64,000 nucleotides of DNA from Dechloromonas sp. H13. Lineage in GTDB: Bacteria > Pseudomonadota > Gammaproteobacteria > Burkholderiales > Rhodocyclaceae. A program made the translations under genes and the position numbers. The notes below the pieces were generated by a model that worked only from the letters and a program-made list of their open reading frames with translations, made no database searches and was not told where the DNA came from. Where the stretch lies: contig NZ_SSXX01000005.1 in assembly GCF_009469615.1 (NCBI RefSeq), positions 124,001-188,000 on the forward strand, written 5' to 3'. Shown here piece after piece: positions 1 through 64,000 of the stretch (position 1 is its first letter; each line of letters begins with the position of its first letter).

Positions 1-122
1 TTCGCGTCAAGCTGTGGCCGACGCTGATTCTGCTGCACGACGGGCGGGAAGTCGCCCGCGTGGTCAGGCCGACCGATGTTTCCGAAGTCAGCGAGATCCT
101 GTCGACTATTGCGGCCTGCTAA
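1..122 (+). CDS. Thioredoxin-family protein, C-terminal fragment
   Basis: This is the end of an open frame that enters from the left edge; the last 39 codons run from position 3 to the TAA at 120-122. The segment KLWPTLILLHDGREVARVV has the shape of the thioredoxin-fold half that carries the cis-proline (here W-P-T) followed by the two C-terminal beta strands. The CxxC active site, if present, lies outside the window. It probably reduces disulfides or handles thiols, but the partner and location cannot be told. The next gene converges on it with a 3-bp gap. Confidence 0.6.
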   Translation, partial: RVKLWPTLILLHDGREVARVVRPTDVSEVSEILSTIAAC

Positions 123-125
123 GCG

Positions 126-548
126 CTAGACGCCGGTCTGGCGCCGTGCCTTGACGCGGGCAATTTCGTCGAGCTGGAAGCGCAGCGCGGTGATCGCGTC
201 GCGTTCGGCATCGTCGAGCTGCTCCAGCTTGACATGCTTGATCAGCACCGCCAGCGCGTCGCCGATGCGCCCGAGCTGCTTGCCGTAACTGCCGACCTCG
301 TCGAGCACTTCCTGCTCCAGATCGGGGTCGCTGCTGCGGCCGAGGTTGATATTGACCAGGCCAACCTGACTGCTGGCCGACCCGAAGGTCCAGCTCCACG
401 GATTGATCGCCTGCGTGACGTCGCCGGAGAGCGGCAGACGACCGGTCTGCCACGCGGTGAACGGGTTCTGCAGATAGCTCGACCAGGACAGCCAGGGGTT
501 TGCGGGCGGCTGCGCCGGCGAGGCAAGGCGCGGGACGAAATTCGGCAT
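126..548 (-). CDS. Uncharacterised 140-aa protein
   Basis: I do not recognise this protein. I start it at the ATG at 546-548 because AGGAG lies just upstream; the longer frame to 605 has no ribosome site. The first 60 residues are rich in Pro, Trp and Ser and look unstructured. From about residue 70 the protein is acidic and likely helical (DLEQEVLDEVGSYGKQLGRI and onward), ending in a helix rich in Arg and Lys. There is no signal peptide or membrane segment. It is probably cytosolic. It is separate from the pigment operon that starts 93 bp further on, although it lies on the same strand. Confidence 0.65.
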   Translation of the reverse strand: MPNFVPRLASPAQPPANPWLSWSSYLQNPFTAWQTGRLPLSGDVTQAINPWSWTFGSASSQVGLVNINLGRSSDPDLEQEVLDEVGSYGKQLGRIGDALAVLIKHVKLEQLDDAERDAITALRFQLDEIARVKARRQTGV

Positions 549-641
549 GGCGGATCTCCTTTGTAAAAGGTTCGCTGCAGATCTTCTGGCAACCCGCCGG
601 CGCATGCAAGATGAATGATGCGACGCCGGCCGCAGCCAGCC

Positions 642-1364
642 TCAGATCATTCCGCCGTTGATCGAGATCACCTGCCCGGAAATGTAGGCCGCCTGCTCGG
701 AGGTAAGGAAGGCGACGAGGTCGGCGACTTCCTCCGGCGTACCGGCACGCTGCATCGGCACCAGCCGCTTGATCGCCTCGGCGTCGAAGGTGTCCTCGCT
801 CATCCCGGTGGCGATGATGCCGGGCGCCACGGCGTTGACCGTGACGCCGCGGCTGGCCAGTTCGAGCGCCAGCGACTTGCTGGCGGCGTGCAGGGCGCCC
901 TTGGCCGCCGAGTAATTGACCTGGCCGCGATTGCCGGCGACGGCGGCGACAGACGAGATATTGACGATGCGCCCCCAGCGGGTGCGGAGCATCGGCAGGG
1001 TCAACGGCTGCGTGACGTTGAAAAAGCCGTTCAGCGAAACGTCGACCACGGCATGCCACTGTTCGGCCGACATGCCGGGAAATACCGCGTCGGCGTGGAT
1101 GCCGGCGTTATTGACGAGAATCTGGATGGGGCCGGCTTCGAGCAGCCGTTCCAGCGCGGCGGCCGTCGCCGCGCGCTCGGTGACGTCGAAGGCGACCGCC
1201 TCGGCACTGCCGCCACTGGCAAGGATGTCGGCGACGACCGCCGCCGCCCTGTCCTGGCTGCGGTTGGCATGGACGATGACGTGGTGGCCGGCGGCAGCCA
1301 GGCGGCGGCAGATCGCTGCGCCGATGTCGCCGCTGCCGCCGGTGACGAGGGCGCGTTTCATCAT
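642..1364 (-). CDS. 3-oxoacyl-ACP reductase (FabG/ApeQ-like), aryl polyene pathway
   Basis: This 240-aa short-chain dehydrogenase would reduce the 3-keto group of the growing ACP-bound polyene with NADPH. The cofactor loop TGGSGDIG is at residues 8-15, NNAG at about 85-88, and the catalytic Ser138, Tyr151 and Lys155 are all present. The length is that of FabG. It is the last gene of the 12.7-kb minus-strand pigment operon. Its ATG overlaps the dehydratase stop as ATGA, which implies translational coupling. In Escherichia coli aryl polyene clusters the matching enzyme is ApeQ. A housekeeping FabG is possible from sequence alone, but the context argues for pigment work. Confidence 0.9.
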   Translation of the reverse strand: MMKRALVTGGSGDIGAAICRRLAAAGHHVIVHANRSQDRAAAVVADILASGGSAEAVAFDVTERAATAAALERLLEAGPIQILVNNAGIHADAVFPGMSAEQWHAVVDVSLNGFFNVTQPLTLPMLRTRWGRIVNISSVAAVAGNRGQVNYSAAKGALHAASKSLALELASRGVTVNAVAPGIIATGMSEDTFDAEAIKRLVPMQRAGTPEEVADLVAFLTSEQAAYISGQVISINGGMI

Positions 1365-1807
1365 TGGTTTTCCTTTCCGGCCGCGGCGTCGAGGATGACG
1401 GCGGCACGTCCTTCGAGCAGACAGCGGCCGGCGTGGCTTAACGCAAACTGGTAAAGGACGTGGTTGCCGTCGCCGGACAGGCGCTCGGCGGTGATGGTCA
1501 GTTCGCCCGCCAGGTCGTCGAGGCGGGCGACATGCAGCTGCACGCCGCGCACGCTGGCCAGGTAGCCCTGGCGCGGCGGTTCGTCGGCGGCGGCGAGCAG
1601 CGCGCCGTGCACGGCCATCGCCTGGGCGGCGTATTCGATGCCGGCCACCGCGCCGAGCCGGCCGTCGGCGCGCAGCGGGTTGGCCGGATCGGCATGGCTG
1701 ACAGCGCGGCAGGAAATCGCCGTTTCCGACCAGTCGACCACGGCGTCGAGCAGGCACATGGCGCCCTGGTGCGGAATGCGGGCGGCGATCCCGGCGTGGT
1801 CTAGCAT
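1361..1807 (-). CDS. Hot-dog 3-hydroxyacyl-ACP dehydratase (ApeP-like)
   Basis: This 148-aa protein has the hot-dog pattern of FabZ-like dehydratases: an early IPHQGAMCLLD segment, then GIEYAAQAMAVHGAL, which forms the long central helix. It should remove water from 3-hydroxyacyl-ACP intermediates to create the conjugated double bonds. In known aryl polyene systems ApeP pairs with the smaller ApeI, and a small partner is present here at 9229-9534. The gene overlaps both neighbours by a few bases, inside a KS-CLF-DH-KR block. I cannot assign the catalytic residues with certainty. Confidence 0.85.
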   Translation of the reverse strand: MLDHAGIAARIPHQGAMCLLDAVVDWSETAISCRAVSHADPANPLRADGRLGAVAGIEYAAQAMAVHGALLAAADEPPRQGYLASVRGVQLHVARLDDLAGELTITAERLSGDGNHVLYQFALSHAGRCLLEGRAAVILDAAAGKENQ

Positions 1808-2604
1808 GCCTGCAGGTCGACCTTGAGCTGCAGCGGCGGCAGGTAGTCGAGGCTGACGCAGCCCGATTCGCCGCGGGCGAGCAGGTCCAGAAGCGGCAGG
1901 CCACGCAGCGCCGGGATGGTGGCGCGCAGGGTTTCCAGCACCGGGTCGGCCAGCGTGGCCGGTGCGCTTTCGTCGAGGTGGATGGTGATGTGCGCCAGCG
2001 AGCGGGCGCTACGTTCGGGCGTCAGCAGCAGCGCGATGCCGGCGACGTCGGGCAGCGGGCGCTTGCTGTGCAGGGGTTCGGGGTATTCGCTGTCGTAGGC
2101 GATCAGCAGCGTCGGCTGGCGGTCGACGACGACCTGGCCGAGAGCGTCGAGCAGCCCGGCGCCGAAGCTGGCGTCATAGGCGCAGAGTACCTGGCACGGC
2201 GCCCGCGATTGGGTGGCGATGCCCCAGTAGCCGGCGGCGGCGTTATGCACCGAGTTGTGGAAGCGGGTCGGCGAAATCTGGCGGTCGTCGCTCGCCAGCT
2301 GTTCGCACAGCGCGTGGCAGTTGTGGCCGTCGGCACCCGAGGCGGCGAAGACGGTGGCCAGCGTGGCGACGTCGGCAGCGGCATGGGCGGCGGCTTCGAG
2401 GCCGATGGTCAGCGCCAGCTTGATGACGCGGCTGGCCCGCCGACGCTCGGCCGGCGGCAGGATGGTCGGCGCCTGAAGGACAGAAGGTGCGGTGCCGATG
2501 GCCTGCTCGCCGCGCAGCACGGCACGGGCGCTCGGCCAGTCGGGCAGGCCGGGGGCGAGGAAGCCGACGCCGTCGATCCAGGCGCTGAGCGGCATCGCGT
2601 TCAT
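1801..2604 (-). CDS. Ketosynthase-like chain-length factor (ApeC-like)
   Basis: This 267-aa protein resembles only the N-terminal half of a beta-ketoacyl synthase (PF13723-type). Where a ketosynthase has its nucleophilic Cys it reads SVHNAAAGYWGIA, and there is no HGTxT segment, so it should be catalytically inactive. In aryl polyene synthases such a protein pairs with the active ketosynthase and sets chain length. The adjacent active ketosynthase at 2711-3904 is the obvious partner. The short length is usual for this family and is not a truncation. The stop (CTA on the plus strand at 1801-1803) lies inside the next gene. Confidence 0.85.
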   Translation of the reverse strand: MNAMPLSAWIDGVGFLAPGLPDWPSARAVLRGEQAIGTAPSVLQAPTILPPAERRRASRVIKLALTIGLEAAAHAAADVATLATVFAASGADGHNCHALCEQLASDDRQISPTRFHNSVHNAAAGYWGIATQSRAPCQVLCAYDASFGAGLLDALGQVVVDRQPTLLIAYDSEYPEPLHSKRPLPDVAGIALLLTPERSARSLAHITIHLDESAPATLADPVLETLRATIPALRGLPLLDLLARGESGCVSLDYLPPLQLKVDLQAC

Positions 2605-2714
2605 TCGGCCGCCTCCTTGTGCGTCATCACAGCTTGACCGTCCACGTGTCGGCGACGGGCGACACTCGCGGCCGGGCGCATCCCCACTGCGTGGGGCCCC
2701 TGCTTCCTGCTCAT
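2601..2714 (-). CDS. Possible 37-aa overlapping small ORF between KS and CLF
   Basis: An ATG overlaps the ketosynthase stop as ATGA (2711-2714). The frame runs 37 codons to a TGA that overlaps the chain-length-factor ATG, so it fills the gap exactly. The peptide is basic and contains no domain I recognise. A perfect 6-bp stem, CCCCAC TGC GTGGGG (2682-2696), lies inside it. It may be a translated coupler that keeps ribosomes moving between the two subunit genes, or a chance frame. The perfect overlap at both ends is the only positive evidence. Confidence 0.35.
   Translation of the reverse strand: MSRKQGPHAVGMRPAASVARRRHVDGQAVMTHKEAAE
2682..2696. other. Short hairpin between ketosynthase and CLF genes
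   Basis: A 6-bp perfect stem with a 3-nt loop (CCCCAC, TGC, GTGGGG) is followed by a GGGGCCCC palindrome at 2693-2700. There is no U-run on either strand, so it is not a Rho-independent terminator. It could affect the ratio of the two subunits after transcription. Confidence 0.35.
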
Positions 2715-3904
2715 GTCGCCACCCCCAGGATCAGGCTGCAGTTGCTGCCGCCGAAGCCGAACGAGTTGCTCAGGGCGCGGCGGATGTGGCCGTCGCGGCT
2801 GTGCAGCAGGTAGGCGAGCGGCAGTGCCGGGTCGGGCGTTGCGGTGCCCGGGCTGCCGGGCAGCAGGTCGTGCGTCAGCGCCAGCGCGCAGATCACGGCT
2901 TCGACGGCGCCGGCGGCGCCCAATGTGTGGCCGGTGGCGCCCTTGGTCGAGCTGCACGCGACGCGGCTGCCGAATAGCGCGGCGACTGCCTTGCCCTCGG
3001 CGGTGTCATTGGCCGGCGTCGCCGTCCCGTGCAGGTTGATGTAGTCGATGTCGGCCGTGGCGAGCCCGGCGGAGCGCAATGCGCTTTCCATGGCCAGGCG
3101 GGCGCCGAGGCCTTCCGGGTGCGGCGCCGACATGTGGTAGGCGTCGCTCGATTCGCCGCTGCCGAGGAGCAGGACGGCGCCGGCCGGCGCCCTGGCCGGG
3201 GCGCGTTCGAGCAGCGCGAAGGCGGCACCCTCGGCGACCGAGATGCCGTCGCGAGTCGCGTCGTAGGGGCGGCACGGCCGGGACGAGGTCAGTTCGAGCG
3301 AGGCGAAGCCGTAGAGCGTGGTCAGGCACAGCGAGTCGACGCCGCCGACGACGGCCGCGTCGATCACCCCGCAGGCCAGCAGGCGGGCGGCGGCGGCGAA
3401 TACCTTGGCGCTCGACGAGCAGGCGGTGGATACGGAAAAAGCCGGCCCTTCCAGCGCGAAATACGCGCGCGTGAATTCGGCCAGAGAAAAGGCGTTGTGT
3501 GTGGTGCGGTAGTTGAAGTCGTCGGGCAGCGCGCCGCTCGCCGGGTCGCGCCGGCGGTAGGCGAGCTCGGTCTGCAGGATGCCGGCGGTGCTGGTGCCGA
3601 GGAAGACGCCGATGCGCCGCTTGCCGTAGCGGGCGGCCGCCGCGCGCACGCGCTCGCCGAAGCCGTCGGCTTCGAGGGCCAGGGCGGCCAGGCGGTTGTT
3701 GCGGCAGTCGTAGGCGGCGAGCGTTTTCGGCAGTTTCTGGGCGTCGACCGCAGCGACCTCGCCGATCCAGGTGTCGAGCCGGACCGTCTCGAAGGCGCAG
3801 GGCCGCAGGCCGCTGCGGCCGGCGCGCAGGGCCGCCAGCATGGCCTCCAGCCCGTGGCCGAGACAGGTCGTTGCGGTGTAGGCGGAGAGAAGCTGCGGAG
3901 TCAC
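2711..3904 (-). CDS. Beta-ketoacyl-ACP synthase (ApeO-like), aryl polyene elongation
   Basis: This 397-aa thiolase-fold condensing enzyme starts with GTG. The catalytic triad is intact: Cys162 in STACSSSAK, His292 in LHGTATP and His326 in GATGHTLGAAGA, with the usual C-terminal NSFGFGGSN. It should condense malonyl-ACP with the growing polyene chain, working with the chain-length factor encoded immediately downstream. Residues 51-61 (AAVDAQKLPKT) are encoded by a copy of the dispersed 33-bp element. The KS-CLF-DH-KR order matches known aryl polyene clusters. Confidence 0.92.
   Translation of the reverse strand: MTPQLLSAYTATTCLGHGLEAMLAALRAGRSGLRPCAFETVRLDTWIGEVAAVDAQKLPKTLAAYDCRNNRLAALALEADGFGERVRAAAARYGKRRIGVFLGTSTAGILQTELAYRRRDPASGALPDDFNYRTTHNAFSLAEFTRAYFALEGPAFSVSTACSSSAKVFAAAARLLACGVIDAAVVGGVDSLCLTTLYGFASLELTSSRPCRPYDATRDGISVAEGAAFALLERAPARAPAGAVLLLGSGESSDAYHMSAPHPEGLGARLAMESALRSAGLATADIDYINLHGTATPANDTAEGKAVAALFGSRVACSSTKGATGHTLGAAGAVEAVICALALTHDLLPGSPGTATPDPALPLAYLLHSRDGHIRRALSNSFGFGGSNCSLILGVAT
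3722..3754 (-). repeat. 33-bp GYTGCGGTCGAC element, copy in ketosynthase gene
   Basis: Read on the minus strand this is GCTGCGGTCGAC followed by AAA at positions 19-21, TGCC at 23-26 and GAAAACG at 27-33. It is in the sense direction of the gene and codes for AAVDAQKLPK. Confidence 0.75.
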
Positions 3905-3966
3905 GTCGGACCTCGAGTCGATCAGGCCCGAATTCTAGACCAGAACCCGGGGTGCCGGTGTCGGAC

Positions 3967-4782
3967 TCAGGCGGTGGGCGGCCCGTCTACCGCGGTGGCC
4001 AGTGTGACCGGACGTAGCCCGTGCTCGGCGATGCTGCGCAGCAGCCCGGGGAGGACGGCGAGGATCAGCGGCTCGCCTTCCGGAGTGCGGCCGGCATGGC
4101 CGTCGTGCAGGAGCAGGATGTCGCCGGCGGCGAGGCGCCTGGTCAGGCGTTCGTGCACCGTGTGCGCGGCGCCGTCGCGGGTGTCGTAGGGACGCCGCGT
4201 CCACGCCGCGAGGCGCAGGTCGAGGCCGGCCAGCACGGGGTCGAGCAGCGGGCTGCGCAGGCCGGCGGTCGGCCGGAAGAAGCGTGGTGCCTGCCCGGTC
4301 AGGTCGGCCAGCGTCGCCTGGGCGGCGGCGATGTCGGCGCGCATGCGCGCCATGCCGAAGGTCGAGAAGGCCCAGGAATGCGAATCGCCGTGGTTTTCGA
4401 CGCGGTGGCCGCGGGCGGCGATGGCGCGGCACAGCGCGGGATGGGCGCGGGCGCGGCGGCCGATGCAGAAGAAGCTGGCCCGGACCCCGGCGGCGTCGAG
4501 CAGGTCGAGGACGCGCGGCGTGACCTCGGGGTCGGGGCCGTCGTCGATGGTCAGCGCGATTTCGCCGCGGCCGGCGGCGGCCGGCGGCAGGCGCGTCAGG
4601 TTGGGGCCGAGCACGCTCGAGCGGGGCAGCAGGCCGGCAGCGGTGAGCGCCAGATGATTGAGGCCGAGCGCGCCGAGCGCCCACGGCCAGGCGGCCGGCG
4701 CGGCGACGAGGCCGAGGGCGGCGGCGCCGTGCAGCGCGAACGAAAGCTTGATGGCGGGCGAAGGTTTCCAGGGCTGCGGCAT
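3967..4782 (-). CDS. Polysaccharide deacetylase (NodB-fold) in pigment operon
   Basis: This 271-aa protein has a hydrophobic N-terminus (about residues 14-52, one or two membrane spans), then a NodB domain. Motif 1 TIDDGPDP gives the catalytic and metal Asp pair, motif 2 ENHGDSHSW gives the metal His pair, then FFRPTAG and a late LLLHDGH. It should remove acyl groups (usually N-acetyl) from a sugar, or cleave a related C-N or ester bond, at the membrane. It is 4 bp from the hydrolase gene and co-directional with the pigment genes. Such an enzyme is not a core part of the E. coli aryl polyene set, so it may tailor the lipid head group. Confidence 0.85.
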   Translation of the reverse strand: MPQPWKPSPAIKLSFALHGAAALGLVAAPAAWPWALGALGLNHLALTAAGLLPRSSVLGPNLTRLPPAAAGRGEIALTIDDGPDPEVTPRVLDLLDAAGVRASFFCIGRRARAHPALCRAIAARGHRVENHGDSHSWAFSTFGMARMRADIAAAQATLADLTGQAPRFFRPTAGLRSPLLDPVLAGLDLRLAAWTRRPYDTRDGAAHTVHERLTRRLAAGDILLLHDGHAGRTPEGEPLILAVLPGLLRSIAEHGLRPVTLATAVDGPPTA

Positions 4783-4786
4783 GGCG

Positions 4787-5434
4787 TCAGGCGGAAAAGT
4801 GGCCGAGATCGAGGAAATGTTCCCACAACTGCTGCCACACCGGCCATTCGTGGCCGCCGGGAACGACGGCGCGGGCGGCCGGCGGGAAGCGTTCGGCGAT
4901 CCGTTGCATGCCGGCAGCGAAGCGGTCCTCGCGGCCGTAGCCGACGAAGATCGGCAGGCCGGCCGGCGGGTTCTGCAGCCAGCGCCACATGCGGAATTCC
5001 GGATCGGCCAGTTCTTCCGCGCTCGCCTGCCAGCGGTCGAGGCCGCCGGCGCGGTCGATGGCGGCGGTGGTCAGGCGGCTGCCTGGATACGGCGCGAGCA
5101 GGCAGAGGCCGTCGACGCTGCCCGGCGTGTCGGCGGCGTGGCAGAGGGCGAGCAGGCCGCCGAGCGAGATGCCGCCGAGCCAGACCTTCCGGTAGCCCTG
5201 GCGGCGGGCCGGGGCGAGGATCTCGTCGTGCACGGCGGGCAACGCAGCGCCGGCGGAAATGGCCGCCAGATCGAGGTCGACCGCAACCAGGTCGAGCGCC
5301 AGGCGGCGCCGGGCGACGGTGGCGAAGAAATCGGCGGCGACGAAGTCCGCCGCGCGCATGTAGGCGCCGGGCAGCAGCACCAGCAGGTTGGGCGCGCCGC
5401 TCGTCTGGCGCAGGGTGGGCAGCGGATCGCTCAT
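4787..5434 (-). CDS. Alpha/beta hydrolase in pigment operon
   Basis: This 215-aa cytosolic hydrolase has the nucleophile elbow GGISLGG at about residues 96-102, an acid in GYGREDRF, and the His in GGHEWPVW. The triad therefore looks complete. Its ATG overlaps the MMPL stop as ATGA. It may act as an esterase or thioesterase releasing the polyene or trimming the lipid; the substrate is unknown. A weaker copy of the dispersed core lies at 5276-5287 and codes for VAVDLDL. It is an unusual member for this kind of cluster. Confidence 0.8.
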   Translation of the reverse strand: MSDPLPTLRQTSGAPNLLVLLPGAYMRAADFVAADFFATVARRRLALDLVAVDLDLAAISAGAALPAVHDEILAPARRQGYRKVWLGGISLGGLLALCHAADTPGSVDGLCLLAPYPGSRLTTAAIDRAGGLDRWQASAEELADPEFRMWRWLQNPPAGLPIFVGYGREDRFAAGMQRIAERFPPAARAVVPGGHEWPVWQQLWEHFLDLGHFSA

Positions 5435-7758
5435 GCGCCAGTTTCACGTGGAACGAAGATCGCCGCCAGCAGCAGCGCGAGGATGGCGCCCGGTCCGACG
5501 GTGACGCCGATGGCGTGCAGCATCGGCACCTGCGACAGGCCGAGGGTGCCGAAGCCGATGGCGGTGGTCAGGTTGGCGACCCCCATCGAGGCCAGCGTGT
5601 CGGGGTCGGGCGGACCGTCGGCGCCGGCGAAGAACAGCGCGTAGTTGGAGCCGACGGCGACGATCAGCAGCATGCCGACCAGGTGCAGGAGGTGGAGGCG
5701 TTCGCCGCTCAGGTGCAGGCCGGCGACGGCGAACAGCACGGCGAGCGCCAGCGGCAGCAGGACGGCGGCCAGCCGGCGCGGCGAGCGCAGCGTCGCGGCG
5801 AGCAGGACGACGATGGCGGCAAGGCCGGCAAGGGCGAGGTGCACGGCTTCGTGCAGGTAGTCGTGGTAGAGGGTGTCGAGTTCGCCCTTGAGGTCGAGGG
5901 CGAGCGCGCCGCTGCCGGCGAGCGCCTGGCGTACCGCGGCGAGGCCGGCCGCCGGGTCGCCGTCGGCCAGGCGCAGCGGCAGGACGGCGCTCCAGCCGCC
6001 GGCGCGCGGCAGCAGCAGCGCATCGACGGCCAGGCCGGGGCCGCTCCCGGCCAGATCGCCGCGAGTGATGTCGGGCGCCTGGCGGGCGGCGGCGACGTCG
6101 GCGACGAAGCCCGCCAGCTTGCCGGCGGCCAGCGGCGAATCGGCGAGCGCCGCCTGCAGCCGTGGCCACAGTTCTTCGGCGGCCGGCAGGCTGGCGCGCC
6201 GTGCCGCCTGCTGCGCCTGGCTCGGCAGGAAGCGCGCCGGGCTGTCGTAGCCGGCGATGGCGCCGGCGGCCTGCAACTCGTCGAGCACCTGCCCTGCCCG
6301 CTCGGCGGCCTGCAGCGCGGCCTCCTGATCGACGCCGCCGACGACCACCAGGAAGCGCGCATCGGACGTGCCGAGGTCGGCGCGCAGCGCCGCGTCGGCG
6401 GCGGCATCGGCGCGGCTGGTGGTGCTCAGCACCGAGAGCTCGGGTGCCCACAGGCGGTCGCGTTCTCCGGCGAGGTAGGCGGTGGCCGTCAGGGCGAGGA
6501 CCACCGCTGGCCAGCGCAGGCGGCGCAGGCGGTGCATGGCGCCCTGCAGGGCGCCGCCGAGTGCGCCGAGGTCACGCGCGGCGACGTGCTCGCCGGCCAG
6601 CTGCGGCAGCACGTAGCGGGTGACGACGGCGGCCGTGGCGACGCCGCTCAGGGCGTAGAGCCCAAGCTGGGCGAGGCCGGGGAAGCCCGAGAAAAGCAGC
6701 GCGCCGAAGCCGCAGGCCGAGGTCAGCACGCCGAGCCGGATGGTCGGCCAGAAGCGCGCCTGCCACGCGGCGAGACCGCCGCGCCGCGACTGCACGAAGT
6801 AGTAGATCGAGTAATCGACGGCCTCGCCGATCAGCGCCGAGCCGAAGCCGACGGTGATGCCGAACACCGTGCCCCAGGCCAGGCTGACGGCGACGATGCC
6901 GGCCAGGGCGCCGGACAGCACCGGCAACAGGCCGAGCCCGAGCAGGCGCGGCGAACGGTAGACGAAAAGGAGGACGGCGACGATGGCCAGGGTGCCGATC
7001 GCCGACAGACGCGAGACGTCGCCCTTGATCGTCGCCCGCGACTTGACGGCAAAGAGGCCGGGACCGGAAAGCTGCAGGCGGGCGTCGGCGACGCCGGCCG
7101 CCGCGGCGCTCGCCGCGAACTGCGCATGGATGGCCGCGATGGCGGCTTCCTGGCCGTCGGTGTCGGCGCCCGCCGCGCGCGTCTGGACCAGGAGCAGCGC
7201 CCGTTCGCCGTCGGGCGAGGCCCAGACGCCGTCGCGGCTGTTGGGCTGGGCGCCGGGGTCAAGCTGGCGCAGCACTTCGAACAGTTCGCCGGTCGGGTCG
7301 CGCGGCAGCAGCGGCTTGAGCAGCAGGCCGGCCGGCGAGGCGAGGCGGTCGATGCTGTCGGAAATTGCCGTCCGCAGGCCGTCGACCGTGAAGCGTCCGG
7401 GCGTCACGGCCGGGCTGAGCAGGTAGCGGTGGCGGAACAGGAAATCGCGGTCGGCGTCGCGGCTGCCGGCTTCGCCGTTCTGCACGGCGACAAATTCGGG
7501 CATTCCGGCGAGTCGACCGCGCAGGTCGCGCGACAGCGCGGCGCGCTGCTCGCCGTTGCCGCCGGCGATGGCGACCATCAGCAGGCGGGCGACGGCGCCC
7601 TCCTTCAACTGTTCGACCAGGACCTGCTGCCCGGCGCTCGGACGGGCCGGCAGGAAGAACGACATGTCGGCGGTGAAGCGGCTGCTCCAGACGACGGCGG
7701 CGCCGGCCAGCATGGCGAGCAGCCAGAGCAGGAAGGCGCGGCGGCCGGCGCGGCTCAT
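5431..7758 (-). CDS. MMPL/RND-family lipid exporter (aryl polyene cluster)
   Basis: This 775-aa inner-membrane transporter has one N-terminal span (LLWLLAMLAGAAVVW), a large periplasmic loop, five or six spans around residues 245-420, a second periplasmic loop, and a last group of spans. The first ends at FVYRSPRLLG. This two-fold layout is that of RND/MMPL proteins and of ApeM-like exporters. It would move the aryl polyene lipid out of the inner membrane to the LolA-like carrier encoded next to it. The start at 7758 is chosen because it overlaps the LolA stop as ATGA; the open frame runs 184 codons further upstream as a shadow. Confidence 0.88.
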   Translation of the reverse strand: MSRAGRRAFLLWLLAMLAGAAVVWSSRFTADMSFFLPARPSAGQQVLVEQLKEGAVARLLMVAIAGGNGEQRAALSRDLRGRLAGMPEFVAVQNGEAGSRDADRDFLFRHRYLLSPAVTPGRFTVDGLRTAISDSIDRLASPAGLLLKPLLPRDPTGELFEVLRQLDPGAQPNSRDGVWASPDGERALLLVQTRAAGADTDGQEAAIAAIHAQFAASAAAAGVADARLQLSGPGLFAVKSRATIKGDVSRLSAIGTLAIVAVLLFVYRSPRLLGLGLLPVLSGALAGIVAVSLAWGTVFGITVGFGSALIGEAVDYSIYYFVQSRRGGLAAWQARFWPTIRLGVLTSACGFGALLFSGFPGLAQLGLYALSGVATAAVVTRYVLPQLAGEHVAARDLGALGGALQGAMHRLRRLRWPAVVLALTATAYLAGERDRLWAPELSVLSTTSRADAAADAALRADLGTSDARFLVVVGGVDQEAALQAAERAGQVLDELQAAGAIAGYDSPARFLPSQAQQAARRASLPAAEELWPRLQAALADSPLAAGKLAGFVADVAAARQAPDITRGDLAGSGPGLAVDALLLPRAGGWSAVLPLRLADGDPAAGLAAVRQALAGSGALALDLKGELDTLYHDYLHEAVHLALAGLAAIVVLLAATLRSPRRLAAVLLPLALAVLFAVAGLHLSGERLHLLHLVGMLLIVAVGSNYALFFAGADGPPDPDTLASMGVANLTTAIGFGTLGLSQVPMLHAIGVTVGPGAILALLLAAIFVPRETGA

Positions 7759-8321
7759 CGCTCGGCGAGCGGTTCGATGAGCATCAGCGAGCGGTCGCCG
7801 TCGGCCTGCAGATACTCGATGCTGCGGATGTGGTCGCGGCTGCCGCTGATCGTGATGCGCTGGACCAGGCTGGCAATCCGCTGGTCGCTGGGCAGCAGTG
7901 TGAGCACCCACTTGTCCGGGTTGCCCGACAGGTGCAGGAGATAGTTCTTCTCGAGCGCGCTCCGGTTGCCGTTCAGCGTGCCGCGCAGGCTGTCGACGAA
8001 GGCGAGTGCTTCCGGCTGGCTGGCGAGGTTGATACTCAGTTTCTGCTTCTCGCGCTCGATGCTCAGCGTGTCGCGGTCGAGCCGCAGGGTTTCCTGCTTC
8101 GGCGTCAGCGTGCGCTTTTCCAGGCGGTCCGGGGCGCCGTAGGTCAGCTCGCCGGTCGCGACGAGTGGCCGGTCGAGCAGCGCGATGTATTTCGTCTCGA
8201 CGAATTTCGCCCTGCCCCCCTTGTGCCGGGCCAGGTCGTTCATCAGCTGGCCGATGTCGAAGGCGGCCATGGCCGGCAGGGCGAGGCCGAGCAGCAGGAG
8301 GCCGGCGCAAAATCGCTTCAT
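7755..8321 (-). CDS. LolA-like outer membrane lipid carrier (aryl polyene cluster)
   Basis: This 188-aa protein has a clear signal peptide (MKRFCAGLLLLGLALPAMAA) and then a LolA/LolB-type open-barrel sequence with KFVETKYIALLDRPLVATGEL at the front and a C-terminal strand region. It should bind a hydrophobic ligand in the periplasm and carry it to the outer membrane. Sitting between the MMPL exporter and an acyltransferase gene, it most likely carries the polyene lipid rather than lipoproteins. Both gene junctions are ATGA overlaps. Confidence 0.88.
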   Translation of the reverse strand: MKRFCAGLLLLGLALPAMAAFDIGQLMNDLARHKGGRAKFVETKYIALLDRPLVATGELTYGAPDRLEKRTLTPKQETLRLDRDTLSIEREKQKLSINLASQPEALAFVDSLRGTLNGNRSALEKNYLLHLSGNPDKWVLTLLPSDQRIASLVQRITISGSRDHIRSIEYLQADGDRSLMLIEPLAER

Positions 8322-9232
8322 GGGTTGTTCTGCCAGAAATCGAAGAAGTTGAACCAGTTGTAGGGCGCCACCCGGCAGAAATGCGTCAGGCGGTCGGCGT
8401 AATTCTGCATCGCCGCGCGGATTGCCGCATCGCGTTCGGCGCGCGGCGTCGCCGAAAAATCGGCGAGCGGCTCGAAGTGGATGCAGTAGCGGTTGCCGCC
8501 GAGGTAGAGGCCGGTCATGAAGAACACAGGCCGGCCGAGCATGGCCGCGGTGCGGAAGGGGCCGAGCGGAAACGGCGCCGGCGCGCCGAGGAACTGGCAG
8601 TCGACCGTCGCGTCGTCGCCGAGGCCGCGGTCGGCCAGCATGCCGACGAGGTAGCCCTGGTCGAGCCTGTCGCGCGCGGCGAGCATCGATCCCATGTGGC
8701 CGAGGGCGATGATGTCGTCGCCGGCCGCCGGGTTGATCGCCGCCAGCGTGGTGTTGATCTTGCGCGCGTTTTCCTCGTACATCAGCATCGCCACCTTGAG
8801 CCCGGCGCGGCCGCGGCCGACGGCGCGCAACACCTCGAAGCTGCCGAGGTGGGCGCCGATCAGCAGCGCCCCCGGCTGGCGGGCGAGCGCCGCGTGCAGC
8901 GCCTCGGCGCCGACGACCTCGATGTCGAACAGGTCGAAGCGGTCGTTGAGCAGGTAGATGCGGTCGTGGATGGTGCTGGCGAAGCTGAAGACGTGGCGGA
9001 AGCCGTCGCCCCAGCCGGCCCAGCGCCCGAGCGCGCGGTTGAGGTAGGCGCGGCTGTAGCGCCGGGCGCGCGGCGCGAACAGCACGTAGTAGGCGGCGAT
9101 GCCGTAGAGGACCAGGCGCCCGACGCGGCGCCCGAAGGTCAGCGAGATCCACACCATCAGGCGGAGGATGGCGAGGTTGCTTTTTTCCTGCTGGCGCCGC
9201 CAGTCGGCACCGGCCGGTCGTTCGCGGCTCAT
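8318..9232 (-). CDS. LpxL-like lysophospholipid acyltransferase (aryl polyene cluster)
   Basis: This 304-aa membrane-associated acyltransferase of the HtrB/LpxL type has a hydrophobic anchor around residues 22-52 and the H-x4-E catalytic motif in GAHLGSFEVL. It should transfer an acyl group, possibly the finished aryl polyene, onto a glycerol- or sugar-lipid acceptor. This would give the pigment its membrane anchor. It overlaps both neighbours as ATGA. Housekeeping LpxL/LpxM is unlikely because all neighbours belong to the pigment route. Confidence 0.86.
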   Translation of the reverse strand: MSRERPAGADWRRQQEKSNLAILRLMVWISLTFGRRVGRLVLYGIAAYYVLFAPRARRYSRAYLNRALGRWAGWGDGFRHVFSFASTIHDRIYLLNDRFDLFDIEVVGAEALHAALARQPGALLIGAHLGSFEVLRAVGRGRAGLKVAMLMYEENARKINTTLAAINPAAGDDIIALGHMGSMLAARDRLDQGYLVGMLADRGLGDDATVDCQFLGAPAPFPLGPFRTAAMLGRPVFFMTGLYLGGNRYCIHFEPLADFSATPRAERDAAIRAAMQNYADRLTHFCRVAPYNWFNFFDFWQNNP

Positions 9233-9534
9233 TGCGCGGCGGGCGTCAGGCTGCCGGCGGCCACGGCACGCTCCCCGGCGCGCACGGTGAAGGCGATGGC
9301 GCCGCCCGGCCTTTGGTCGAGCGCGAAGGTGAGCACTTCGCCGGGCCCGGCCGGGCTGAAGAACTTGGCGTTGCCGATTTGCCAGGCGCCGTCGGCCGCG
9401 CCGCGCAGTTGCCCGGCAAAGGCGATGGCACGGTCGAGCAGGACGACGCCGGGAACGATCGGGCGGCCGGGGAAATGGCCGGCGAAGGCGGGATGGTCGG
9501 CGGGCACCGGCCAGGCGAATTCAGCGGCCGCCAT
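9229..9534 (-). CDS. Small hot-dog dehydratase (ApeI-like)
   Basis: This 101-aa single hot-dog domain has the FabA/FabZ-type signature FAGHFPGRPIVPGVVLLD near the N-terminus. It should dehydrate 3-hydroxyacyl-ACP, pairing with the ApeP-like protein at the far end of the operon, as ApeI and ApeP do in E. coli. I start at the ATG 9532-9534, which overlaps the AMP-ligase stop by 14 bp; another ATG at 9550-9552 adds six residues. Neither has a strong ribosome site. Confidence 0.86.
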   Translation of the reverse strand: MAAAEFAWPVPADHPAFAGHFPGRPIVPGVVLLDRAIAFAGQLRGAADGAWQIGNAKFFSPAGPGEVLTFALDQRPGGAIAFTVRAGERAVAAGSLTPAAQ

Positions 9535-10864
9535 CGTGGACCTGTTCGGCATAGAGGGCCTGCAGGCGTTCGCGCGGCAGCTTGCCGGTGCTGTTGCGCG
9601 GCAGCGCGTCGAGCAGCACCAGCGGCCGCGGCAGGAAGACCGGGTCGAGGCGCTGGCGCAGGTCGGCGACGAGCTGCCGGCGGCTCAGGCCGGGGGCGAC
9701 GACAAAGGCGCAGAGACGAGCGATGCCGTCCGCCGTCTCGGCGTCGGGGAGGAAGAAGGCGGCATCGACGACGCCGGCGATGGCGGCGATCTGGTGGTTG
9801 AGGTAGGCCAGCGAGGTCCGCTTGCCGGCGATGTTGACCATGTCGGCATTGCGGCCGTGGAGCAGGAAGCGGCCGTCGGCGCGGATCTCGATCAGGTCGG
9901 AAAGCGGCACCCGGCCTTCGACGTGGCCGCCACTGGCGAACGTCGTTTCGTCGGCCTGCTCCAGCGCGACGCCGGGCAGCAGCTCCCAGGCGAGGTCGGC
10001 GGTGGTGCGCCGGCTAGCCAGCTGGCCGCTTTCGGTCGAGCCGTAGATTTCGTGGAGCGGCGCCTGGCATGCCGCTTCGGCAGCGCACGCCAGTTGTTTC
10101 GAGAGCGGTGCGGTAGCCGAGAGCAACAGGTCGACGGCGGGGATTTCGAGGCCGGCGGCCAGCAGCGCCGACAGGTGGAAGGGGGTCGTCACTAGCAGGC
10201 GCGGCGCCGGCACGGCCTGCAGCGCGGCGACGATGTCCTGCGGGTAGAAGGGCTTGCCGGACCAGAACGGCGAGTGGCCGTGCAGGGCGAGCAGCACCGT
10301 CGATTCGAAACCGTAGCTGTGCTGCGCCGGCACCGTGCCGACGATGCTGTGCGGCTGCCGCAGCAGGCCGAGGCGTTCGGCTTCGACGCGGCCGTTTCGC
10401 ACCAGCTTGCCCCAGGTCTTGTCGTGGGCGACCGGGCGACCGGTCGAGCCGGAGGTGAACAGCCGGGCTGCGATCAGCTCGGCCGGGATGGCCGGGATTT
10501 TTGCCACTTTTGCGGCGTCGACCGCAGGCATCGCCGGAAAGACGAAGCGCGGCAGGTCGAGGCTGTCGAATTCGCCGTCGCTCAGGCAATAGACGTCCGG
10601 GCATTCGGCGGCGATCTGGCGCAGCGTTTCGGCCGACTGCGAGGCCGGTTGCAGGCTGGTCTTGCCGCGCAGCAGGCCGGCTGCGAAGCCGACGGCGAAA
10701 CGGTAGCGGTCGTGGCAGACATTCAGTTGGTGCCGACCGGCCGGTAGCAGGGCGGCGAGTGCTTCGGCGTCGGCGATGAAGTCGCGGACGCGGACCGGCC
10801 CGTCGGCGCGCCAGGCGAAAACGTCGTCGAGGCTGGCGTGCCCGAGCAGCGGAACGAGGTTCAT
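9521..10864 (-). CDS. AMP-dependent acyl/aryl-ACP ligase (ApeH-like)
   Basis: This 447-aa ANL-superfamily enzyme has the phosphate-binding loop TSGSTGRPV at 137-145, YGSTESGQ, and the C-terminal catalytic lysine in NSTGKLPRERL. It should adenylate an aromatic acid (such as 4-hydroxybenzoate or a coumarate in known systems) and load it on the starter ACP. It is shorter than typical acyl-CoA ligases, as ApeH proteins are. Residues 114-122 (AVDAAKVAK) come from the dispersed 33-bp element. No aromatic ammonia lyase is in view to supply a cinnamate-type starter. Confidence 0.88.
   Translation of the reverse strand: MNLVPLLGHASLDDVFAWRADGPVRVRDFIADAEALAALLPAGRHQLNVCHDRYRFAVGFAAGLLRGKTSLQPASQSAETLRQIAAECPDVYCLSDGEFDSLDLPRFVFPAMPAVDAAKVAKIPAIPAELIAARLFTSGSTGRPVAHDKTWGKLVRNGRVEAERLGLLRQPHSIVGTVPAQHSYGFESTVLLALHGHSPFWSGKPFYPQDIVAALQAVPAPRLLVTTPFHLSALLAAGLEIPAVDLLLSATAPLSKQLACAAEAACQAPLHEIYGSTESGQLASRRTTADLAWELLPGVALEQADETTFASGGHVEGRVPLSDLIEIRADGRFLLHGRNADMVNIAGKRTSLAYLNHQIAAIAGVVDAAFFLPDAETADGIARLCAFVVAPGLSRRQLVADLRQRLDPVFLPRPLVLLDALPRNSTGKLPRERLQALYAEQVHDGGR
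10496..10528 (-). repeat. 33-bp element, copy in AMP-ligase gene
   Basis: On the minus strand the core reads CCTGCGGTCGAC, with AAA at 19-21, GGC at 24-26 and AAAAATC at 27-33. It is in sense and encodes AVDAAKVAK, between the N-terminal region and the P-loop of the ligase. Confidence 0.75.
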
Positions 10865-11529
10865 CACCGGTCCGGCGGCGGTGCCCGGCGCGCCTTGCCG
10901 GCGCGGAAGGCGCGGATCGTGTCGGCGATGCTGGCGCGCTCCGCGGGCGGCAGGACGAGGTGGCGGCACAGGTGCTCGGCTGCGAACATCGCCAGGATCA
11001 GCGGCAGCATCAGGAAGTTGGCGAAGACCGACCAGACGGCGGCCGGCGCCAGCAGGAAGAGGCCGGTCGAAATGGCGGCGACGGTGACGAAGAAGCCGGT
11101 CCACGCCACCGTTACCTGCCGCGTGTAGCGCAGTTTGGCCGGCGACAGGCCTTCGGGATGGGCGAAGCGCGCCAGCTGGGTGATCAGCGGCTCATGGCCG
11201 GCGCCCAGCGTGCGGCCGAAGACGACGGCGAACGCCAGGTTGGTTCCGACGTGCTCGACGTAATGAAGCAGTGCGCCGTTCTCGCGCAGTTGTGGCCAGG
11301 CCCAGGCCAGCAGGGCGAGCGCCGCGAGACCGCCGCCGGCGATCGCCAGCGGGTTGCCGAGTCGCCGCAGCAGTATGGCGGCGACGATGACGATCGGTGT
11401 CGCGGCGAGCGCGGTGGAAAAATCGGAGGTGCCGCCGATGCTGTTGCGATGGGCGAAGACCGCCCACGCCACGGCCAGGCCGCCGAAGGTCGCGCTGCGC
11501 AGCAGGCTGGTGGCGCCGGCCGTGCTCAT
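10864..11529 (-). CDS. COG4648-type integral membrane protein of aryl polyene clusters
   Basis: This 221-aa protein has about six predicted membrane spans and no soluble domain. Members of this family (ApeG-like) occur almost only in aryl polyene clusters, and I know of no defined activity. The gene is between the AMP ligase and an ACP, with a TGATG overlap on one side and ATGA on the other. A role in holding the synthase complex at the membrane, or in lipid handling, is inference. Confidence 0.8.
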   Translation of the reverse strand: MSTAGATSLLRSATFGGLAVAWAVFAHRNSIGGTSDFSTALAATPIVIVAAILLRRLGNPLAIAGGGLAALALLAWAWPQLRENGALLHYVEHVGTNLAFAVVFGRTLGAGHEPLITQLARFAHPEGLSPAKLRYTRQVTVAWTGFFVTVAAISTGLFLLAPAAVWSVFANFLMLPLILAMFAAEHLCRHLVLPPAERASIADTIRAFRAGKARRAPPPDR

Positions 11530-11810
11530 TTCGTCCGGTGCGTCGCGATATGGGCGGCGAGCGCGCGCAGCGACGAGAAGATGCGGACGTTGTCCTCGTT
11601 GTCCGAACGCAGCTGGAATCCGTAGCGTTTGGAGATGACCAGCGCCAGTTCGAGGATGTCGATCGAATCGAGGCCGAGGCCTTCGCCGAACAGCGGCGCC
11701 TCGGGGTCGATGTCGCCGGCGCCGATCTCGAGATTGAGCGCGCTGACGACCAGTTCGGCGATTTCCGGCAGGAGGGCGGCGATGGCTTCGGGGGTGGCTT
11801 GGGCAGACAT
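11526..11810 (-). CDS. Acyl carrier protein (aryl polyene)
   Basis: This 94-aa ACP has the phosphopantetheine site GLGLDSIDILEL with Ser49. It is acidic and helical. It carries the starter or the growing chain for the synthase. It is the second of two ACP genes that flank the ketosynthase at 11826-13076; two ACPs (ApeE and ApeF) are standard in this pathway. Confidence 0.92.
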   Translation of the reverse strand: MSAQATPEAIAALLPEIAELVVSALNLEIGAGDIDPEAPLFGEGLGLDSIDILELALVISKRYGFQLRSDNEDNVRIFSSLRALAAHIATHRTK

Positions 11811-11825
11811 GATGGGAACGATCCG

Positions 11826-13076
11826 TTAGGGTTGGCCGGGAACGGCGCGGAACGCGAGGACCGCGTTGCTGCCGCCGAAGGCGAATGAGCTCGACAGGGC
11901 GGCGCGCAGCGGCTGGCCGTGGCGCGCCGTGGTGACGTGGTCGACGCCGGCACAGGCCGGATCGAGCGGGTCGAGGTGGGCGGTGGGCGGAATGGCGCCG
12001 GTGCGCAGGGCGAGCACGGTGACGATGGCTTCGAGCGCCCCGGCGGCGCCGAGCAGGTGGCCGTGCATCGACTTGGTGGCGCTGATCGCCGGCCCGCCGT
12101 CGCCGAACACCTCGCGGCAGGCGGCGATCTCGACCGGGTCACCCTCGGCGGTCGCCGTGCCGTGGGCGTTGAGGTAGTCGATGTCGGCGGCGGCCAGCCC
12201 GCCGTCGGCGAGCGCCGCGCGCAGGGCGCGCACCTGGCCGTCCGGCGCCGGACGTACCAGGTGGCTGTGGTCGCAGGTCGTGCCGTAGCCGGCCAGCTCG
12301 CCGTGGATGGTGGCGCCGCGGGCGACGGCGTGGTCCCAGTCCTCGAGCACCAGCGCCGCCCCGCCCTCGCCGAGCACCATGCCGCCGCGTCCGGCGGCGA
12401 ACGGCCGGCAGCAGCGCGCGGCGCTTTCTTCGTCGGCGCCGGCCATCACGCGCAGGGCCTCCCAGGCGCGGGCGACGGCGTAGGCCTGCGGCGCTTCCGA
12501 GCCGCCGGCCAGCATCACCGGCGTCTCGCCGTCGCGCACGCGGCGGAAGGCCTCGCCGATGGCGATCGCCGACGAGGCGCAGGCGACGCTGTGGCAGGTG
12601 CTGATGCCGCCGAGGCCGAGCTGGATGGAAATCTGGGCATTGGCGGCATTGTTCATGCCGAGGACGATGGACAGCGGCGACACGCGGTCGCGTTCGCGCT
12701 GCCAGAGGTCGCGGTAGCCCTTCTCGAAGGCCATCACGCCGCCCAGCGCGCTGCCCCAGGCGACGCCCCAGGTTGCGCGCTCGGCGCCCGCCGGCGCGCG
12801 CGGCAGGCCGGCATCGTCCCAGGCGGCGAAGGCGGCGGCGACGCCGAGCCGGGCGAAACGGTCGAGCAGGCTGGCGAGCGGGCGGCCGAGCGCCGCTTCG
12901 GCATCGAAGTCGCGGCAGTCGACGAAGGGCATGGCGAGCGGTCGCGGCCGGTCGTCGGTCTGCAGGAAACGCACCGCCGATTCGCCGGCCAGCAGGCGTG
13001 CGAAGAAATCGTCGGGATCGCCGCCGAAGGGACTGACCAGACCGAGTCCGGTGATTGCCACGCGCCGTCGGGTCAT
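11826..13076 (-). CDS. FabF-like beta-ketoacyl-ACP synthase (ApeR-like)
   Basis: This 416-aa ketosynthase has Cys166 in SVACASSAIA, His305 in NAHGTATAEGDP and His340 in SMHGHLLGAAGA, so it is fully active by motif. The start MTRRRVAITGLGLVSPFG is typical of FabF. It is the second condensing enzyme of the operon. In known systems the first condensation onto the aryl starter and later elongation are divided between two ketosynthases; which of the two does which here is not visible. It lies between two ACP genes. Confidence 0.9.
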   Translation of the reverse strand: MTRRRVAITGLGLVSPFGGDPDDFFARLLAGESAVRFLQTDDRPRPLAMPFVDCRDFDAEAALGRPLASLLDRFARLGVAAAFAAWDDAGLPRAPAGAERATWGVAWGSALGGVMAFEKGYRDLWQRERDRVSPLSIVLGMNNAANAQISIQLGLGGISTCHSVACASSAIAIGEAFRRVRDGETPVMLAGGSEAPQAYAVARAWEALRVMAGADEESAARCCRPFAAGRGGMVLGEGGAALVLEDWDHAVARGATIHGELAGYGTTCDHSHLVRPAPDGQVRALRAALADGGLAAADIDYLNAHGTATAEGDPVEIAACREVFGDGGPAISATKSMHGHLLGAAGALEAIVTVLALRTGAIPPTAHLDPLDPACAGVDHVTTARHGQPLRAALSSSFAFGGSNAVLAFRAVPGQP

Positions 13077-13080
13077 GCCG

Positions 13081-13317
13081 TCAGCTTTGCGCGTCGCGCA
13101 GGCGATCGACCAGCGTCACCAGTTCGCCGACGGTTTTGGGGCTTTTCAGGTTCTTGTCGAGCGTCACGCCGAAGCGGTCCTCGCACTCGAAAACCAGCTC
13201 GAGCATCATCAGCGAGTCGACGCCGAGGGCGGCCAGCGCGGCGTCGGGAACCACCTGTCCGGGCGGAACGCCGAGGCGGCTGTCGAGAAATTCGCGGATC
13301 AGGGTCAAAGAATCCAT
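13081..13317 (-). CDS. Acyl carrier protein, first gene of the pigment operon
   Basis: This 78-aa ACP has the serine in LGVDSLMMLELVF (Ser35). I start at the ATG 13315-13317 because the longer frame to 13392 would run across the divergent promoter region and has no ACP-like residues. It is the promoter-proximal gene of the operon that ends at 642, separated from the next ketosynthase by 4 bp. Confidence 0.9.
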   Translation of the reverse strand: MDSLTLIREFLDSRLGVPPGQVVPDAALAALGVDSLMMLELVFECEDRFGVTLDKNLKSPKTVGELVTLVDRLRDAQS

Positions 13318-13370
13318 AACACCATGAATTTTAGCCGAAAAACACATCATTTCGACAGTTTTGCAGTAGC
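13318..13370. promoter_or_regulatory. Divergent promoter region for pigment operon and PAP2 gene
   Basis: This 53-bp gap lies between two divergent starts and is much richer in A+T than its surroundings. On the minus strand GGCTAAAATTC provides a TAAAAT -10-like hexamer about 15 bp before the ACP start codon. No convincing -35 is visible. No other gap in the 12.7-kb operon is long enough for a main promoter, so this is where it should be. Confidence 0.45.
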
Positions 13371-14108
13371 ATGGCCCGTCGCCAGCCGCCATTTCCGCCC
13401 TCTCCGATGCCCATCCCGCCGCCTTTGCCGGCCCCGCCAGCGGCGAACGACGCCCTGCCCTGGCAGCGCCGGGCGATCAACCGCCTGACCACCCTGTGGC
13501 CGCTCAAGGCCTGCGGGACGGCCGCCTTCATGCCGCTGTTTTTCCTGGGCTATTTCGGCGTCCTGCACTACCCCCTCTTTCCGGCGACGGTCATGCCGCT
13601 GACCGCGGTCGACGCCTGGGTGCCCTTCACGCCGGCCGCCTTCGGCTTCTACGCCGCGCTGTGGGTCTATGTCTCGGTGCCGCCGGCCTTCCTGCCCGAC
13701 CGCCGCCAGCTGGTCGGCTACGGCCTGTGGATGGCGGCCCTCTGCCTGAGCGGCCTGGCGATCTTCTGGCTATGGCCGACCGCGGTGCCGCGCGCCGACA
13801 TCGACTGGAACGCCTACCCGGGCATCGCCCTGGTCAAGGGCATCGACCTCGCCGGCAACGCCTGCCCCTCGCTGCACGTCGCGACGGCCGTCTTCTCGGC
13901 GGTCTGGCTCGGCCACCTGCTGGCCGGCATCGGCGCCCCGCGGGCATTGGCGGCGACGAGCTGGGCACTGTGCGCGGCGATCATCTGGTCCACGCTGGCC
14001 ACCCGCCAGCATGTCTTTCTCGACGTGCTGGGCGGCCTCGCCTTCGGCCTGCTGTTCGCCGCGCTTTCGCTGCGCAGCCTCAGCCGGCCGCGCGCTGCAG
14101 CTGTTTGA
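13371..14108 (+). CDS. PAP2-superfamily membrane phosphatase
   Basis: This 245-aa protein has a proline-rich cytosolic N-terminus of about 30 residues, then about six membrane spans. The phosphatase motifs are CPSLHVATAV (P-S-x-H) and TLATRQHVFLDVLGG (R-x5-H-x3-D type), as in lipid phosphate phosphatases and inositolphosphorylceramide-synthase-like proteins. It probably dephosphorylates a membrane lipid phosphate. It is divergent from the pigment operon across a 53-bp gap and could serve it. Its 3' end overlaps the convergent dsbD by 29 bp. Confidence 0.8.
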   Translation: MARRQPPFPPSPMPIPPPLPAPPAANDALPWQRRAINRLTTLWPLKACGTAAFMPLFFLGYFGVLHYPLFPATVMPLTAVDAWVPFTPAAFGFYAALWVYVSVPPAFLPDRRQLVGYGLWMAALCLSGLAIFWLWPTAVPRADIDWNAYPGIALVKGIDLAGNACPSLHVATAVFSAVWLGHLLAGIGAPRALAATSWALCAAIIWSTLATRQHVFLDVLGGLAFGLLFAALSLRSLSRPRAAAV

Positions 14109-15837
14109 GGAAGACGGCGGCTTCCTGGAAGCCGACCACGCGCAGCCCGGCGATTTCCCGGCCGCCGCGGTCGAAGAAGATGATCCCCGGCGGGCCGTAG
14201 AGCCCGAAGCGGGCGAGCAGCGCCTTGTCGTCCGCCGTGTTGGCGGTGACGTCGGCCTTGAGCAGCGTGAAACCGGCCATTTTCTCGCGCACCACCGGGT
14301 CGGCGAAGGTGAATTTCTCCATTTCCTTGCACGAGACGCACCAGTCGGCGTAGAAATCGAGCATCACCGGGCGGTCGACCGCAGCCAGCCGGGCGTCGAG
14401 TTCGGCCAGCGAGCGCACCGGCTCGAACGGTAGCTTCGTTTCCTGCGCCGCCACCGCCTGGCCGCGCAGGCCGGCCAGCGGCTGCAGCGGGTCGCGGCTG
14501 CCGGCCAGGGCGCCGATCAGCAGCGCGGCGCCGGTCAGCAGCATGACGATGCCGACGCCCTTCCAGAAGCGCTGCCAGCCCCGGGCGTGCGGCGGCAGCG
14601 GGTCGAGGGCGTGCAGGTAGATGGCGGGGACGATGAGCAGCGCCGCCCAGGCCAGCATCGGCACGACCGGCGGGACGACCGGCGCGATCAGCCAGATCGC
14701 GGTGGCCAGCAGCAGCACGCCGAAGCCCTTCTTGACGCCCTCCATCCACGGCCCGGTCTTCGGCAGCAGCGAACCGCCGGCGGTGCCGACGGCGATCAGC
14801 GGCGCGCCCATGCCGAGCGCCATGACGAACAGCGCCGTGCCGCCGAGCACGGCGTCGCCGGTCTGGCCGATGTAGAGCAGCGCGCCGGCGAGCGGCGCGG
14901 CGACGCAGGGGCCGACGATCAGCGCCGACAGGGCGCCCATGGCGAAGACGCCGACGCCGCGCCCGCCGCGCAGGTGGCCGGATTCTTCCGACAGCTTGCT
15001 CTGCAGCGCGGTCGGCAGTTGCAGTTCGTAGAAGCCGAACATCGAGAACGAGAGGACGACGAAGACCAGCGCAAAGGCGCCGAGCACCCAGGCGTTCTGC
15101 AGGGCGGCCGAGAGCAGCGTGCCGGTCAGCCCGGCGGCGATGCCGGCGGCGGCGTAGGTGACGGCCATGCCGAGCACGTAGGCGAGCGACAGCGCGAAGC
15201 CGCGGGCGTGCGAGGCCTTGTGCCCCTGTCCGGCGATGATGCCGGAGAGGATGGGGATCATCGGCAGCACGCAGGGCGTCAGCGCCAGGCCGAGGCCGGC
15301 GACGAAGAAGAAGGCGAGATTGGCCCAGAAGCCGGCGTCGCGCAGGATGCCGGCGATTTTGCCGCTTTCGTCGGCGTCGACCGCAGCCGGCGGCGGCGCG
15401 GCGGGCGTGCTCGCCGGGTCGGGCAGCGCCAGCGTCACCGTCTGCATCTGCGGCGGATAGCAGACGCCGGCATCGGCGCAGCCCTGCGAGGTGACGTTCA
15501 GCCGGAGCGGCAGCGTGCCGGAGGCATGGCGTTCGACCGGCAGGCGGATGGCGACGCTGTTGTAGAAGACCTCGACCTTGCCGAAATTCTCGTCGTTCTT
15601 TTCCTTGCCGCGGGGAAAGACCGGAGAGCCGAGCGTCACGCTCTCGCCGTCGACGGCGAAGCGGAACTTGTCGCGGTAGAGGTAGTAGCCCTTGGCGATG
15701 GCGAAGGCGACCTCGATGGTCTGCGCGTCGAGGGCGCGCGCGCTCGGCTTGAAGGCGACGGCCGGGTCGAGGAATTCGTCGGCGTGGACGAGCGAAACGA
15801 GCAAGGCGAAGAGGAAGAACAGGCGGCGCATGATCAT
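14080..15837 (-). CDS. dsbD: Thiol:disulfide interchange protein DsbD
   Basis: This 585-aa inner-membrane protein passes electrons from cytosolic thioredoxin to periplasmic thiols. The order is: signal peptide; N-terminal alpha domain with the Cys pair in GCADAGVCYPPQ; the eight-span beta domain with LTPCVLPMIP and GPCVAAPLAG; and a C-terminal thioredoxin domain with Cys500-x-x-Cys503 in DWCVSCK. All six key cysteines are present. Start 15837 overlaps the cutA stop as ATGA. A copy of the dispersed element codes for AAVDADESGK in the linker between the alpha domain and the first span. Confidence 0.95.
   Translation of the reverse strand: MIMRRLFFLFALLVSLVHADEFLDPAVAFKPSARALDAQTIEVAFAIAKGYYLYRDKFRFAVDGESVTLGSPVFPRGKEKNDENFGKVEVFYNSVAIRLPVERHASGTLPLRLNVTSQGCADAGVCYPPQMQTVTLALPDPASTPAAPPPAAVDADESGKIAGILRDAGFWANLAFFFVAGLGLALTPCVLPMIPILSGIIAGQGHKASHARGFALSLAYVLGMAVTYAAAGIAAGLTGTLLSAALQNAWVLGAFALVFVVLSFSMFGFYELQLPTALQSKLSEESGHLRGGRGVGVFAMGALSALIVGPCVAAPLAGALLYIGQTGDAVLGGTALFVMALGMGAPLIAVGTAGGSLLPKTGPWMEGVKKGFGVLLLATAIWLIAPVVPPVVPMLAWAALLIVPAIYLHALDPLPPHARGWQRFWKGVGIVMLLTGAALLIGALAGSRDPLQPLAGLRGQAVAAQETKLPFEPVRSLAELDARLAAVDRPVMLDFYADWCVSCKEMEKFTFADPVVREKMAGFTLLKADVTANTADDKALLARFGLYGPPGIIFFDRGGREIAGLRVVGFQEAAVFLKQLQRAAG
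15355..15387 (-). repeat. 33-bp element, copy in dsbD linker
   Basis: Minus-strand core GCTGCGGTCGAC is followed by GAAA, GCGGC and AAAATC, ending at position 33. It is in sense and gives AAVDADESGKIA, at the junction between the periplasmic alpha domain and the membrane domain of DsbD. Confidence 0.75.
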
Positions 15838-16154
15838 TTGAGCGTTTCGGCGGCCACCCAGTTCAGGTAGGCCGGCAGGCCGCGCTCGACCGGCAGGGCG
15901 ATGATCTCCGGCACGTCGTAGGGATGGCGTTCGCGGATCAGGGTTTCGAGGGCCGCGTAATTGGTTGCGGTCGACTTGAGCAGGAGCGGGATTTCCGTCG
16001 CCGATTCGACGGCGCCTTGCCAGCGGTAGACGGACTGGACGCGCGGCAGGATGTTGACGCAGGCGGCCAGGCGGGCCTCGACGGCGGCGAGCGCAATGGC
16101 GTTGGCGGTTTCTTCGTCCGGGCAGTTGGCGATGACGAGCAGGGTCTGGTGCAT
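15834..16154 (-). CDS. cutA: Divalent-cation tolerance protein CutA
   Basis: This 106-aa trimeric PII-like protein has the family signatures CPDEETANAIA near the start, RLAACVNILPRVQSVYRW, and RERHPYDVPEIIALPV. It is linked to copper tolerance in E. coli, though the true function is unsettled. Next to dsbD it forms the common cutA-dsbD pair. An antisense copy of the 12-nt element core lies at 15964-15975. Confidence 0.95.
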   Translation of the reverse strand: MHQTLLVIANCPDEETANAIALAAVEARLAACVNILPRVQSVYRWQGAVESATEIPLLLKSTATNYAALETLIRERHPYDVPEIIALPVERGLPAYLNWVAAETLK

Positions 16155-16163
16155 CGGCGGATT

Positions 16164-16943
16164 TTACTTGAGCAGGCGGCGGCGCGTCAGGCGCAGGGCG
16201 ATGACGAAGGCTACGCCGGCGGTCGCCAGGAGCGCCATGATGTGGATCAGGGCATCGGCCGGCACCTGCCCGGCGAGCAGCGGACGCACCAGCGCCACGC
16301 CCTGGGCCAGCGGCAGCCAGCCGCCGACCGTCGCCAGCCAGCCGGGCAGCTGGTCGGTCGGGAAGAAGACGCCGGAAATCAGCGTCATCGGCGTGATGAA
16401 CAGCGTGAAGTAGTACATGAAGAAGTCGTAGGACGGCGCCAGCGCGTTCCAGATCAGCCCGAGCGCGGCGAAAGCGAGTCCGGTGAGGACGATGGCCGGC
16501 AGCACCCAGAGTGCCAGCGGGCCGCTGGCCAGCCCGAGCGCGGCGACGACGACGAGGATGGCGGCGCCGGAAAAGAGCGACTTGGTCGCCGCCCAGAACA
16601 GCTCGCCGGCCACCACGTCGGCCAGCCCGAGCGGCGTGTTGAGGATGGCGTCCCAGGTTTTCTGCACGTGCATGCGCGAAAAGGCCGAATACAGCGCCTC
16701 GAAGGTGGCGGCGTTCATCGTCGAGGCGCACACCGTGCCGGCGGCGAGGAAGGCGACGTAGGAGCGGCCGTTGATTTCCGGCAGCATGGCGCCCAGCCCG
16801 TAGCCGAGGCCGAGCATGTAGATCAGCGGGTCGGCCAGGTTGCCGAGGATGGACGGCAGTGCCAGCTTCTTCCAGACCAGGAAGTTGCGCTGCCAGACCG
16901 GGAACCAGCGCACCGCCGGCGGGCGGACGGCGGCGCTCAGCAT
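16164..16943 (-). CDS. NodJ-like ABC-2 type exporter permease
   Basis: This 259-aa protein has six membrane spans and the DPLIYMLGLGYGLG and FFPTDQLPGW segments of the NodJ/ABC-2 permease family. It would form the membrane channel of an exporter with the ATPase at 18171-19088; together they match NodIJ-type lipid or oligosaccharide exporters. Unusually, the two halves are separated by the gene at 16972-18066. The substrate is unknown. Confidence 0.88.
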   Translation of the reverse strand: MLSAAVRPPAVRWFPVWQRNFLVWKKLALPSILGNLADPLIYMLGLGYGLGAMLPEINGRSYVAFLAAGTVCASTMNAATFEALYSAFSRMHVQKTWDAILNTPLGLADVVAGELFWAATKSLFSGAAILVVVAALGLASGPLALWVLPAIVLTGLAFAALGLIWNALAPSYDFFMYYFTLFITPMTLISGVFFPTDQLPGWLATVGGWLPLAQGVALVRPLLAGQVPADALIHIMALLATAGVAFVIALRLTRRRLLK

Positions 16944-16971
16944 GCCGTCCGCGGCGTGGGCAGGACGCCGG

Positions 16972-18066
16972 TCATCGCCCGAACAGGCCCTTCAGCAGGG
17001 TACCGACGCCGGGCGTCGCGGCATCCTGGGCGGCGCCGGCGGCGGCCGCTTCCATGCCGAGGAACACGCTGTCGAAGGCGGTGACGTTGACCGTGGCGGT
17101 CCAGATCAGCGGCTTCTTCTCGCCCGGCTTCTGCGGCGGGTAGGAAAAGCCCTGCACCGGGCCGTGCGCGATGCCGGTCAGCATCGCCATCTCGCCCTTG
17201 GCGAAGATGCCCTCGGGGATGGTGCAGTCGTGCTGGCTGGCTGGCAGCATCGGGCTCTTGTTGCGTGCCGCCAGCCACATCACGACGTCCTTGTCGTTGC
17301 CGGCGGACACCGCCTGCAGGTCGTAGCCGCGGGCGCGGCCGAGGGCGGCCCAGGTCAGCGGGATGGCGGCCTTGAGGTCGCTCGCCTGGGCGCGGAGGTT
17401 CATCGGTTCGAGGAAGTCAAGGGCCGGCGTCAGGCTGAAGCGGATATCGTCGTTCATGAAGTTGGCCTTGACGACGTGCTCGCCGACGGCCGAGGCGCCG
17501 TCCGGGATGCCGCGGTAATTCTGGTCGCCGGCCGGCCAGCCGATGCTGCGCGGCGGCAGCGACGCATCGGGCGGCGCCCCGCGTCCGCGGCTGCGCCCCT
17601 GGCGCGCCATCGCCTGGACCTCGGGCGGCACCTTGCCGGCCATTGCCCGGAAGTCGATGATCTCCGGCTGCCCCTTCGGCACCGTCGGCGAGCAGCCCCA
17701 GTAGATCAGCACGCGGCCGTCCGGCTCGCCGTCGGGAGCGCTGCCGCCGCCGCTCCGCCGCTCGCCCTGGAGCGGCAGTTGCGGGCCGATGCGCATGGCC
17801 TCCGGCACGGTGTGCGCTGCCTGGTAACTGGCCGGCAGGTCGCTGGGCGCGGTCAGGCGCAGGTCCATGTTGCGGCTGACGCTGCTGCCACCGCCACCGC
17901 CGGACAGCATGCCCATGATGCCGCCCATGCCGCCGCCGGCACCCATGCCGGCATGCGTCGTCAGGCGCATTTCGTAGACGGTCGGCGCGGCCAGCGCCGG
18001 CAGGGCCAGTGCGGCGAGCGGGAGGGACAGCGTGCGCAGCAGGACGGACAGGGGACGGGGTTGCAT
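16972..18066 (-). CDS. Secreted Gly/Met-rich protein of unknown function
   Basis: This 364-aa protein has a signal peptide (cleavage after ALAALPALA at about residue 28) and a flexible stretch of Gly and Met at about 40-60, then a mixed domain with no family I recognise. I start at the ATG 18064-18066 because GGAGG stands seven bases upstream; the frame is open 11 codons further. The sequence QHDCTIPEGIF and the WGCSPTVPKGQP segment contribute its only two cysteines outside the leader, so one disulfide is possible. It sits between the permease and ATPase of a NodIJ-like exporter, which suggests a linked envelope role. Confidence 0.75.
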   Translation of the reverse strand: MQPRPLSVLLRTLSLPLAALALPALAAPTVYEMRLTTHAGMGAGGGMGGIMGMLSGGGGGSSVSRNMDLRLTAPSDLPASYQAAHTVPEAMRIGPQLPLQGERRSGGGSAPDGEPDGRVLIYWGCSPTVPKGQPEIIDFRAMAGKVPPEVQAMARQGRSRGRGAPPDASLPPRSIGWPAGDQNYRGIPDGASAVGEHVVKANFMNDDIRFSLTPALDFLEPMNLRAQASDLKAAIPLTWAALGRARGYDLQAVSAGNDKDVVMWLAARNKSPMLPASQHDCTIPEGIFAKGEMAMLTGIAHGPVQGFSYPPQKPGEKKPLIWTATVNVTAFDSVFLGMEAAAAGAAQDAATPGVGTLLKGLFGR

Positions 18067-18129
18067 GGTGTGGCCTCCGCGGGGTCGGGTTGGGGTCATG
18101 TCATTCTAGACCATCGCCATGGCCGGCCG

Positions 18130-18162
18130 GTTGCGGTCGACGCCCGCAAAAGGCCGATTTTC
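18130..18162 (+). repeat. 33-bp element, intergenic copy
   Basis: GTTGCGGTCGAC followed by AAAA, GGCC and GATTTTC. It lies in the 104-bp gap between the secreted-protein gene and the ABC ATPase gene, directed against both. Confidence 0.8.
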
Positions 18163-18170
18163 GCGGCCGC

Positions 18171-19088
18171 TCAGTCGCGCAGCTCGCGCCCGGTGAGCTT
18201 GATGAAGACGTCCTCGAGGTTCGAGGCGCGATGCACGTAGCGCAGGCCGGGCGCCTCGGCCAGGCGGGCGAGCAGCGGACGCGGCTCGCCGCAGTAGAAG
18301 AAGGCCGTCTCGCCGCTGGTCTCGACGCGCCCGGCGAGGTCGCGGTGGGCGGCGACGAAGGCCGGCAGGTCGCCGCCCGCCTCGTCGTAGACCTCGACCA
18401 CCTGCGGCTCGATGTGCGCGGCGATCAGTTCGCGCGGGCTGCCTTCGGCGATCTTGCGCCCGTGGTCGATGACGATCAGCGTGTCGCACAGGCGCTCGGC
18501 CTCGTCCATGAAGTGGGTGGTCAGGATCAGCGTCTTGCCCGCCGACTTGAGCTGCTTGAGGCGCTCCCAGATCAGGTGGCGGGCCTGCGGGTCGAGGCCG
18601 GTGGTCGGCTCGTCGAGAAAGACGAGGTCGGGGTCGTTGACCAGCGCGCGGGCCAGCGTCAGGCGCCGCTTCATGCCGCCGGAAAGGGTGGCGATGCGCG
18701 CGTCGGCCTTGCTGCCCAGCCCGGCGAAGTCGAGCAGTTGCGGGATGCGCTGGCGCACGTCGGCGTCGGCCAGCCCGAAGTAGCGGCCGAAGACGAGCAG
18801 GTTTTCGGCGCAGGTGAAGTCGGGGTCGAGGTTGTCGAACTGCGGCACGACGCCGACCCGCGCCCGCGCCTGCTGCGCCGCGGCCGGAATGGCGTGGCCG
18901 TTGAGCGTCACGGTGCCGCCGTCGGGCGCGGTGAGCCCGAGGCAGAGGCGCAGCGTCGTCGTCTTGCCGGCGCCGTTCGGCCCGAGCAGGCCGAAGCAGC
19001 GGCCGGCCTCGACGGCGAACGAGAGGCCGGCGACGACTTCGGTGCCGCCGTAGGTCTTGCGCAGGCCAGCGGCGCTCAGTGCCGCCAT
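18171..19088 (-). CDS. NodI-like ABC exporter ATP-binding protein
   Basis: This 305-aa ATPase has Walker [11 protein letters not shown], the signature [14 protein letters not shown], Walker [13 protein letters not shown] and the H-loop TTHFMDEAE. The protein ends in a short extra domain of about 75 residues ([10 protein letters not shown] and onward), as in NodI/DrrA-type exporters. It should power the permease at 16164-16943. The start overlaps the hydrolase stop by 13 bp. Confidence 0.9.
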
Positions 19089-19714
19089 GCGCGGGTGATG
19101 ATGTCGCGGATCAGGTGCAGGCGACGGTGGAAGAAGTGGTCGGCGCCGGGCACGACGACGACCGGCAGGTCGAGCGGATGGGCCCAGTCGAAGACGTTGG
19201 CCAGCGGCACCGTTTCGTCGGCCGAGCCGTGGATGACGATGGTGTCGTGCGGCACGGCCTCGGTGTCGTACTGGCGGGTGCCCTCGACGAAGCCGGCGGC
19301 GGTGCCGACCAGCACCAGGCGCTGCGCCGGATGGCCGGCTTCGGCGAGGCGCTTGGCGACGCGCGTCTGGCAGTAGGCGCCGAAGGAGAAGCCGGCGAGC
19401 GCGACGGGAATGTTGCCGCAGCGGCACTTGGCGTCCTCGAGCACGGCGAGCAGGTCGTCGGTTTCGCCGCGGCCCTCGTCATGGATGCCCTCGGTGCCGC
19501 CGACGCCGCGGAAGTTGGGGCGGAAGGCGGCGTAGCCGAGGCTGACGAAGGTGCGCGCCAGCGTGTAGGCGACCTTGTTGGTGTTGGCGCCGCCGCCCAG
19601 CGGGTGCGGGTGGGCGATCAGGGCGATGCCCTTCGGCGCGTCCGGGCGCTCCATGATGACCTCGATCTTGCCGACCGGGCCGTCGATCAGGATTTTCTCT
19701 TCCGGGGCTTTCAT
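19076..19714 (-). CDS. Alpha/beta hydrolase, COG2945 type
   Basis: This 212-aa cytosolic hydrolase has [14 protein letters not shown] near the start, [13 protein letters not shown], the nucleophile GFSFGAY, the acid in HGSADETVP and the His in GADHFFHRR. The pattern is that of the small hydrolases related to dienelactone hydrolase that are annotated as CocE/NonD or COG2945. The substrate is unknown. It is coupled by ATGA to the ferredoxin gene upstream. Confidence 0.85.
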
Positions 19715-20019
19715 ATCCTCAGGCGCTCCACGACGCGGCCATGCACCAGGTGCTCCTGGATGATTTCCTCGACGTCTTCCTTGTCGACATAGGTGTACCA
19801 GACGGCTTCCGGGTAGATGACCATGACCGGGCCCTCGTCGCAGCGGTCGAGGCAGCCGGCCTTGTTGATGCGCACCTTGCCGGCGCCCTTCATCTTGAGC
19901 TGGGCGATGCGGTCCTTGGCGTAGGTCTGCATCTCGCTGGCGCCGTGCGCGTTGCAGCAGGTTTCGCCCGCTTCGCGCTGGTTGCAGCAGAAAAAGACGT
20001 GATGTTTGAAATGGCTCAT
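19711..20019 (-). CDS. Thioredoxin-like [2Fe-2S] ferredoxin
   Basis: This 102-aa protein has the cysteines of the thioredoxin-like ferredoxin family: HVFFCCNQREAGETCC near the start and AGCLDRCDEGP in the second half. It would bind a [2Fe-2S] cluster and act as an electron carrier. A strong ribosome site AAGGAGGAAAG precedes the ATG. It is the first gene of the minus-strand run that includes the hydrolase and ABC exporter, and is divergent from gltS. Confidence 0.9.
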   Translation of the reverse strand: MSHFKHHVFFCCNQREAGETCCNAHGASEMQTYAKDRIAQLKMKGAGKVRINKAGCLDRCDEGPVMVIYPEAVWYTYVDKEDVEEIIQEHLVHGRVVERLRI

Positions 20020-20106
20020 CTTTCCTCCTTGGGGTCAGGAATTATAGTTCCCGCCTTCCGCCAACTGGGTGAAAATGACCGGCAACTTGTCCGGCTTGTG
20101 ATCGTC

Positions 20107-21309
20107 ATGCTCGAACTCGATGTCTATGGAACCCTGGTTGCCGCCTCGGCGGTGCTGCTGGTTGGACAACTGCTGGTGACGCGGGTGCGCTGGCTGTCCG
20201 CCTACACCATCCCGGAACCGGTGGCCGGCGGCCTGCTGGTGGCGCTGCTGATGCTCGCGCTGCGCAGCGGCTTCGATTTCCAGGTGCAGTTCGACACCAA
20301 CCTCAGCGCGCCGCTGATGCTCACCTTCTTCGCCTGCATCGGGCTCAACGCCGACCTCGCCAGCCTGCGCAAGGGCGGCCGGCCGCTGCTGGTGTTTCTC
20401 GGCGTCGTCCTCGGCTTCCTCGTGCTGCAGAACGTGACCGGGCTGCTGCTGGCGACGGCGCTCGGGCAATCGCCCTTCTTTGGCCTGCTCGCCGGGTCGA
20501 TCGCCCTCTCCGGCGGGCACGGCACCGGGGTGGCCTGGGGCCGGGTGTTCAGCGAGCAGCACGGGGTCGTCGCGGCGACCGAAATCGCCCTCGCCTGCGC
20601 CACCTTCGGCCTGGTGCTCGGCGGCATCCTGGGCGGGCCGGTCGCCAAGCATCTCATGCGCCGGGTGGCGCTGCCGGCGGACGGCGCCGGCGGGCCGCCG
20701 GAAAACACTTTCGAGAAGCCGCACGAGGTGCGCCTGATCACCGCGCCGGCGCTGATCGAGACGCTGGCCCTGATCTCGATCTGCCTGCTCGCCGGGCAGG
20801 CCATCGCGCGGGCGCTGGCCGGCAGCCTGCTGGAGCTGCCGGCCTTCGTCTGCGTCCTCTTCGTCGGCGTCGTGCTGCGCAACGGCCTCGCCGCACTCGG
20901 CTGGTACGACGTCTTCGAGCGCGCCGTGTCGGTGCTCGGCAACGTCTCGCTCGCCCTCTTCCTGGCCATGGCGCTGATGACCCTGCGCCTGTGGGAACTC
21001 TCGGCGCTGGCTCTGCCGCTGCTCGGCCTGCTCTTCGGGCAGGCGCTGCTGATGGTCGCCTACGCGGTCTTCGTCACCTTCCCGGTGCTCGGGCGCAATT
21101 ACGACGCGGCGGTGATCGCCGCCGGCCATTGCGGCTTCGGGCTGGGGGCGACGCCGACGGCGATCGCCAACATGCAGGCGGTGACCGACCGCTTCGGCTC
21201 GGCGCCCCTGGCCTTCCTGGTGGTGCCGATGGTGGGGGCGTTCTTCATCGACATCGCCAATGCGATTGTGATCAAGCTGTTTCTGGCGTTGCCGGTATTT
21301 TCGGGTTGA
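20107..21309 (+). CDS. gltS: Sodium/glutamate symporter GltS
   Basis: This 400-aa inner-membrane protein has ten or more spans and the two inverted-repeat halves of the GltS family, marked by SGGHGTGVAWG and CGFGLGATPTAIANM. The length equals E. coli GltS (401). It should import glutamate with Na+. I chose the ATG at 20107; an in-frame GTG at 20098 is also possible, and neither has a strong ribosome site. The open frame to the left is a shadow of the ferredoxin gene. Confidence 0.92.
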   Translation: MLELDVYGTLVAASAVLLVGQLLVTRVRWLSAYTIPEPVAGGLLVALLMLALRSGFDFQVQFDTNLSAPLMLTFFACIGLNADLASLRKGGRPLLVFLGVVLGFLVLQNVTGLLLATALGQSPFFGLLAGSIALSGGHGTGVAWGRVFSEQHGVVAATEIALACATFGLVLGGILGGPVAKHLMRRVALPADGAGGPPENTFEKPHEVRLITAPALIETLALISICLLAGQAIARALAGSLLELPAFVCVLFVGVVLRNGLAALGWYDVFERAVSVLGNVSLALFLAMALMTLRLWELSALALPLLGLLFGQALLMVAYAVFVTFPVLGRNYDAAVIAAGHCGFGLGATPTAIANMQAVTDRFGSAPLAFLVVPMVGAFFIDIANAIVIKLFLALPVFSG

Positions 21310-21341
21310 AGGGCCGGGTTTTGTGCCCGAGGCGTGGGCGG

Positions 21342-21592
21342 GTTCTGAGGCGTCGGTTTCCGCGCCTGACGCGCGTCTTACTTTCTTCTTGCGTCGCCAA
21401 GAAGGAAGTAAGCAAAGAAGAAGGCGACCCTGGGTCGGCGCCGGCTGCGCCGGTTCCCTGCGCTACTCGCCTTGGGCGGGGGCTGCGCAACTCGGGCTGC
21501 GCCCTCAGACAGTGCTCGCCCTTTTTCCGCCCAAGCCTGCGTTGCTCGGCACCTCCCAAGGGGCCCGGAAAACCCGCCCGTGCTGAACCGGC
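21342..21592 (+). repeat. Dispersed repeat family, copy A
   Basis: It starts near TTCTGAGGCGTCGG and carries a long hairpin (21377-21412), then CCTGGGTCGGCGCCGG, CTGCGCTACTCG, CTGCGTTGCTCGGC and CCTCCCAAGGGGCCCG. The same blocks in the same order appear on the opposite strand at 21668-21983. Repeats with an ACTTTCTT...AAGAAAGT hairpin like this are common after genes in beta- and gammaproteobacteria, from general knowledge. Confidence 0.8.
21377..21412 (+). terminator. Long A/T-rich hairpin downstream of gltS
   Basis: A 15-bp stem (CTTACTTTCTTCTTG against CAAGAAGGAAGTAAG, one G-T wobble) with a loop of about 6 nt lies 70 bp after the gltS stop. It can fold as RNA and may end or protect the gltS transcript, although no clean U-run follows. 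Confidence 0.5.
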
Positions 21593-21606
21593 ATCGCAGC
21601 GATTTT

Positions 21607-21639
21607 GATTTTTGCCCATTTTTGGTGGTCGACCGCAAC
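21607..21639 (-). repeat. 33-bp element between the two inverted repeats
   Basis: On the minus strand: GTTGCGGTCGAC, then AAA at 19-21 within a run of five A, GGGC and AAAAATC. It fits the consensus at every fixed position and lies in the spacer between repeat copies A and B. Confidence 0.8.
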
Positions 21640-21667
21640 AGGCCGATTTTTTTCATTGCCGTTTGAG

Positions 21668-21983
21668 CCGAGACGTCTTTCGGGCCCCTTGGGAGGCGCT
21701 GAGCAACGCAGGCGGGCCGGGGGCAGTCGGCTGGCGTTGTTTGAGCCGCAGGCGAGTTTAGCCAGCCGCCCGGCCTGCCGAGTAGCGCAAGGTACCGGGC
21801 TTGCCCGGCGCCGACCCAGGGGTGGCCTTTTCTTTGGCTACTTTCTTTTGGCCACCCAAAAGAAAGTATGCCCGCCGGCAAGGCGGAAAACAGCGCATCA
21901 AGAAACCCGCCCGCGCGTCGGGCGCGGAACCCGACGCCTCAGAAGACCCGAGCCGAGCGTTAGGCACGGAACGCCAACCAGAA
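21668..21983 (-). repeat. Dispersed repeat family, copy B (inverted)
   Basis: Read on the minus strand it repeats the landmarks of copy A: TTCTGAGGCGTCGG, the ACTTTCTT hairpin, CCTGGGTCGGCGCCGG, TGCGCTACTCGG, CTGCGTTGCTC and CCTCCCAAGGGGCCCG. It ends against the stop of the cation ATPase gene. The copy is diverged from A, especially in the middle, so the pair is not a recent duplication. Confidence 0.8.
21839..21868 (-). terminator. 13-bp perfect hairpin downstream of cation ATPase
   Basis: TACTTTCTTTTGG and CCAAAAGAAAGTA form a perfect 13-bp stem with a 4-nt loop (CCAC). It is 116 bp past the ATPase stop and mirrors the hairpin in copy A. It is likely a transcript-end or RNA-stability structure. 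Confidence 0.5.
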
Positions 21984-24698
21984 TCATCCCCTCCCACGTT
22001 CCACGTGAAACGCCGTCCAGCGTTTCTCCACCCCGACGATCAGCGCGCAGAGCCAGGCGAAGGCGAAGATTTCGCCCCATTCGGCGATGCCGATCGGCGC
22101 CGTGTGGAAGGCGGCGTTGAGCGGTGGCCAGTAGGTGAGCAGCAGCTGGAGGACGGCCATCGCCGTCAAGCCGCCCCAGAACCACGGGTTGGTGAACAGG
22201 CCGACCTGCCAGAAGGGGCGCGTCAGCGAGCGGCAGTTGAACAGGTAGAGCATTTCGACCAGCACGAAGACGTTGACCGCGACCGTCCGTGCCTCGGCCA
22301 GCGTGTGCCCCTGTTCCAGTTCGCGCAGGAAGAGGCCGAAGGCGCCGCCGAGCAGGAGCAGCGAGACCAGCACGATGCGGCGGATCAGGGCGCCGTCGAG
22401 TACCGGCGTCGCCAGCCGGCGCGGCGGGCGGTTCATGATGCCGCGCTCGATCGGCTCGAAGGCCAGCGTCAGGCCGAGCAGCACGGCAGTGGTCATGTTG
22501 ATCCAGAGAATTTGCAGCGGCGTGATCGGCAACGTGGCGCCGAAGACGATGGCGGCGACGATGACCAGCCCCTCGCCGAAATTGGTCGGCAGGGTCCACG
22601 TGATGAATTTGACCAGGTTGTCCCAGACGCCGCGCCCCTCCTCGACCGCCGCCTCGATGCTGGCGAAGTTGTCGTCGGTGAGCACCATCGCTGCCGCTTC
22701 CTTGGCCACCTCGGTGCCGCCCTGCCCCATGGCGATGCCGATGTCGGCCTGCTTGAGCGCCGGCGCGTCGTTGACCCCGTCGCCGGTCATCGCCACCACC
22801 TCGCCGCGTTCCTGCAGGGCGCGCACCAGGCGCAGCTTCTGTTCCGGTTCGACGCGGGCGAAGACGTCGATTTCGTGTGCTGCCGTGGCCAGCGCCGCGT
22901 CGTCGAGCGCCGCCAGTTCGCGGCCGGTCAGCGCCCGTTCGCCGGGGATGCCGATCTGGCGGGCGATGGCCAGTGCCGTCGTGGCGTGGTCGCCGGTAAT
23001 CATCTTGACCCGGATGCCGGCCGAATGGCAGTGGCGGATCGCCGCGACCGCCGCCGGGCGCGGCGGGTCGATCATGCCGACGAGGCCGAGCAAGGTCAGG
23101 TTGTCGATGCCGGTTGCGGTCAACGGCGAATCCGGGGCCAAAACCGCACGCGCCAGCAGCAGCACGCGCATCCCCTGGCCGGCCAGCGCCTGCGCGGCGG
23201 CCTCGACGGCGGCCGGGTCGAGCGGCGCCGGACGGCCGTCGGCGGCGAGCCGGTCGACGCAGCGCGGCAGCAGGCGTTCGAGGGCGCCCTTGACGTAGAC
23301 GACGCATGCGCCGTCGGCCGCGTGCGCGGTGGCCATGAACTGGCGGCCGGCGTCGAAGGGCAGCTCGTCGCGGCGCGGGTACAGGGCGCGCAGCGTGTGC
23401 TCGTCGAGCCCGCCCTTGCGCGCGGCGACCAGCAGCGCTGCCTCGGTCGGATCGCCGGTGATCTTCCAGTGGCCGCCCTCGTGGCGAAGGCTGGCGTCGT
23501 TGCACAGGGCGCCGGCGACCAGGCACTCGCGCAGGGCGCCGGCGACCGGCACCGGCTGGCCGGCGAAGTCGATGGCGCCTTCCGGCCGGTAGCCGTGGCC
23601 GGCGACCGCGCACACGCGGCCATCGGCGACCAGGGCGCGCACGGTCATGGCGTTTTCGGTCAGCGTGCCGGTCTTGTCGGAACAGATGACGGTCGTGCTG
23701 CCCAGCGTCTCGACCGCTGGCAGGCGGCGGACGATGGCGCGCCGCCGCGCCATGCGCGCGACGCCGATCGCCAGGGTGACGGTGACCGCCGCCGGCAGGC
23801 CCTCGGGAATGGCGCCGACGGCGAGCGCGACGGCGGCCATGAACATGTCGAACGCCGCTTCGCCGCGCGCCAGCCCGACGCCGAAGGTGAGCACGGCCAG
23901 CCCGCCGATGGCCCACAGCAGCCACGTCGAGAAGGTCGCCATCTTGCGCGTCAGCGGCGTCGCCAGCTCGGGGGCGGCGGCCATCAGGTCGGCGATGCGC
24001 CCGGTCTCGGTGGCGTCGCCGGTGGCGGTGACCAGCCCGGTGCCCTGCCCGGCGACCACCGTGGTGCCGGCCCAGGCCATGTTGGCGCGTTCGGCGAGCG
24101 GCGTGTCGGCGGGCAGCGCCGCGCTGTGCTTGGCGATCGGCAGCGATTCGCCGGTGAGCAGCGAATCGTCGGTGTGCAGCTCCCGGCCGTGCACGAGCCG
24201 CAGGTCGGCCGGCAGGCGGTCGCCGGCGGCCAGCAGCACGACGTCGCCGGGCACCAGCTCGTGCGCCGCCAGGCGGCGGCGATGGCCGCCGCGGCGCACC
24301 GTGACCGGCATCGCCACGCTCCTGGCGAGCGCTGCCAGGGCGCCCTCGGCCCGCGCTTCCTGCCAGTAGCCGATGACGGCATTGACCAGTACGACGCCGA
24401 GGATGACGCTGGCGTCCACCCATTCGCCAAGGCCGGCGGTGATCCCGCCGGCAGCGATCAGCACGAGCACCAGCGGCTGTTTCAGCTGCTCGGCGAAGCG
24501 CCGCCAGGGCGGCTTGCCCGGCCGTTCGCTCAGGCGGTTGGGGCCGTGCCGGCGCAGGCGCGTGGCGGCTTCCACCTCGCTCAGCCCGGCGCCGCTGCCG
24601 ACGCCGAGTCGCGCCTCGGCCTCGGCCGGGGCCAGCGCGTGCCAGTTTACGTCCGGCGGCTGCTCAGCAGCAGGAAGGGCAGGGTCAGGAAGGGCCAT
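21984..24698 (-). CDS. P-type cation-transporting ATPase (P2/Ca2+-type)
   Basis: This 904-aa ion pump begins with the cation ATPase N-domain and has ten spans by the usual P2 layout. The landmarks are TGES in the actuator domain, PEGLPAAVTVTLAIG in span 4, the phosphorylated Asp in CSDKTGTLTEN, KGALE, MITGDH and TGDGVNDAPALKQADIG. PEGLPA in span 4 is the pattern of Ca2+ or Na+/K+-type pumps, not of Cu or Zn pumps. The ion is not certain. The start at 24698 overlaps the VanZ-like gene by 52 bp, which is long, but no later start is convincing. Confidence 0.92.
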   Translation of the reverse strand: MALPDPALPAAEQPPDVNWHALAPAEAEARLGVGSGAGLSEVEAATRLRRHGPNRLSERPGKPPWRRFAEQLKQPLVLVLIAAGGITAGLGEWVDASVILGVVLVNAVIGYWQEARAEGALAALARSVAMPVTVRRGGHRRRLAAHELVPGDVVLLAAGDRLPADLRLVHGRELHTDDSLLTGESLPIAKHSAALPADTPLAERANMAWAGTTVVAGQGTGLVTATGDATETGRIADLMAAAPELATPLTRKMATFSTWLLWAIGGLAVLTFGVGLARGEAAFDMFMAAVALAVGAIPEGLPAAVTVTLAIGVARMARRRAIVRRLPAVETLGSTTVICSDKTGTLTENAMTVRALVADGRVCAVAGHGYRPEGAIDFAGQPVPVAGALRECLVAGALCNDASLRHEGGHWKITGDPTEAALLVAARKGGLDEHTLRALYPRRDELPFDAGRQFMATAHAADGACVVYVKGALERLLPRCVDRLAADGRPAPLDPAAVEAAAQALAGQGMRVLLLARAVLAPDSPLTATGIDNLTLLGLVGMIDPPRPAAVAAIRHCHSAGIRVKMITGDHATTALAIARQIGIPGERALTGRELAALDDAALATAAHEIDVFARVEPEQKLRLVRALQERGEVVAMTGDGVNDAPALKQADIGIAMGQGGTEVAKEAAAMVLTDDNFASIEAAVEEGRGVWDNLVKFITWTLPTNFGEGLVIVAAIVFGATLPITPLQILWINMTTAVLLGLTLAFEPIERGIMNRPPRRLATPVLDGALIRRIVLVSLLLLGGAFGLFLRELEQGHTLAEARTVAVNVFVLVEMLYLFNCRSLTRPFWQVGLFTNPWFWGGLTAMAVLQLLLTYWPPLNAAFHTAPIGIAEWGEIFAFAWLCALIVGVEKRWTAFHVERGRG

Positions 24699-25699
24699 AG
24701 GGTCGCCACCCAGCGGGTCAGGCCGTTGAAGTTGAGGAAGTGCCCCTGGCGCCAGACGGCCAGCGCGGCGGCCGAATACGGGTTGGGCGGCGCCAGGTTG
24801 ACCAGGATGGCGCCGGCCATCAGGGCCAGCGCCGCCAGCATCAGGCGCGCCGTGGCCGGCAGCACGATGGCGGGAATCAGCCCGATGGCGGCCATCGTCA
24901 GGCCCATCCGGGCGCCCGGCGTCAGCCACGCGAAGGCGTCGCCGGGGCTGTCGAGAATCGCCGTCGCCAGGGTGCGGACCAGCAGGCCGAGCAGGATGAA
25001 GAGCGGTACCGCGAGATAGGCGAAGGCGATGCGCGCGCACAGCAGGCGTACGATGAGGCCGACCGCCAGCGCGTTGAAGGCGGTGATGCTGGCCTCGATG
25101 AGGACGAAGCTCTCGGCGGCGAACGGCACGGCGCCGCTCAGGCCGAGCAGTTGCCGGAGGTCGCCGGCGCCGAACAGCAGCGTTTCCGGCGAGAGCGGGA
25201 TCAGCAGCCAGAGCCCGAGCAGGGTGAGGCCGAGTTCGGCGTGCGGGACCGGCGCGATCAGGCGCGCCTGCAGGCCGGCGATGCGGTTGAAGATGCGCGG
25301 CCCGACCAGTTGCGCCCAGAGCGCGCCGAGCAGGCCGCCGAGGGCGTTGCAGGCGAGGTCGACGTTCGACGGCACGCGCGACGGCAGCCAGGTCTGCGCC
25401 GTTTCGAGCCCGAAGCTGACCGCGCCGGCGAGCACGACCGCCAGCACAGGCGCCGTGAAGCGGCCCGGCAGGCGGTAGAGCGCGAGAGTCAGGAAGAAGC
25501 CGAGCGGGACGTAGACCGCGACATTGGCGGCGAGGTCGAAGACCGTCCAGTAGCGCGGCCAGCCGCCTTCAAGAAAGGCGAGGGGCGAAACGCCCTTGTC
25601 CAGCCAGCCGGAAAACGGGTGCAGGCTGCCATAGACGACCAGGCCGAGCCAGGCCAGCGCAAGGTAACGGGCGAGAAGAACCGGGCCTCGGGAGTCCAT
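24647..25699 (-). CDS. VanZ-like membrane protein
   Basis: This 350-aa protein has about nine membrane spans. The N-terminal half matches the VanZ pattern: YGSLHPFSGW, the DLAANVAVYVPLGF segment, ETAQTWLPSRVPSNVDLACNALGG. The C-terminal half is extra membrane sequence. VanZ-like proteins are common in envelope polysaccharide and lipid loci, but their action is not defined. It ends inside the ATPase gene and starts 14 bp from the symporter stop. Confidence 0.85.
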   Translation of the reverse strand: MDSRGPVLLARYLALAWLGLVVYGSLHPFSGWLDKGVSPLAFLEGGWPRYWTVFDLAANVAVYVPLGFFLTLALYRLPGRFTAPVLAVVLAGAVSFGLETAQTWLPSRVPSNVDLACNALGGLLGALWAQLVGPRIFNRIAGLQARLIAPVPHAELGLTLLGLWLLIPLSPETLLFGAGDLRQLLGLSGAVPFAAESFVLIEASITAFNALAVGLIVRLLCARIAFAYLAVPLFILLGLLVRTLATAILDSPGDAFAWLTPGARMGLTMAAIGLIPAIVLPATARLMLAALALMAGAILVNLAPPNPYSAAALAVWRQGHFLNFNGLTRWVATLWPFLTLPFLLLSSRRT

Positions 25700-25713
25700 G
25701 GCCCGATTGTATG

Positions 25714-27210
25714 TCAGTGGTGATGCGGGTGTTCTGCCGCGTGGTGGGTTTCGGCGGCGGCGCGGTGGTGCAGCGCGGCGTGGATGTCCGCGGCCGGGGT
25801 GGCGTGGCCGACCCATTGCGGCAGCAGCGAACCGGCGACCATGCCGAGCATGCTGACGCCCAGCCCGATCAGCTGCGGCGGCACCAGGCTGGCCTCGCCG
25901 ACCAGCAGTTCGACCAGGATCCACGCGGCGAGGCCGCCGAAAATGGCGGCCAGGGCGCCCTGTGTCGTCGCCCTCTTCCAGAAGGCGCCGAAGAAGAGGG
26001 GCACGAAGGCGCCGGCCAGTGTCACCTTGTAGGCGTTCTCGACCATCTTGAAGATGCTGGCGTTGGAATAGAGCGCGAAGCCAAGGACGACGGCGGTGAA
26101 GCAGACAATGGTGATGCGCATGACGCGCAGGAACTGGTGGTCGCCCATGCCGGGAAAGAAGCCGCGCACGATGTTTTCCGAAAAGGCGACCGACGGCGCG
26201 AGCAGGGTCGCCGACGAGCAGCTCATGATCGCCGAGAGCACGGCGCCGAAGAAGATGGCCTGGGCGAAGACCGGTGTGTGCTGGAGGACCAGCGTCGGTA
26301 GGACCAGCTGCGAGTCGCTTTCGAGCAGGCCGGTGAACAGCTCGGGATCGATCAGCGTTGCCGAATAGGCGATGAACATCGGAACGAAGGTGAAGCAGAA
26401 GTAGATGGTGCCACCGAGGATCGAACCCCAGATCGCGATGGTCGCGGTCTTCGCCGAGGTGATGCGCTGGAAGACGTCCTGCTGCGGGATCGAGCCGAGC
26501 ATCATGGTCATCCAGGCACCGAGGAAGGTCAGCCATTGCCAGGGGTCGGGCGGCGGGAAGAAATCGAGCTTGCCGGCAGCCGAGGCGTGATTGACCACCA
26601 GTTCCACCCCGCCGGTGAGGCCGGAGACGATGTAGCCGATGTACAGCATGCCGCCCATGATGACGCCCATCTGGACGAAATCGAGGATGGCCACCGACAG
26701 CATGCCGCCGAAGGTGGTGTAGGTGAGGACGATGGTGGCGCCGAGGATCATGCCGGCGGTCTGGTTGACGAAGCCGTTGGTGACGACGTTGAAGACCAGC
26801 CCGAGCGCCTTGATCTGCGCCGACACCCAGCCGAGGTAGGAGGCGACGATGCACAACGTGGTCAGCACTTCCACGGTGCGGTTGTAGCGCAGGCGGAAAT
26901 AGTCGCCCAGGGTCAGGATGTTGAGCTTGTAGAGTTTTTTGGCGAAGAAGAAACCGGCGATGATCAGGCACAGCGACGAGCCGAAGGGATCGGCGACGAC
27001 GCCGCGCAGGCCGTCCTTGACAAAGGTGGCGGAGACGCCGAACACCGCCTCGGCGCCGAACCAGGTGGCGAACACGGTGGCGGTGACGACCGGCAGCGGC
27101 AGGTGGCGGCCGGCGACGGCGAAATCCTTGGCCGTATGCACGCGGGTGGCCACGTAGAGGCCGATGCCGATCGACAGCATCAGGTAGAGAACGACGAACC
27201 AGATCAGCAT
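25714..27210 (-). CDS. Na+/solute symporter (SSS family) with a His-rich tail
   Basis: This 498-aa inner-membrane transporter has about 13 spans and the SSS pattern: an N-terminal [35 protein letters not shown] and [11 protein letters not shown]. Ligands of the family include proline, pantothenate and organic acids; the substrate cannot be read here. The last 20 residues are rich in His ([18 protein letters not shown]), which suggests a metal-binding or metal-sensing cytosolic tail. It is alone or leads an operon with the VanZ-like gene. Confidence 0.85.
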
Positions 27211-27327
27211 CTTGCGCCGCCCGGAGGCAAGGGGTTGAAAACGCGGGAATTATAAGGCTGTTGCGCTGCAGCAGCGATGCCTGCCGGCGGCATCGTCCCG
27301 GCCTGGCGCGGGCGCCAGCGGCGGCCT

Positions 27328-27360
27328 GCTGCGGTCGACCGGCCAAAAGGGGCGAAATCC
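27328..27360 (+). repeat. 33-bp element upstream of recA
   Basis: GCTGCGGTCGAC followed by AAAA, GGGGC and GAAATCC, an excellent match. It is 15 bp upstream of the -35-like hexamer of the recA promoter. Confidence 0.8.
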
Positions 27361-27374
27361 GTGCCCGCCCGCGC

Positions 27375-27401
27375 TTGCCAAGCGACGGGAATCGCTATAC
27401 T
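27375..27401 (+). promoter_or_regulatory. Likely recA promoter
   Basis: TTGCCA (27375-27380) and TATACT (27396-27401) are separated by 15 bp, slightly short. The -10 hexamer overlaps the first half of the LexA box, so bound LexA would block it, as expected for recA. Confidence 0.55.
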
Positions 27402-27417
27402 GTGTTTATACACAGTA
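27398..27417. promoter_or_regulatory. LexA (SOS) box of recA
   Basis: TACTGTGTTTATACACAGTA is almost a perfect 20-bp palindrome with the CTGT-N8-ACAG core of proteobacterial LexA boxes. It is 120 bp before the recA start. It shows that this organism has a classical E. coli-type SOS operator. Confidence 0.92.
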
Positions 27418-27536
27418 ATTGGCGCTGCCCATTGCCGGTTTTACCCGGGTCGGGAATTCGCGCCGGCACCGCAGCAATTTCTATTCCATCCCCTGGCCCC
27501 TGTGCCATAATCCCGTCAAATTTCCGAGGTACCTCC

Positions 27537-28557
<1,021 letters not shown>

Positions 28558-28565
<8 letters not shown>

Positions 28566-29001
28566 TTCGTCCGCCGCGCTGCGGGTCGCCGCCCTGCGGC
28601 TGCTGACCCGCCGCGATCACAGCCGGGCCGAGCTGAAGGCCAGGTTGGCCGCGCAGGCGGAGTCGGCGGAGCTGCTCGATGCGGTGCTCGACGCCCTGCA
28701 GGCCGAGCGCCTGCTGTCCGACCACCGCTACGCCAGCCAGCGCGTCGCCGCGCGCGGCAGCCGTTACGGCAATGCCCGGCTCAGGCAGGAGCTGAAGCAG
28801 CAGGGCGTCGCCGACGACGACATCGCCGCGGCGCTGCCCGAGGCCGGCGACGAGACCGAGCGCTGCCGGGCGATCTGGGCGCGCAAGTTCGGTCAGGTGC
28901 CGCAATCCGCCGAAGAGCGGGCCAAACAGATGCGTTTCCTGCAATATCGCGGCTTCTCCGGCGAGGCGATTCGCCAGGTGATGCGCGGAGGCGATGAATG
29001 A
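28558..29001 (+). CDS. recX: Regulatory protein RecX
   Basis: This 147-aa protein of three-helix tandem repeats binds RecA filaments and limits their activity. Signatures are [18 protein letters not shown] at the front and [17 protein letters not shown] at the end. The start inside the recA stop region means strong coupling to recA translation. The end overlaps lptB as ATGA, a rare direct link of recX to an LPS export gene. Confidence 0.93.
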
Positions 29002-29735
29002 GCGATTCCCGGGTCTCGACCCTTTCCGCGCACAACCTGCGCAAGAAATACAAGGCGCGCACCGTCGTCGAGGATGTCTCGTTCGAGGTGAAGAGCGGCG
29101 AAGTTGTCGGCCTGCTCGGTCCCAACGGCGCCGGCAAGACGACCTGCTTCTACATGATCGTCGGCCTGGTGCCGGCCGACGGTGGTGAAGTCCATATCGA
29201 CGATGCCCGGCTGACCCATCTGCCGATGCACAACCGGGCGCGCCAGGGGCTGTCCTACCTGCCGCAGGAAGCCTCGGTCTTCCGCAAGCTGAACGTCGAG
29301 GAAAACATCCGCGCCGTGCTGGAGCTGCTGAATCTGCCGCCGGCGGAAGAAAACGACCGCCTCGAAGGCCTGCTTGCCGAGCTGCACGTCGACCATGTGC
29401 GCCACATCAACGCCGCAGCGCTTTCCGGCGGCGAGCGGCGGCGGGTGGAAATCGCCCGCGCGCTGGCCACCAATCCGCGCTTCATCCTGCTCGACGAGCC
29501 GTTCGCCGGGGTCGACCCGATCGCCGTGCTGGAAATCCAGAAGATCATCCGCTTCCTCAAGGAACGCGGCATCGGCGTCCTGATCACCGACCACAACGTG
29601 CGCGAGACGCTCGGCATCTGCGACCACGCCTACATCATCAACGCCGGCAACGTGCTGGCCGCTGGACGGCCGGCCGAAATCGTGGAGAATGAAAGCGTGC
29701 GCAAGGTCTATCTCGGCGAGCATTTCAAGCTGTGA
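28998..29735 (+). CDS. lptB: LPS export ABC transporter ATPase LptB
   Basis: This 245-aa ATPase drives LptFGC to extract LPS from the inner membrane. It has Walker [17 protein letters not shown], the Q-loop YLPQEASVF, the signature [16 protein letters not shown], Walker [14 protein letters not shown] and the DHNVRETL switch His. These are the diagnostic LptB residues. The usual partners lptC and lptA are not upstream here; recX is. rpoN follows by 25 bp, as in most proteobacteria. Confidence 0.97.
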
Positions 29736-29760
29736 TGCCGAGGCCGCGTACCGACAAGCG

Positions 29761-31230
29761 ATGAAGCCCGCACTCCAGTTAAAACTCTCCCAGCACCTTG
29801 CGCTGACGCCCCAGCTGCAGCAGTCGATCAAGCTCCTGCAGCTGTCGACCGTCGAGATGCAGCAGGAAATCGAACGCTACCTGCTGGAAAACCCGATGCT
29901 GGAACGCGACGACGAAGGGCCGGCCGAATCCTTTGCCGCCGCCCAGCAGTTCGACGCCCCGCGCAGCGAGGCGGCCGAGCGCGGCGAGCAGGAGTCCCAG
30001 GACGACCGGGCGGCGCGCGACGAGCGCGAACAGGCCGTGCCGGAGACCCCGACCGGCGTCGATGACGACCGCTGGGCCTCCGATGCCGGCACCTTCACCG
30101 GCGCCGGCCGCGACGAGGACGACGACAGCGATGCCCAGGACATCCACGCCAGTACGCCGACCCTGCGCGACCACCTGACCTGGCAGCTGGGGATGACCCA
30201 GCTTTCCGAGCGCGACCGCAGCCTGGTGCGCTTCCTGATCGAGGCCCTGGACGACGACGGCTATCTGTCGACGCCCCTCGAAGAGCTCTGGGAAACCCTG
30301 CCGCCGGAGTACGAAATCGAACCCGAGGAGCTGGAGATCGCCCTGCGCCACATCCAGAGCTTCGACCCCACCGGAATCGGCGCGCGCAGTCCGCAGGAAT
30401 GCCTGGCGCTGCAGCTCCGCGCCCGGCCGGCCGACGAACAGTGTCCGCTGGCCCTGCAGATTGTCGAGAAGCATCTCGAACTGCTGGCCGCGCGCGATTT
30501 CGTCAAGATCAAGCGGCTGACCGGCTGCGACGACGAAGCCCTGAAGGAGGCGCATGCGCTGATCGTCAGCCTCGACCCGCGGCCCGGCGCCCGCTTTGCG
30601 CAGCTCGAGGCGCGCTACATAACGCCCGACGTCATCGTCAAGAAAATCAAGGGCAAATGGACGGCCTACACCAACCCCGACGCCTACCCGCGGCTGCGCA
30701 TCAACCGCCTGTACGCCGAAGTGCTGGCGCGCCAGCGCCGGGGCAACGGCAACCTGACCGGCCAGCTGCAGGAAGCACGCTGGCTGATCAAGAACGTCCA
30801 GCAGCGTTTCGAGACCATCCACCGCGTCACCCAGGCCATCGTCGACCGCCAGCGCCAGTTCTTCGAGCACGGCGAGGTGGCGATGCGGCCGCTGGTCCTG
30901 CGCGAGATCGCCGACATTCTCGGCCTCCACGAATCGACCGTGTCGCGCGTGACCAGCCAGAAATACATGGCGACGCCGCGCGGCATCTTCGAACTGAAAT
31001 ATTTTTTTGGCAGCCACGTGTCCACCGATACCGGTGGCGCCTGCTCTGCCACCGCCATCCGCGCCCTGATCAAGCAGCTGATCGGGGCCGAGGACGGCAA
31101 GAAGCCCTTGTCGGATAGCCAATTATCCGAAATACTAGGCCAGCAGGGAATCGTTGTCGCCCGACGCACGGTGGCAAAATACCGCGAGTCGCTCAACATC
31201 CCGCCGGTCAATTTACGCAAGACCCTGTAG
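29761..31230 (+). CDS. rpoN: RNA polymerase sigma-54 factor RpoN
   Basis: This 489-aa sigma-54 has the glutamine-rich region I (LKLSQHLALTPQLQQSIKLL), an acidic region II around 60-130, the core-binding domain, the HTH (LHESTVSRVTSQKY), and the RpoN box ARRTVAKYRESLNIP at the C-terminus. It directs transcription from -24/-12 promoters with AAA+ activators. The gene is followed by hpf, ptsN and hprK in the typical order. Confidence 0.98.
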   Translation: MKPALQLKLSQHLALTPQLQQSIKLLQLSTVEMQQEIERYLLENPMLERDDEGPAESFAAAQQFDAPRSEAAERGEQESQDDRAARDEREQAVPETPTGVDDDRWASDAGTFTGAGRDEDDDSDAQDIHASTPTLRDHLTWQLGMTQLSERDRSLVRFLIEALDDDGYLSTPLEELWETLPPEYEIEPEELEIALRHIQSFDPTGIGARSPQECLALQLRARPADEQCPLALQIVEKHLELLAARDFVKIKRLTGCDDEALKEAHALIVSLDPRPGARFAQLEARYITPDVIVKKIKGKWTAYTNPDAYPRLRINRLYAEVLARQRRGNGNLTGQLQEARWLIKNVQQRFETIHRVTQAIVDRQRQFFEHGEVAMRPLVLREIADILGLHESTVSRVTSQKYMATPRGIFELKYFFGSHVSTDTGGACSATAIRALIKQLIGAEDGKKPLSDSQLSEILGQQGIVVARRTVAKYRESLNIPPVNLRKTL

Positions 31231-31244
31231 AGAGAGGAGAAAAA

Positions 31245-31568
31245 ATGAATCTGCAGATCGCTGGTCACCATATCGAAGTTACGCCGGCATTGCGCGAATA
31301 CGTGGAAAACAAGCTGGATCCCGTGGTTCGCCATTTTGACAAGGTTACCGGTGTCAACGTCGTGCTGTCCGTTGAAAAGCTGAAGCAGAAGGCCGAAGTG
31401 ACCGTCCATGTGCCCGGCAAGGACATGCATGTCGAGGAATCGGGTGACGATCTCTACGCCGCCATCGATGCGATGTTCGACAAGCTGGATCGCCAGGTCC
31501 AGAAATACAAGCAGAAGTTGCAGGACCACCATCGCGGCGACAAGGTAGCCAACCACGTCGCCGGCTGA
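31245..31568 (+). CDS. hpf: Ribosome hibernation-promoting factor HPF (short form)
   Basis: This 107-aa protein of the YfiA/HPF family has MNLQIAGHHIEVTPALREYV and the DDLYAAIDAMFDKLDRQV motif. It binds the decoding centre of 30S subunits and promotes inactive 100S dimers in stationary phase. A very strong AGAGAGGAGA ribosome site lies 14 bp after rpoN. It is the short form, so dimer formation would also need RMF or similar in this family. Confidence 0.95.
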   Translation: MNLQIAGHHIEVTPALREYVENKLDPVVRHFDKVTGVNVVLSVEKLKQKAEVTVHVPGKDMHVEESGDDLYAAIDAMFDKLDRQVQKYKQKLQDHHRGDKVANHVAG

Positions 31569-31577
31569 TCGCCGAAC

Positions 31578-31611
31578 GGCCGCAGCCTTGATCGCTGCGG
31601 CCTTGTTTTTT
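31578..31611 (+). terminator. Intrinsic terminator/attenuator between hpf and ptsN
   Basis: GGCCGCAGC and GCTGCGGCC form a perfect 9-bp stem with a 7-nt loop, followed by TTGTTTTTT. It ends only 7 bp before the ptsN ATG. It should reduce read-through from rpoN-hpf into ptsN-hprK and covers the place where a ribosome site would be, so it may tune ptsN. Confidence 0.75.
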
Positions 31612-31618
31612 GTCCCCT

Positions 31619-32065
31619 ATGAACCCATTGACCAACATCCTGTCGGCCTCGCAGGTGCTTCTCGACCTCGACGCCAGCAGCAAGAAACGGGTCTTCGAGC
31701 AAGCCGGCATGCTCTTCGAGAGCCATCTCGGCCTTGCCCGCTCGGTTGTCTTCGACAGCCTGTTCGCCCGTGAAAAACTCGGCTCCACCGGCCTCGGCCA
31801 GGGCATCGCCATTCCCCACGGCCGCATCAAGGGTCTCAAGCACGCGGCCGGTGCCTTCCTGCGCCTGGCGACGCCGGTGCCCTTCGATTCGCCCGACGGG
31901 CGCCCGGTCAACCTGCTGTTCGTGCTGCTGGTCCCGGAGCAGGCGACTGAGGAGCACCTGCAGATCCTCTCCGAGCTGGCCCAGCGTTTCTCCGAGCGCC
32001 CCTTCCGCGAAGCCCTGCTGGCCGCGCCCGACTCCGCTGCCATCGTCGCCCTCTTCCGGTCCTGA
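31619..32065 (+). CDS. ptsN: PTS IIA-like nitrogen regulatory protein PtsN (EIIA-Ntr)
   Basis: This 148-aa PTS EIIA type-2 domain has the phospho-accepting His67 in GQGIAIPHGRI. It has no transport partner; it is the regulatory end of the nitrogen PTS and in other species controls K+ uptake and PHB storage. I start at ATG 31619; an in-frame TTG at 31610 exists. No ribosome site is visible, because the sequence is the tail of a terminator-like hairpin. Confidence 0.94.
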   Translation: MNPLTNILSASQVLLDLDASSKKRVFEQAGMLFESHLGLARSVVFDSLFAREKLGSTGLGQGIAIPHGRIKGLKHAAGAFLRLATPVPFDSPDGRPVNLLFVLLVPEQATEEHLQILSELAQRFSERPFREALLAAPDSAAIVALFRS

Positions 32066-32073
32066 ATTTCCCC

Positions 32074-33012
32074 GTGGCGCGCCACATCAGCCTGATCCAG
32101 CTTTACGAGGACAACCGCGAAAAGCTGATGCTCAACTGGGTGGTCGGGCAGCGCATCGACCGCCGGATCGAAATCAAGCTGTCCAGCAATTACGGGGCAG
32201 ATGTCGTCGGCCATATCAACGTGATCCACCCCGAGCGCCTGCAGGTCATGGGCCAGGCCGAATACGAATGGGTCATGCGCATCGGCGAGCGCCGCTTCGG
32301 ACAGCTCTTTCAGGAATTGCTGCAGGCCGAGCCGCCGGCGGTCATCATTGCCGACGGGCTGAAGCCGCCCGAGGTCATGCTCGCCGCCTGCGCGGCCAGC
32401 GACACGCCGGTCATCCTGTCGCCCAGGCCGTGCTCGGCGGTGATCGACCTGCTGCGCATCTACCTTTCCGCCCGCCTCGCCGATACCGTCAACCTGCATG
32501 GCGTGTTCATGGACGTGCTCGGCATGGGGGTGTTGATCACCGGCGATTCCGGCGTCGGCAAGTCCGAACTGGCGCTCGAGCTGATTTCCCGCGGTCACGG
32601 CCTGGTGGCCGACGACGTCGTCGAAATGGGCCGCATCGCGCCGGCGACGGTCGAGGGCCGCTGCCCCGGCATGCTGCGCGATTTTCTCGAGGTGCGCGGT
32701 CTCGGCCTGCTCAACATTCGCACCATCTTCGGCGAGACCGCCTCGCGTCGCAAGATGAAGCTCAAGCTGATCGTCCACCTGCAGAAGACCGCCAGCAGCG
32801 GCGATGCCCCGCGCCTGCCGCTCGACGCGCAGACCCAGGAAGTGCTCGGGGTGCCGGTGCGCAAGGTGGTGATTCCGGTGGCCGCCGGGCGCAACCTCGC
32901 GGTGCTGCTCGAGGCGGCGGTGCGCAATACCATCCTGCAGCTGCGTGGCATCGACAGCATGCAGGATTTCATGGATCGCCAGCAGCGCATGATGCTTGAC
33001 GATGACGCCTGA
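32074..33012 (+). CDS. hprK: HPr kinase/phosphorylase HprK
   Basis: This 312-aa bifunctional enzyme phosphorylates or dephosphorylates a serine in HPr. The N-terminal domain is followed by Walker A GDSGVGKS at 157-164, ADDVVEMG and the signature EVRGLGLLNIRTIFG. The start codon is GTG, eight bases after the ptsN stop. The HPr encoded at 61370-61639 has the needed Ser46, so the pair should be functional. No rapZ follows. Confidence 0.95.
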   Translation: MARHISLIQLYEDNREKLMLNWVVGQRIDRRIEIKLSSNYGADVVGHINVIHPERLQVMGQAEYEWVMRIGERRFGQLFQELLQAEPPAVIIADGLKPPEVMLAACAASDTPVILSPRPCSAVIDLLRIYLSARLADTVNLHGVFMDVLGMGVLITGDSGVGKSELALELISRGHGLVADDVVEMGRIAPATVEGRCPGMLRDFLEVRGLGLLNIRTIFGETASRRKMKLKLIVHLQKTASSGDAPRLPLDAQTQEVLGVPVRKVVIPVAAGRNLAVLLEAAVRNTILQLRGIDSMQDFMDRQQRMMLDDDA

Positions 33013-33063
33013 ATGCCAGATAGTGCGCTGGCCTTTGATCATTCACCACCGAGGGGACAAACC

Positions 33064-33420
33064 ATGAAGACCTTGATTGCCGTATTGCTTGCGGCTTTTG
33101 CCGCCACTTCCGTGTACGCCGCCGACGACTGCGAGGCGAAGGCCGCCGAGAAAAAGCTGGCCGGTGCCGCCAAGACCAGCTTCATGAAGAAATGCCTGGC
33201 GGACGCCCAGGGTTCCGGCAGTGCCTGCGAGGCCACGGCCGACCAGAAGAAGCTGGCCGGCGCGGCGCGCAGCAGTTTCATCAAGAAGTGCGAGGCTGAC
33301 GCCAAGGGCAGCCAGGCCGGTGCCGCCTGCGAGGCGGCGGCTGCCGAGAAGAAGCTGGCCGGCGCCGCCAAGAGCAGCTTCATCAAGAAGTGCGTGGCCG
33401 ACGCCCAGGCAGCCAACTGA
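33064..33420 (+). CDS. Secreted protein with three PsiF repeats
   Basis: This 118-aa protein has a signal peptide (MKTLIAVLLAAFAATSVYA) and three tandem copies of a PsiF-like unit, each starting at a Cys and reading CEA-x(3)-EKKLAGAAKTSFMKKC, about 30 residues apart. PsiF is a phosphate-starvation-induced periplasmic protein of unknown role in E. coli with usually two repeats. Each unit has a Cys pair that may form a disulfide. GAGGGGA precedes the ATG. A terminator follows, so it ends the transcript. Confidence 0.9.
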   Translation: MKTLIAVLLAAFAATSVYAADDCEAKAAEKKLAGAAKTSFMKKCLADAQGSGSACEATADQKKLAGAARSSFIKKCEADAKGSQAGAACEAAAAEKKLAGAAKSSFIKKCVADAQAAN

Positions 33421-33451
33421 ATTTCGGCGATTTCCGGTCGTCGACCGCAAC
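33419..33451 (-). repeat. 33-bp element after the PsiF-repeat gene
   Basis: On the minus strand: GTTGCGGTCGAC, then GGAAA, CGCC and GAAATTC; it reaches the stop codon of the PsiF gene. It abuts the terminator at 33449, sharing its first 3 bp. Confidence 0.8.
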
Positions 33452-33475
33452 GGCCGCCCGAGGGCGGCCGTTTTT
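33449..33475 (+). terminator. Rho-independent terminator after hprK-psiF
   Basis: AACGGCCGCC and GGCGGCCGTT form a 10-bp perfect stem with a CGAG loop, followed by T(5). It is 28 bp after the PsiF-repeat gene stop. Because it is symmetric and the next gene converges, it might serve only the plus strand. Confidence 0.88.
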
Positions 33476-33498
33476 CATGGTGCCGGCTTGTCTGTCGA

Positions 33499-34503
33499 TC
33501 AGAGATGTTCGAAGTCGGCGAAATCGGCTTTCGGGTCGCTCGCCGAGGCGCCGAACGATATCCGGCCGTTGCCCTTGAGTTCGATTTCGCGCCGCCGCAG
33601 CAGGACTTCGCCCTGGCTGCCGATGGTCAGGAAGCTGCCGTTGGTGCTGCTGTCGACGTAGTAGTAGCTGTTGTTGCGCCGTTCGATCCGCCCGTGCTGG
33701 CGCGAGGCCTTGCGGTCGACGATGACCAGCTTGTTCGACGGGTCGCGGCCGAGGGTCAGGAGGGGCGATTTCTCGTCGAGCAGAAAGGCGTTGCCGCGGT
33801 AGCGAATGCACAGGCGGTCGACATCCGCCAGGAACTGGCTGGGCGTCGGATCGACGGCGATGTTGTCGTGCTTGCGCTGATTTTCTTCATTGGCCAGCCA
33901 GTCGATTTCGGCGAGATCGAAGGTGGTTTCGCCCTCCTTCAGGCTGCCGAGGTCGGGCATCGGACGGCTGAGGATGGGTGTCCGCTTGGGCAATTCGGCG
34001 ATCAGCAGGGAGCTGGCGAGAATCTGGTCGATGCGCGCCTTGCCGGCGATGCGGCCGGTGCTTTCGATGGCGGAACCTTTGATCGTGTCCTTGCCGACGG
34101 CGATGGAGCCGACATGGAGGCCGATGCGGATGGTCAGCTTGAGGCCGGACACCGGGGGCAGCTTGGACACCCGCGACTGCATGTCGATCGCGGCATGGCA
34201 GGCCTGCTCCGCCGACTCGAAGGTGGCCAGCAGACCGTCGCCCGAAACCTCGACCGCCTGTCCGCCATAGCCGGCGATGGCGCGTTCCATGCGCTTGAGG
34301 CAACGCTCGACGGCATAGGATGCTTCGGTATCTCCCAGGCGTTCGAACAGTCGGGCGCTGTCCGATACGTCGGCGAACATCACGATCAATCTGCGTTGCG
34401 TATCAGTCATCACGTCAAGGTCCGGTAGAAGCTGCGAATTATCGCACTCTCCGGGCGACTGGACCAGCTTCAATGCACCTTTGCGGCTTGCGTGGCCAAG
34501 CAT
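33499..34503 (-). CDS. Class III nucleotidyl cyclase domain fused to an FHA domain
   Basis: This 334-aa cytosolic protein has a class III cyclase homology domain at about 40-200, with the first metal Asp in IVMFADVSDSARLF and the second in VSGDGLLATFES. From about 230 on it has an FHA domain (LTLGRDPSNKLVIV, DRKASRQHGRI, STNGSFL) that should bind phosphothreonine. I start at the ATG 34501-34503 with GGAGA upstream; 34539 and 34410 are other options. It may make cAMP or be a degenerate regulator; the product cannot be told. It has no membrane span. Confidence 0.86.
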   Translation of the reverse strand: MLGHASRKGALKLVQSPGECDNSQLLPDLDVMTDTQRRLIVMFADVSDSARLFERLGDTEASYAVERCLKRMERAIAGYGGQAVEVSGDGLLATFESAEQACHAAIDMQSRVSKLPPVSGLKLTIRIGLHVGSIAVGKDTIKGSAIESTGRIAGKARIDQILASSLLIAELPKRTPILSRPMPDLGSLKEGETTFDLAEIDWLANEENQRKHDNIAVDPTPSQFLADVDRLCIRYRGNAFLLDEKSPLLTLGRDPSNKLVIVDRKASRQHGRIERRNNSYYYVDSSTNGSFLTIGSQGEVLLRRREIELKGNGRISFGASASDPKADFADFEHL

Positions 34504-34580
34504 GGCATTCTCCGGGATGGGGTTGGGTCGATCATGCATTCAGTATAGGGAACGGCCGACTTCACAAGACGTGAGGTTTT

Positions 34581-35498
34581 TCACATGCCCATGAATTCCC
34601 GGGAAAAATTTCCACCAGTGGGTGTCGTTTCCGGGCCTGGCGCAACAGCGATCGGCACGCCGCCGCGCAACGGCATCTCGGGTTCGTCGAAGGCGATGTC
34701 GCCCTCGTCCACCGGCGTCTCCAGCGTCAGACCGGGAAAATCGAACAGCATGTTGTCGGCCAGGTGCGAAGGCACGACATTCTGCATGGCGGTGAATACC
34801 GCTTCGGTGCGCCCCGGGTACCTGCGATCCCAGTCCTCCATCATTGCCCGGATCTTCTGGCGCTGCAGGTTTTCCTGCGACCCGCACAGATTGCAGGGAA
34901 TGATCGGGAATTCCATGCCGCGCGCGAAGCGGGCGATGTCCTTTTCCGGGCAATAGGCGAGCGGCCGGATGACGACGTGTGCCTTGTCGTCGGTGACCAG
35001 CTTGGGCGGCATGGCCTTCAGCTTGCCGCCGAACAGCATGTTGAGGAACAGCGTATGGACCATGTCGTCGCGATGGTGGCCGAGGGCGATCTTGTTGGCG
35101 CCCAGTTCCTTGGCCGTCCGGTAAATGATGCCGCGGCGCAGGCGCGAGCAAAGCGAACAGGTGGTCTTGCCTTCGGGGATCTTGTCCTTGACGATCGAAT
35201 AGGTGTCGGCCTCGACGATGCGGTAGTCCACCCCCAGCGAATCGAAATAGCGCGGCAGGACGTCGGCCGGAAAACCGGGCTGCTTCTGGTCGAGATTCAT
35301 CGCGATCAGGCGGAAGCTGATCGGCGCCCGCTGCTGCAGGGCGAGCAGGATGTTGAGCAGCGTGTAGGAATCCTTGCCGCCGGAAACGCAGACCAGGACG
35401 GTGTCGCCGTCCTCGATCATTTTGTAGTCGCCGATCGCCTTGCCGACGCGGCCTTCGAGGAATTTCCGGAGCTTTTGCAGGGTGTTCGAGGTTTCCAT
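34581..35498 (-). CDS. ttcA: tRNA 2-thiocytidine biosynthesis protein TtcA
   Basis: This 305-aa enzyme adds sulfur to C32 of tRNA. It has the PP-loop [11 protein letters not shown] at about 39-49, and the two CxxC pairs that hold the [4Fe-4S] cluster: [10 protein letters not shown] and [14 protein letters not shown]. Length is usual. The 81-bp gap between its end and the start region of the cyclase-FHA gene shows a short A+T-rich stretch and no further gene. Confidence 0.96.
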
Positions 35499-35516
35499 GG
35501 CGATTTTCGTTGCCTT

Positions 35517-35549
35517 CCGCGGTCGACCGCGGAAAAGGGCGAAGTTTAC
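35517..35549 (+). repeat. 33-bp element with a 16-bp palindromic core, between ttcA and midA
   Basis: Here the core is CCGCGGTCGACCGCGG, a perfect 16-bp palindrome (35517-35532), followed by AAAA, GGGC and GAAG. It is in the 122-bp gap between two divergent genes. It is the only copy seen with both half-sites complete. Confidence 0.7.
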
Positions 35550-35620
35550 CGCGAGACGGCGATAATTTTCCGGCGCAATGCCACGGCGACCGCTAAAATC
35601 GTCTTCTTTCCGGAAATACC

Positions 35621-36778
35621 ATGACTCTCCCCCAACCTTCTCCCGAAGCCGCAGCCCACAGCCGGGCCCTGGTCGCCGCGATCGCCGGCGAAATCGGCGC
35701 CGCCGGCGGCTGGATTTCCTTCGCCCGCTTCATGGAGATGGCCCTCTATCAACCGGGTCTCGGCTACTACTCGGCGGGCGCGCGGAAATTCGGCGCCGCC
35801 GGCGATTTCGTCACCGCGCCGGAAATGACGGCCTATTTCGGCCGTGCGCTGGCGCGCCAGGTCGCCCAGGTGACGGCCCGGTCGGCGCCGCACGTGCTCG
35901 AGGTGGGGGCCGGTTCCGGCCGTCTGGCCGCCGATCTTCTGCTCGAACTCGAACGCCTCGACGCCTTGCCGGCGCACTACGACATCCTCGATCTCTCCGC
36001 CGATCTGCGCGAACGCCAGCGGGCGACGCTGGCCGCCGCCGTGCCGCACCTGCTGGCGCGGGTGCGCTGGCTCGATGCCCTGCCGGAAGCATTCGCCGGG
36101 GTCGTCGTCGCCAACGAATTGCTCGACGCCATGCCGGCCCACGTCGTTGCCTGGCGGGAAGACGGGATTGTCGAGCGCGGGGTCGGGCTGGACCGGCAAG
36201 GCGGTTTCACGTGGAACGAGCGACCGGCGGCCGGCGCGCTGCTGGCGGCCGCGCAGGAAATCGGCCGCCAGTGCCGTCTGCCGCCCGGCTACGAAAGCGA
36301 AATCAGCCTGGCGAACCGTGCCTGGGCCGCCGAATGGGGCCACCGCCTGAAACGCGGCGCCCTGCTCCTGATCGACTACGGGTTTCCGCGCCGCGAGTTC
36401 TACCACCAGCAGCGCGGCCGCGGCACGCTGATGTGCCACTATCGCCACCATGCGCACCCCGATCCCTTCTACCTGCCCGGCCTGCAGGATGTCACGGTGC
36501 ATGTCGATTTCACGGCCGTGATCGCCGCCGCCGATGCGGCCGGGCTCGATCTCCTGGGCTACGCCAGCCAGGGCCAGTTCCTGCTCAACTGCGGCATTCT
36601 CGACCTGCTGGCGGCGCAGCCCGCCGATACACCGGATTACATCCGCGCTGCCGGCGCCATCAACAAGCTGCTGATGCCGCACGAGATGGGCGAGCTGTTC
36701 AAGGTCATCGCCATCGGTCGCGGCATCGAGCAGCCGTTGTGCGGCTTCGCCAGCGGCGACCAGAGCCGCCGTCTATAG
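35621..36778 (+). CDS. SAM-dependent methyltransferase, MidA/NDUFAF7 family
   Basis: This 385-aa methyltransferase has the family start [17 protein letters not shown], the SAM motif [17 protein letters not shown], and NELLDAMP. In mitochondria NDUFAF7 methylates an arginine of complex I subunit NDUFS2; the bacterial role is inferred only. The start at 35621 lacks a strong ribosome site. A small membrane-protein gene follows by 7 bp. Confidence 0.9.
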
Positions 36779-36785
36779 GTTACTC

Positions 36786-37004
36786 ATGCGCCACTACCCG
36801 CTCTCGTTCATCGTGCTCACCACCCTCGGCATCCTGTGCGCCGTTCCCGGCCTGCTCAGCGTCGCCGGCTTCGGCGCCCTGCTGCATCCGGTCCTCGATG
36901 ACCCGATGGCCGGCCTGGCCTTCATCGTTTCCGCCGTCGCCCTGATCGGCTCGGGCGCCTTTCCGCTGGTGATCGAGAAGCTGAAGGAAAACGAAGGGGA
37001 GTGA
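36786..37004 (+). CDS. Small two-span membrane protein
   Basis: This 72-aa protein has two hydrophobic segments (about 8-34 and 42-62) and an acidic-basic tail LKENEGE. I do not recognise a family. It is co-directional with and 7 bp from the methyltransferase, and converges with the hydroxylase gene at a gap of 4 bp. Confidence 0.65.
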   Translation: MRHYPLSFIVLTTLGILCAVPGLLSVAGFGALLHPVLDDPMAGLAFIVSAVALIGSGAFPLVIEKLKENEGE

Positions 37005-37008
37005 GGCC

Positions 37009-37986
37009 TCAGCGGGGGGCCTGGCCGAGCGTCGCCTTGACCGCTTTGACCAGCCCGGCGATGCCGTCGCGCTGCTGTGCCCAGAAGTGGTCGGCGTGCG
37101 CCGGGGCGGCGAGGGTCGGCGACTGGACCCCGGTCGCCGGCAGTTCCTCGCCCAGGTACTGGGTGCCGAACAGGCGGTCCCAGATCGGGAAGAGAATGGC
37201 GAAATTGCAGCCGAAGCGGAAATTGCGGCCCGGCGGCAGGTCGACCGCATGATGCCAGCGGTGGTAGCGCGGGCTGACCAGCAGGCGTTCGCCGAGCCAG
37301 CCGAAGTGTAGCCGGGCGTTCACGTGCGACAGGTTCTCGACGATGCGCACGGCGACCATGAGGCCGACGAAATGTCCGGGCGGGACGCCGATGCAGAGCG
37401 CGATCAGGGCGAACCAGGCGCCGCCGATCAGGTCGTCGAGCAGATGGTTGCGGCTGTCGGTCCACAGCGACATCTGGCGCTGGCTGTGGTGGATGGCATG
37501 CAGCGCCCACCACCAGCGGAAGGTGTGCGCCAGGCGGTGGCGCCAGTACTCGGCGAAATCGAGGATGACCAGATAGACGACGAAGCTGACCAGTGGATAA
37601 TTTTCCAGCGAGGGAAAGGCATCCTCGAGCTGCGGCGGGATGATGTCGTGGAAGCGCAGCCAGCTTTCGAGATGGAGGAACAGCGGGCTGAGGAGCGCGA
37701 AGACCGCCAGCGGAACGATGCCGAGGCGGTCGAGGAAGGTGTAGAGGACGTCGACGCGCACCGCCTTGCGGTCCGGCCAGCGCTCGATGGGGCGGAAATG
37801 CTCGAGCGGACGCAGCAGCATGTAGGCGATGCTCAGCTGCAGGACACCGTAGAGAAAGAATTCGACGCCGTCGAAAGCGACCTCCAGGTAGCTGCCGAGT
37901 CCCAGCGCCAGCAGCGGCGGCTGCACGATATGCTCGAGCAGCCAGCCCTGGATCAGCACGAAGGTGTCGAGGAATTGCTGGACCAT
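37009..37986 (-). CDS. Sterol desaturase/fatty acid hydroxylase family protein
   Basis: This 325-aa integral membrane di-iron oxygenase has the three His boxes: HRLAH at 150-154, HAIHH at 163-167 and HRWHH at 242-246. There are about five membrane spans. It would hydroxylate or desaturate a lipid with O2; typical bacterial substrates include fatty acids, hopanoids and ornithine lipids. A TGCGGTCGAC core copy lies at 37240-37249 in sense, encoding AVDL right after the third His box. Confidence 0.9.
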   Translation of the reverse strand: MVQQFLDTFVLIQGWLLEHIVQPPLLALGLGSYLEVAFDGVEFFLYGVLQLSIAYMLLRPLEHFRPIERWPDRKAVRVDVLYTFLDRLGIVPLAVFALLSPLFLHLESWLRFHDIIPPQLEDAFPSLENYPLVSFVVYLVILDFAEYWRHRLAHTFRWWWALHAIHHSQRQMSLWTDSRNHLLDDLIGGAWFALIALCIGVPPGHFVGLMVAVRIVENLSHVNARLHFGWLGERLLVSPRYHRWHHAVDLPPGRNFRFGCNFAILFPIWDRLFGTQYLGEELPATGVQSPTLAAPAHADHFWAQQRDGIAGLVKAVKATLGQAPR

Positions 37987-37989
37987 GTT

Positions 37990-38745
37990 CTATCTGCCCA
38001 CCGTACCGGCGGCCGGCGCCAGCGTCGCAAAGCAGAAGCCCCGGGCCTGCAGGCGGTCGAGCAGTTGGTCGAGCGCCGGCGCGAACGGTTCCTGGCGCGA
38101 CCAGATGCCGAGGTGGGCCATGACGATGTCGCCGTCCTTGAGATTGCCCACCGCGCGGTCGACCAGCAACTGATTCGGATAGGTTTCGGAAGGGAGTTCG
38201 TCGCCGAGGAAGCCGGCCGGCGCCCAGCCGACATGGCGGTAGCCGCAGGCCTGCGCGGCCTTCAGCGTCGCCGGCGTGGTGCGCCCGCCGGGGGCACGCC
38301 ACAGCGGGTCGAGGGGGCGGCCCGTGAGTTCCCGGAAGCGGGTGTCGGGCTGGCGGATCTCGGTGCAGATGGCATCGGCACCGAGATTTTCCGTCTTGCC
38401 GTTCATCAGCCGGTAGCGGGTCTGCCCGCCGCTGTCCTGGCGGAAGCTGCCATGTCGCCAGGTATGGCTGCCGAAGGCGTGGCCCTCGGCCACCCGCGCC
38501 TGCCAGTAGGGCGCCCAGCTCTGGTCCAGAGCATGGTCGCCGCGCAGGGTCTTCTCGTTGGCGACGAAGAAGGTGGCCCTGGCCTGGTGCCTGGCCAGTA
38601 TCTCGGCGATCAGTTCGGCATGCCGCATGTTGCCGGTGTCGAAGGTCAGGTACAGGCGGCCGCTGCAGGCGGCGTGTGCCATGCCGGCCGTCGCGGCGAG
38701 CAGAGCGGCGAAGGCCAGGCGGCGCAACGGCTGACGGGCGCTCAT
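37990..38745 (-). CDS. Secreted NodB-fold polysaccharide deacetylase
   Basis: This 251-aa protein has a signal peptide (ending MAHAACSG at about 25) and a NodB domain with LTFDTGNM in place of the usual DDG (one Asp retained), the metal His pair in GSHTWRHGSF, and WRAPGG. It is likely periplasmic or extracellular and acts on an acylated polysaccharide. It is coupled by ATGA to the beta-propeller gene. The change of the second Asp to Thr may alter activity. Confidence 0.82.
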   Translation of the reverse strand: MSARQPLRRLAFAALLAATAGMAHAACSGRLYLTFDTGNMRHAELIAEILARHQARATFFVANEKTLRGDHALDQSWAPYWQARVAEGHAFGSHTWRHGSFRQDSGGQTRYRLMNGKTENLGADAICTEIRQPDTRFRELTGRPLDPLWRAPGGRTTPATLKAAQACGYRHVGWAPAGFLGDELPSETYPNQLLVDRAVGNLKDGDIVMAHLGIWSRQEPFAPALDQLLDRLQARGFCFATLAPAAGTVGR

Positions 38746-39737
38746 TTGCGCGGCGCGTGATTCAGGAAGAACACCCCGTGCGGCGAACTGCCGACCGGGA
38801 TCGAGGTCTTCAATGTCTTGCTGATCAGGTCCACCACCTGGACGCGCCGTCCGAAGCGGGCGGTTGCCCACAGCTCCTTGCCGTCGGCGCGGACTTCCAT
38901 GTCGTCCGGGCCGCCCGGCACGTCGTACTTTTCGACGACGGTCATGGTCTGAGTATCGAGCAGCGAAATGCTGCCGCCGCTCACCGAGCGATTCGAAACG
39001 AAGTAGTGACGTCCGTCGCCGCGCGGGTGCAGGTTGTGGGCGGCGGTGTCGGTCGGCACCTTCTTCACCGTCTTCTGCGCCTTCCAGTCGATCACCTCGA
39101 CATAGCCCTCGCCCATGATGGCGACCAGGAGATGGCGGTTGTCGGGGGTCATGACGATCCCTGCCGGGGTCGGGCCGACCGGCATGACCCATTCGGTCTT
39201 TTGCGTCTTCAGGTTGATCGCCATCACCTCGTTGGAATCCTGCAGGGTGATGAAGACGTACTCGTTGCCGGCGTCGAAGGCCATGTGCGACGGAGTGCGC
39301 GGCGCATGCAGACGCGCCTTGAGCCGGAAATCGGCGGCGTCGTAGAGGTCGACGCGGTCGAGGCGCAGCGAGTTGCTGACGAACCACTTGCGGTCGGGCG
39401 AGAAGCCGATCTGGTAGGGGTCGGAAATGTTGCGGATGCGCTTCTGTTCCCGGCCGGTCAATGGATCGAAGAAGACCAGCTGGTTGGAGGCCGAGCAGGC
39501 GACGATGACCGACTTGTCGTCGGGCGACGGCATCAGGTGGTGCGGCTCCTTGCAGGCCACCGCCTTGCCGACCACCTTGTAGGTTTCGGTGTCGATCAGG
39601 CTGATCGTGCCGTCGGCGGAATTCAGCGCGATGGCAAGTCCGGGGGGAGCGGCGAGGCCATCGCCGGCAGCGACAAACAGCGGCAGGCAGGCGAGAAAGG
39701 CGGCGAAGCGGGTCTGGCTTAGGAAACGGGCGAACAT
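38742..39737 (-). CDS. YVTN-family beta-propeller protein, secreted
   Basis: This 331-aa protein has a signal peptide (about residues 1-29) and a seven-bladed YVTN propeller; repeats begin with LIDTETYKVVG, FFDPLTGREQKR, LYDAADFRLKAR, AINLKTQKTEW, VIDWKAQKTVKK, LLDTQTMTVVEK and VVDLISKTLKTS. Such proteins usually hold ligands or partners and are not catalytic. The downstream NodB-like gene overlaps as ATGA, so they likely act together in the envelope. Confidence 0.9.
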   Translation of the reverse strand: MFARFLSQTRFAAFLACLPLFVAAGDGLAAPPGLAIALNSADGTISLIDTETYKVVGKAVACKEPHHLMPSPDDKSVIVACSASNQLVFFDPLTGREQKRIRNISDPYQIGFSPDRKWFVSNSLRLDRVDLYDAADFRLKARLHAPRTPSHMAFDAGNEYVFITLQDSNEVMAINLKTQKTEWVMPVGPTPAGIVMTPDNRHLLVAIMGEGYVEVIDWKAQKTVKKVPTDTAAHNLHPRGDGRHYFVSNRSVSGGSISLLDTQTMTVVEKYDVPGGPDDMEVRADGKELWATARFGRRVQVVDLISKTLKTSIPVGSSPHGVFFLNHAPRK

Positions 39738-39780
39738 GGCGATAGTCGAGTGCGACAGCCGATCCGGCTGCCGCCCGCTA

Positions 39781-40884
39781 TTATGCCTCGCGCATCACCC
39801 GCCAGTACTGGAATTTTAGGGTTGCCGCGGCGCCGGCGACGATCGCCAGGAAGGTGACGATGGAGCCGAGCGCCAGCGTCGAGAAGCCGGTGATGCCCTG
39901 CCCCACCGTGCAGCCCATCGCCGTCACGCCGCCGAAGCCCATCAGCGCGGCGCCGAGCAGGTGGCTGGCGGTATCCTCGACGCTGGCGAAGCCCTCCCAG
40001 CGGAAACTGCGGGTCAGCAGGGCCCATGCGCCGGAACCGGCGATCACGCCGAGCACGGTGGCGATGGCGAAAGTCATCTTGCGGCTGGTGTCCGACCACA
40101 GCATCAGCAGTTCCAGCGCGTAAGCCTGCGGCGCGACGAAGGTCAGCGATTCCATGCGCCCGCTGTTGGTGGCGATGAAGGCTTCCTCCAGCGTCTCCGG
40201 GTGCTCCGGCAGGTAGCCGAGGTGGCCGCTGACGTACCAGGCGGCGACCACGGCCAGCCCGGTGCCGAGGCCGCCGAGCAGGTTGTCGAGCGTCCAGAAT
40301 TCGCGCCGGAACAGGCTGAATGCGGTCAACCCGCCGCCGATGGCGAGAACCGCGAGCAGGAAAGCCGTTTGCGGGTCCATGCCGGCGGCCGTCAGCAGCG
40401 CTGGCACGTCCTGCCCGCCGGGGAAGGAGAGGGCCGCCTTTTCCAGCACATTGACGCGGAAGACGCCGAAGACCCCGCGCATGGTCATGTAGGCGACGAT
40501 GCCGAGGACCAGGAAGACGATCACCGACTTCAGGTTGCCGCTGCCGATGCGGATAAGCGTCTTCGAACCGCAACCGGAAGCGAGCACCATGCCGATACCG
40601 AAACAGAGGCCGCCGACGATGTAGGAAAGCCAGGTGAAGTTGGGCGTCCGGTAGATCGATTTGCCGAGGTCGATCAGGCCGGCCGCATGCAGCGCCGCCG
40701 AACCGAGGATCGCCACGCCGATGGCCAGCAGCCACATGCGCATGCGGTTCCAGTCGCCCATGTTCACGATGTCGGACACGGCGCCCAAGGTGCAGAAATG
40801 GGTTTTCTGGCCGATGGCGCCGAAGACGAAGGCGACGGCGAAGGCGAGCCAGAGAATGGTGTTGGCTGAAACGGCGGATTCCAT
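39781..40884 (-). CDS. YeeE/YedE-family thiosulfate/sulfur transporter
   Basis: This 367-aa membrane protein has nine or more spans and the conserved Cys residues of the TsuA/YeeE family: KTHFCTLGA, LASGCGSKTL and MGCTVGQG. In structural work on the family these cysteines relay thiosulfate. It could serve sulfur supply for tRNA thiolation or assimilation. Its start overlaps the queC stop by 1 bp (TGATG), which links it to queuosine synthesis genes without an obvious reason. Confidence 0.9.
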   Translation of the reverse strand: MESAVSANTILWLAFAVAFVFGAIGQKTHFCTLGAVSDIVNMGDWNRMRMWLLAIGVAILGSAALHAAGLIDLGKSIYRTPNFTWLSYIVGGLCFGIGMVLASGCGSKTLIRIGSGNLKSVIVFLVLGIVAYMTMRGVFGVFRVNVLEKAALSFPGGQDVPALLTAAGMDPQTAFLLAVLAIGGGLTAFSLFRREFWTLDNLLGGLGTGLAVVAAWYVSGHLGYLPEHPETLEEAFIATNSGRMESLTFVAPQAYALELLMLWSDTSRKMTFAIATVLGVIAGSGAWALLTRSFRWEGFASVEDTASHLLGAALMGFGGVTAMGCTVGQGITGFSTLALGSIVTFLAIVAGAAATLKFQYWRVMREA

Positions 40885-41564
40885 CAGCGGAGGACGTAGG
40901 CGGTGGGGTCGGGAACGCTGGCGGCGGCGAAGCCTTCGGCGCGCAGTCGGCAGGAATCGCAGACGCCGCAGGCGCGGCCGTCGGCATCGGCCTGGTAGCA
41001 GGATACGGTGAGCCCGTAATCGACGCCCAGCCGGCTGCCGGTGCGGATGATGTCGGCCTTGGAAAGGTCGATCAGCGGCGCGTGGATGACCAGCCGGGCG
41101 CCTTCGACACCGGCCCGCGTCGCCAGGTTGGCCATTTTCTCGAAGGCCGCGATGTATTCCGGGCGGCAATCGGGATAGCCGGAATAGTCGACCGCATTGA
41201 CTCCGACGAAGATGTCGCGGCTGCCCAGCACCTCGGCCCAGGCTAGGGCCAGCGACAGCATGATGGTGTTGCGCGCCGGCACGTAGGTGACGGGAATGCC
41301 GGGCTGGACGCCGGCGGTGGGCACGGCGATGCGGGTGTCGGTCAGCGCCGAGCCGCCGAACTGGGCGAGGCCGAGGCTGAGGACGCGGTGTTCGACCGCC
41401 CCCAGCGCCTGCGCGACCCGCGCGGCGGCCCGCAGTTCGGCGTTGTGCCGCTGGCCGTAGTCGAAGGACAGGCAGTAGCAGGCGAAGCCCTGACTGCGGG
41501 CGATGGCGAGGCAGGTGGCGGAATCGAGTCCGCCGGAGAGGAGAACGACTGCAGGCTTCATCAT
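40884..41564 (-). CDS. queC: 7-cyano-7-deazaguanine synthase QueC
   Basis: This 226-aa enzyme makes preQ0 from CDG with ATP and ammonia. It has the PP-loop [13 protein letters not shown] at 8-20, and the Zn-binding Cys set [31 protein letters not shown] core copy lies at 41187-41196, in the conserved NAVDYSG motif, so it may just be conserved coding sequence. The 84-bp gap to queE contains no gene. Confidence 0.97.
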
Positions 41565-41648
41565 GGGGCGCGAATATACCCGATTACGCCTTGGATTGCG
41601 TCGCTATCTGCTTGTTCCGGCGCTGGAAATGCCCGGCCCGGCAGCCCC

Positions 41649-42287
41649 CTATTTTCCCTTGGCGTTGCCCCACAACAGCTTGTGCAGCTGCAGCTGGAAA
41701 CGCACGTCAAGGCCGTCCTCGAGGATCCAGTCGGCCAGCGCCGTCGGGTCGACCAGCCCTTGCGCGGGCGAGAAAAGCACCGGGCAGCGCGCGTTCAGGC
41801 GCTGTTCGCGCAGCATGGCGCGCGCCCATTCGTAGTCGGCGCGCGAAGCGATGACGATCTTGATTTCGTCGCGCGCGGTCAGCGCCGCCAGGTTTTCCCA
41901 GCGGTTCCTGTCACATTCGCCGGACCCCGGCGCCTTGAGGTCCATGATGCGCGCCACGCGCGGGTCGACCGCGGCGATGTCGAGGGCGCCCGAGGTTTCC
42001 AGCGAGACGTCGTAGCCGGCGTCGCACAGCGCGCCCAGCAGCGCCAGGCATTCCTTCTGCGCCAGCGGCTCGCCGCCGGTGACGCAGACCTGGCGCGCCG
42101 GGTACTTCGCCACCTCGGCCAGCACCGCAGCGACCGTCGCCGGTTCGCCGCCGGTGAAGCTGTAGGTGGTGTCGCACCAGACGCAGCGCAGCGGGCAGCC
42201 GGTGAGGCGGACGAACACCGTCGGCAGGCCGACGCGCGATGCCTCGCCCTGCAGCGAGAAGAAGATTTCGGTGAGACGCAGCGCCAA
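41649..42287 (-). CDS. queE: 7-carboxy-7-deazaguanine synthase QueE
   Basis: This 212-aa radical-SAM enzyme converts CPH4 to CDG. The cluster motif is CPLRCVWC with the usual CxxxCxxC spacing, preceded by SLQGEASRVGLPTVFVRL. The best start is TTG at 42285-42287, directly after the cpoB stop, because the QueE family begins at this point and no ATG is close. It would then depend on ribosomes coming off cpoB. Confidence 0.95.
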   Translation of the reverse strand: MALRLTEIFFSLQGEASRVGLPTVFVRLTGCPLRCVWCDTTYSFTGGEPATVAAVLAEVAKYPARQVCVTGGEPLAQKECLALLGALCDAGYDVSLETSGALDIAAVDPRVARIMDLKAPGSGECDRNRWENLAALTARDEIKIVIASRADYEWARAMLREQRLNARCPVLFSPAQGLVDPTALADWILEDGLDVRFQLQLHKLLWGNAKGK

Positions 42288-43031
42288 CTACTTTTTCTTC
42301 AGGCGATCACGCGCGGTATCGGCGGCCGGCGCATTCGGGTACTTGGCCACCAGCGTTTCCAGCGAGCGCTTCGCCGCCGTCGGATTGCCCATCTCCTGCT
42401 GGCAGGTCGCCATCGCCAGCCACGAATCCGGCGCCTTGGCACTGTCGGCGTATTTGGTCGTGACCACCGAATGCGCCTCGATCGCCTTGGCGCAGTTGCG
42501 CTGGGCGATGAAGGCGTTGCCCAGCCAGAACTGGGCGTTCGGCGCCAGCGAGCTGTCCGGGTATTTCTGGACGAAGGCGGAAAAGCCCCAGGACGCTTCC
42601 TTGTACTTGTTGGCTTTGAAGTTGTTCAGCGCGGCCTCGTAGTCGCGCGATTCCCTGGCCGGGTCGCCGGCGCCCGCCGAATTTGCCGCATTTCCGCCGT
42701 CGACCGCAGCAGACCCGCCGGCGCCCTGCGGTTCGAGCTTGCGCAGGCGGGTGTCGAGGTCGAGATAGAAGTCCTGCTGGCGCTTCTTGGCGGTTTCCAG
42801 CTCGTAGGTCAGTGTTTCGACCTGGCCGCGCAGGCGGGCGATTTCCTCCGACTGGCGCGAAAGCTGGTTGGCGAGGTCGAGCTGGGTCTTGCCCTGCTGA
42901 TCGAAGCGCGCCTCGTTCTTGATCGTCAGATCCTTGATCTGGCGGCGCGCCTCTTCGTCGTCGAACATGCCGGCCTGGGCCGAGGCGGCGCCGAGCGCGG
43001 AAAGCAGGAGGGCGATGCGCAGGGCACGCAT
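42288..43031 (-). CDS. cpoB: Cell division coordinator CpoB (YbgF)
   Basis: This 247-aa periplasmic protein has a signal peptide (MRALRIALLLSALGAASAQA), an N-terminal coiled coil at about 30-95 and three TPR repeats after about 125. It links the Tol complex to PBP1b during division. The linker between coil and TPRs (GSAAVDGGNAAN) is encoded by a full copy of the dispersed 33-bp element. It is last in the tol-pal series, 2 bp after pal. Confidence 0.95.
   Translation of the reverse strand: MRALRIALLLSALGAASAQAGMFDDEEARRQIKDLTIKNEARFDQQGKTQLDLANQLSRQSEEIARLRGQVETLTYELETAKKRQQDFYLDLDTRLRKLEPQGAGGSAAVDGGNAANSAGAGDPARESRDYEAALNNFKANKYKEASWGFSAFVQKYPDSSLAPNAQFWLGNAFIAQRNCAKAIEAHSVVTTKYADSAKAPDSWLAMATCQQEMGNPTAAKRSLETLVAKYPNAPAADTARDRLKKK
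42678..42710 (-). repeat. 33-bp element, copy in cpoB linker
   Basis: Minus strand: GCTGCGGTCGAC, then GGAAAT, GCGGC and AAATTC. In sense; reads AAVDGGNAAN in the unstructured linker between coiled coil and TPR domain. Confidence 0.75.
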
Positions 43032-43033
43032 GC

Positions 43034-43570
43034 TCAGAACTCGCCGCGACCGTCGGGTGCGCGGTAGAGGATGTCGGCGCGGCGATTTTCCGCCCAGGCC
43101 GCTTCGTCGTGGCCGGGGTTCTTCGGCTTTTCCTCGCCGAGGCTGACCGATTCGACCTGATCTTCCTTGGCGCCGAGCAGGACCAGCGAACGCTTGACCG
43201 CGTCGGAACGCTTCTGGCCGAGCGACAGGTTGTACTCGCGGCTACCGCGCTCGTCGGTATTGCCCTGGATCAGCACCTTGAAGCCGCGGTTGGCGATAAG
43301 GTACTTGGCATGGGCGGCGACCAGATCCTGATACTCGGCCTTGACCTCGTACTTGTCGAGGTCGAAGTAGATGCTGCGCTGCGACAGCTGGCTCTTGGGA
43401 TCGGTCAGCTCGCGCGGCAGGCCGCGCGAGTCGAGGCCGCCGGCGGTGACCGGCGTGACGCCGGAGCCGCTGCGCGATTCGACCGGCGCGCCGGAGGTTT
43501 CATCGACCGGGGTCGAGCTGCAACCGACGATCAGGGCGGCGAGCAGGGCGGGTACGAGCAGTTTATTCAT
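43034..43570 (-). CDS. pal: Peptidoglycan-associated lipoprotein Pal
   Basis: This 178-aa lipoprotein has the lipobox LIVGC (Cys17), a linker to about residue 65, and an OmpA-like domain with GNTDERGSREYNLSLGQKRS for binding diaminopimelate. It anchors the outer membrane to the wall and is the partner of TolB. GGAGA precedes the ATG. Confidence 0.97.
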   Translation of the reverse strand: MNKLLVPALLAALIVGCSSTPVDETSGAPVESRSGSGVTPVTAGGLDSRGLPRELTDPKSQLSQRSIYFDLDKYEVKAEYQDLVAAHAKYLIANRGFKVLIQGNTDERGSREYNLSLGQKRSDAVKRSLVLLGAKEDQVESVSLGEEKPKNPGHDEAAWAENRRADILYRAPDGRGEF

Positions 43571-43588
43571 GGTGTTCTCCGTTGAAGA

Positions 43589-44878
43589 TTATTGAATGAA
43601 GGGGCCCCAGGCCGGCTCGCGGACGTCGCCGGCGGCAATCGAGAGGCGCTGCTTGATCCTGCCATCGCTGGAAACAGCGGAAAGGACGCCGCGGCCGCCG
43701 GTTTCAGTGGCGATCAGGATCATGCGGCTGTTGGGGGCGAAACTCGGGGATTCGTCCTTGTTCGAGTCGGTCAGGATCTGCACCTGCTTGCTGGCGAGGT
43801 CCATCACGGCGAGCTGGAAGCGACCGTCGCGGCGGCTGATGAAGGCCAGGCTCTTGCCGTCGGGCGATGGGCGCGGCGACACGTTGTAGCTGCCTTCGAA
43901 AGTGATGCGCTGGGCGTCCCCGCCGTTGGCGCCCATCCGGTAGATCTGCGGGCTGCCGCCGCGGTCCGAGGTGAAGTAGATGCTGCCGCCGTCGGGCGAA
44001 TAGCGCGGCTCCGTGTCGATGCCGGCCGACTGGGTCAGGCGCTGGAGGCCGGTGCCGTCGGCATTGACCGAATAAATCTGCGAATTGCCGTCCTTGGAGA
44101 GGACGACGGCCAGCTTGCGGCCGTCGGGCGACCAGGCCGGGGCGGAATTGGAGCCCTTGAAGTTGGCCACCACCTGGCGCTGGCCGCTGGCCAGCGCATG
44201 CACGTAGATGACCGGCTTCTTTTTCTCGAACGAGACGTAGGCCAGCTTGCTTCCGTCCGGCGACCAGACCGGCGAGATGATCGGTTCGGTCGAGCTCAGC
44301 GCCGTCACGGCGCCCTGCCCGTCTGCGTCGGCGATCTGCAGGCGGAACTGGCCGCCGGACTTGACGACGTAGGCGATGCGCGTCGAGAAGACGCCCTTCT
44401 CGCCGGTCAGCTTCTCGTAGATGTAGTCGGCGATGCGGTGGCCGGCGGCGCGCAACTGGTCGTTGCCAGTGACGTAGACGGCACCGCCCAGCGCCGCCTG
44501 CTTTTGCGTGTCGTAGAGACGGAAGCGCGCCTGCATGCGGCCGTCCGGCCCGCGCGTGACGCTGCCGGCAGCCAGTGCGTCGGCGCCGCGGCCCTTCCAG
44601 TCGGCGAAACTGACCTGTGCGTTTTCGTCGAGGGTCGCGCCGGCCGGGTCGATCAGCTTGAACAGGCCGCTGCGTTCGAGGTCGGCGCGCACCGTCGCGG
44701 TGACGACCTGGGCGGCCGCCGCATCGCCGGCGAAATTGGCGATCGCCACCGGGATGCGGTTGGCGCCGGCGCCGGTGATTTCGACGGAAAGCTGCGCCTG
44801 GGCCGTTACGGCGGCCAAAAGCGACAGTGCGAAGAGGATTTTGTGGAAAATCTGGGGCATGGGACTCGATTTCGTCAT
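43589..44878 (-). CDS. tolB: Tol-Pal system protein TolB
   Basis: This 429-aa periplasmic protein has a signal peptide (ending AQAQ, about residue 29), an N-terminal alpha/beta domain, and a six-bladed WD40-like propeller with SPVWSPDGSKLAYVS, SAPAWSPDGRKLAVV and further repeats. It links Pal to TolA. I keep the first ATG at 44878; the ATG at 44860 (MPQIFHK) is also possible. No strong ribosome site is near either. Confidence 0.96.
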   Translation of the reverse strand: MTKSSPMPQIFHKILFALSLLAAVTAQAQLSVEITGAGANRIPVAIANFAGDAAAAQVVTATVRADLERSGLFKLIDPAGATLDENAQVSFADWKGRGADALAAGSVTRGPDGRMQARFRLYDTQKQAALGGAVYVTGNDQLRAAGHRIADYIYEKLTGEKGVFSTRIAYVVKSGGQFRLQIADADGQGAVTALSSTEPIISPVWSPDGSKLAYVSFEKKKPVIYVHALASGQRQVVANFKGSNSAPAWSPDGRKLAVVLSKDGNSQIYSVNADGTGLQRLTQSAGIDTEPRYSPDGGSIYFTSDRGGSPQIYRMGANGGDAQRITFEGSYNVSPRPSPDGKSLAFISRRDGRFQLAVMDLASKQVQILTDSNKDESPSFAPNSRMILIATETGGRGVLSAVSSDGRIKQRLSIAAGDVREPAWGPFIQ

Positions 44879-44892
44879 GGGTTCGCGCGATT

Positions 44893-45741
44893 CTACTCTT
44901 CAAATGGCTTGTATTTGATTTCCAGGTCGCGCCGGAACAGGGCGGGATCGTCGGGTTTGGGCAGCGGCGAGGATTTCAGGATGGCCCGCTCGATGGCGGC
45001 GTCGAGGCCGGGATTGCCGCTCGAACGCTTGAGCCGGACGTCGAGCACCTCGCCGGACGGCAGCTGGTTCACCTCGAAGATCGCTTCCGGATTGCCCTGG
45101 ATGTTCGGCGGCAGGACGATGTTGCCGCGCACCTTGTTGCGGATCTTGTTGGCGTAGTCCTGCAGCCCTTTCTTGCCCGCCGCCGCCCGCTGCTCGGCTT
45201 CGGCGGCAGCGGCCTTGGCCATCTGCTGCGAAGCGTTCGGACGCGGGCTGCGCTCGGCGGCCTCGCGCTTGAGCATGTCGCTGAAGTCGGGCGCCTTCGG
45301 TTCCGGCTTGGCCTCCGGCTTCGGCTCGGGCTTTTTGGGTTCGGGCCTGGGTTCCGGTTTCTTCGGCTCGGGCTTGGGTTCGGGTTTCTTCGGTTCCGGT
45401 TCCGGCTTTTTCGGCTCGGGCTTGGGCGGCTTTTTTTCTTCCTTGATCGCAATGTCCGGCTTCTTCGGCGGGGGCGGTTCGGGTTTCGGCTCGGCCTTGG
45501 GCAACGGTTTCGGTTCGGGGGGCGGCTCCGGCTTCGTTTCCGGGGGCGGTGGCGGCGGTGGTGCCGCCGCCTGGACGGCCGGCACCGGGCGGCTGGAGAA
45601 CAGTTCGACCTCGACCACGTCCGGCTGGCTGCGCTTCCACTGCACGCCGAAGAACAGGAAGGCGAGCAGGCCGACGTGCACCAGGATGGTGAACGTCAGC
45701 GCGTACTTCCTGCCGGGTTCTTCGCGCCGTTCGAGAATCAT
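44893..45741 (-). CDS. tolA: TolA with a proline/lysine/glutamate-repeat domain
   Basis: This 282-aa protein has one membrane span (ALTFTILVHVGLLAFLFF), a repeat region from about 60 to 150 rich in PKPEP and KKPEPE units, a short Ala/Gln helix at about 170-190 and the C-terminal TolA/TonB-like domain from about 195 (QLPSGEVLDVRLKRSSGN). In E. coli domain II is a long alanine-rich helix; here it is a Pro-Lys-Glu rod that resembles TonB. Gene order and the end domain identify it as TolA. Confidence 0.93.
   Translation of the reverse strand: MILERREEPGRKYALTFTILVHVGLLAFLFFGVQWKRSQPDVVEVELFSSRPVPAVQAAAPPPPPPPETKPEPPPEPKPLPKAEPKPEPPPPKKPDIAIKEEKKPPKPEPKKPEPEPKKPEPKPEPKKPEPRPEPKKPEPKPEAKPEPKAPDFSDMLKREAAERSPRPNASQQMAKAAAAEAEQRAAAGKKGLQDYANKIRNKVRGNIVLPPNIQGNPEAIFEVNQLPSGEVLDVRLKRSSGNPGLDAAIERAILKSSPLPKPDDPALFRRDLEIKYKPFEE
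45290..45540. repeat. Tandem codon repeat in tolA
   Basis: Short imperfect repeats of the type GGTTCGGGTTT and GGCTCGGGCTT occur for about 250 bp and encode the K-P-E-P rod of TolA. Such DNA is open to slippage, so rod length may vary between strains. Confidence 0.75.
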
Positions 45742-46148
45742 TTGCCGGTGGTTTGCACCAGGAGGCCGATTTTCTTGACCTCGGCACGCTGCAATTCGTC
45801 CATCACGGACAGTACCGCCTCGTATTTGACGTTCTTGTCGCCGGCGATCAGCACCGGCTGCTCCGGGTTCTTCTGCTGCGCCGCCAGGATGCGCGACTTG
45901 AGTTCGCTGCGGTCGACGCGGATTTCCCGGCCATTTCCGGCGCGGTCGGTCAGCGTCATGCTCTGATCGGCCTTGATCGCCACTTCCAGCGGCATCGCCG
46001 GGGCGGTGTTGGCCTTGCCGACCGAGGGCACGTCGATGGTCGAGGTCGTCATCATCGGCGCCGTCACCATGAAGATGACGAGCAGCACCAGCATGACGTC
46101 GATGTAGGGAACGACGTTGATCTCGTTCTTGAGGCGGCGCTGGCGCAT
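45738..46148 (-). CDS. tolR: Biopolymer transport protein TolR (ExbD family)
   Basis: This 136-aa protein has one span (YIDVMLVLLVIFMVTAPMM) with the proton-path Asp17, and a periplasmic ExbD/TolR domain. It forms the proton motor with TolQ. ATGA overlap with tolA. An antisense core of the 33-bp element is at 45906-45917. Confidence 0.96.
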   Translation of the reverse strand: MRQRRLKNEINVVPYIDVMLVLLVIFMVTAPMMTTSTIDVPSVGKANTAPAMPLEVAIKADQSMTLTDRAGNGREIRVDRSELKSRILAAQQKNPEQPVLIAGDKNVKYEAVLSVMDELQRAEVKKIGLLVQTTGK

Positions 46149-46152
46149 CGCT

Positions 46153-46830
46153 TTACCTCATCTGCCGCTGGAGGATGTTGGAGAACTCCTCCATGAACGA
46201 CTCGTAGCGCACGGCGAGGCGGTCGATGTCGTGCGAGAAGCGGTTGTAGGCGAGCACGGCGGGAATCGCCGCGAAGAGGCCGATGGCGGTGGCGACCAGC
46301 GCCTCGGCGATGCCCGGGGCGACGGCGGACAGCGTTGCCTGGCCGACGTTCGAGAGACCGCGGAAGGAATGCATGATGCCCCAGACGGTGCCGAACAGGC
46401 CGATGTAGGGCGAGACCGAGCCGACCGAGGCGAGGAAGGCGAGGTGCGCTTCCAGGGCGTCCATCTCGCGTTGGTAGGTGGCGCGCATGGCGCGCCGCGA
46501 TCCGTCGATGACGTCCTTCGGGTCGAGGTTCTTCTGGCCCTTGAGCTTGGCGAACTCGCGGAAGCCCGACTCGAAGATGCGCTCCATCGAACCGGCGTGG
46601 TGGCGGTCGTTGACTGCGCTATTGTAGAGATTGGTGAGGTCGCCGCCCGACCAGAAATCGCGCTCGAAGGTCTCGGTCTTGGCGCGCGCCTGCGTGACCG
46701 CGTACCACTTCATGAAGATGTAGTACCAGGACATGAAGGAGACGCCGGCCAGCAAGGCCATGACGGCCTGCACCACCGCACTGGCGTTGAGGATCAGGTG
46801 GAGGATGGAAAGATCCTGGGTGACGTTCAT
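46153..46830 (-). CDS. tolQ: Tol-Pal system proton channel TolQ
   Basis: This 225-aa protein has three spans (about 18-38, 130-155, 165-190) and the ExbB/TolQ pattern FGTVWGIMHSF and AIGLFAAIPAVLAYN. With TolR it powers TolA to constrict the outer membrane at division. It is coupled to ybgC as ATGA and separated by 4 bp from tolR. Confidence 0.97.
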   Translation of the reverse strand: MNVTQDLSILHLILNASAVVQAVMALLAGVSFMSWYYIFMKWYAVTQARAKTETFERDFWSGGDLTNLYNSAVNDRHHAGSMERIFESGFREFAKLKGQKNLDPKDVIDGSRRAMRATYQREMDALEAHLAFLASVGSVSPYIGLFGTVWGIMHSFRGLSNVGQATLSAVAPGIAEALVATAIGLFAAIPAVLAYNRFSHDIDRLAVRYESFMEEFSNILQRQMR

Positions 46831-47249
46831 TTCAGTGCTTCCAGTTTGCTGTGCAGGAATTCGGGAATCGGCGCCGGCGCCATCTTGCCGATGTCGACGC
46901 AGGCGATCTCGACGGTGCCGGTGACTAGTTCCTCGTCGCCGCGCCGCACGTGCTGGCGGAAGACGACGCGGACGCGGGTCAGCTTTTCGACTTCGAGGCC
47001 GATCGTCAGCTGGTCATCGAGCCGCGCCGGCTTGAGGTATTCGCAGCTGGCCTTGCGCGCCATGAAGGCGATGCCGGCCTCCGCCGCGAGCTGCGACTGG
47101 TCGTGGCCGACCTGGCGCATCCATTCGGTGCGGCAGCGTTCGAAGAACTTCAGGTAATTGGCGTAATAGACGACCCCGCCGGCATCGGTATCCTCGTAAT
47201 AGACGCGCACGGGGATTGAGAAGGCGTTGGGTTTCGGCTCGAACTTCAT
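46827..47249 (-). CDS. ybgC: Acyl-CoA thioesterase YbgC
   Basis: This 140-aa hot-dog thioesterase has YYEDTDAGGVVYYANYLKFFERCRTEW, the tol-pal type 4HBT signature with the catalytic Asp of DTDAGG. It hydrolyses acyl-CoA and is linked to phospholipid work at the Tol complex. First gene of tol-pal. The 100-bp gap upstream holds A+T-rich sequence with TTACAA and TAAAAT hexamers, spaced 20 bp, so a local promoter is possible but not certain. Confidence 0.95.
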   Translation of the reverse strand: MKFEPKPNAFSIPVRVYYEDTDAGGVVYYANYLKFFERCRTEWMRQVGHDQSQLAAEAGIAFMARKASCEYLKPARLDDQLTIGLEVEKLTRVRVVFRQHVRRGDEELVTGTVEIACVDIGKMAPAPIPEFLHSKLEALK

Positions 47250-47349
47250 CGGGCGATTTTACCTGACTTCGCAGGAATCATTTGTAACGGTTTGTTTCCA
47301 TGCTAATTCTGGCCTTTTTCAATCACCGAAAAACGCCCGCGACGCCCCG

Positions 47350-48404
<1,055 letters not shown>

Positions 48405-48408
<4 letters not shown>

Positions 48409-49463
48409 GCGGGCTGTTCCTCTTCTCGCGTCCAGCGGCCGAGCAGCATGTGGCCGAGGGCCAGCAGCACCGGGCCGAGAAAGATGCCGATGAAGCCGAA
48501 GACGAGCACGCCACCGATCACGCCCAGGGCAATGAGCAGGATCGAGATGCCGGCACCGCGCGCCATCAGGATGGGCTTCAGGAAATTGTCGATGCTGCTG
48601 ATGACGAAGATGCCGTAGAGCACGAGAAAGATTGCCCAGCCGGTTTCGCCCTGATTGTAGAGCCAGGCGGCGGCGCCGCCCCAGATCAACGGCGGGCCGA
48701 CCGGAATCATCGACAGGAAAAAGGTGGCGAAGCCGAGCAGCACGGCGCTCGGCACGCCGGCGATCAGGAAACCGAGCATCGCCACCGTACCCTGGGCGGC
48801 CGCCGTGCCGACGATGCCCAGCATGACGCCGATCACCGTGCCGCGTGCCCGTTCGATCATTTCCTCGCCAAGGTCGCCGCCCAGCTTGCGGGCGCCGACG
48901 TAGAGGGCGTGGGCGATCTTCTCGCCGTCGCGGTAAAGGAAGAAGAGGACGAAGATGACCAGCGCCAGCTGAAGCAGGCCGTTGCCGGCGATCTTGCCGG
49001 TCGCCAGTGCCAGGCGGCGGGCGGGGTCGATCAGTTGCTTGAGAACGGCGTTGAGTTCGGCGCGGTTGCTGGCGATGCGATGGTAGTTGGCCTTGATTTC
49101 GCTGCCGACCAGCGGCAGGTCACCCAGATACTTGGGCGGTTCGGCCGGCAAGCCTTCCTCGAAGTGCGGGCGGATCTCGCCGATCAGTGCTTCGGCGCCG
49201 TTGACCAGGCTGCCGACCAGAAAGATCATCGGCAGCAGCATGATCAGCACGAGCAGCAGGGTCATCAGCGAGGCGCCCAGGGTATGGCGCCCGCCGATGC
49301 GCGGCAGCAGTCTTTCCGAATAGACACCCCAGGTACAGATCCACAGCACAAAGGCGAACAGGATGGCGCCGATCATCGGCAGCAGCACCGCGATGCAGCC
49401 GATGATCAGCAGCGCGACGAGGGCGATCTGGGCGAGGCGTTTGGGGTTCTCTTCGGTGAACAC
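48405..49463 (-). CDS. AI-2E-family (PerM-like) membrane transporter
   Basis: This 352-aa protein has about eight spans and the family pattern near the end: [29 protein letters not shown] and [15 protein letters not shown]. Family members carry autoinducer-2, Na+/H+ or are of unknown function. The start is GTG at 49461-49463. It lies between ruvA and ruvB, coupled to ruvB, which is unusual and makes it part of the ruv operon. Confidence 0.9.
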
Positions 49464-49466
49464 GCC

Positions 49467-50045
49467 CTAGACCTTCGAGAGCAGCTTGAGCGCCTGGCGG
49501 ATGCCATCGGACGTGCCGACATCCGGCGGCAGCAACTTCATTGCCGATGCTGCTTCCTTTTCGTTGTAACCGAGGGCGAGCAGCGCGTTCAAAATGTCCT
49601 GTTTGGCGTCGTCGACCGTAGCAGGCAGCGCGGCGCCGGTGGTTTCCGCCAGTTTGCCCTTCAATTCGAGCAGCAGACGTTCGGCCGTCTTCTTGCCGAT
49701 GCCGGGAATCTTGACCAGGCGCCCGACTTCCTGGCGCGCCACGGCGGCGGCGAGATCGCCGACCGACAGGCCGGACAGCACCGACAAGGCGGTACGGGCG
49801 CCGATGCCGGAAATCTTCAGCAACTGGCGGAAGGCAAAGCGCTCGCCCTCGCTCAGGAAGCCGTAGAGGAAATGGCCATCCTCGCGCACCGCGAAATGAG
49901 TCAGCAGGGTCACCTTCTCGCCGGCGGCGGGCAGGTTGTAGAAGCTGCTCATCGGCACGTCGAGCTCGTAGCCGACGCCATTGACGTCGACCACGATCTG
50001 CGGGGGATTTTTTTCGGCCAGTAGGCCGGTGAGTCGTCCAATCAT
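49467..50045 (-). CDS. ruvA: Holliday junction DNA-binding protein RuvA
   Basis: This 192-aa protein has the OB fold [20 protein letters not shown], the two HhH motifs ([19 protein letters not shown] and [19 protein letters not shown]), and the C-terminal domain III that binds RuvB. A diverged copy of the dispersed element (49590-49622) lies in the flexible linker before domain III, coding for TVDDAKQD. Confidence 0.98.
49590..49622 (-). repeat. Diverged 33-bp element in ruvA linker
   Basis: Minus strand: GCTACGGTCGAC, with AAA at 19-21, G at 24 and ATTTTG at 28-33. One mismatch in the core (G to A). It codes for the linker between RuvA domains II and III. Confidence 0.5.
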
Positions 50046-50054
50046 GGCGCCATG

Positions 50055-50588
50055 TTAACCGATCAGCCGTCCGCCGCGAACGCGATAGCCCGCCGTCGCC
50101 AGCGCCCCCAGCCCCTGCCCGCCGTGCGCGTGGCAGATGGCGCAGGCCAGCGCGTCGGCCGCATCCGCCGTCGGCGCCGCCGGCAGGCCGAGCAGGCGGA
50201 CGACCATGTGCTGCACCTGGTCCTTGGCCGCCTTGCCGTGCCCGACCACCGCCTGCTTGACCTGCAGGGCGGTGTATTCGGCCACCGGCAGGCCGGCATG
50301 GACCAGCGCGCTGAGTGCCGCCCCGCGCGCCTGGCCGAGCAGCAGGGTCGATTGCGGATTGACGTTGACGAACACTTTTTCGACCGCCGCCTGGTTCGGC
50401 GCATAGGTGGCGATCACCTCGCCGAGGCCGGCGAACAGCGTGGCGATGCGCTCGGGCAGCGACTGCCGGTCGTTCGACTTGATGCAGCCGCTGGCGACAT
50501 AAACCAGCTGGTTGCCGTGCTTCTCGATGACGCCAAAGCCGGTCACGCGCAAACCCGGATCGATGCCCAGAATGCGGGGCGCGCTCAT
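50055..50588 (-). CDS. ruvC: Crossover junction endodeoxyribonuclease RuvC
   Basis: This 177-aa RNase H-fold nuclease starts with [14 protein letters not shown] (catalytic Asp of DPG), then [15 protein letters not shown] (Glu) and the C-terminal [14 protein letters not shown] (Asp pair). It cuts Holliday junctions. ATGA overlap with the DMT transporter gene upstream, 9 bp before ruvA. Confidence 0.98.
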
Positions 50589-51439
50589 TTCGCCGGCCTC
50601 GCCACCAGATAGACGCCGCCGACCGCCAGCGCCATGCCGACGGTTGCGGTCGACGTCAGTTTTTCGCCGAAAACGAGCCCGGCGATCAGCGCCGTCGACA
50701 GCGGCGTCAGGTAGAACAGGCTGGCCACGTTCACCGCGCTGCCGTTGCGGATCAGCAGGTTGAGCAGGCTGATGGCACCGATCGAGAGGACCAGCACCAG
50801 CCAGCCCAGCGCGAAGATGAAATCGCCCGTCCAGGCGACCTGGTAACCCTCGACCAGTGCCACCGCCACGGCGGTCAGCAAGGCGGTCGGCACGAACTGG
50901 ATCACCGACCCGGTGCGCAGGTCGAAGCTGGCGCAGAAGCGCTTCTGGTAAAGCGTCCCGGCCGTGATGCCGAGCAGCGCGACGAGCGCCGGGATCAGCA
51001 TCGGCCCCAGCGCCGCGTCGCCGAACTTGCCGGAAACGACCAGGCCGACGCCGACGAAGCCGAGCGCCAGGCCGCCCCATTGGCGAGCGCTCACTTTCTC
51101 GTCGAGTAGCCAGCCGGCGCCCAGCGCCGTCAACAACGGCTGCATGCCGACGACCAGCGCCGTGACGCCGGCCGGCAGCCCGTGGGCGATGGCGACGAAG
51201 ACGCCGCCGAGATAGACGGCATGCACCAGCAACCCGGACACCCCGATGTGCAGCCATTGGCGCGGCGACTTCGGCCATGGTGCGCGGGTCGCCAGCGCGA
51301 TGACCGTCATCAGCGCGATGACCAGCCCGTAGCGCGTCAGCAGGAAGGACAGCGGCGCGGCATACGGCAGCCCGTACTTGGCGCCGATGAAGCCGGTGCT
51401 CCACAGGAAGACGAAGAGCAGCGGGTAGACGCGCTGCAT
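50585..51439 (-). CDS. DMT-superfamily EamA transporter
   Basis: This 284-aa protein has ten spans in two EamA repeats, with [22 protein letters not shown] at the front and [22 protein letters not shown] in the second repeat. Substrate unknown, likely a metabolite exporter. It is coupled to ruvC. An antisense core copy of the dispersed element is at 50643-50654. Confidence 0.88.
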
Positions 51440-51470
51440 CAGGCGGCGGGCCGGGGCTGGGCCGCGGCGC

Positions 51471-51956
51471 TCAGTTGCAGGTGGCGGCGCAGGCCGCGGC
51501 GTTGGAGGCGCAAGCCCTGGGGTCCTGCAGGGTGCAGGTCTCGTGCGTCCGGTAGGTCAGGTTGATGCCGTTCGGGTAGCTGCAGACCAGTCGCGTGACC
51601 TTGCCCTGGCCGGCCAGGGCGATGCCGGTCGGCCGCGCGCCGCGCCATTGCGCCAGCGGCAGGTCGCACGACACGTAGCCGTCGAACCGGCCGTCCGGGG
51701 ATTCCCACAGCGCCAGGTTCTTCAGCTTGCGGTAATCGGCGTAGCGGACACAGGGATCGGTCTTGTTGCCGTAGGCCATCGCGTTGTCGCTGCAATAGCC
51801 GGTGTAGGTGTACTGCAGCTCTTCCTCGCTTGGGCAGGCGTTGACCTGGACCAGCGTCGCGAGGTCCGGACAGGCCAGCTCGGCGGCGCCGGCTGCCCCG
51901 CCGAACGCCAGGAGGAAGGCGCCGAAAATGCCGGTCCGCATGGCGGCCGGACTCAC
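51471..51956 (-). CDS. Secreted cysteine-rich protein of unknown function
   Basis: This protein of 161 aa has a signal peptide ([18 protein letters not shown]) and about ten cysteines spaced through the mature part, so it is likely disulfide-bonded in the periplasm. I recognise no family. The start is GTG at 51954-51956, overlapping the yebC stop as GTGA; an ATG at 51939-51941 is an equal option (156 aa). It is between yebC and a transporter gene. Confidence 0.75.
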
Positions 51957-52678
51957 TCGTCCATCACCGCGGTGGTGTAGATTTCCTGCACGTCGTCCAG
52001 GTTTTCCAGCGCGTCGAGCAGCTTCTGCATCTTCACCGCGTCGTCGCCGGTGAACTCGTTCTCGCTTTCCGGCTTCATCGTCACCTCGGCGAATTCCGGC
52101 TTGAAGCCGGCGGTTTCCAGCGCGTCCTTGACGGCGATGAATTCGGTCGGCGCGGTGATCACCTCGATCGAGCCGTCGTCGTTGGTCGCCACGTCGTCGG
52201 CGCCGGCCTCGATGGCGGCATCCATCAGTGCCGCCTCGTCGGTGCCGGGGGCGAAGATCAGCTGGCCGCAGTGCTTGAACTGGAAGGCCACGCAGCCGTC
52301 GGTGCCCATGTTGCCGCCGTGCTTGTTGAAGGCGTGGCGGACTTCGGCGACGGTGCGCGTCTTGTTGTCGGTCAGGCAGTCGACCATGATCGCCGCGCCG
52401 CCGATGCCGTAGCCCTCGTAGCGGATCTCGACGTAATCGACGCCTTCCAGCTCGCCGGTGCCCTTTTTGATCGCGGTGTCGATCTTGTCCTTGGGCATGT
52501 TGACGCCCTTGGCCTTGTCGACCGCGACGCGCAGGCGCGGGTTGAAGCTGACGTCGCCGCCGCCCAGCTTGGCGGCGACGGTGATTTCCTTGGCGATCTT
52601 GGAGAAGGCGGCGCCGCGCTTCTCGTCCTGACGGCCCTTACGATGTTGGATATTGGCCCATTTGGAGTGTCCGGCCAT
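51953..52678 (-). CDS. yebC: YebC/TACO1-family transcription or translation regulator
   Basis: This 241-aa protein starts [20 protein letters not shown], the family's signature, and carries the three-domain fold with [17 protein letters not shown]. Members regulate transcription near ruv and quorum genes, and recent work links them to polyproline translation. It leads the yebC-ruvC-ruvA-ruvB order common in bacteria. The 67-bp gap on its 5' side is the divergent promoter zone with the HerA-like gene. Confidence 0.96.
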
Positions 52679-52745
52679 GGTTTACCTCGACAGATGCACA
52701 GCATTGATAGAATCGAAGAATTTTATCACGCCGGAGTTTGCCGCC

Positions 52746-54359
52746 ATGTCCGAACCCCTCTATCTCGCCAAGTCCGAAGACGGCTACCCCGCCCTGCTGC
52801 CGCAGATGGCCAACCGCCACGGCCTGATCACCGGGGCGACGGGCACCGGCAAGACGGTCACCCTGCAGTCGATGGCCGAGCGCCTGTCGTATGCCGGTGT
52901 GCCGGTCTTCATGGCCGACGTCAAGGGGGACCTTTCCGGCATGGGCGCCGCCGGCGTCCTCACCCCCAAGCTGGAGGCGCGCCTGAAGGATCTCGGGCTC
53001 GAAGGCTTCGCGCCCTACGCCAACCCGGTCGCCTTCTGGGACGTCTTCGGCCAGGGCGGCATCCCGGTGCGCGCCACCGTGTCCGACATGGGCCCGCTGC
53101 TCCTCGCCCGCCTGCTCAACCTCAACGACACGCAGACCGGCGTCCTGCAGCTGGTGTTCAAGATCGCCGACGACCAGGGCCTGCTGCTGCTCGACCTCAA
53201 GGACCTGCGGGCGATGGTCCAGCACGTCGGCGACAATGCCGCGCAGTACAAGACCGAGTATGGCAACGTGACGACCGCCTCGATCGGCGCCATCCAGCGC
53301 GGCCTGCTGACGCTCGATGAACAGGGCGGCGATCTCTTCTTCGGCGAACCGATGCTCGACATCCACGACCTGATGCAGACGGACGCGAACGGCCGCGGCG
53401 TCATCAACGTGCTGGCCGCCGAAAAGCTGGTGCAGTCGCCGGCGCTCTACTCCACCTTCCTGCTCTGGCTGCTGTCCGAGCTCTTCGAGCAGCTGCCGGA
53501 AGCCGGCGACCTCGACAAGCCCAAGCTGGTCTTCTTCTTCGACGAAGCCCACCTGCTGTTCACCGACGCGCCGCAGGCGCTGACCGACAAGGTCGAACAG
53601 GTCGTGCGCCTGATCCGCTCCAAGGGCGTCGGCGTCTATTTCGTCACGCAGAACCCGCTCGACGTGCCGGAAAAGATCCTCGGCCAGCTCGGCAACCGCG
53701 TCCAGCACGCCCTGCGCGCCTTCACCCCGCGCGACCAGAAGGCCGTCCAGGCCGCGGCGCAGACCATGCGCGCCAACCCCAAGTTCGATGCCGCCACCGT
53801 CATCACCGAACTCGGCGTCGGCGAGGCGCTGGTCTCCTTCCTCGACGAAAAGGGCCGTCCCAACGTCGTCGACCGCAGCACCATCTTCCCGCCCGCCTCC
53901 CGCCTCGGCCCGCTGACCGCCGACGAGCGCCGGGCCGTCATCCAGGCCTCGCCGCTGCTCGCGACCTACGGCCAGACCGTCGACCGCGAATCGGCCTTCG
54001 AAATCCTGCGCGGCAAGCCGGCCGCCGCCCAGCCGGCACCCGGCGCCATTCCCGCACCGCCGGCCGGCGGCGGGCTGGACGCCAACGACTGGGGCAACCA
54101 CACGGCGCAGCCGGCGCCGCGCCCGGCGCCGCAGCCGCGCCAGAGCGCCCCCGCCCCGCAACCGTCAGGCGGCGGCATCCTCGACGGCCTCGGCGACCTG
54201 CTCGGCGGCAGCACCGGCCCGCGCGGCGGCAAGCGCGAAGGCATGATCGAAGCCGCCGCCAAGAGCGCCGCCCGCGGCATGGCCGGCACGGTGGGGCGCG
54301 AACTGGGCAAGCAGATCCTGCGCGGCGTGCTGGGGTCGATCCTCGGCGGGCGCCGCTAG
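52746..54359 (+). CDS. HerA-like ATPase, DUF853 (YjgR) family
   Basis: This 537-aa FtsK/HerA-type ATPase has Walker [15 protein letters not shown] at about 30-43, [12 protein letters not shown], Walker [14 protein letters not shown] and sensor [17 protein letters not shown]. The last 120 residues are a Pro/Ala/Gly-rich linker and a basic [14 protein letters not shown] to [13 protein letters not shown] end. A role in DNA or protein export has been guessed for the family, but it is not known. An antisense core copy lies at 53868-53879. A terminator follows. Confidence 0.93.
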
Positions 54360-54408
54360 GCGAAGTCGGCAACGGCGCGGCGGCCCGCTCTGGGCGCTGC
54401 CGGCGGGC

Positions 54409-54445
54409 AAATGGCGCCGGCATCCGCGGCGCCATTTTCATTTTC
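54409..54445 (+). terminator. Likely terminator after the HerA-like gene
   Basis: AAATGGCGCC and GGCGCCATTT form a perfect 10-bp stem with a 9-nt loop, followed by TTCATTTTC. It is 50 bp after the stop codon. Confidence 0.7.
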
Positions 54446-54471
54446 GGCCTTGCGGGCCGGTCGACCGCAGC
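54439..54471 (-). repeat. 33-bp element after the HerA-like gene
   Basis: Minus strand: GCTGCGGTCGAC, a GC-rich spacer, AAGGCC and GAAAATG. It begins in the T-rich tail of the terminator, repeating the terminator-plus-element arrangement seen at 33419-33475. Confidence 0.75.
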
Positions 54472-54564
54472 GATCGCCGGAGAAACGGGCTGCCGCACGA
54501 CATGGGTGAATATTCCGTCGGTTGGCGTAAAATAAGCGTTTTCTAATTTACGAAGGAGCCGGCC

Positions 54565-55131
54565 ATGAAAGCATTTCTCCCGATCACCCTGCTGCTCGCC
54601 GCCCTGCCTGCCGTGGCGCAGGACGTCGCCGCGTTGACCGCCGAAACGAAGAAGACGGTGCTGCCGGTCGTGCCCAAAGTGGTCAATGCCATGCAGGAGG
54701 CGGTGGCGACCAAAGGCGTGGCGGAGGCGATTCCCGTCTGCAAGGACCAGGCGCCGAAGCTGATCAAGGAAGTCCGCGACAGCACCGGCTGGTCGATCCG
54801 CCGCGTCAGCCTCAAGACGCGCAACGCCGAGCGTGGCACGCCCGACCTTTGGGAAGCCCGTGTGCTGGCCGACTTCGACATTCGCGCGGCGAACGGCGAG
54901 AAGCCGGAGACGCTGGAAAAGGCCGAGATCGTCACCATCGACGGCAAGCCGGTCTTCCGCTACATGAAGGCGCTGCCGGCCGGCGAGGTCTGCCTCAAGT
55001 GCCACGGCCCGGCCGACGGGCTCGACGCAGGGCTCAAGGCGAAGCTCAAGGAAAACTACCCGCACGACCTGGCGACCGGCTATTCGCAGGGCCAGATCCG
55101 CGGCGCGCTGACCGTCAAGCGCCCGCTGTAG
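54565..55131 (+). CDS. Periplasmic c-type haem protein, DUF3365 (Tll0287-like)
   Basis: This 188-aa protein has a signal peptide (MKAFLPITLLLAALPAVAQ) and a DUF3365 domain with the haem site CLKCH (Cys143, Cys146, His147). Members bind one c-type haem and resemble redox sensor domains. AAGGAG stands before the ATG. The 205-bp region upstream contains the terminator, the element copy and GGCGTAAAATAAGCG, which holds a TAAAAT -10 candidate. Its 3' end overlaps the convergent LysR gene by 17 bp. Confidence 0.88.
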   Translation: MKAFLPITLLLAALPAVAQDVAALTAETKKTVLPVVPKVVNAMQEAVATKGVAEAIPVCKDQAPKLIKEVRDSTGWSIRRVSLKTRNAERGTPDLWEARVLADFDIRAANGEKPETLEKAEIVTIDGKPVFRYMKALPAGEVCLKCHGPADGLDAGLKAKLKENYPHDLATGYSQGQIRGALTVKRPL

Positions 55132-56032
55132 GCGCCTGCGCCCCGCCCTTTTCGGCGAGATGGTCGAAGAGGGCGGCGGCGGCCGGCGCCAGTGCGGCCC
55201 GCGAGCGCACGCACAGCTGCAGGTCGCGCGGCGCCCAGGCGTCGCTGATTTCGACCGTTTTTATCCCGTCGACCGCAACCACCGACGAGCGTGGCACCAT
55301 GCCGATGCCGACGCCGGCCGCCACCATGCGGCAGACCGCGTTGAAGCTGCGGACCTGGATGCGCACGTCGAGCCGGCCACCGAGGCGCGCCGCGTGGTTC
55401 ATCATGAAGGTGTGGATGGCGCTACCGGCGTGCAGGCAGACGAAGGGTTCGCCAAGGACGTCGGCGAAGGCGGCGGCGCCGCGCCCGGCCAGCGGATGCC
55501 CGGCGGGCACCGCGAGAATCAGGCGGTCGCGCCGGTAGGGACGGGTTTCCAGGCCGCCGAGCCCGGCTTCGGCGGCGACGACGCCGATTTCCACCTGCCC
55601 TGCCGCCACCGCTTGGATGATCGCCGGACTCGGCTGTTCCTCGAGGCTGACGCGGATCTGCGGCCGCTCGCGCAGGAAGTCGCCGAGGTCTTCCGGCAGG
55701 AAGCAGTTGATCGCGTTGGTGTTGGCGAACACCGTCACCTGGCTGGCGACGCCGCTGGCGTAGGGGGCGAGGTCGGCGTGCATCTGTTCGAGCTGGGCGA
55801 AGACCTGACGGGCGTGGCGCAGCAGCGATTCGCCGGCCATCGTCGGCGTCAGGCCGCGCGCGTGGCGGGCGAACAGTGGCACGCCGAGCGCCGTTTCGAA
55901 CTGCGTCAGGCGATGGCTGGCCGACGACGGCGCCAGGTGGACGAGGTCGGCGGCGCGCGTCAGGCTGCCGCTGTCGGCGATGGCGGCGACCAGCCGCAGG
56001 TCGGGAAGGTCATAGCGCATGGATTCGTCCAT
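55115..56032 (-). CDS. LysR-family transcriptional regulator
   Basis: This 305-aa regulator has an N-terminal winged HTH (LRLVAAIADSGSLTRAADL, then SSASHRLTQFE) and a C-terminal effector domain. It is divergent from an EamA transporter gene and so probably controls it. I start at 56032 (MDESMRYD); 56020 is possible. A full element copy codes for VVAVDGIKTVEI near residues 253-264. Confidence 0.92.
   Translation of the reverse strand: MDESMRYDLPDLRLVAAIADSGSLTRAADLVHLAPSSASHRLTQFETALGVPLFARHARGLTPTMAGESLLRHARQVFAQLEQMHADLAPYASGVASQVTVFANTNAINCFLPEDLGDFLRERPQIRVSLEEQPSPAIIQAVAAGQVEIGVVAAEAGLGGLETRPYRRDRLILAVPAGHPLAGRGAAAFADVLGEPFVCLHAGSAIHTFMMNHAARLGGRLDVRIQVRSFNAVCRMVAAGVGIGMVPRSSVVAVDGIKTVEISDAWAPRDLQLCVRSRAALAPAAAALFDHLAEKGGAQAPTAGA
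55247..55279 (-). repeat. 33-bp element, copy in LysR gene
   Basis: Minus strand: GTTGCGGTCGAC, then AAAAA, GGTC and GAAATC. It is an almost perfect match in sense and encodes VAVDGIKTVEIS. Confidence 0.78.
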
Positions 56033-56216
56033 ATCGAATGCTCGCTTCCGATAATACCAATTGTCGACACCGGGTTTCGCGTATTCAATAGCGTTCAGCG
56101 AGCTTTTATTGATTGGCGGAATCGGGTGGATTGGCATGAATCGAACGGGCGAAGTCTTGAACGCAGGGGAAAGATTCCCGCTTTTCGGCATCCGCCGCGC
56201 CTGGTCGGGTGCCGCC
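56033..56216. promoter_or_regulatory. Divergent region between LysR regulator and EamA transporter
   Basis: These 184 bp lie between the two starts I chose. The left half is A+T-rich (GATAATACCAATTG) and likely holds both promoters and the LysR site, but I find no clear T-N11-A pair. If the transporter starts at 56061 or 56136 the region is shorter. Confidence 0.45.
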
Positions 56217-57119
56217 ATGCTTGAGCGGCACGGCCATCGCCTCGGCCTGTGGCTGGCGCTCGGCGCCGCCTTCGGCTTTTCGTTCAAGGCCATCTTCGTC
56301 AAGCTGGCCTATTCCGTGCCGCAGGCGGTGCCGGTCGATGCCGTCACCCTGCTCTCGCTGCGCATGGTCTTCGCGCTGCCGGTCTTCCTCTGGGTCGGCT
56401 TCCAGTCGAGCCGCGCCGCGCCGCCGCTGGCGCGCCGCGACTGGCTGCTGCTGACGGCGCTCGGCCTGCTCGGCTACTACGGCGCCAGCATCCTCGATTT
56501 CGTCGGGCTGCGCTACATCACCGCCGGGCTGGAACGGCTGATCCTGTTCACCTACCCGACCCTGACCGTGATGATCGGCGTCCTGTTCATGGGCAAGAAG
56601 CTGTCGCGCCGCGAGGTGGCGGCGCTGGTGCTGTCGTATGCCGGGATCGGCCTCGCCTTCGCCCACGACCTCGAGTTCGCCGGCGAAACGCGGGTCGTGC
56701 TGCTCGGCGCCGCCTTCGTCTTCGCCTCGTCGCTGTCCTACGCCTTCTACCTGGCCGGCAGCGCGCCGATGATCCAGCGCCTTGGCGCGGCGCGCTTCAC
56801 GGCGCTGGCGATGCTGGTGTCGACCGGCGCCACGCAGTTGCATTTCTTCGCCACCCAGCCGTTGACCGCGCTCGTCCAGCCGCTGCCGGTCTATGCCTAT
56901 GGTGCGGCGATGGCCCTGTTCTCGACCGTCCTGCCGGTCTTCATGCAGTCGGCGGCGATCCGCCGCATCGGCTCGGCACGGGCGGTGCTGATCGGCACCA
57001 TCGGCCCGATGCTGACCATCTTTTTCGGTTGGTGGCTGCTCGCCGAACCGATCTCGCTGGCACAGATCGCCGGCACCGGGCTGGTGCTGGTCGGCGTCCT
57101 GCTCGTCTCGCGGCGCTGA
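56217..57119 (+). CDS. DMT-superfamily EamA transporter, divergent from LysR
   Basis: This 300-aa protein has ten spans in two EamA halves, with GFSFKAIFVKLAYSVPQ at the front, LDFVGLRYITAGLERLILFT and the end ISLAQIAGTGLVLVGVLL. It is likely an exporter of amino acids or other small metabolites, induced by the LysR protein. I chose the ATG at 56217 because it gives the family length; 56136 and 56061 are in frame but would add unusual residues. Confidence 0.88.
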   Translation: MLERHGHRLGLWLALGAAFGFSFKAIFVKLAYSVPQAVPVDAVTLLSLRMVFALPVFLWVGFQSSRAAPPLARRDWLLLTALGLLGYYGASILDFVGLRYITAGLERLILFTYPTLTVMIGVLFMGKKLSRREVAALVLSYAGIGLAFAHDLEFAGETRVVLLGAAFVFASSLSYAFYLAGSAPMIQRLGAARFTALAMLVSTGATQLHFFATQPLTALVQPLPVYAYGAAMALFSTVLPVFMQSAAIRRIGSARAVLIGTIGPMLTIFFGWWLLAEPISLAQIAGTGLVLVGVLLVSRR

Positions 57120-57134
57120 GCGACGCCCAGCCGT

Positions 57135-58193
57135 TCACTTGACCTTGATCTCGGTCCACAGCCGCGACATCAGGCGGCGCTGCTGCGGTTCGAGGTCGCG
57201 CAGCATTTCCAGGCGCTGCAAGGTTTCCGGCGGCGGGAAGAGCGCGGTCTCGCCGGCCACTTCCGGACGGATGTAGGGCAGCGCGGCGCGGTTGGGATTG
57301 CCGGCGCCGATCAGGTTGGAGACGTCGGCGGCATTCTCGCCGCGCAGCATGAAGTCGATGAAGCGGTGGGCGAGGTCCGGGCGGCGCGCCGACTTGTGAA
57401 TGACGAAGTTGTCGACCGCCAGCACCGCGCCTTCCCTGGGGATCGCGAAGCCGATGGCGAACGGCCGGCCGGCGGCCCGGGCGTCCGCGCGCGCGCGGAA
57501 CATGTCGTTCGAGTAGCCGTGGGCGACCCAGATGTTGCCGATCGCCAGGTCCTTGATGTAGGTGCTGTTGGAGAAGGTCGCCCAGTAGGGCTTGGCGCGC
57601 AGGATCAGGTCGCGCGCCGCCCGCCAGTGGTCGGGGTCGGTGTCGTTCACCGGATGGCCGAGATAGCGCAGCGCCGCCGCCATCAGTTCGCGCTGGCTGT
57701 TGAGGACGGTGACCTTGCCCTTGAGCTTTTGCAGGTGGGCCGGTTCGAAGATGAGCGCCCAGCTGTCGGTCGGCAGCCCGAGTTCGGCAAGTTTCGTCGC
57801 GTTGAAGCCGAGCAGCGTGACCGTCGTCGCGTAGGGCACCGCATGGCGCAGGCCGGGGTCGTACCAGGGATCGGCGAAGGCCGTGGCGATGTTGGCGAGG
57901 TGCTGCAGGCGCTGGTGGTCGAGCGCCTGCAGTTCGTTCTTGCGGATCAGTGTGTGCACCGCGTTGCCGGTCGGCACCAGCAGGTCGTAGCCGGCGGCGC
58001 CGGCTTCCAGCTTGGCCAGCATCTCCTCGTTGTCGGAATAGTAGTCCTGCTTCAGGCGGCAGCCGCACCAGGCCTCGAAGCGCGCCGCCGTCTCGGGTGA
58101 GATGTAGTTGTTCCAGATGTAGAGGTGCAGGGTGTCGTCGGCCCGGGCGGGGGCGGCCAGTGCGAGGAGCAGCACGAGCAGCGCCAGTCTCAT
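57135..58193 (-). CDS. potD: Spermidine/putrescine ABC transporter substrate-binding protein
   Basis: This 352-aa periplasmic protein has a signal peptide (MRLALLVLLLALAAPARA) and the PotD/PotF fold with LYIWNNYISPETAARFE, YDLLVPTG and IPREGAVLAVDNFVI. It should deliver polyamines to the permease. Last gene of the potABCD-like operon; its ATG overlaps potC as ATGA. Whether the ligand is putrescine or spermidine is unknown. Confidence 0.92.
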   Translation of the reverse strand: MRLALLVLLLALAAPARADDTLHLYIWNNYISPETAARFEAWCGCRLKQDYYSDNEEMLAKLEAGAAGYDLLVPTGNAVHTLIRKNELQALDHQRLQHLANIATAFADPWYDPGLRHAVPYATTVTLLGFNATKLAELGLPTDSWALIFEPAHLQKLKGKVTVLNSQRELMAAALRYLGHPVNDTDPDHWRAARDLILRAKPYWATFSNSTYIKDLAIGNIWVAHGYSNDMFRARADARAAGRPFAIGFAIPREGAVLAVDNFVIHKSARRPDLAHRFIDFMLRGENAADVSNLIGAGNPNRAALPYIRPEVAGETALFPPPETLQRLEMLRDLEPQQRRLMSRLWTEIKVK

Positions 58194-58966
58194 GCCGATT
58201 TCCTCAGCGTTTCCGGGGCGAAACGCAGGGCCAGCGCGATCAGCGTCAGGGTCAACGCCATCAGAAGGGTCGAAATGGCATTGACCTCGGGCGTCACGGC
58301 GACCTTGATCAGCGAGTAGATCTGCAGCGGCAGGGTTGTCACGCCGACACCGGCGACGAAGAAGGTGATGACGAAATCGTCGATCGACAGCGTGAAGCTC
58401 ATCAGGAAGCCGGCGACGATCCCCGGTACGATCAGCGGGAAGGTCACCCGGGTGAAGGTGCGCCACGGTGTCGCGCCGAGGTCGCGGGCGGCCTCGAAGA
58501 TGCTCTCGTCCATGCCGGCCAGCCGGGCGCGGACGATGATGGCGACGAAGCCGAGCGAGAAGGTGATGTGGGCGGCGAGGATGGAGAACAGGCCGAGGGT
58601 CAGGTCGAGCACCTGGCGGAAGAACAGCAGCAACGAGACGCCGAGCAGGATTTCCGGCATCGCCACCGGCGTCAGGACCAGGAAGGGCAGCAGGGGCGGC
58701 CGCCAGCGGTGCAGGGCGATGCCGGCCATCGTGCCGAGAACGGTGGCGATCGTGCTCGAAACGATGGCGATCAGCAGTGAATTGGCGGCGGCCTGCAGCA
58801 GGTCGGCGTCGCCCAGCAGTTTGCCGTACCAGCGCGTCGTGAAACCGACCCACGAGGCGTTCAGTTCGGAATCGTTGAACGAGAAGAGGACGACGACGGC
58901 CAGCGGCACGTAGAGGAAGGCGTAGGTCGCCAGGCCGGCCGCCCACAGCCAGAAGCCGCGCTTCAC
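58190..58966 (-). CDS. potC: Polyamine ABC transporter permease PotC-like
   Basis: This 258-aa permease has six spans and the EAA motif EAARDLGATPWRTFTRVTFPL, which docks to the ATPase. The start is a GTG that overlaps the potB stop as GTGA. It forms the channel with the PotB-like subunit. Confidence 0.93.
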   Translation of the reverse strand: MKRGFWLWAAGLATYAFLYVPLAVVVLFSFNDSELNASWVGFTTRWYGKLLGDADLLQAAANSLLIAIVSSTIATVLGTMAGIALHRWRPPLLPFLVLTPVAMPEILLGVSLLLFFRQVLDLTLGLFSILAAHITFSLGFVAIIVRARLAGMDESIFEAARDLGATPWRTFTRVTFPLIVPGIVAGFLMSFTLSIDDFVITFFVAGVGVTTLPLQIYSLIKVAVTPEVNAISTLLMALTLTLIALALRFAPETLRKSA

Positions 58967-59799
58967 ATCTGCCCCCGGTTGCGCGTCAGCGCCGAGGACA
59001 GGCCGGCCACGGCCAGCACCGCCAGCGTCAGCAGCAGCGACAGGGCGGCGCCGAGCGGCCAGTCGCGGTTGTCGAGAAACTGCTCCTTGATCAGGTTGCC
59101 GATCAGCAGGTCGCCGGTGCCGCCCAGCAGCTCGGGGACGGCGAACATGCCGAGGACGGGAATGAAGACGAGCGCCGAGCCGGACAGCACGCCGGGCAGC
59201 GAGAGCGGCCAGGTGACGCACCAGAAGCGCGCCCAGCCGCCGGCGCCGAGGTCCTGCGCCGCCTCGAGCAGCGCCGGGTCGTGCTTTTCCAGGTTGGTAT
59301 AGAGCGGCAGGATCATGAACGGCAGGTGCACGTAGACCATGCCGACGATCACGGCGACCGGGCTGTAGAGCAGGTCGAGCGGGCCGAGGATGATCATCCA
59401 GGCGTAGATGCGGATCAGGAAGTTGCTGGCGAAGGGCAGGATGACGAGCAGCACGAGGAGGTCGCGCCGGCGCTTCGGGCTGCGCACGATGAGCACCGCC
59501 AGCGGGTAGGCGAGGACGAGGCAGAGCAGCGTCGTCAGGCCGGCGACGGCGAAGGACTTGGCGAGGATCCAGGCATAGATGACGTCGTCGAGGACGAAGC
59601 GGTAGGCGTCGAGGCTGAAGCCGCGTTCGGCGAGCGGGGCCAGGCCGCCGAACTCGCCCGGTTCGCGGAAGCTGGCGGCGGCCATGATCAGCGCCGGGAT
59701 CAGGAAGAAGACGACGAGGAAGAGCGCCGGCGGCAGTGTCACCAGCCAGCGGGTCAGGCGGGCGCTCCGGTCAGTCCGGGAGGAAGACGCCGGCATCAT
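58963..59799 (-). CDS. potB: Polyamine ABC transporter permease PotB-like
   Basis: This 278-aa permease has six spans and the EAA motif EAAQDLGAGGWARFWCVTWPL. The start MMPASSSRTD overlaps the end of the ATPase gene by 29 bp. The N-terminal tail is short and soluble. Confidence 0.93.
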   Translation of the reverse strand: MMPASSSRTDRSARLTRWLVTLPPALFLVVFFLIPALIMAAASFREPGEFGGLAPLAERGFSLDAYRFVLDDVIYAWILAKSFAVAGLTTLLCLVLAYPLAVLIVRSPKRRRDLLVLLVILPFASNFLIRIYAWMIILGPLDLLYSPVAVIVGMVYVHLPFMILPLYTNLEKHDPALLEAAQDLGAGGWARFWCVTWPLSLPGVLSGSALVFIPVLGMFAVPELLGGTGDLLIGNLIKEQFLDNRDWPLGAALSLLLTLAVLAVAGLSSALTRNRGQM

Positions 59800-60856
59800 G
59801 CCTCCATTCGACGCTCACCCGGTCGCCGATCTCGTGGAAACGCGCTCGCCCCGGCCCGGCGTTGGTGGCCAGCGCCTCGAGCAGCAGTCCGTTGTCGAGG
59901 CGGACCTTGTAGACCGTGACGTCGCCGAGGAAGAGGTACTCGACGACCGCCCCGGCGAAGTGGTTCTTGAGCCCGGCCCGGTCGGCGTGCCCTGAAATGC
60001 GCAGGTGCTCGGGGCGGATCGCCAGCGCCCCGTTGCTGCCGACGGCGACCGCCCCGTGCACCGGCGCGGCGATCTCGCCGAGGCCGGGGGCAGCCAGGCG
60101 CAGCCCGTGGCGGCTGGCCTCGACGACCGCGGCGGCGATCAGGTTGATGGTGCCGATGAAATCGGCGACGAAGCGGTTCTTCGGCGTCGAATAGAGCGCC
60201 TCGGGTACGTCGAGCTGCTCGATGCGCCCCTCGTTCATTACCGCGATGCGGTGCGATAGGGCGAGCGCCTCCTGCTGGGCGTGGGTGACGAAGACGAAGG
60301 TGACGCCGACCTCGCGCTGCAGGGCGATCAGCTCGCCCTGCATGCGCTCGCGCAGCTTGGCGTCGAGGGCGCCGAGCGGTTCGTCGAGCAGCAGCAGGCG
60401 CGGCTTGTTGACCAGCCCGCGGGCCAGCGCCACGCGCTGCTTCTGGCCGCCGGAAAGCTCGTGCGGGAAGGCGTCGCCCTTGTCTTCCAGGTGCACCAGG
60501 GCCAGCGTCTCGGTGGTCCGCCGGCGGATCTCGTCGCGCGAACGACCGGCCATTTCGAGCGGGAAGGCGATGTTGCCGGCCACCGTCAGGTGCGGGAACA
60601 GCGCGTAGCTCTGGAAGACCGTATGCACCGGCCGCTTCTCGGGCGGCATGCCGGCCAGCGGCCGGCCGTCGAGGTAGAGTTCGCCGGCGTCCGGCGCGTC
60701 GAAGCCGGCGATCATGCGCAGGATGGTGGTCTTGCCGCAGCCGGAGGGGCCGAGCAGGGTGAAGAACTCGCCGGCCTCGATGTCGAGCGTGACGTCCTTG
60801 ACCGCTTCGAGGCTGCCGAAGCGGCGGGTGATGTTGCGAATTTCCAGTAGGGCCAT
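59771..60856 (-). CDS. potA: Polyamine ABC transporter ATP-binding protein PotA-like
   Basis: This 361-aa ATPase has Walker A GPSGCGKTTILRM, the signature LSGGQKQRVALARGL, Walker B LLLLDEPLGALD and the MalK-like TOBE domain from about 280. It is the first gene of the operon. The 121-bp region between it and the EIIA gene contains the inverted repeat at 60906. Confidence 0.94.
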   Translation of the reverse strand: MALLEIRNITRRFGSLEAVKDVTLDIEAGEFFTLLGPSGCGKTTILRMIAGFDAPDAGELYLDGRPLAGMPPEKRPVHTVFQSYALFPHLTVAGNIAFPLEMAGRSRDEIRRRTTETLALVHLEDKGDAFPHELSGGQKQRVALARGLVNKPRLLLLDEPLGALDAKLRERMQGELIALQREVGVTFVFVTHAQQEALALSHRIAVMNEGRIEQLDVPEALYSTPKNRFVADFIGTINLIAAAVVEASRHGLRLAAPGLGEIAAPVHGAVAVGSNGALAIRPEHLRISGHADRAGLKNHFAGAVVEYLFLGDVTVYKVRLDNGLLLEALATNAGPGRARFHEIGDRVSVEWRHDAGVFLPD

Positions 60857-60905
60857 GATGAGCCGGCGGGCGCCGGATTCCGCTTATCCGGATTTCATTA
60901 TAGGC

Positions 60906-60925
60906 ATCCGCCGCACGCGGCGGAT
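60906..60925. promoter_or_regulatory. 20-bp inverted repeat between potA and PTS operon
   Basis: ATCCGCCGC AC GCGGCGGAT is a perfect 9-bp inverted repeat with a 2-bp spacer in the divergent gap. No U-run follows on either strand. It may be an operator for one of the two operons or a small RNA-level hairpin. GAATCCGGCGC near the EIIA start is not part of it. Confidence 0.5.
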
Positions 60926-60977
60926 TGTGCGCTTGCGCAGCAGTCGCGCGCCTGTCCTCTGGGTTAGAATCCGGCGC

Positions 60978-61367
60978 ATGATCGGAATCCTCCTCATCAC
61001 CCACGGCAGCTACGGCGAGGCGCTGGTGCAGAACGCCTGCCACGTGCTCAACAAGCGTCCCGTCCAGCTCAACCAGCTCGGCGTGTCGGCGCAGGACGAC
61101 CCGCTCGACCTGCTGCCGCTCGCCCGCCAGATGCTGCGCCTGGTCGACAACGGCAAGGGGGTGCTGGTGCTCACCGACATCTTCGGCGCCACGCCGTCCA
61201 ACCTGGCGCTCAAGCTGCTCGAACCGGGCCGCGTCGAGGGCGTTGCCGGCGTCAATCTGCCGATGCTGCTGCGCGCCCTGACCTATCGCGAACGCGGCAT
61301 GGAAACCTTGCTCACGCGCGCCGTCTCCGGCGGGCGCGACGGCGTGCTCAACATGCAGGACCACTGA
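60978..61367 (+). CDS. PTS mannose-type EIIA protein, single domain
   Basis: This 129-aa EIIA(Man) domain has the phospho-His9 in GILLITHGSYGEAL. No EIIB, EIIC or EIID is present in the window, so it is likely regulatory, as the matching protein (PtsM/ManX-like) of other betaproteobacteria. It starts the operon EIIA-HPr-EI. The HPr gene follows by 2 bp. Confidence 0.93.
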   Translation: MIGILLITHGSYGEALVQNACHVLNKRPVQLNQLGVSAQDDPLDLLPLARQMLRLVDNGKGVLVLTDIFGATPSNLALKLLEPGRVEGVAGVNLPMLLRALTYRERGMETLLTRAVSGGRDGVLNMQDH

Positions 61368-61369
61368 CG

Positions 61370-61639
61370 ATGCTGACCAGAGAAACCGAAATCATCAACA
61401 AGCTCGGCCTGCATGCGCGGGCCTCGGCCAAGCTGACCCAGCTGGCCGGCAAGTTCAAGTGCGAAGTGTGGATGGCCAAGGGAACGCGCCGCATCAACGC
61501 CAAGAGCATCATGGGGGTCATGATGCTGGCCGCCGGCAAGGGCTCGAAGGTGACGCTGGAAACCGACGGCGCCGACGAACAGGAAGCGATGGACGCCCTG
61601 CTGGCGCTGATCGCCGACTATTTCGGCGAGGGAGAGTAG
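61370..61639 (+). CDS. ptsH: Phosphocarrier protein HPr
   Basis: This 89-aa protein has the active His15 in NKLGLHARASAKL and the regulatory Ser46 in NAKSIMGVMML. His15 takes phosphate from EI; Ser46 is the target of the HprK encoded at 32074-33012. Length and pattern are usual. Confidence 0.97.
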   Translation: MLTRETEIINKLGLHARASAKLTQLAGKFKCEVWMAKGTRRINAKSIMGVMMLAAGKGSKVTLETDGADEQEAMDALLALIADYFGEGE

Positions 61640-61643
61640 CGAC

Positions 61644-63386
61644 ATGAGCTTCACCCTGCATGGCCTCGGCGTTTCCGGCGGCATCGCCATCGGGCGGGCC
61701 ATGCTCATGTCGCACGCGACGCTCGAGGTGTCGCACCTGACCATTTCGCAGCGCATGGTGGACAAGGAAATCGCCCGCTTCGACGCCGCCATCAAGGCAG
61801 TCAAGGGCGAGCTGGAAACGATGAAGGAAACGACCGAGCACGCGCCGGCCGAGCTCGCCGCCTTCATCGACATCCACACCATGTTCCTCGAAGACCCGGA
61901 ACTGGTCGACAAGCCGCGCGCGATCATCCGCGAGCGCCGCTGCAACGCCGAATGGGCGCTGGTGCAGCAGATGGAGGACCTCGTCGAGCAGTTCGAGCAG
62001 TTCGAGGATCCCTACCTGCGCGAACGCAAGTTCGACGTCGTCCAGGTCGTCGAGCGGGTGATCAAGGAACTGCTCGGCCATCCCGGGCGCGCCGTGATGA
62101 AGGCGGCCAAGGGCGTCACCGAGGAAATGCTGATCGTCGTCGCCCACGACCTGTCGCCGGCCGACGTCATCACCTTCAAGGAGCACCGCTTCGCCTCCTT
62201 CATCACCGACGTCGGCGGCGCCACCTCGCACACCGCGATCCTCGCGCGCAGCCTGGCGATTCCGTCGGTGGTCGGCATGGAGAACGCCCGCGCGCTGATC
62301 CGCGACGGTGAACAGCTAATTGTCGACGGCAAGCGCGGCGTCGTCATCGTCAATCCCGACGTGCGCGTGCTGGAGGAATACCAGCTTCGCAAGAACCAGA
62401 TCGAGCTCGAGAAATCCAAGCTCAAGCGCCTGAAAACGGCAAAGTCGCAGACGCTCGACGGCGTCGATGTGCAGCTCTACGCCAACATCGAACTGCCGGG
62501 CGACGTGCCGGGAGCGCTCGATGCCGGCGCCGAGGGCATCGGCCTGTTCCGCACCGAGTTCCTCTTCCTCGACCGCGGCGACATGCCCGACGAACAGGAG
62601 CAGTACGAAGCCTACCGCAAGGTGGTCAAGGGTATGGCCGGGCGCCCCGTTACCATTCGCACCTTCGACCTCGGCAACGACAAGGACCTCCGCCCGGACG
62701 GCATGTCCGGCGACCGCGTCAAGACCAACCCGGCCCTCGGGCGGCGCGCCATCCGCCTGTCGCTGGCCGAGCCGCGCATGTTCCAGACCCAGCTGCGCGC
62801 CATCCTGCGCGCCTCGAAGCACGGGCCGATCAAGTTGCTGATCCCGATGCTGGCGCATGCGCACGAGATCGACCAGACGCTGGCCGCGCTCGAGCAGGCC
62901 AAATCCAGCCTGCGCGGCGAGAAGGTCGCCTTCGACGAAAACATCCCGGTCGGCGGCATGATCGAGATTCCTGCCGCCGCGCTGGCCATCGGCCTCTTCC
63001 TGCGCCGTCTCGATTTCCTGTCGGTCGGCACCAACGACCTGATCCAGTACACGCTGGCAATCGACCGCTCCGACGAACAGGTTTCCAGCCTCTACGACCC
63101 GCTGCATCCGGCGGTGCTGATGCTGATCGCTCACACCCTGGCCAGCGCCGAGAAGGTGAATATCCCGGTTTCGCTGTGCGGCGAAATGGCCGGCGACCCG
63201 AAGCTGACCCGCCTCCTGCTCGGCATGGGGCTGCGCAACTTCTCGATGCACCCGTCGCAGATCCTCGAGGTCAAGAGCCGCGTGCTGAAGGCCGATGTCG
63301 CCGACCTCGCCCCCACCGTGCGCCGCATGCTGCGCCTGGACGAGCCGGGCAAGCTGCAGGAAGCGCTGGAAAAGCTCAACGGCTGA
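61644..63386 (+). CDS. ptsI: PTS enzyme I (phosphoenolpyruvate-protein phosphotransferase)
   Basis: This 580-aa enzyme moves phosphate from PEP to HPr. The active His196 is in GGATSHTAILARS; the PEP site includes GIGLFRTEFLFLDR and the catalytic Cys in NIPVSLCGEMAGD. There is no GAF domain, so it is the PtsI and not the PtsP type. GGAGAG precedes the ATG by few bases. A 33-bp element copy follows its stop by 10 bp. Confidence 0.97.
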   Translation: MSFTLHGLGVSGGIAIGRAMLMSHATLEVSHLTISQRMVDKEIARFDAAIKAVKGELETMKETTEHAPAELAAFIDIHTMFLEDPELVDKPRAIIRERRCNAEWALVQQMEDLVEQFEQFEDPYLRERKFDVVQVVERVIKELLGHPGRAVMKAAKGVTEEMLIVVAHDLSPADVITFKEHRFASFITDVGGATSHTAILARSLAIPSVVGMENARALIRDGEQLIVDGKRGVVIVNPDVRVLEEYQLRKNQIELEKSKLKRLKTAKSQTLDGVDVQLYANIELPGDVPGALDAGAEGIGLFRTEFLFLDRGDMPDEQEQYEAYRKVVKGMAGRPVTIRTFDLGNDKDLRPDGMSGDRVKTNPALGRRAIRLSLAEPRMFQTQLRAILRASKHGPIKLLIPMLAHAHEIDQTLAALEQAKSSLRGEKVAFDENIPVGGMIEIPAAALAIGLFLRRLDFLSVGTNDLIQYTLAIDRSDEQVSSLYDPLHPAVLMLIAHTLASAEKVNIPVSLCGEMAGDPKLTRLLLGMGLRNFSMHPSQILEVKSRVLKADVADLAPTVRRMLRLDEPGKLQEALEKLNG

Positions 63387-63396
63387 GTCGCGGCTG

Positions 63397-63429
63397 GTTG
63401 CGGTCGACCCCCGAAAAAGGCCTAAATCC
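63397..63429 (+). repeat. 33-bp element after ptsI
   Basis: GTTGCGGTCGAC, then AAAAA, GGCC and TAAATCC. A very good match, 10 bp past the ptsI stop. The rest of the 193-bp gap has a 12-bp palindrome TGCCGCGCGGCA (63467-63478) and no gene. Confidence 0.8.
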
Positions 63430-63579
63430 GGCACCCGGCCACCCCCTTCCCTCGCCGTAGGCAAAATGCCGCGCGGCAATTTGTCGCATTCCATGAACTG
63501 CCCCAATGGCTGAAAATCCGGCCCGCCAAAAAAATAATTTCCGGTCAGCAGAGAAAGCACCGATCCAGGGGAAGGTTTC

Positions 63580-64000
63580 ATGGGGTACCACATTCGTCCA
63601 TTGGCGGCTGCCGTGGCCGTCATTTTTTCCGGCGCGGCATCTCCCGTCGCCGTCGCGCAGACATCGGACGTCCCGGCGACCGTGCTCGACGAGGTCGTCG
63701 TACGCGGCGCGCGTGAGCCGTCGGTTCCGGCGACGAGCGGTTTCGGCAACCCGTCCGCGGTCGACAAGCCCGAGCTGCGCATCTTGCGTCCGGCGACCAG
63801 CGATACCGCCACCCTGATGCGTGACGTACCCGGCATGCAGTTCCAGAGCGCCGGCGGTACTTCGAGCCTGCCGGTGATCCGCGGCCTTGCCGACGACCGC
63901 AATCGCATCCTGGTCGATGGCATGGATCTGATCGCCTCCTGTCCCAACCACATGAATTCGCCGCTGTCGTACCTCGACCCAAGCAATGTGGCGACGCTCA
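63580..64000 (+). CDS. TonB-dependent outer membrane receptor, copper-type (OprC/NosA-like), 5' part
   Basis: The first 140 residues are in view; the gene runs off the right edge. There is a signal peptide (cleavage after about residue 26, VAVAQ) and a TonB box (DEVVVRG at about 37-43) followed by the plug domain with IRGLADDRNRILVDGMD. The segment SCPNHMNSPLSYLDP has Cys121-x3-Met125, the pair that OprC uses to bind copper. It may import copper, for example for N2O reductase. The ATG at 63580 follows GGGGAAGG. Confidence 0.85.
   Translation, partial: MGYHIRPLAAAVAVIFSGAASPVAVAQTSDVPATVLDEVVVRGAREPSVPATSGFGNPSAVDKPELRILRPATSDTATLMRDVPGMQFQSAGGTSSLPVIRGLADDRNRILVDGMDLIASCPNHMNSPLSYLDPSNVATL

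Follow-up and report, generated by a model that had tools for sequence, protein, structure and literature searches.

A dispersed 33-bp element with a core and downstream A/T tracts: a putative DNA uptake signal sequence of Azonexus/Dechloromonas

A single 10-nt word recurs on both strands of the 64-kb stretch of DNA analysed here (the window), which raises the question of what these copies are. In the original prediction they were described as a 33-bp unit with a core and two A-tracts, and three readings were offered: a DNA uptake sequence, the site of a chromosome-organising protein, or a miniature repeat. The observation is confirmed and is stronger than first described. Among the three readings, that of a putative uptake sequence is well supported by copy number, strand parity, consensus, coupled tracts, genus restriction and competence genes, whereas the miniature repeat is contradicted. 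The sequence evidence makes it likely that the 33-bp element serves as a DNA uptake signal sequence, tagging the self-DNA of Azonexus/Dechloromonas.

Abundance and two-part structure

Counting both strands, the window contains 22 copies of the core TGCGGTCGAC, against a mean of 0.33 and a maximum of 2 in 100 shuffles, in line with the earlier estimate of well under one copy from composition. The enrichment first noted is real, but the count of 21 was too low, a plus-strand copy at 48372 having been missed; this copy overlaps the minus-strand core at 48376. The coordinates given earlier otherwise hold, except that most plus-strand “starts” are those of the element, two bases before the core. 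A 464-kb portion of the genome had TGCGGTCGAC as its top-ranked 10-mer, with 107 copies observed vs 6.9 under a fourth-order Markov model. The whole 3.66-Mb genome contains 923 copies of TGCGGTCRAC (437 on the plus and 486 on the minus strand) and 26 of the reversed pattern, and the counts proposed for relatives gave 0-717 copies across 76 Azonexus/Dechloromonas genomes, with strand sums of 4629 and 4654. G024 is a carrier for which the listed top 10-mers do not include the motif.

The core is better given as TGCGGTCRAC, with weaker variants that carry the substitution C3 or A4. Within the element, GCGG occupies positions 4-7, and the A/T tracts are centred near positions 20 and 30, the first starting about 4-6 nt past the 10-nt core. 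The distance between tract centres, about 10 bp, agrees with the earlier statement that the tracts lie about one helix turn apart. A G/C-rich spacer is present at positions 24-26, the 33-bp unit includes six free bases, and the bases immediately preceding the core vary between species. The more rigid pattern first proposed (AAA at 19-21, G24, S25, C26 and AAA at 28-30, in about 12 copies) did not stand, as the exact string occurs in 6 of 22 window copies, AAA at 19-21 in 8 and AAA at 28-30 in 9. The second tract is better described as an A/T run, found at all of positions 29-31 in 20 of the 22 copies. Among the 107 perfect cores in 464 kb, positions 29-31 were A/T in 93%, with about 4% anticipated from composition, and in all eight logos, built from nine genomes, positions 29-30 were 82-100% A/T. 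The downstream pattern is thus kept when all cores are aligned, and the core and the downstream A/T tract are one unit.

Each single-mismatch core was scarcer than the perfect one, which numbered 107 in 464 kb vs at most 33 for any one variant; all 30 single-mismatch variants pooled reached about 205 copies. Of these variants 29 occur, and only C3, A4 and A10 retain the A/T signature at p<0.01. The A4 variant keeps the tract in 6/6 copies and therefore GCGG is not strictly invariant.

Window copies with a perfect core and both tracts include one on the minus strand in an AMP-binding-enzyme gene (10496..10528), one on the minus strand in a TolA-binding/TPR gene (42678..42710) and one on the plus strand, antisense, in an EamA transporter gene (50643..50675). 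The home-made gene caller used for genic and intergenic calls placed another in a gene (27328..27360, plus) and others between genes (18130..18162 and 63397..63429, plus; 21607..21639, 33419..33451 and 55247..55279, minus). Perfect cores recorded with the second tract lie on the minus strand in a ketoacyl-synthase-like gene (3722..3754), a dsbD-like gene (14353..14385 and 15355..15387), a fatty-acid-hydroxylase gene (37219..37251) and the 5' end of ruvB (48355..48387, compared over 68 genomes), and on the plus strand, antisense, in a dsbD-like gene (15964..15996) and an exbD/tolR gene (45906..45938). Further minus-strand copies of this kind were called genic (5255..5287 and 53847..53879) or intergenic (41166..41198 and 54439..54471). 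Two perfect cores are without tract 2, both on the plus strand: one in an FHA/guanylate-cyclase gene (33709..33741), and an inverted, overlapping core (48370..48402) that is a by-product of the palindrome TGCGGTCGACCGCA.

Of the C3/A4-type core variants in the window, 7 of 17 carry the second tract. They comprise CACGGTCGAC (7360..7392, minus), CGCGGTCGAC (7491..7523, minus, and 35501..35533, minus, the latter called intergenic by the same caller), CGCGGTCAAC (22251..22283, minus, in a P-type ATPase gene, and 56840..56872, minus), TGCGGTCAAC (23113..23145, plus, antisense in a P-type ATPase gene) and TACGGTCGAC (49590..49622, minus), which has both tracts and lies in a gene that, from its translation, we take to be ruvA.

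Placement in genes and origin of the copies

Copies had been described as lying both within and between genes, and this was borne out by the 107 perfect cores in 464 kb, of which 72 were genic and 35 intergenic by the home-made gene caller, corresponding to 0.20 and 0.37 per kb, respectively. Half of the genic copies (36/72) share one sense frame, reading Ala-Val-Asp, as might be seen if codon and base composition alone generated the motif. This explanation has next to no chance of being correct: in 30 synonymous shuffles of the same 464 kb the genic cores averaged 7.4, with a maximum of 14, a roughly 10-fold excess for the observed 72, the intergenic density is the higher one, and the reversed-pattern control falls far below the motif. 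Codon and base composition were set aside on the shuffle result. None of the 30 classifiable intergenic copies was found in a region between divergent genes, and inverted pairs within 80 bp, possible terminators, were rare (3 among the 107 cores).

A comparison of orthologous loci, as had been proposed, was carried out on 178 site pairs, 134 of them from the single ruvB locus and 44 from 36 other sites. Orthologous copies differ through point substitutions and small indels. Runs absent from a relative, looked for up to 45 nt from the core, were 12 nt at most; therefore, none of these pairs showed acquisition of a 33-bp unit. A dispersed mobile or miniature repeat, which the fixed length and strong consensus could suggest, is accordingly very improbable, considering also that the ruvB copies read in frame and that six bases inside the unit are free. 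The miniature transposable repeat was set aside for want of unit insertion relative to orthologs. Neither of the two outcomes named in the original prediction as refuting it was observed: genic copies in 464 kb far exceed what codon use predicts, and the A/T pattern persists.

Distribution along chromosomes, among genomes and relative to competence genes

The proposed check of strand bias and spacing was made in one complete genome, where 60 sites displayed no replichore strand bias (p=0.38), random spacing and no regional clustering. In 46 bins of 10 kb the copies had a variance of 2.07 and a mean of 3.02, a spread somewhat more even than Poisson. Two of the three empty 10-kb bins were lower in G+C.

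The motif is restricted to one genus of the Rhodocyclales, Azonexus/Dechloromonas; in the genomes sampled from other Rhodocyclales genera it reached at most 4 copies. Within the genus, 27 of the 76 genomes carry at most 10 copies and another 27 at least 100. An alternative dialect was sought in a small sample, 100 kb of each of four low-count genomes (G035, G071, G018 and G067), and no 10- or 12-mer was enriched there as the motif is in carriers; the strongest word was GGCGCGGGCG in G067, at 18 vs 2.5. A 48.5-kb island inserted in comEC of a carrier has 0 copies vs 9.7 expected by scaling, and a second island, of 43.3 kb, has 1 vs 3.5 (p=0.14). The islands, like two of the three empty bins, are lower in G+C, and this alone cuts the expected count. 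In a viral collection of 2.9 million contigs, a stricter form of the motif matched 23 stretches, none with more than 2 matches.

These data bear on two further explanations. Binding of a chromosome-organising or segregation protein (a nucleoid-associated protein, or one that is FtsK/KOPS-like, MatP-like or SlmA-like) to a bent 33-bp site would account for the length, the two-part build and the phased A/T tracts of the element and for the more even spread, but it is unlikely: strand polarity and regional clustering are absent from the 60 sites of the complete genome, patchiness on this scale within one genus is hard to square with a core function, and the 48.5-kb mobile island is without a copy. 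A strand-polarised chromosome motif of the KOPS/Chi type was set aside on the replichore result. It is decidedly unlikely, too, that the element marks self-DNA for a recombination or defence enzyme, either as a Chi-like site or as the mark of a modification or defence system sparing motif-bearing DNA. Enrichment in self-DNA, a motif-free foreign island and patchiness at the genus level would fit such a marker; however, Chi-like sites are short and strand-polarised, unlike a 33-bp element with no replichore bias in one genome, and a core coupled to A/T tracts 15-20 bp distant would be unusual for modification sites.

The uptake reading predicts natural competence in Azonexus/Dechloromonas. The host genome contains comEC, dprA, comM, a minor pilin of the ComP_DUS family and other pilins. 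The ComP_DUS-family gene and a neighbouring GspH/FimT-like gene lie near C6:264 kb. The ComP_DUS pilin (PF16732) was detected in all 41 good genomes and in 56 of the 60 searched overall, in carriers and non-carriers alike. No trend was observed between pilin net charge and motif density (Spearman 0.02; 18 pilins from 31 loci, probably not all the same gene). Split or partial comEC, comM and dprA were scored by hand, and fragments lying at contig ends may reflect gaps in the assembly; on this scoring, 13 of the 27 genomes with at most 10 copies are intact for comEC and comM, and 7 of the 27 with at least 100 have one or more competence genes broken or incomplete. For comEC alone, with 11 ambiguous genomes left out, 10 clearly split genomes had a median of 2.0 copies per Mb and the other 55 a median of 16.1 (one-sided p=0.023). 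When any of the three genes was broken, density was lower over all 76 genomes (25 vs 51, one-sided p=0.037), with one-sided p=0.11 in assemblies of at most 100 contigs (14 vs 36) and p=0.094 in those also at least 90% complete (12 vs 32). Fisher tests at 40 copies per Mb were not significant in three genome sets (p 0.43, 0.74 and 0.50), and broken genomes matched to their nearest intact relative had lower density in 8 of 14 cases (p=0.29). Low copy number is weakly associated with competence-gene breakage, and the association, lost on matching by relatedness, is unproven.

Proposed uptake role and relation to known systems

In an uptake system of this kind, the tag would be recognised, through its core TGCGGTCRAC, by a putative type IV pilus receptor of competent Azonexus/Dechloromonas cells, and own DNA would be imported preferentially. 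By analogy with H. influenzae, the A/T tracts, whose centres near 20 and 30 are separated by roughly a helical turn, may bend or soften the helix, which could then be kinked through the secretin during pilus retraction. ComEC, DprA and ComM, all encoded in this genome, would subsequently import and recombine the strand, and biased uptake with recombination could spread and maintain the copies. The species differences just upstream of the core may be akin to the uptake dialects of other families.

Azonexus and Dechloromonas are wastewater, denitrifying and perchlorate-reducing bacteria. If the uptake reading is correct, they would constitute the third bacterial family known with an uptake-tag system, and sequence-tagged uptake would not be bound to animal hosts but would extend to environmental bacteria. 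The element would also provide an independent test of which design parts, such as GCGG and phased A/T tracts, are functionally needed, and a genus with such a range of copy numbers would allow gain, loss and receptor change to be traced. The chances are about even that free-living Rhodocyclales independently evolved tagged uptake and converged on the Haemophilus design, a GCGG core with helically phased A/T tracts; such convergence would mean that the design is dictated by pulling stiff DNA through the type IV pilus secretin and is not a family quirk.

Among the literature matches listed, with subscription papers and preprints outside the scope, no earlier uptake sequence was found in Azonexus, Dechloromonas or Rhodocyclales, and the titles and abstract openings matched by the 10-mer string concern topics unrelated to uptake sequences. 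For another betaproteobacterium, Verminephrobacter, possible sequence-specific uptake has been suggested, the motif not being named in the excerpted parts of that paper (PMC4212676).

Chi, KOPS, matS and parS are short words placed over the chromosome in a strand-polarised or region-limited manner; the Azonexus element, in the one genome analysed for this, is neither. The closer likeness is to the uptake signal sequences (USS) of the Pasteurellaceae (PMC1626085, PMC7811141, PMC12616744). Hin-USS (AAGTGCGGT) and Apl-USS (ACAAGCGGT) both have a GCGG-containing core, and TGCGGT is common to Hin-USS and the Azonexus element. USS and the element alike span about 32 bp, with a pair of A/T-rich segments on the 3' side of the core, occur in hundreds of copies on both strands in genic and intergenic DNA, originate by substitution, and display interdependent core and tracts and an excess of perfect over mismatched cores, the last being a hallmark of USS and DUS (PMC1626085). 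They differ in that the Azonexus core is neither of the USS cores, tract 1 begins about 4-6 nt past the core and not directly 3' of it as in USS, the tract centres are about 10 bp apart vs 12 in USS, and a G/C-rich spacer marks positions 24-26. Unlike USS hosts, the host here is a G+C-rich betaproteobacterium, in which the element is known from sequence and its uptake role is putative. Inverted, terminator-like pairs are common for USS and DUS and rare in the Azonexus element.

With the DUS of the Neisseriaceae (ATGCCGTCTGAA and its dialects), the element shares a betaproteobacterial host, hundreds of copies, species-level variants and a ComP-family minor pilin. Each DUS consists of one uninterrupted stretch of up to about 13 nt, built around an invariant CTG and free of flanking motifs (PMC12616744, PMC3630211, PMC1626085), whereas the Azonexus core has no CTG and the element is not one contiguous motif. 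Because core, tract spacing and host class differ from those of Pasteurellaceae USS, the Azonexus element probably represents a third sequence-tagged uptake system, independent of those of both Pasteurellaceae and Neisseriaceae.

Abundance and anatomy of the element

The 10-nt core TGCGGTCGAC occurs 22 times on both strands of the 64-kb window, against a mean of 0.33 and a maximum of 2 in shuffled sequences, and alignment of the copies gives G-Y-TGCGGTCGAC-n6-AAA-nn-G-S-C-n-A/T run-Y-C. The exact downstream string of the original prediction matches just 6 of the 22, but the A/T run at positions 29-31 (the core starting at position 3) is solid, being present in 20. The two copies without an all-A/T 29-31 lie at 33709-33741 and, with a plus-strand core, at 48370-48402, the latter overlapping a complete minus-strand copy. 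At 48355-48402 two cores in inverted orientation overlap, sharing the 14-bp palindrome TGCGGTCGACCGCA within the 5' end of ruvB; the second A/T tract belongs to the minus-strand copy only. Elsewhere in the window (about 2700-11100), ketoacyl-synthase and AMP-binding domains encoded on the minus strand suggest a small gene cluster of fatty-acid or polyketide type.

Throughout the assembly (3.66 Mb, 62 contigs), TGCGGTCGAC-N6-AAA was found 115 times on the plus and 120 times on the minus strand, its reversed pattern being absent, and TGCGGTCRAC 437 and 486 times, compared with 10 and 16 for the reversed pattern. A 464-kb sample, consisting of the window and twenty 20-kb stretches of the same genome, holds 107 perfect cores (51 plus, 56 minus), 72 genic and 35 intergenic (0.20 and 0.37 per kb); these labels are approximate, the genes coming from a home-made codon-usage caller with a coding fraction of 0.80. 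Codon bias had been considered insufficient to explain the element, and this was borne out by 30 synonymous-codon shuffles of the same genes, in which copies averaged 7.4 (maximum 14), compared with the 72 observed. Under a fourth-order Markov model TGCGGTCGAC ranked first among the 10-mers of the sample (107 vs 6.9 expected), followed by overlapping words and TGCGGTCAAC (33 vs 2.2 expected). It likewise ranked first in 100-kb samples of the relatives G020, G030 and G032; in a similar sample of the relative G024 it had 11 copies and was not the top 10-mer, local-repeat words crowding the list. Some palindromic 8-mers were strongly depleted in the 464 kb, such as CAGCGCTG (30 vs 128 expected), likewise scarce in G020 and G024, and TCGGCCGA (46 vs 135), which may reflect restriction-site avoidance.

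The copies are dispersed slightly more evenly than a Poisson distribution predicts, with a mean of 3.02 and a variance of 2.07 TGCGGTCRAC per 10-kb bin (46 bins); three bins were empty, two of them with a G+C content of 0.51 compared with a median of 0.66 in the other bins. Strand totals in 76 genomes of the genus were 4629 and 4654. For 60 AAA-bearing sites in one complete genome, spacing was exponential and no replichore-strand asymmetry was detected (p=0.38). Among the 30 of 35 intergenic copies of the window's genome that could be classified, 11 were flanked by convergent genes and 19 by tandem genes; divergent pairs, whose spacers make up about 15% of intergenic bases, flanked none. Close pairs were rare in this genome (three within 80 bp).

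Conserved positions in the 464 kb are G(-3), Y(-1), G/T(0), G1, Y2, the 10-nt core, A-rich 19-21, G24, S25 and C26, ending in R/A/W/W at 28-31, T32 and C33. Every single-base core change was scored for an A/T run at 29-31. With perfect cores aligned the proposed downstream pattern persisted, 93% of the 107 having the run, compared with about 4% by composition. It was kept in 79% of 33 A10, 45% of 33 C3 and 6 of 6 A4 variants, the only three with p<0.01 (null 11%). One variant was absent from the sample and the remaining classes, of at most 20 copies each, had the run in 0-40%, except for the single T10 copy, which has it; the six control words with matches gave 0-25% (at most seven copies each). 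Since the run is retained with the perfect core and lost with most variants, core and tract act as one unit, a coupling not expected from codon use nor from a short motif.

Nine genomes, two of them pooled, yielded eight logos anchored on YGCGGTCRAC; in every one the second tract was evident, with 82-100% A/T at 29-30, and positions 24-25 formed a G/C dip. G1 is prominent before the core in the window's species, G081, G020 and G024, and T0 instead in G074, G008, G010 and the pooled G030 and G032; among the eight, only G008 has an additional AT at -2 and -1. About one turn of the helix separates the A/T maxima near 20 and 30, and the tracts may help bending.

Distribution and orthologous loci

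Among the 80 matches listed in a collection scan, 71 were labelled Azonexus or Dechloromonas, a genus placed by NCBI in the Azonexaceae, Rhodocyclales. One locus of this genus aligns with the window (88% over 8 kb), and a different one with a further stretch of the window's genome (93%); on these grounds the window is assigned to the genus. TGCGGTCRAC-N15-AAW ranged from 0 to 717 copies in 76 genomes of the genus, with at least 100 in 27 and at most 10 in another 27; rich and poor genomes are intermixed on a two-gene, midpoint-rooted tree. In 100 kb of each of four poor genomes, no comparable replacement motif was found. Within the sampled order the element is restricted to the genus: TGCGGTCGAC-N15-AAW occurred at most three times per genome in 146 genomes from 67 other genera of the family (as grouped by the tool), and TGCGGTCRAC-N15-AAW at most four times per genome in 393 sampled genomes of the order outside the genus, reversed controls in the latter reaching 3. 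In a viral collection a stricter motif matched 23 stretches, 22 with a single copy; viral contig L350 has two, at 2974-3001 and 3431-3458, 457 bp apart.

Orthologs differ by substitutions and small indels. From 167 blastn alignments to other genomes came 178 site pairs, and 134 of these pairs are from the ruvB locus. Overall, 51 pairs had the core, 85 had substitutions in it and 42 had gaps; for the 44 pairs from 36 sites outside ruvB, the corresponding numbers were 23, 15 and 6. The longest stretch that a relative lacked, counted up to 45 nt from the core, was 12 nt, and thus no gain of a 33-bp unit was seen in the 178 pairs. Uptake bias would have spread the element. The ruvB 5' end was compared across 68 genomes grouped by motif density: at least 40 copies/Mb (22 genomes), intermediate (12) and fewer than 10/Mb (34). 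A core of either orientation was present there in 15, 3 and 5 of them, respectively, and one in the sense orientation in 10, 0 and 2, a trend that is only illustrative because conserved Val-Asp-Arg-Ile coding accounts for part of it. Several of the genomes rich in the motif, G010, G003, G034, G235 and G082 among them, have the copy at a different offset from the start codon.

Competence genes and their interruption

The host has competence genes: ComEC is encoded by an 820-residue open frame, and there are genes for DprA, ComM, a major pilin and a cluster of minor pilins. The first gene of this cluster matches PF16732 (ComP/DUS-receptor family) at 47.3 bits (cut-off 27.3). A surface receptor would read the element, which would raise DNA uptake. 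All 41 good genomes of the genus carried PF16732, as did 56 of the 60 searched in total, rich and poor alike, so presence of the pilin is no proof of a receptor.

Insertions split the comEC gene in 10 of 76 genomes, with pieces about 2-64 kb apart on the same contig and three pieces in one genome. Breakpoints lay most often around profile positions 145-166 and in two cases close to 590 (loci L304 and L305 of one relative of the genus, and nine other relatives). Compared with an intact relative, one split gene carries a 48.5-kb island at a single point; the island has no TGCGGTCRAC, against 9.7 expected (scaled from the genome count), whereas its flanks have two within 9.5 kb. A second island (43.3 kb) had one against 3.5 expected (p=0.14). 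A large serine recombinase adjoins comEC in the examined island, which also encodes a tyrosine integrase and AAA_13, FRG, NERD, DNA polymerase B and D5-type genes. Mobile elements in comK, comYC, comFA and comM are already described (PMC4774983), and an interrupted comEC has been reported from Piscirickettsia (PMC12955456). In 11 of the 76 genomes comM, too, is split or partial, sometimes at contig ends; G018 has both comEC and comM interrupted by stretches of at least 20 kb, and G060 has comEC, comM and dprA all incomplete.

In some comparisons (p=0.023 to 0.11) motif density was low where competence genes were broken, but Fisher tests at 40/Mb gave no significant association and, with broken-gene genomes matched to relatives, density was lower in 8 of 14 (p=0.29). 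Intact comEC and comM were scored in 13 of 27 poor genomes, and broken or incomplete genes in 7 of 27 rich ones. The association is not counted as evidence.

Comparison with known uptake sequences

The Pasteurellaceae USS is described as a 9-nt core with inner core GCGG and two discontinuous downstream A/T regions, at most 32 nt in all, the DUS being contiguous (PMC12616744). Genomic hallmarks are common to the USS and the Azonexus element, whereas core and spacing differ. In the Hin-type USS, tract 1 lies just 3' of the core and the centre of tract 2 is 12 positions from tract 1 (PMC1626085); in the Azonexus element tract 1 begins 4-6 nt past the core and the centres are about 10 bp apart. 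Identity with Hin-USS, Apl-USS or DUS was rejected on sequence. The same source gives perfect USS cores as outnumbering singly mismatched ones, with origin by substitution (PMC1626085). Here this holds per variant only: the 107 perfect cores exceed each mismatch, the 30 single mismatches together numbering about 205. A further study reports that USS uptake depends on core-tract interactions and that the tracts of high-uptake USS are predicted to be rigid and slightly bent (PMC7811141).

The TGCGGT common to the Azonexus element and Hin-USS could be due to chance, to physical convergence or to remote transfer, though near-absence of the motif from other sampled genera of the order argues against common descent. 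On this comparison, the Azonexus element behaves as would be predicted for a third uptake sequence.
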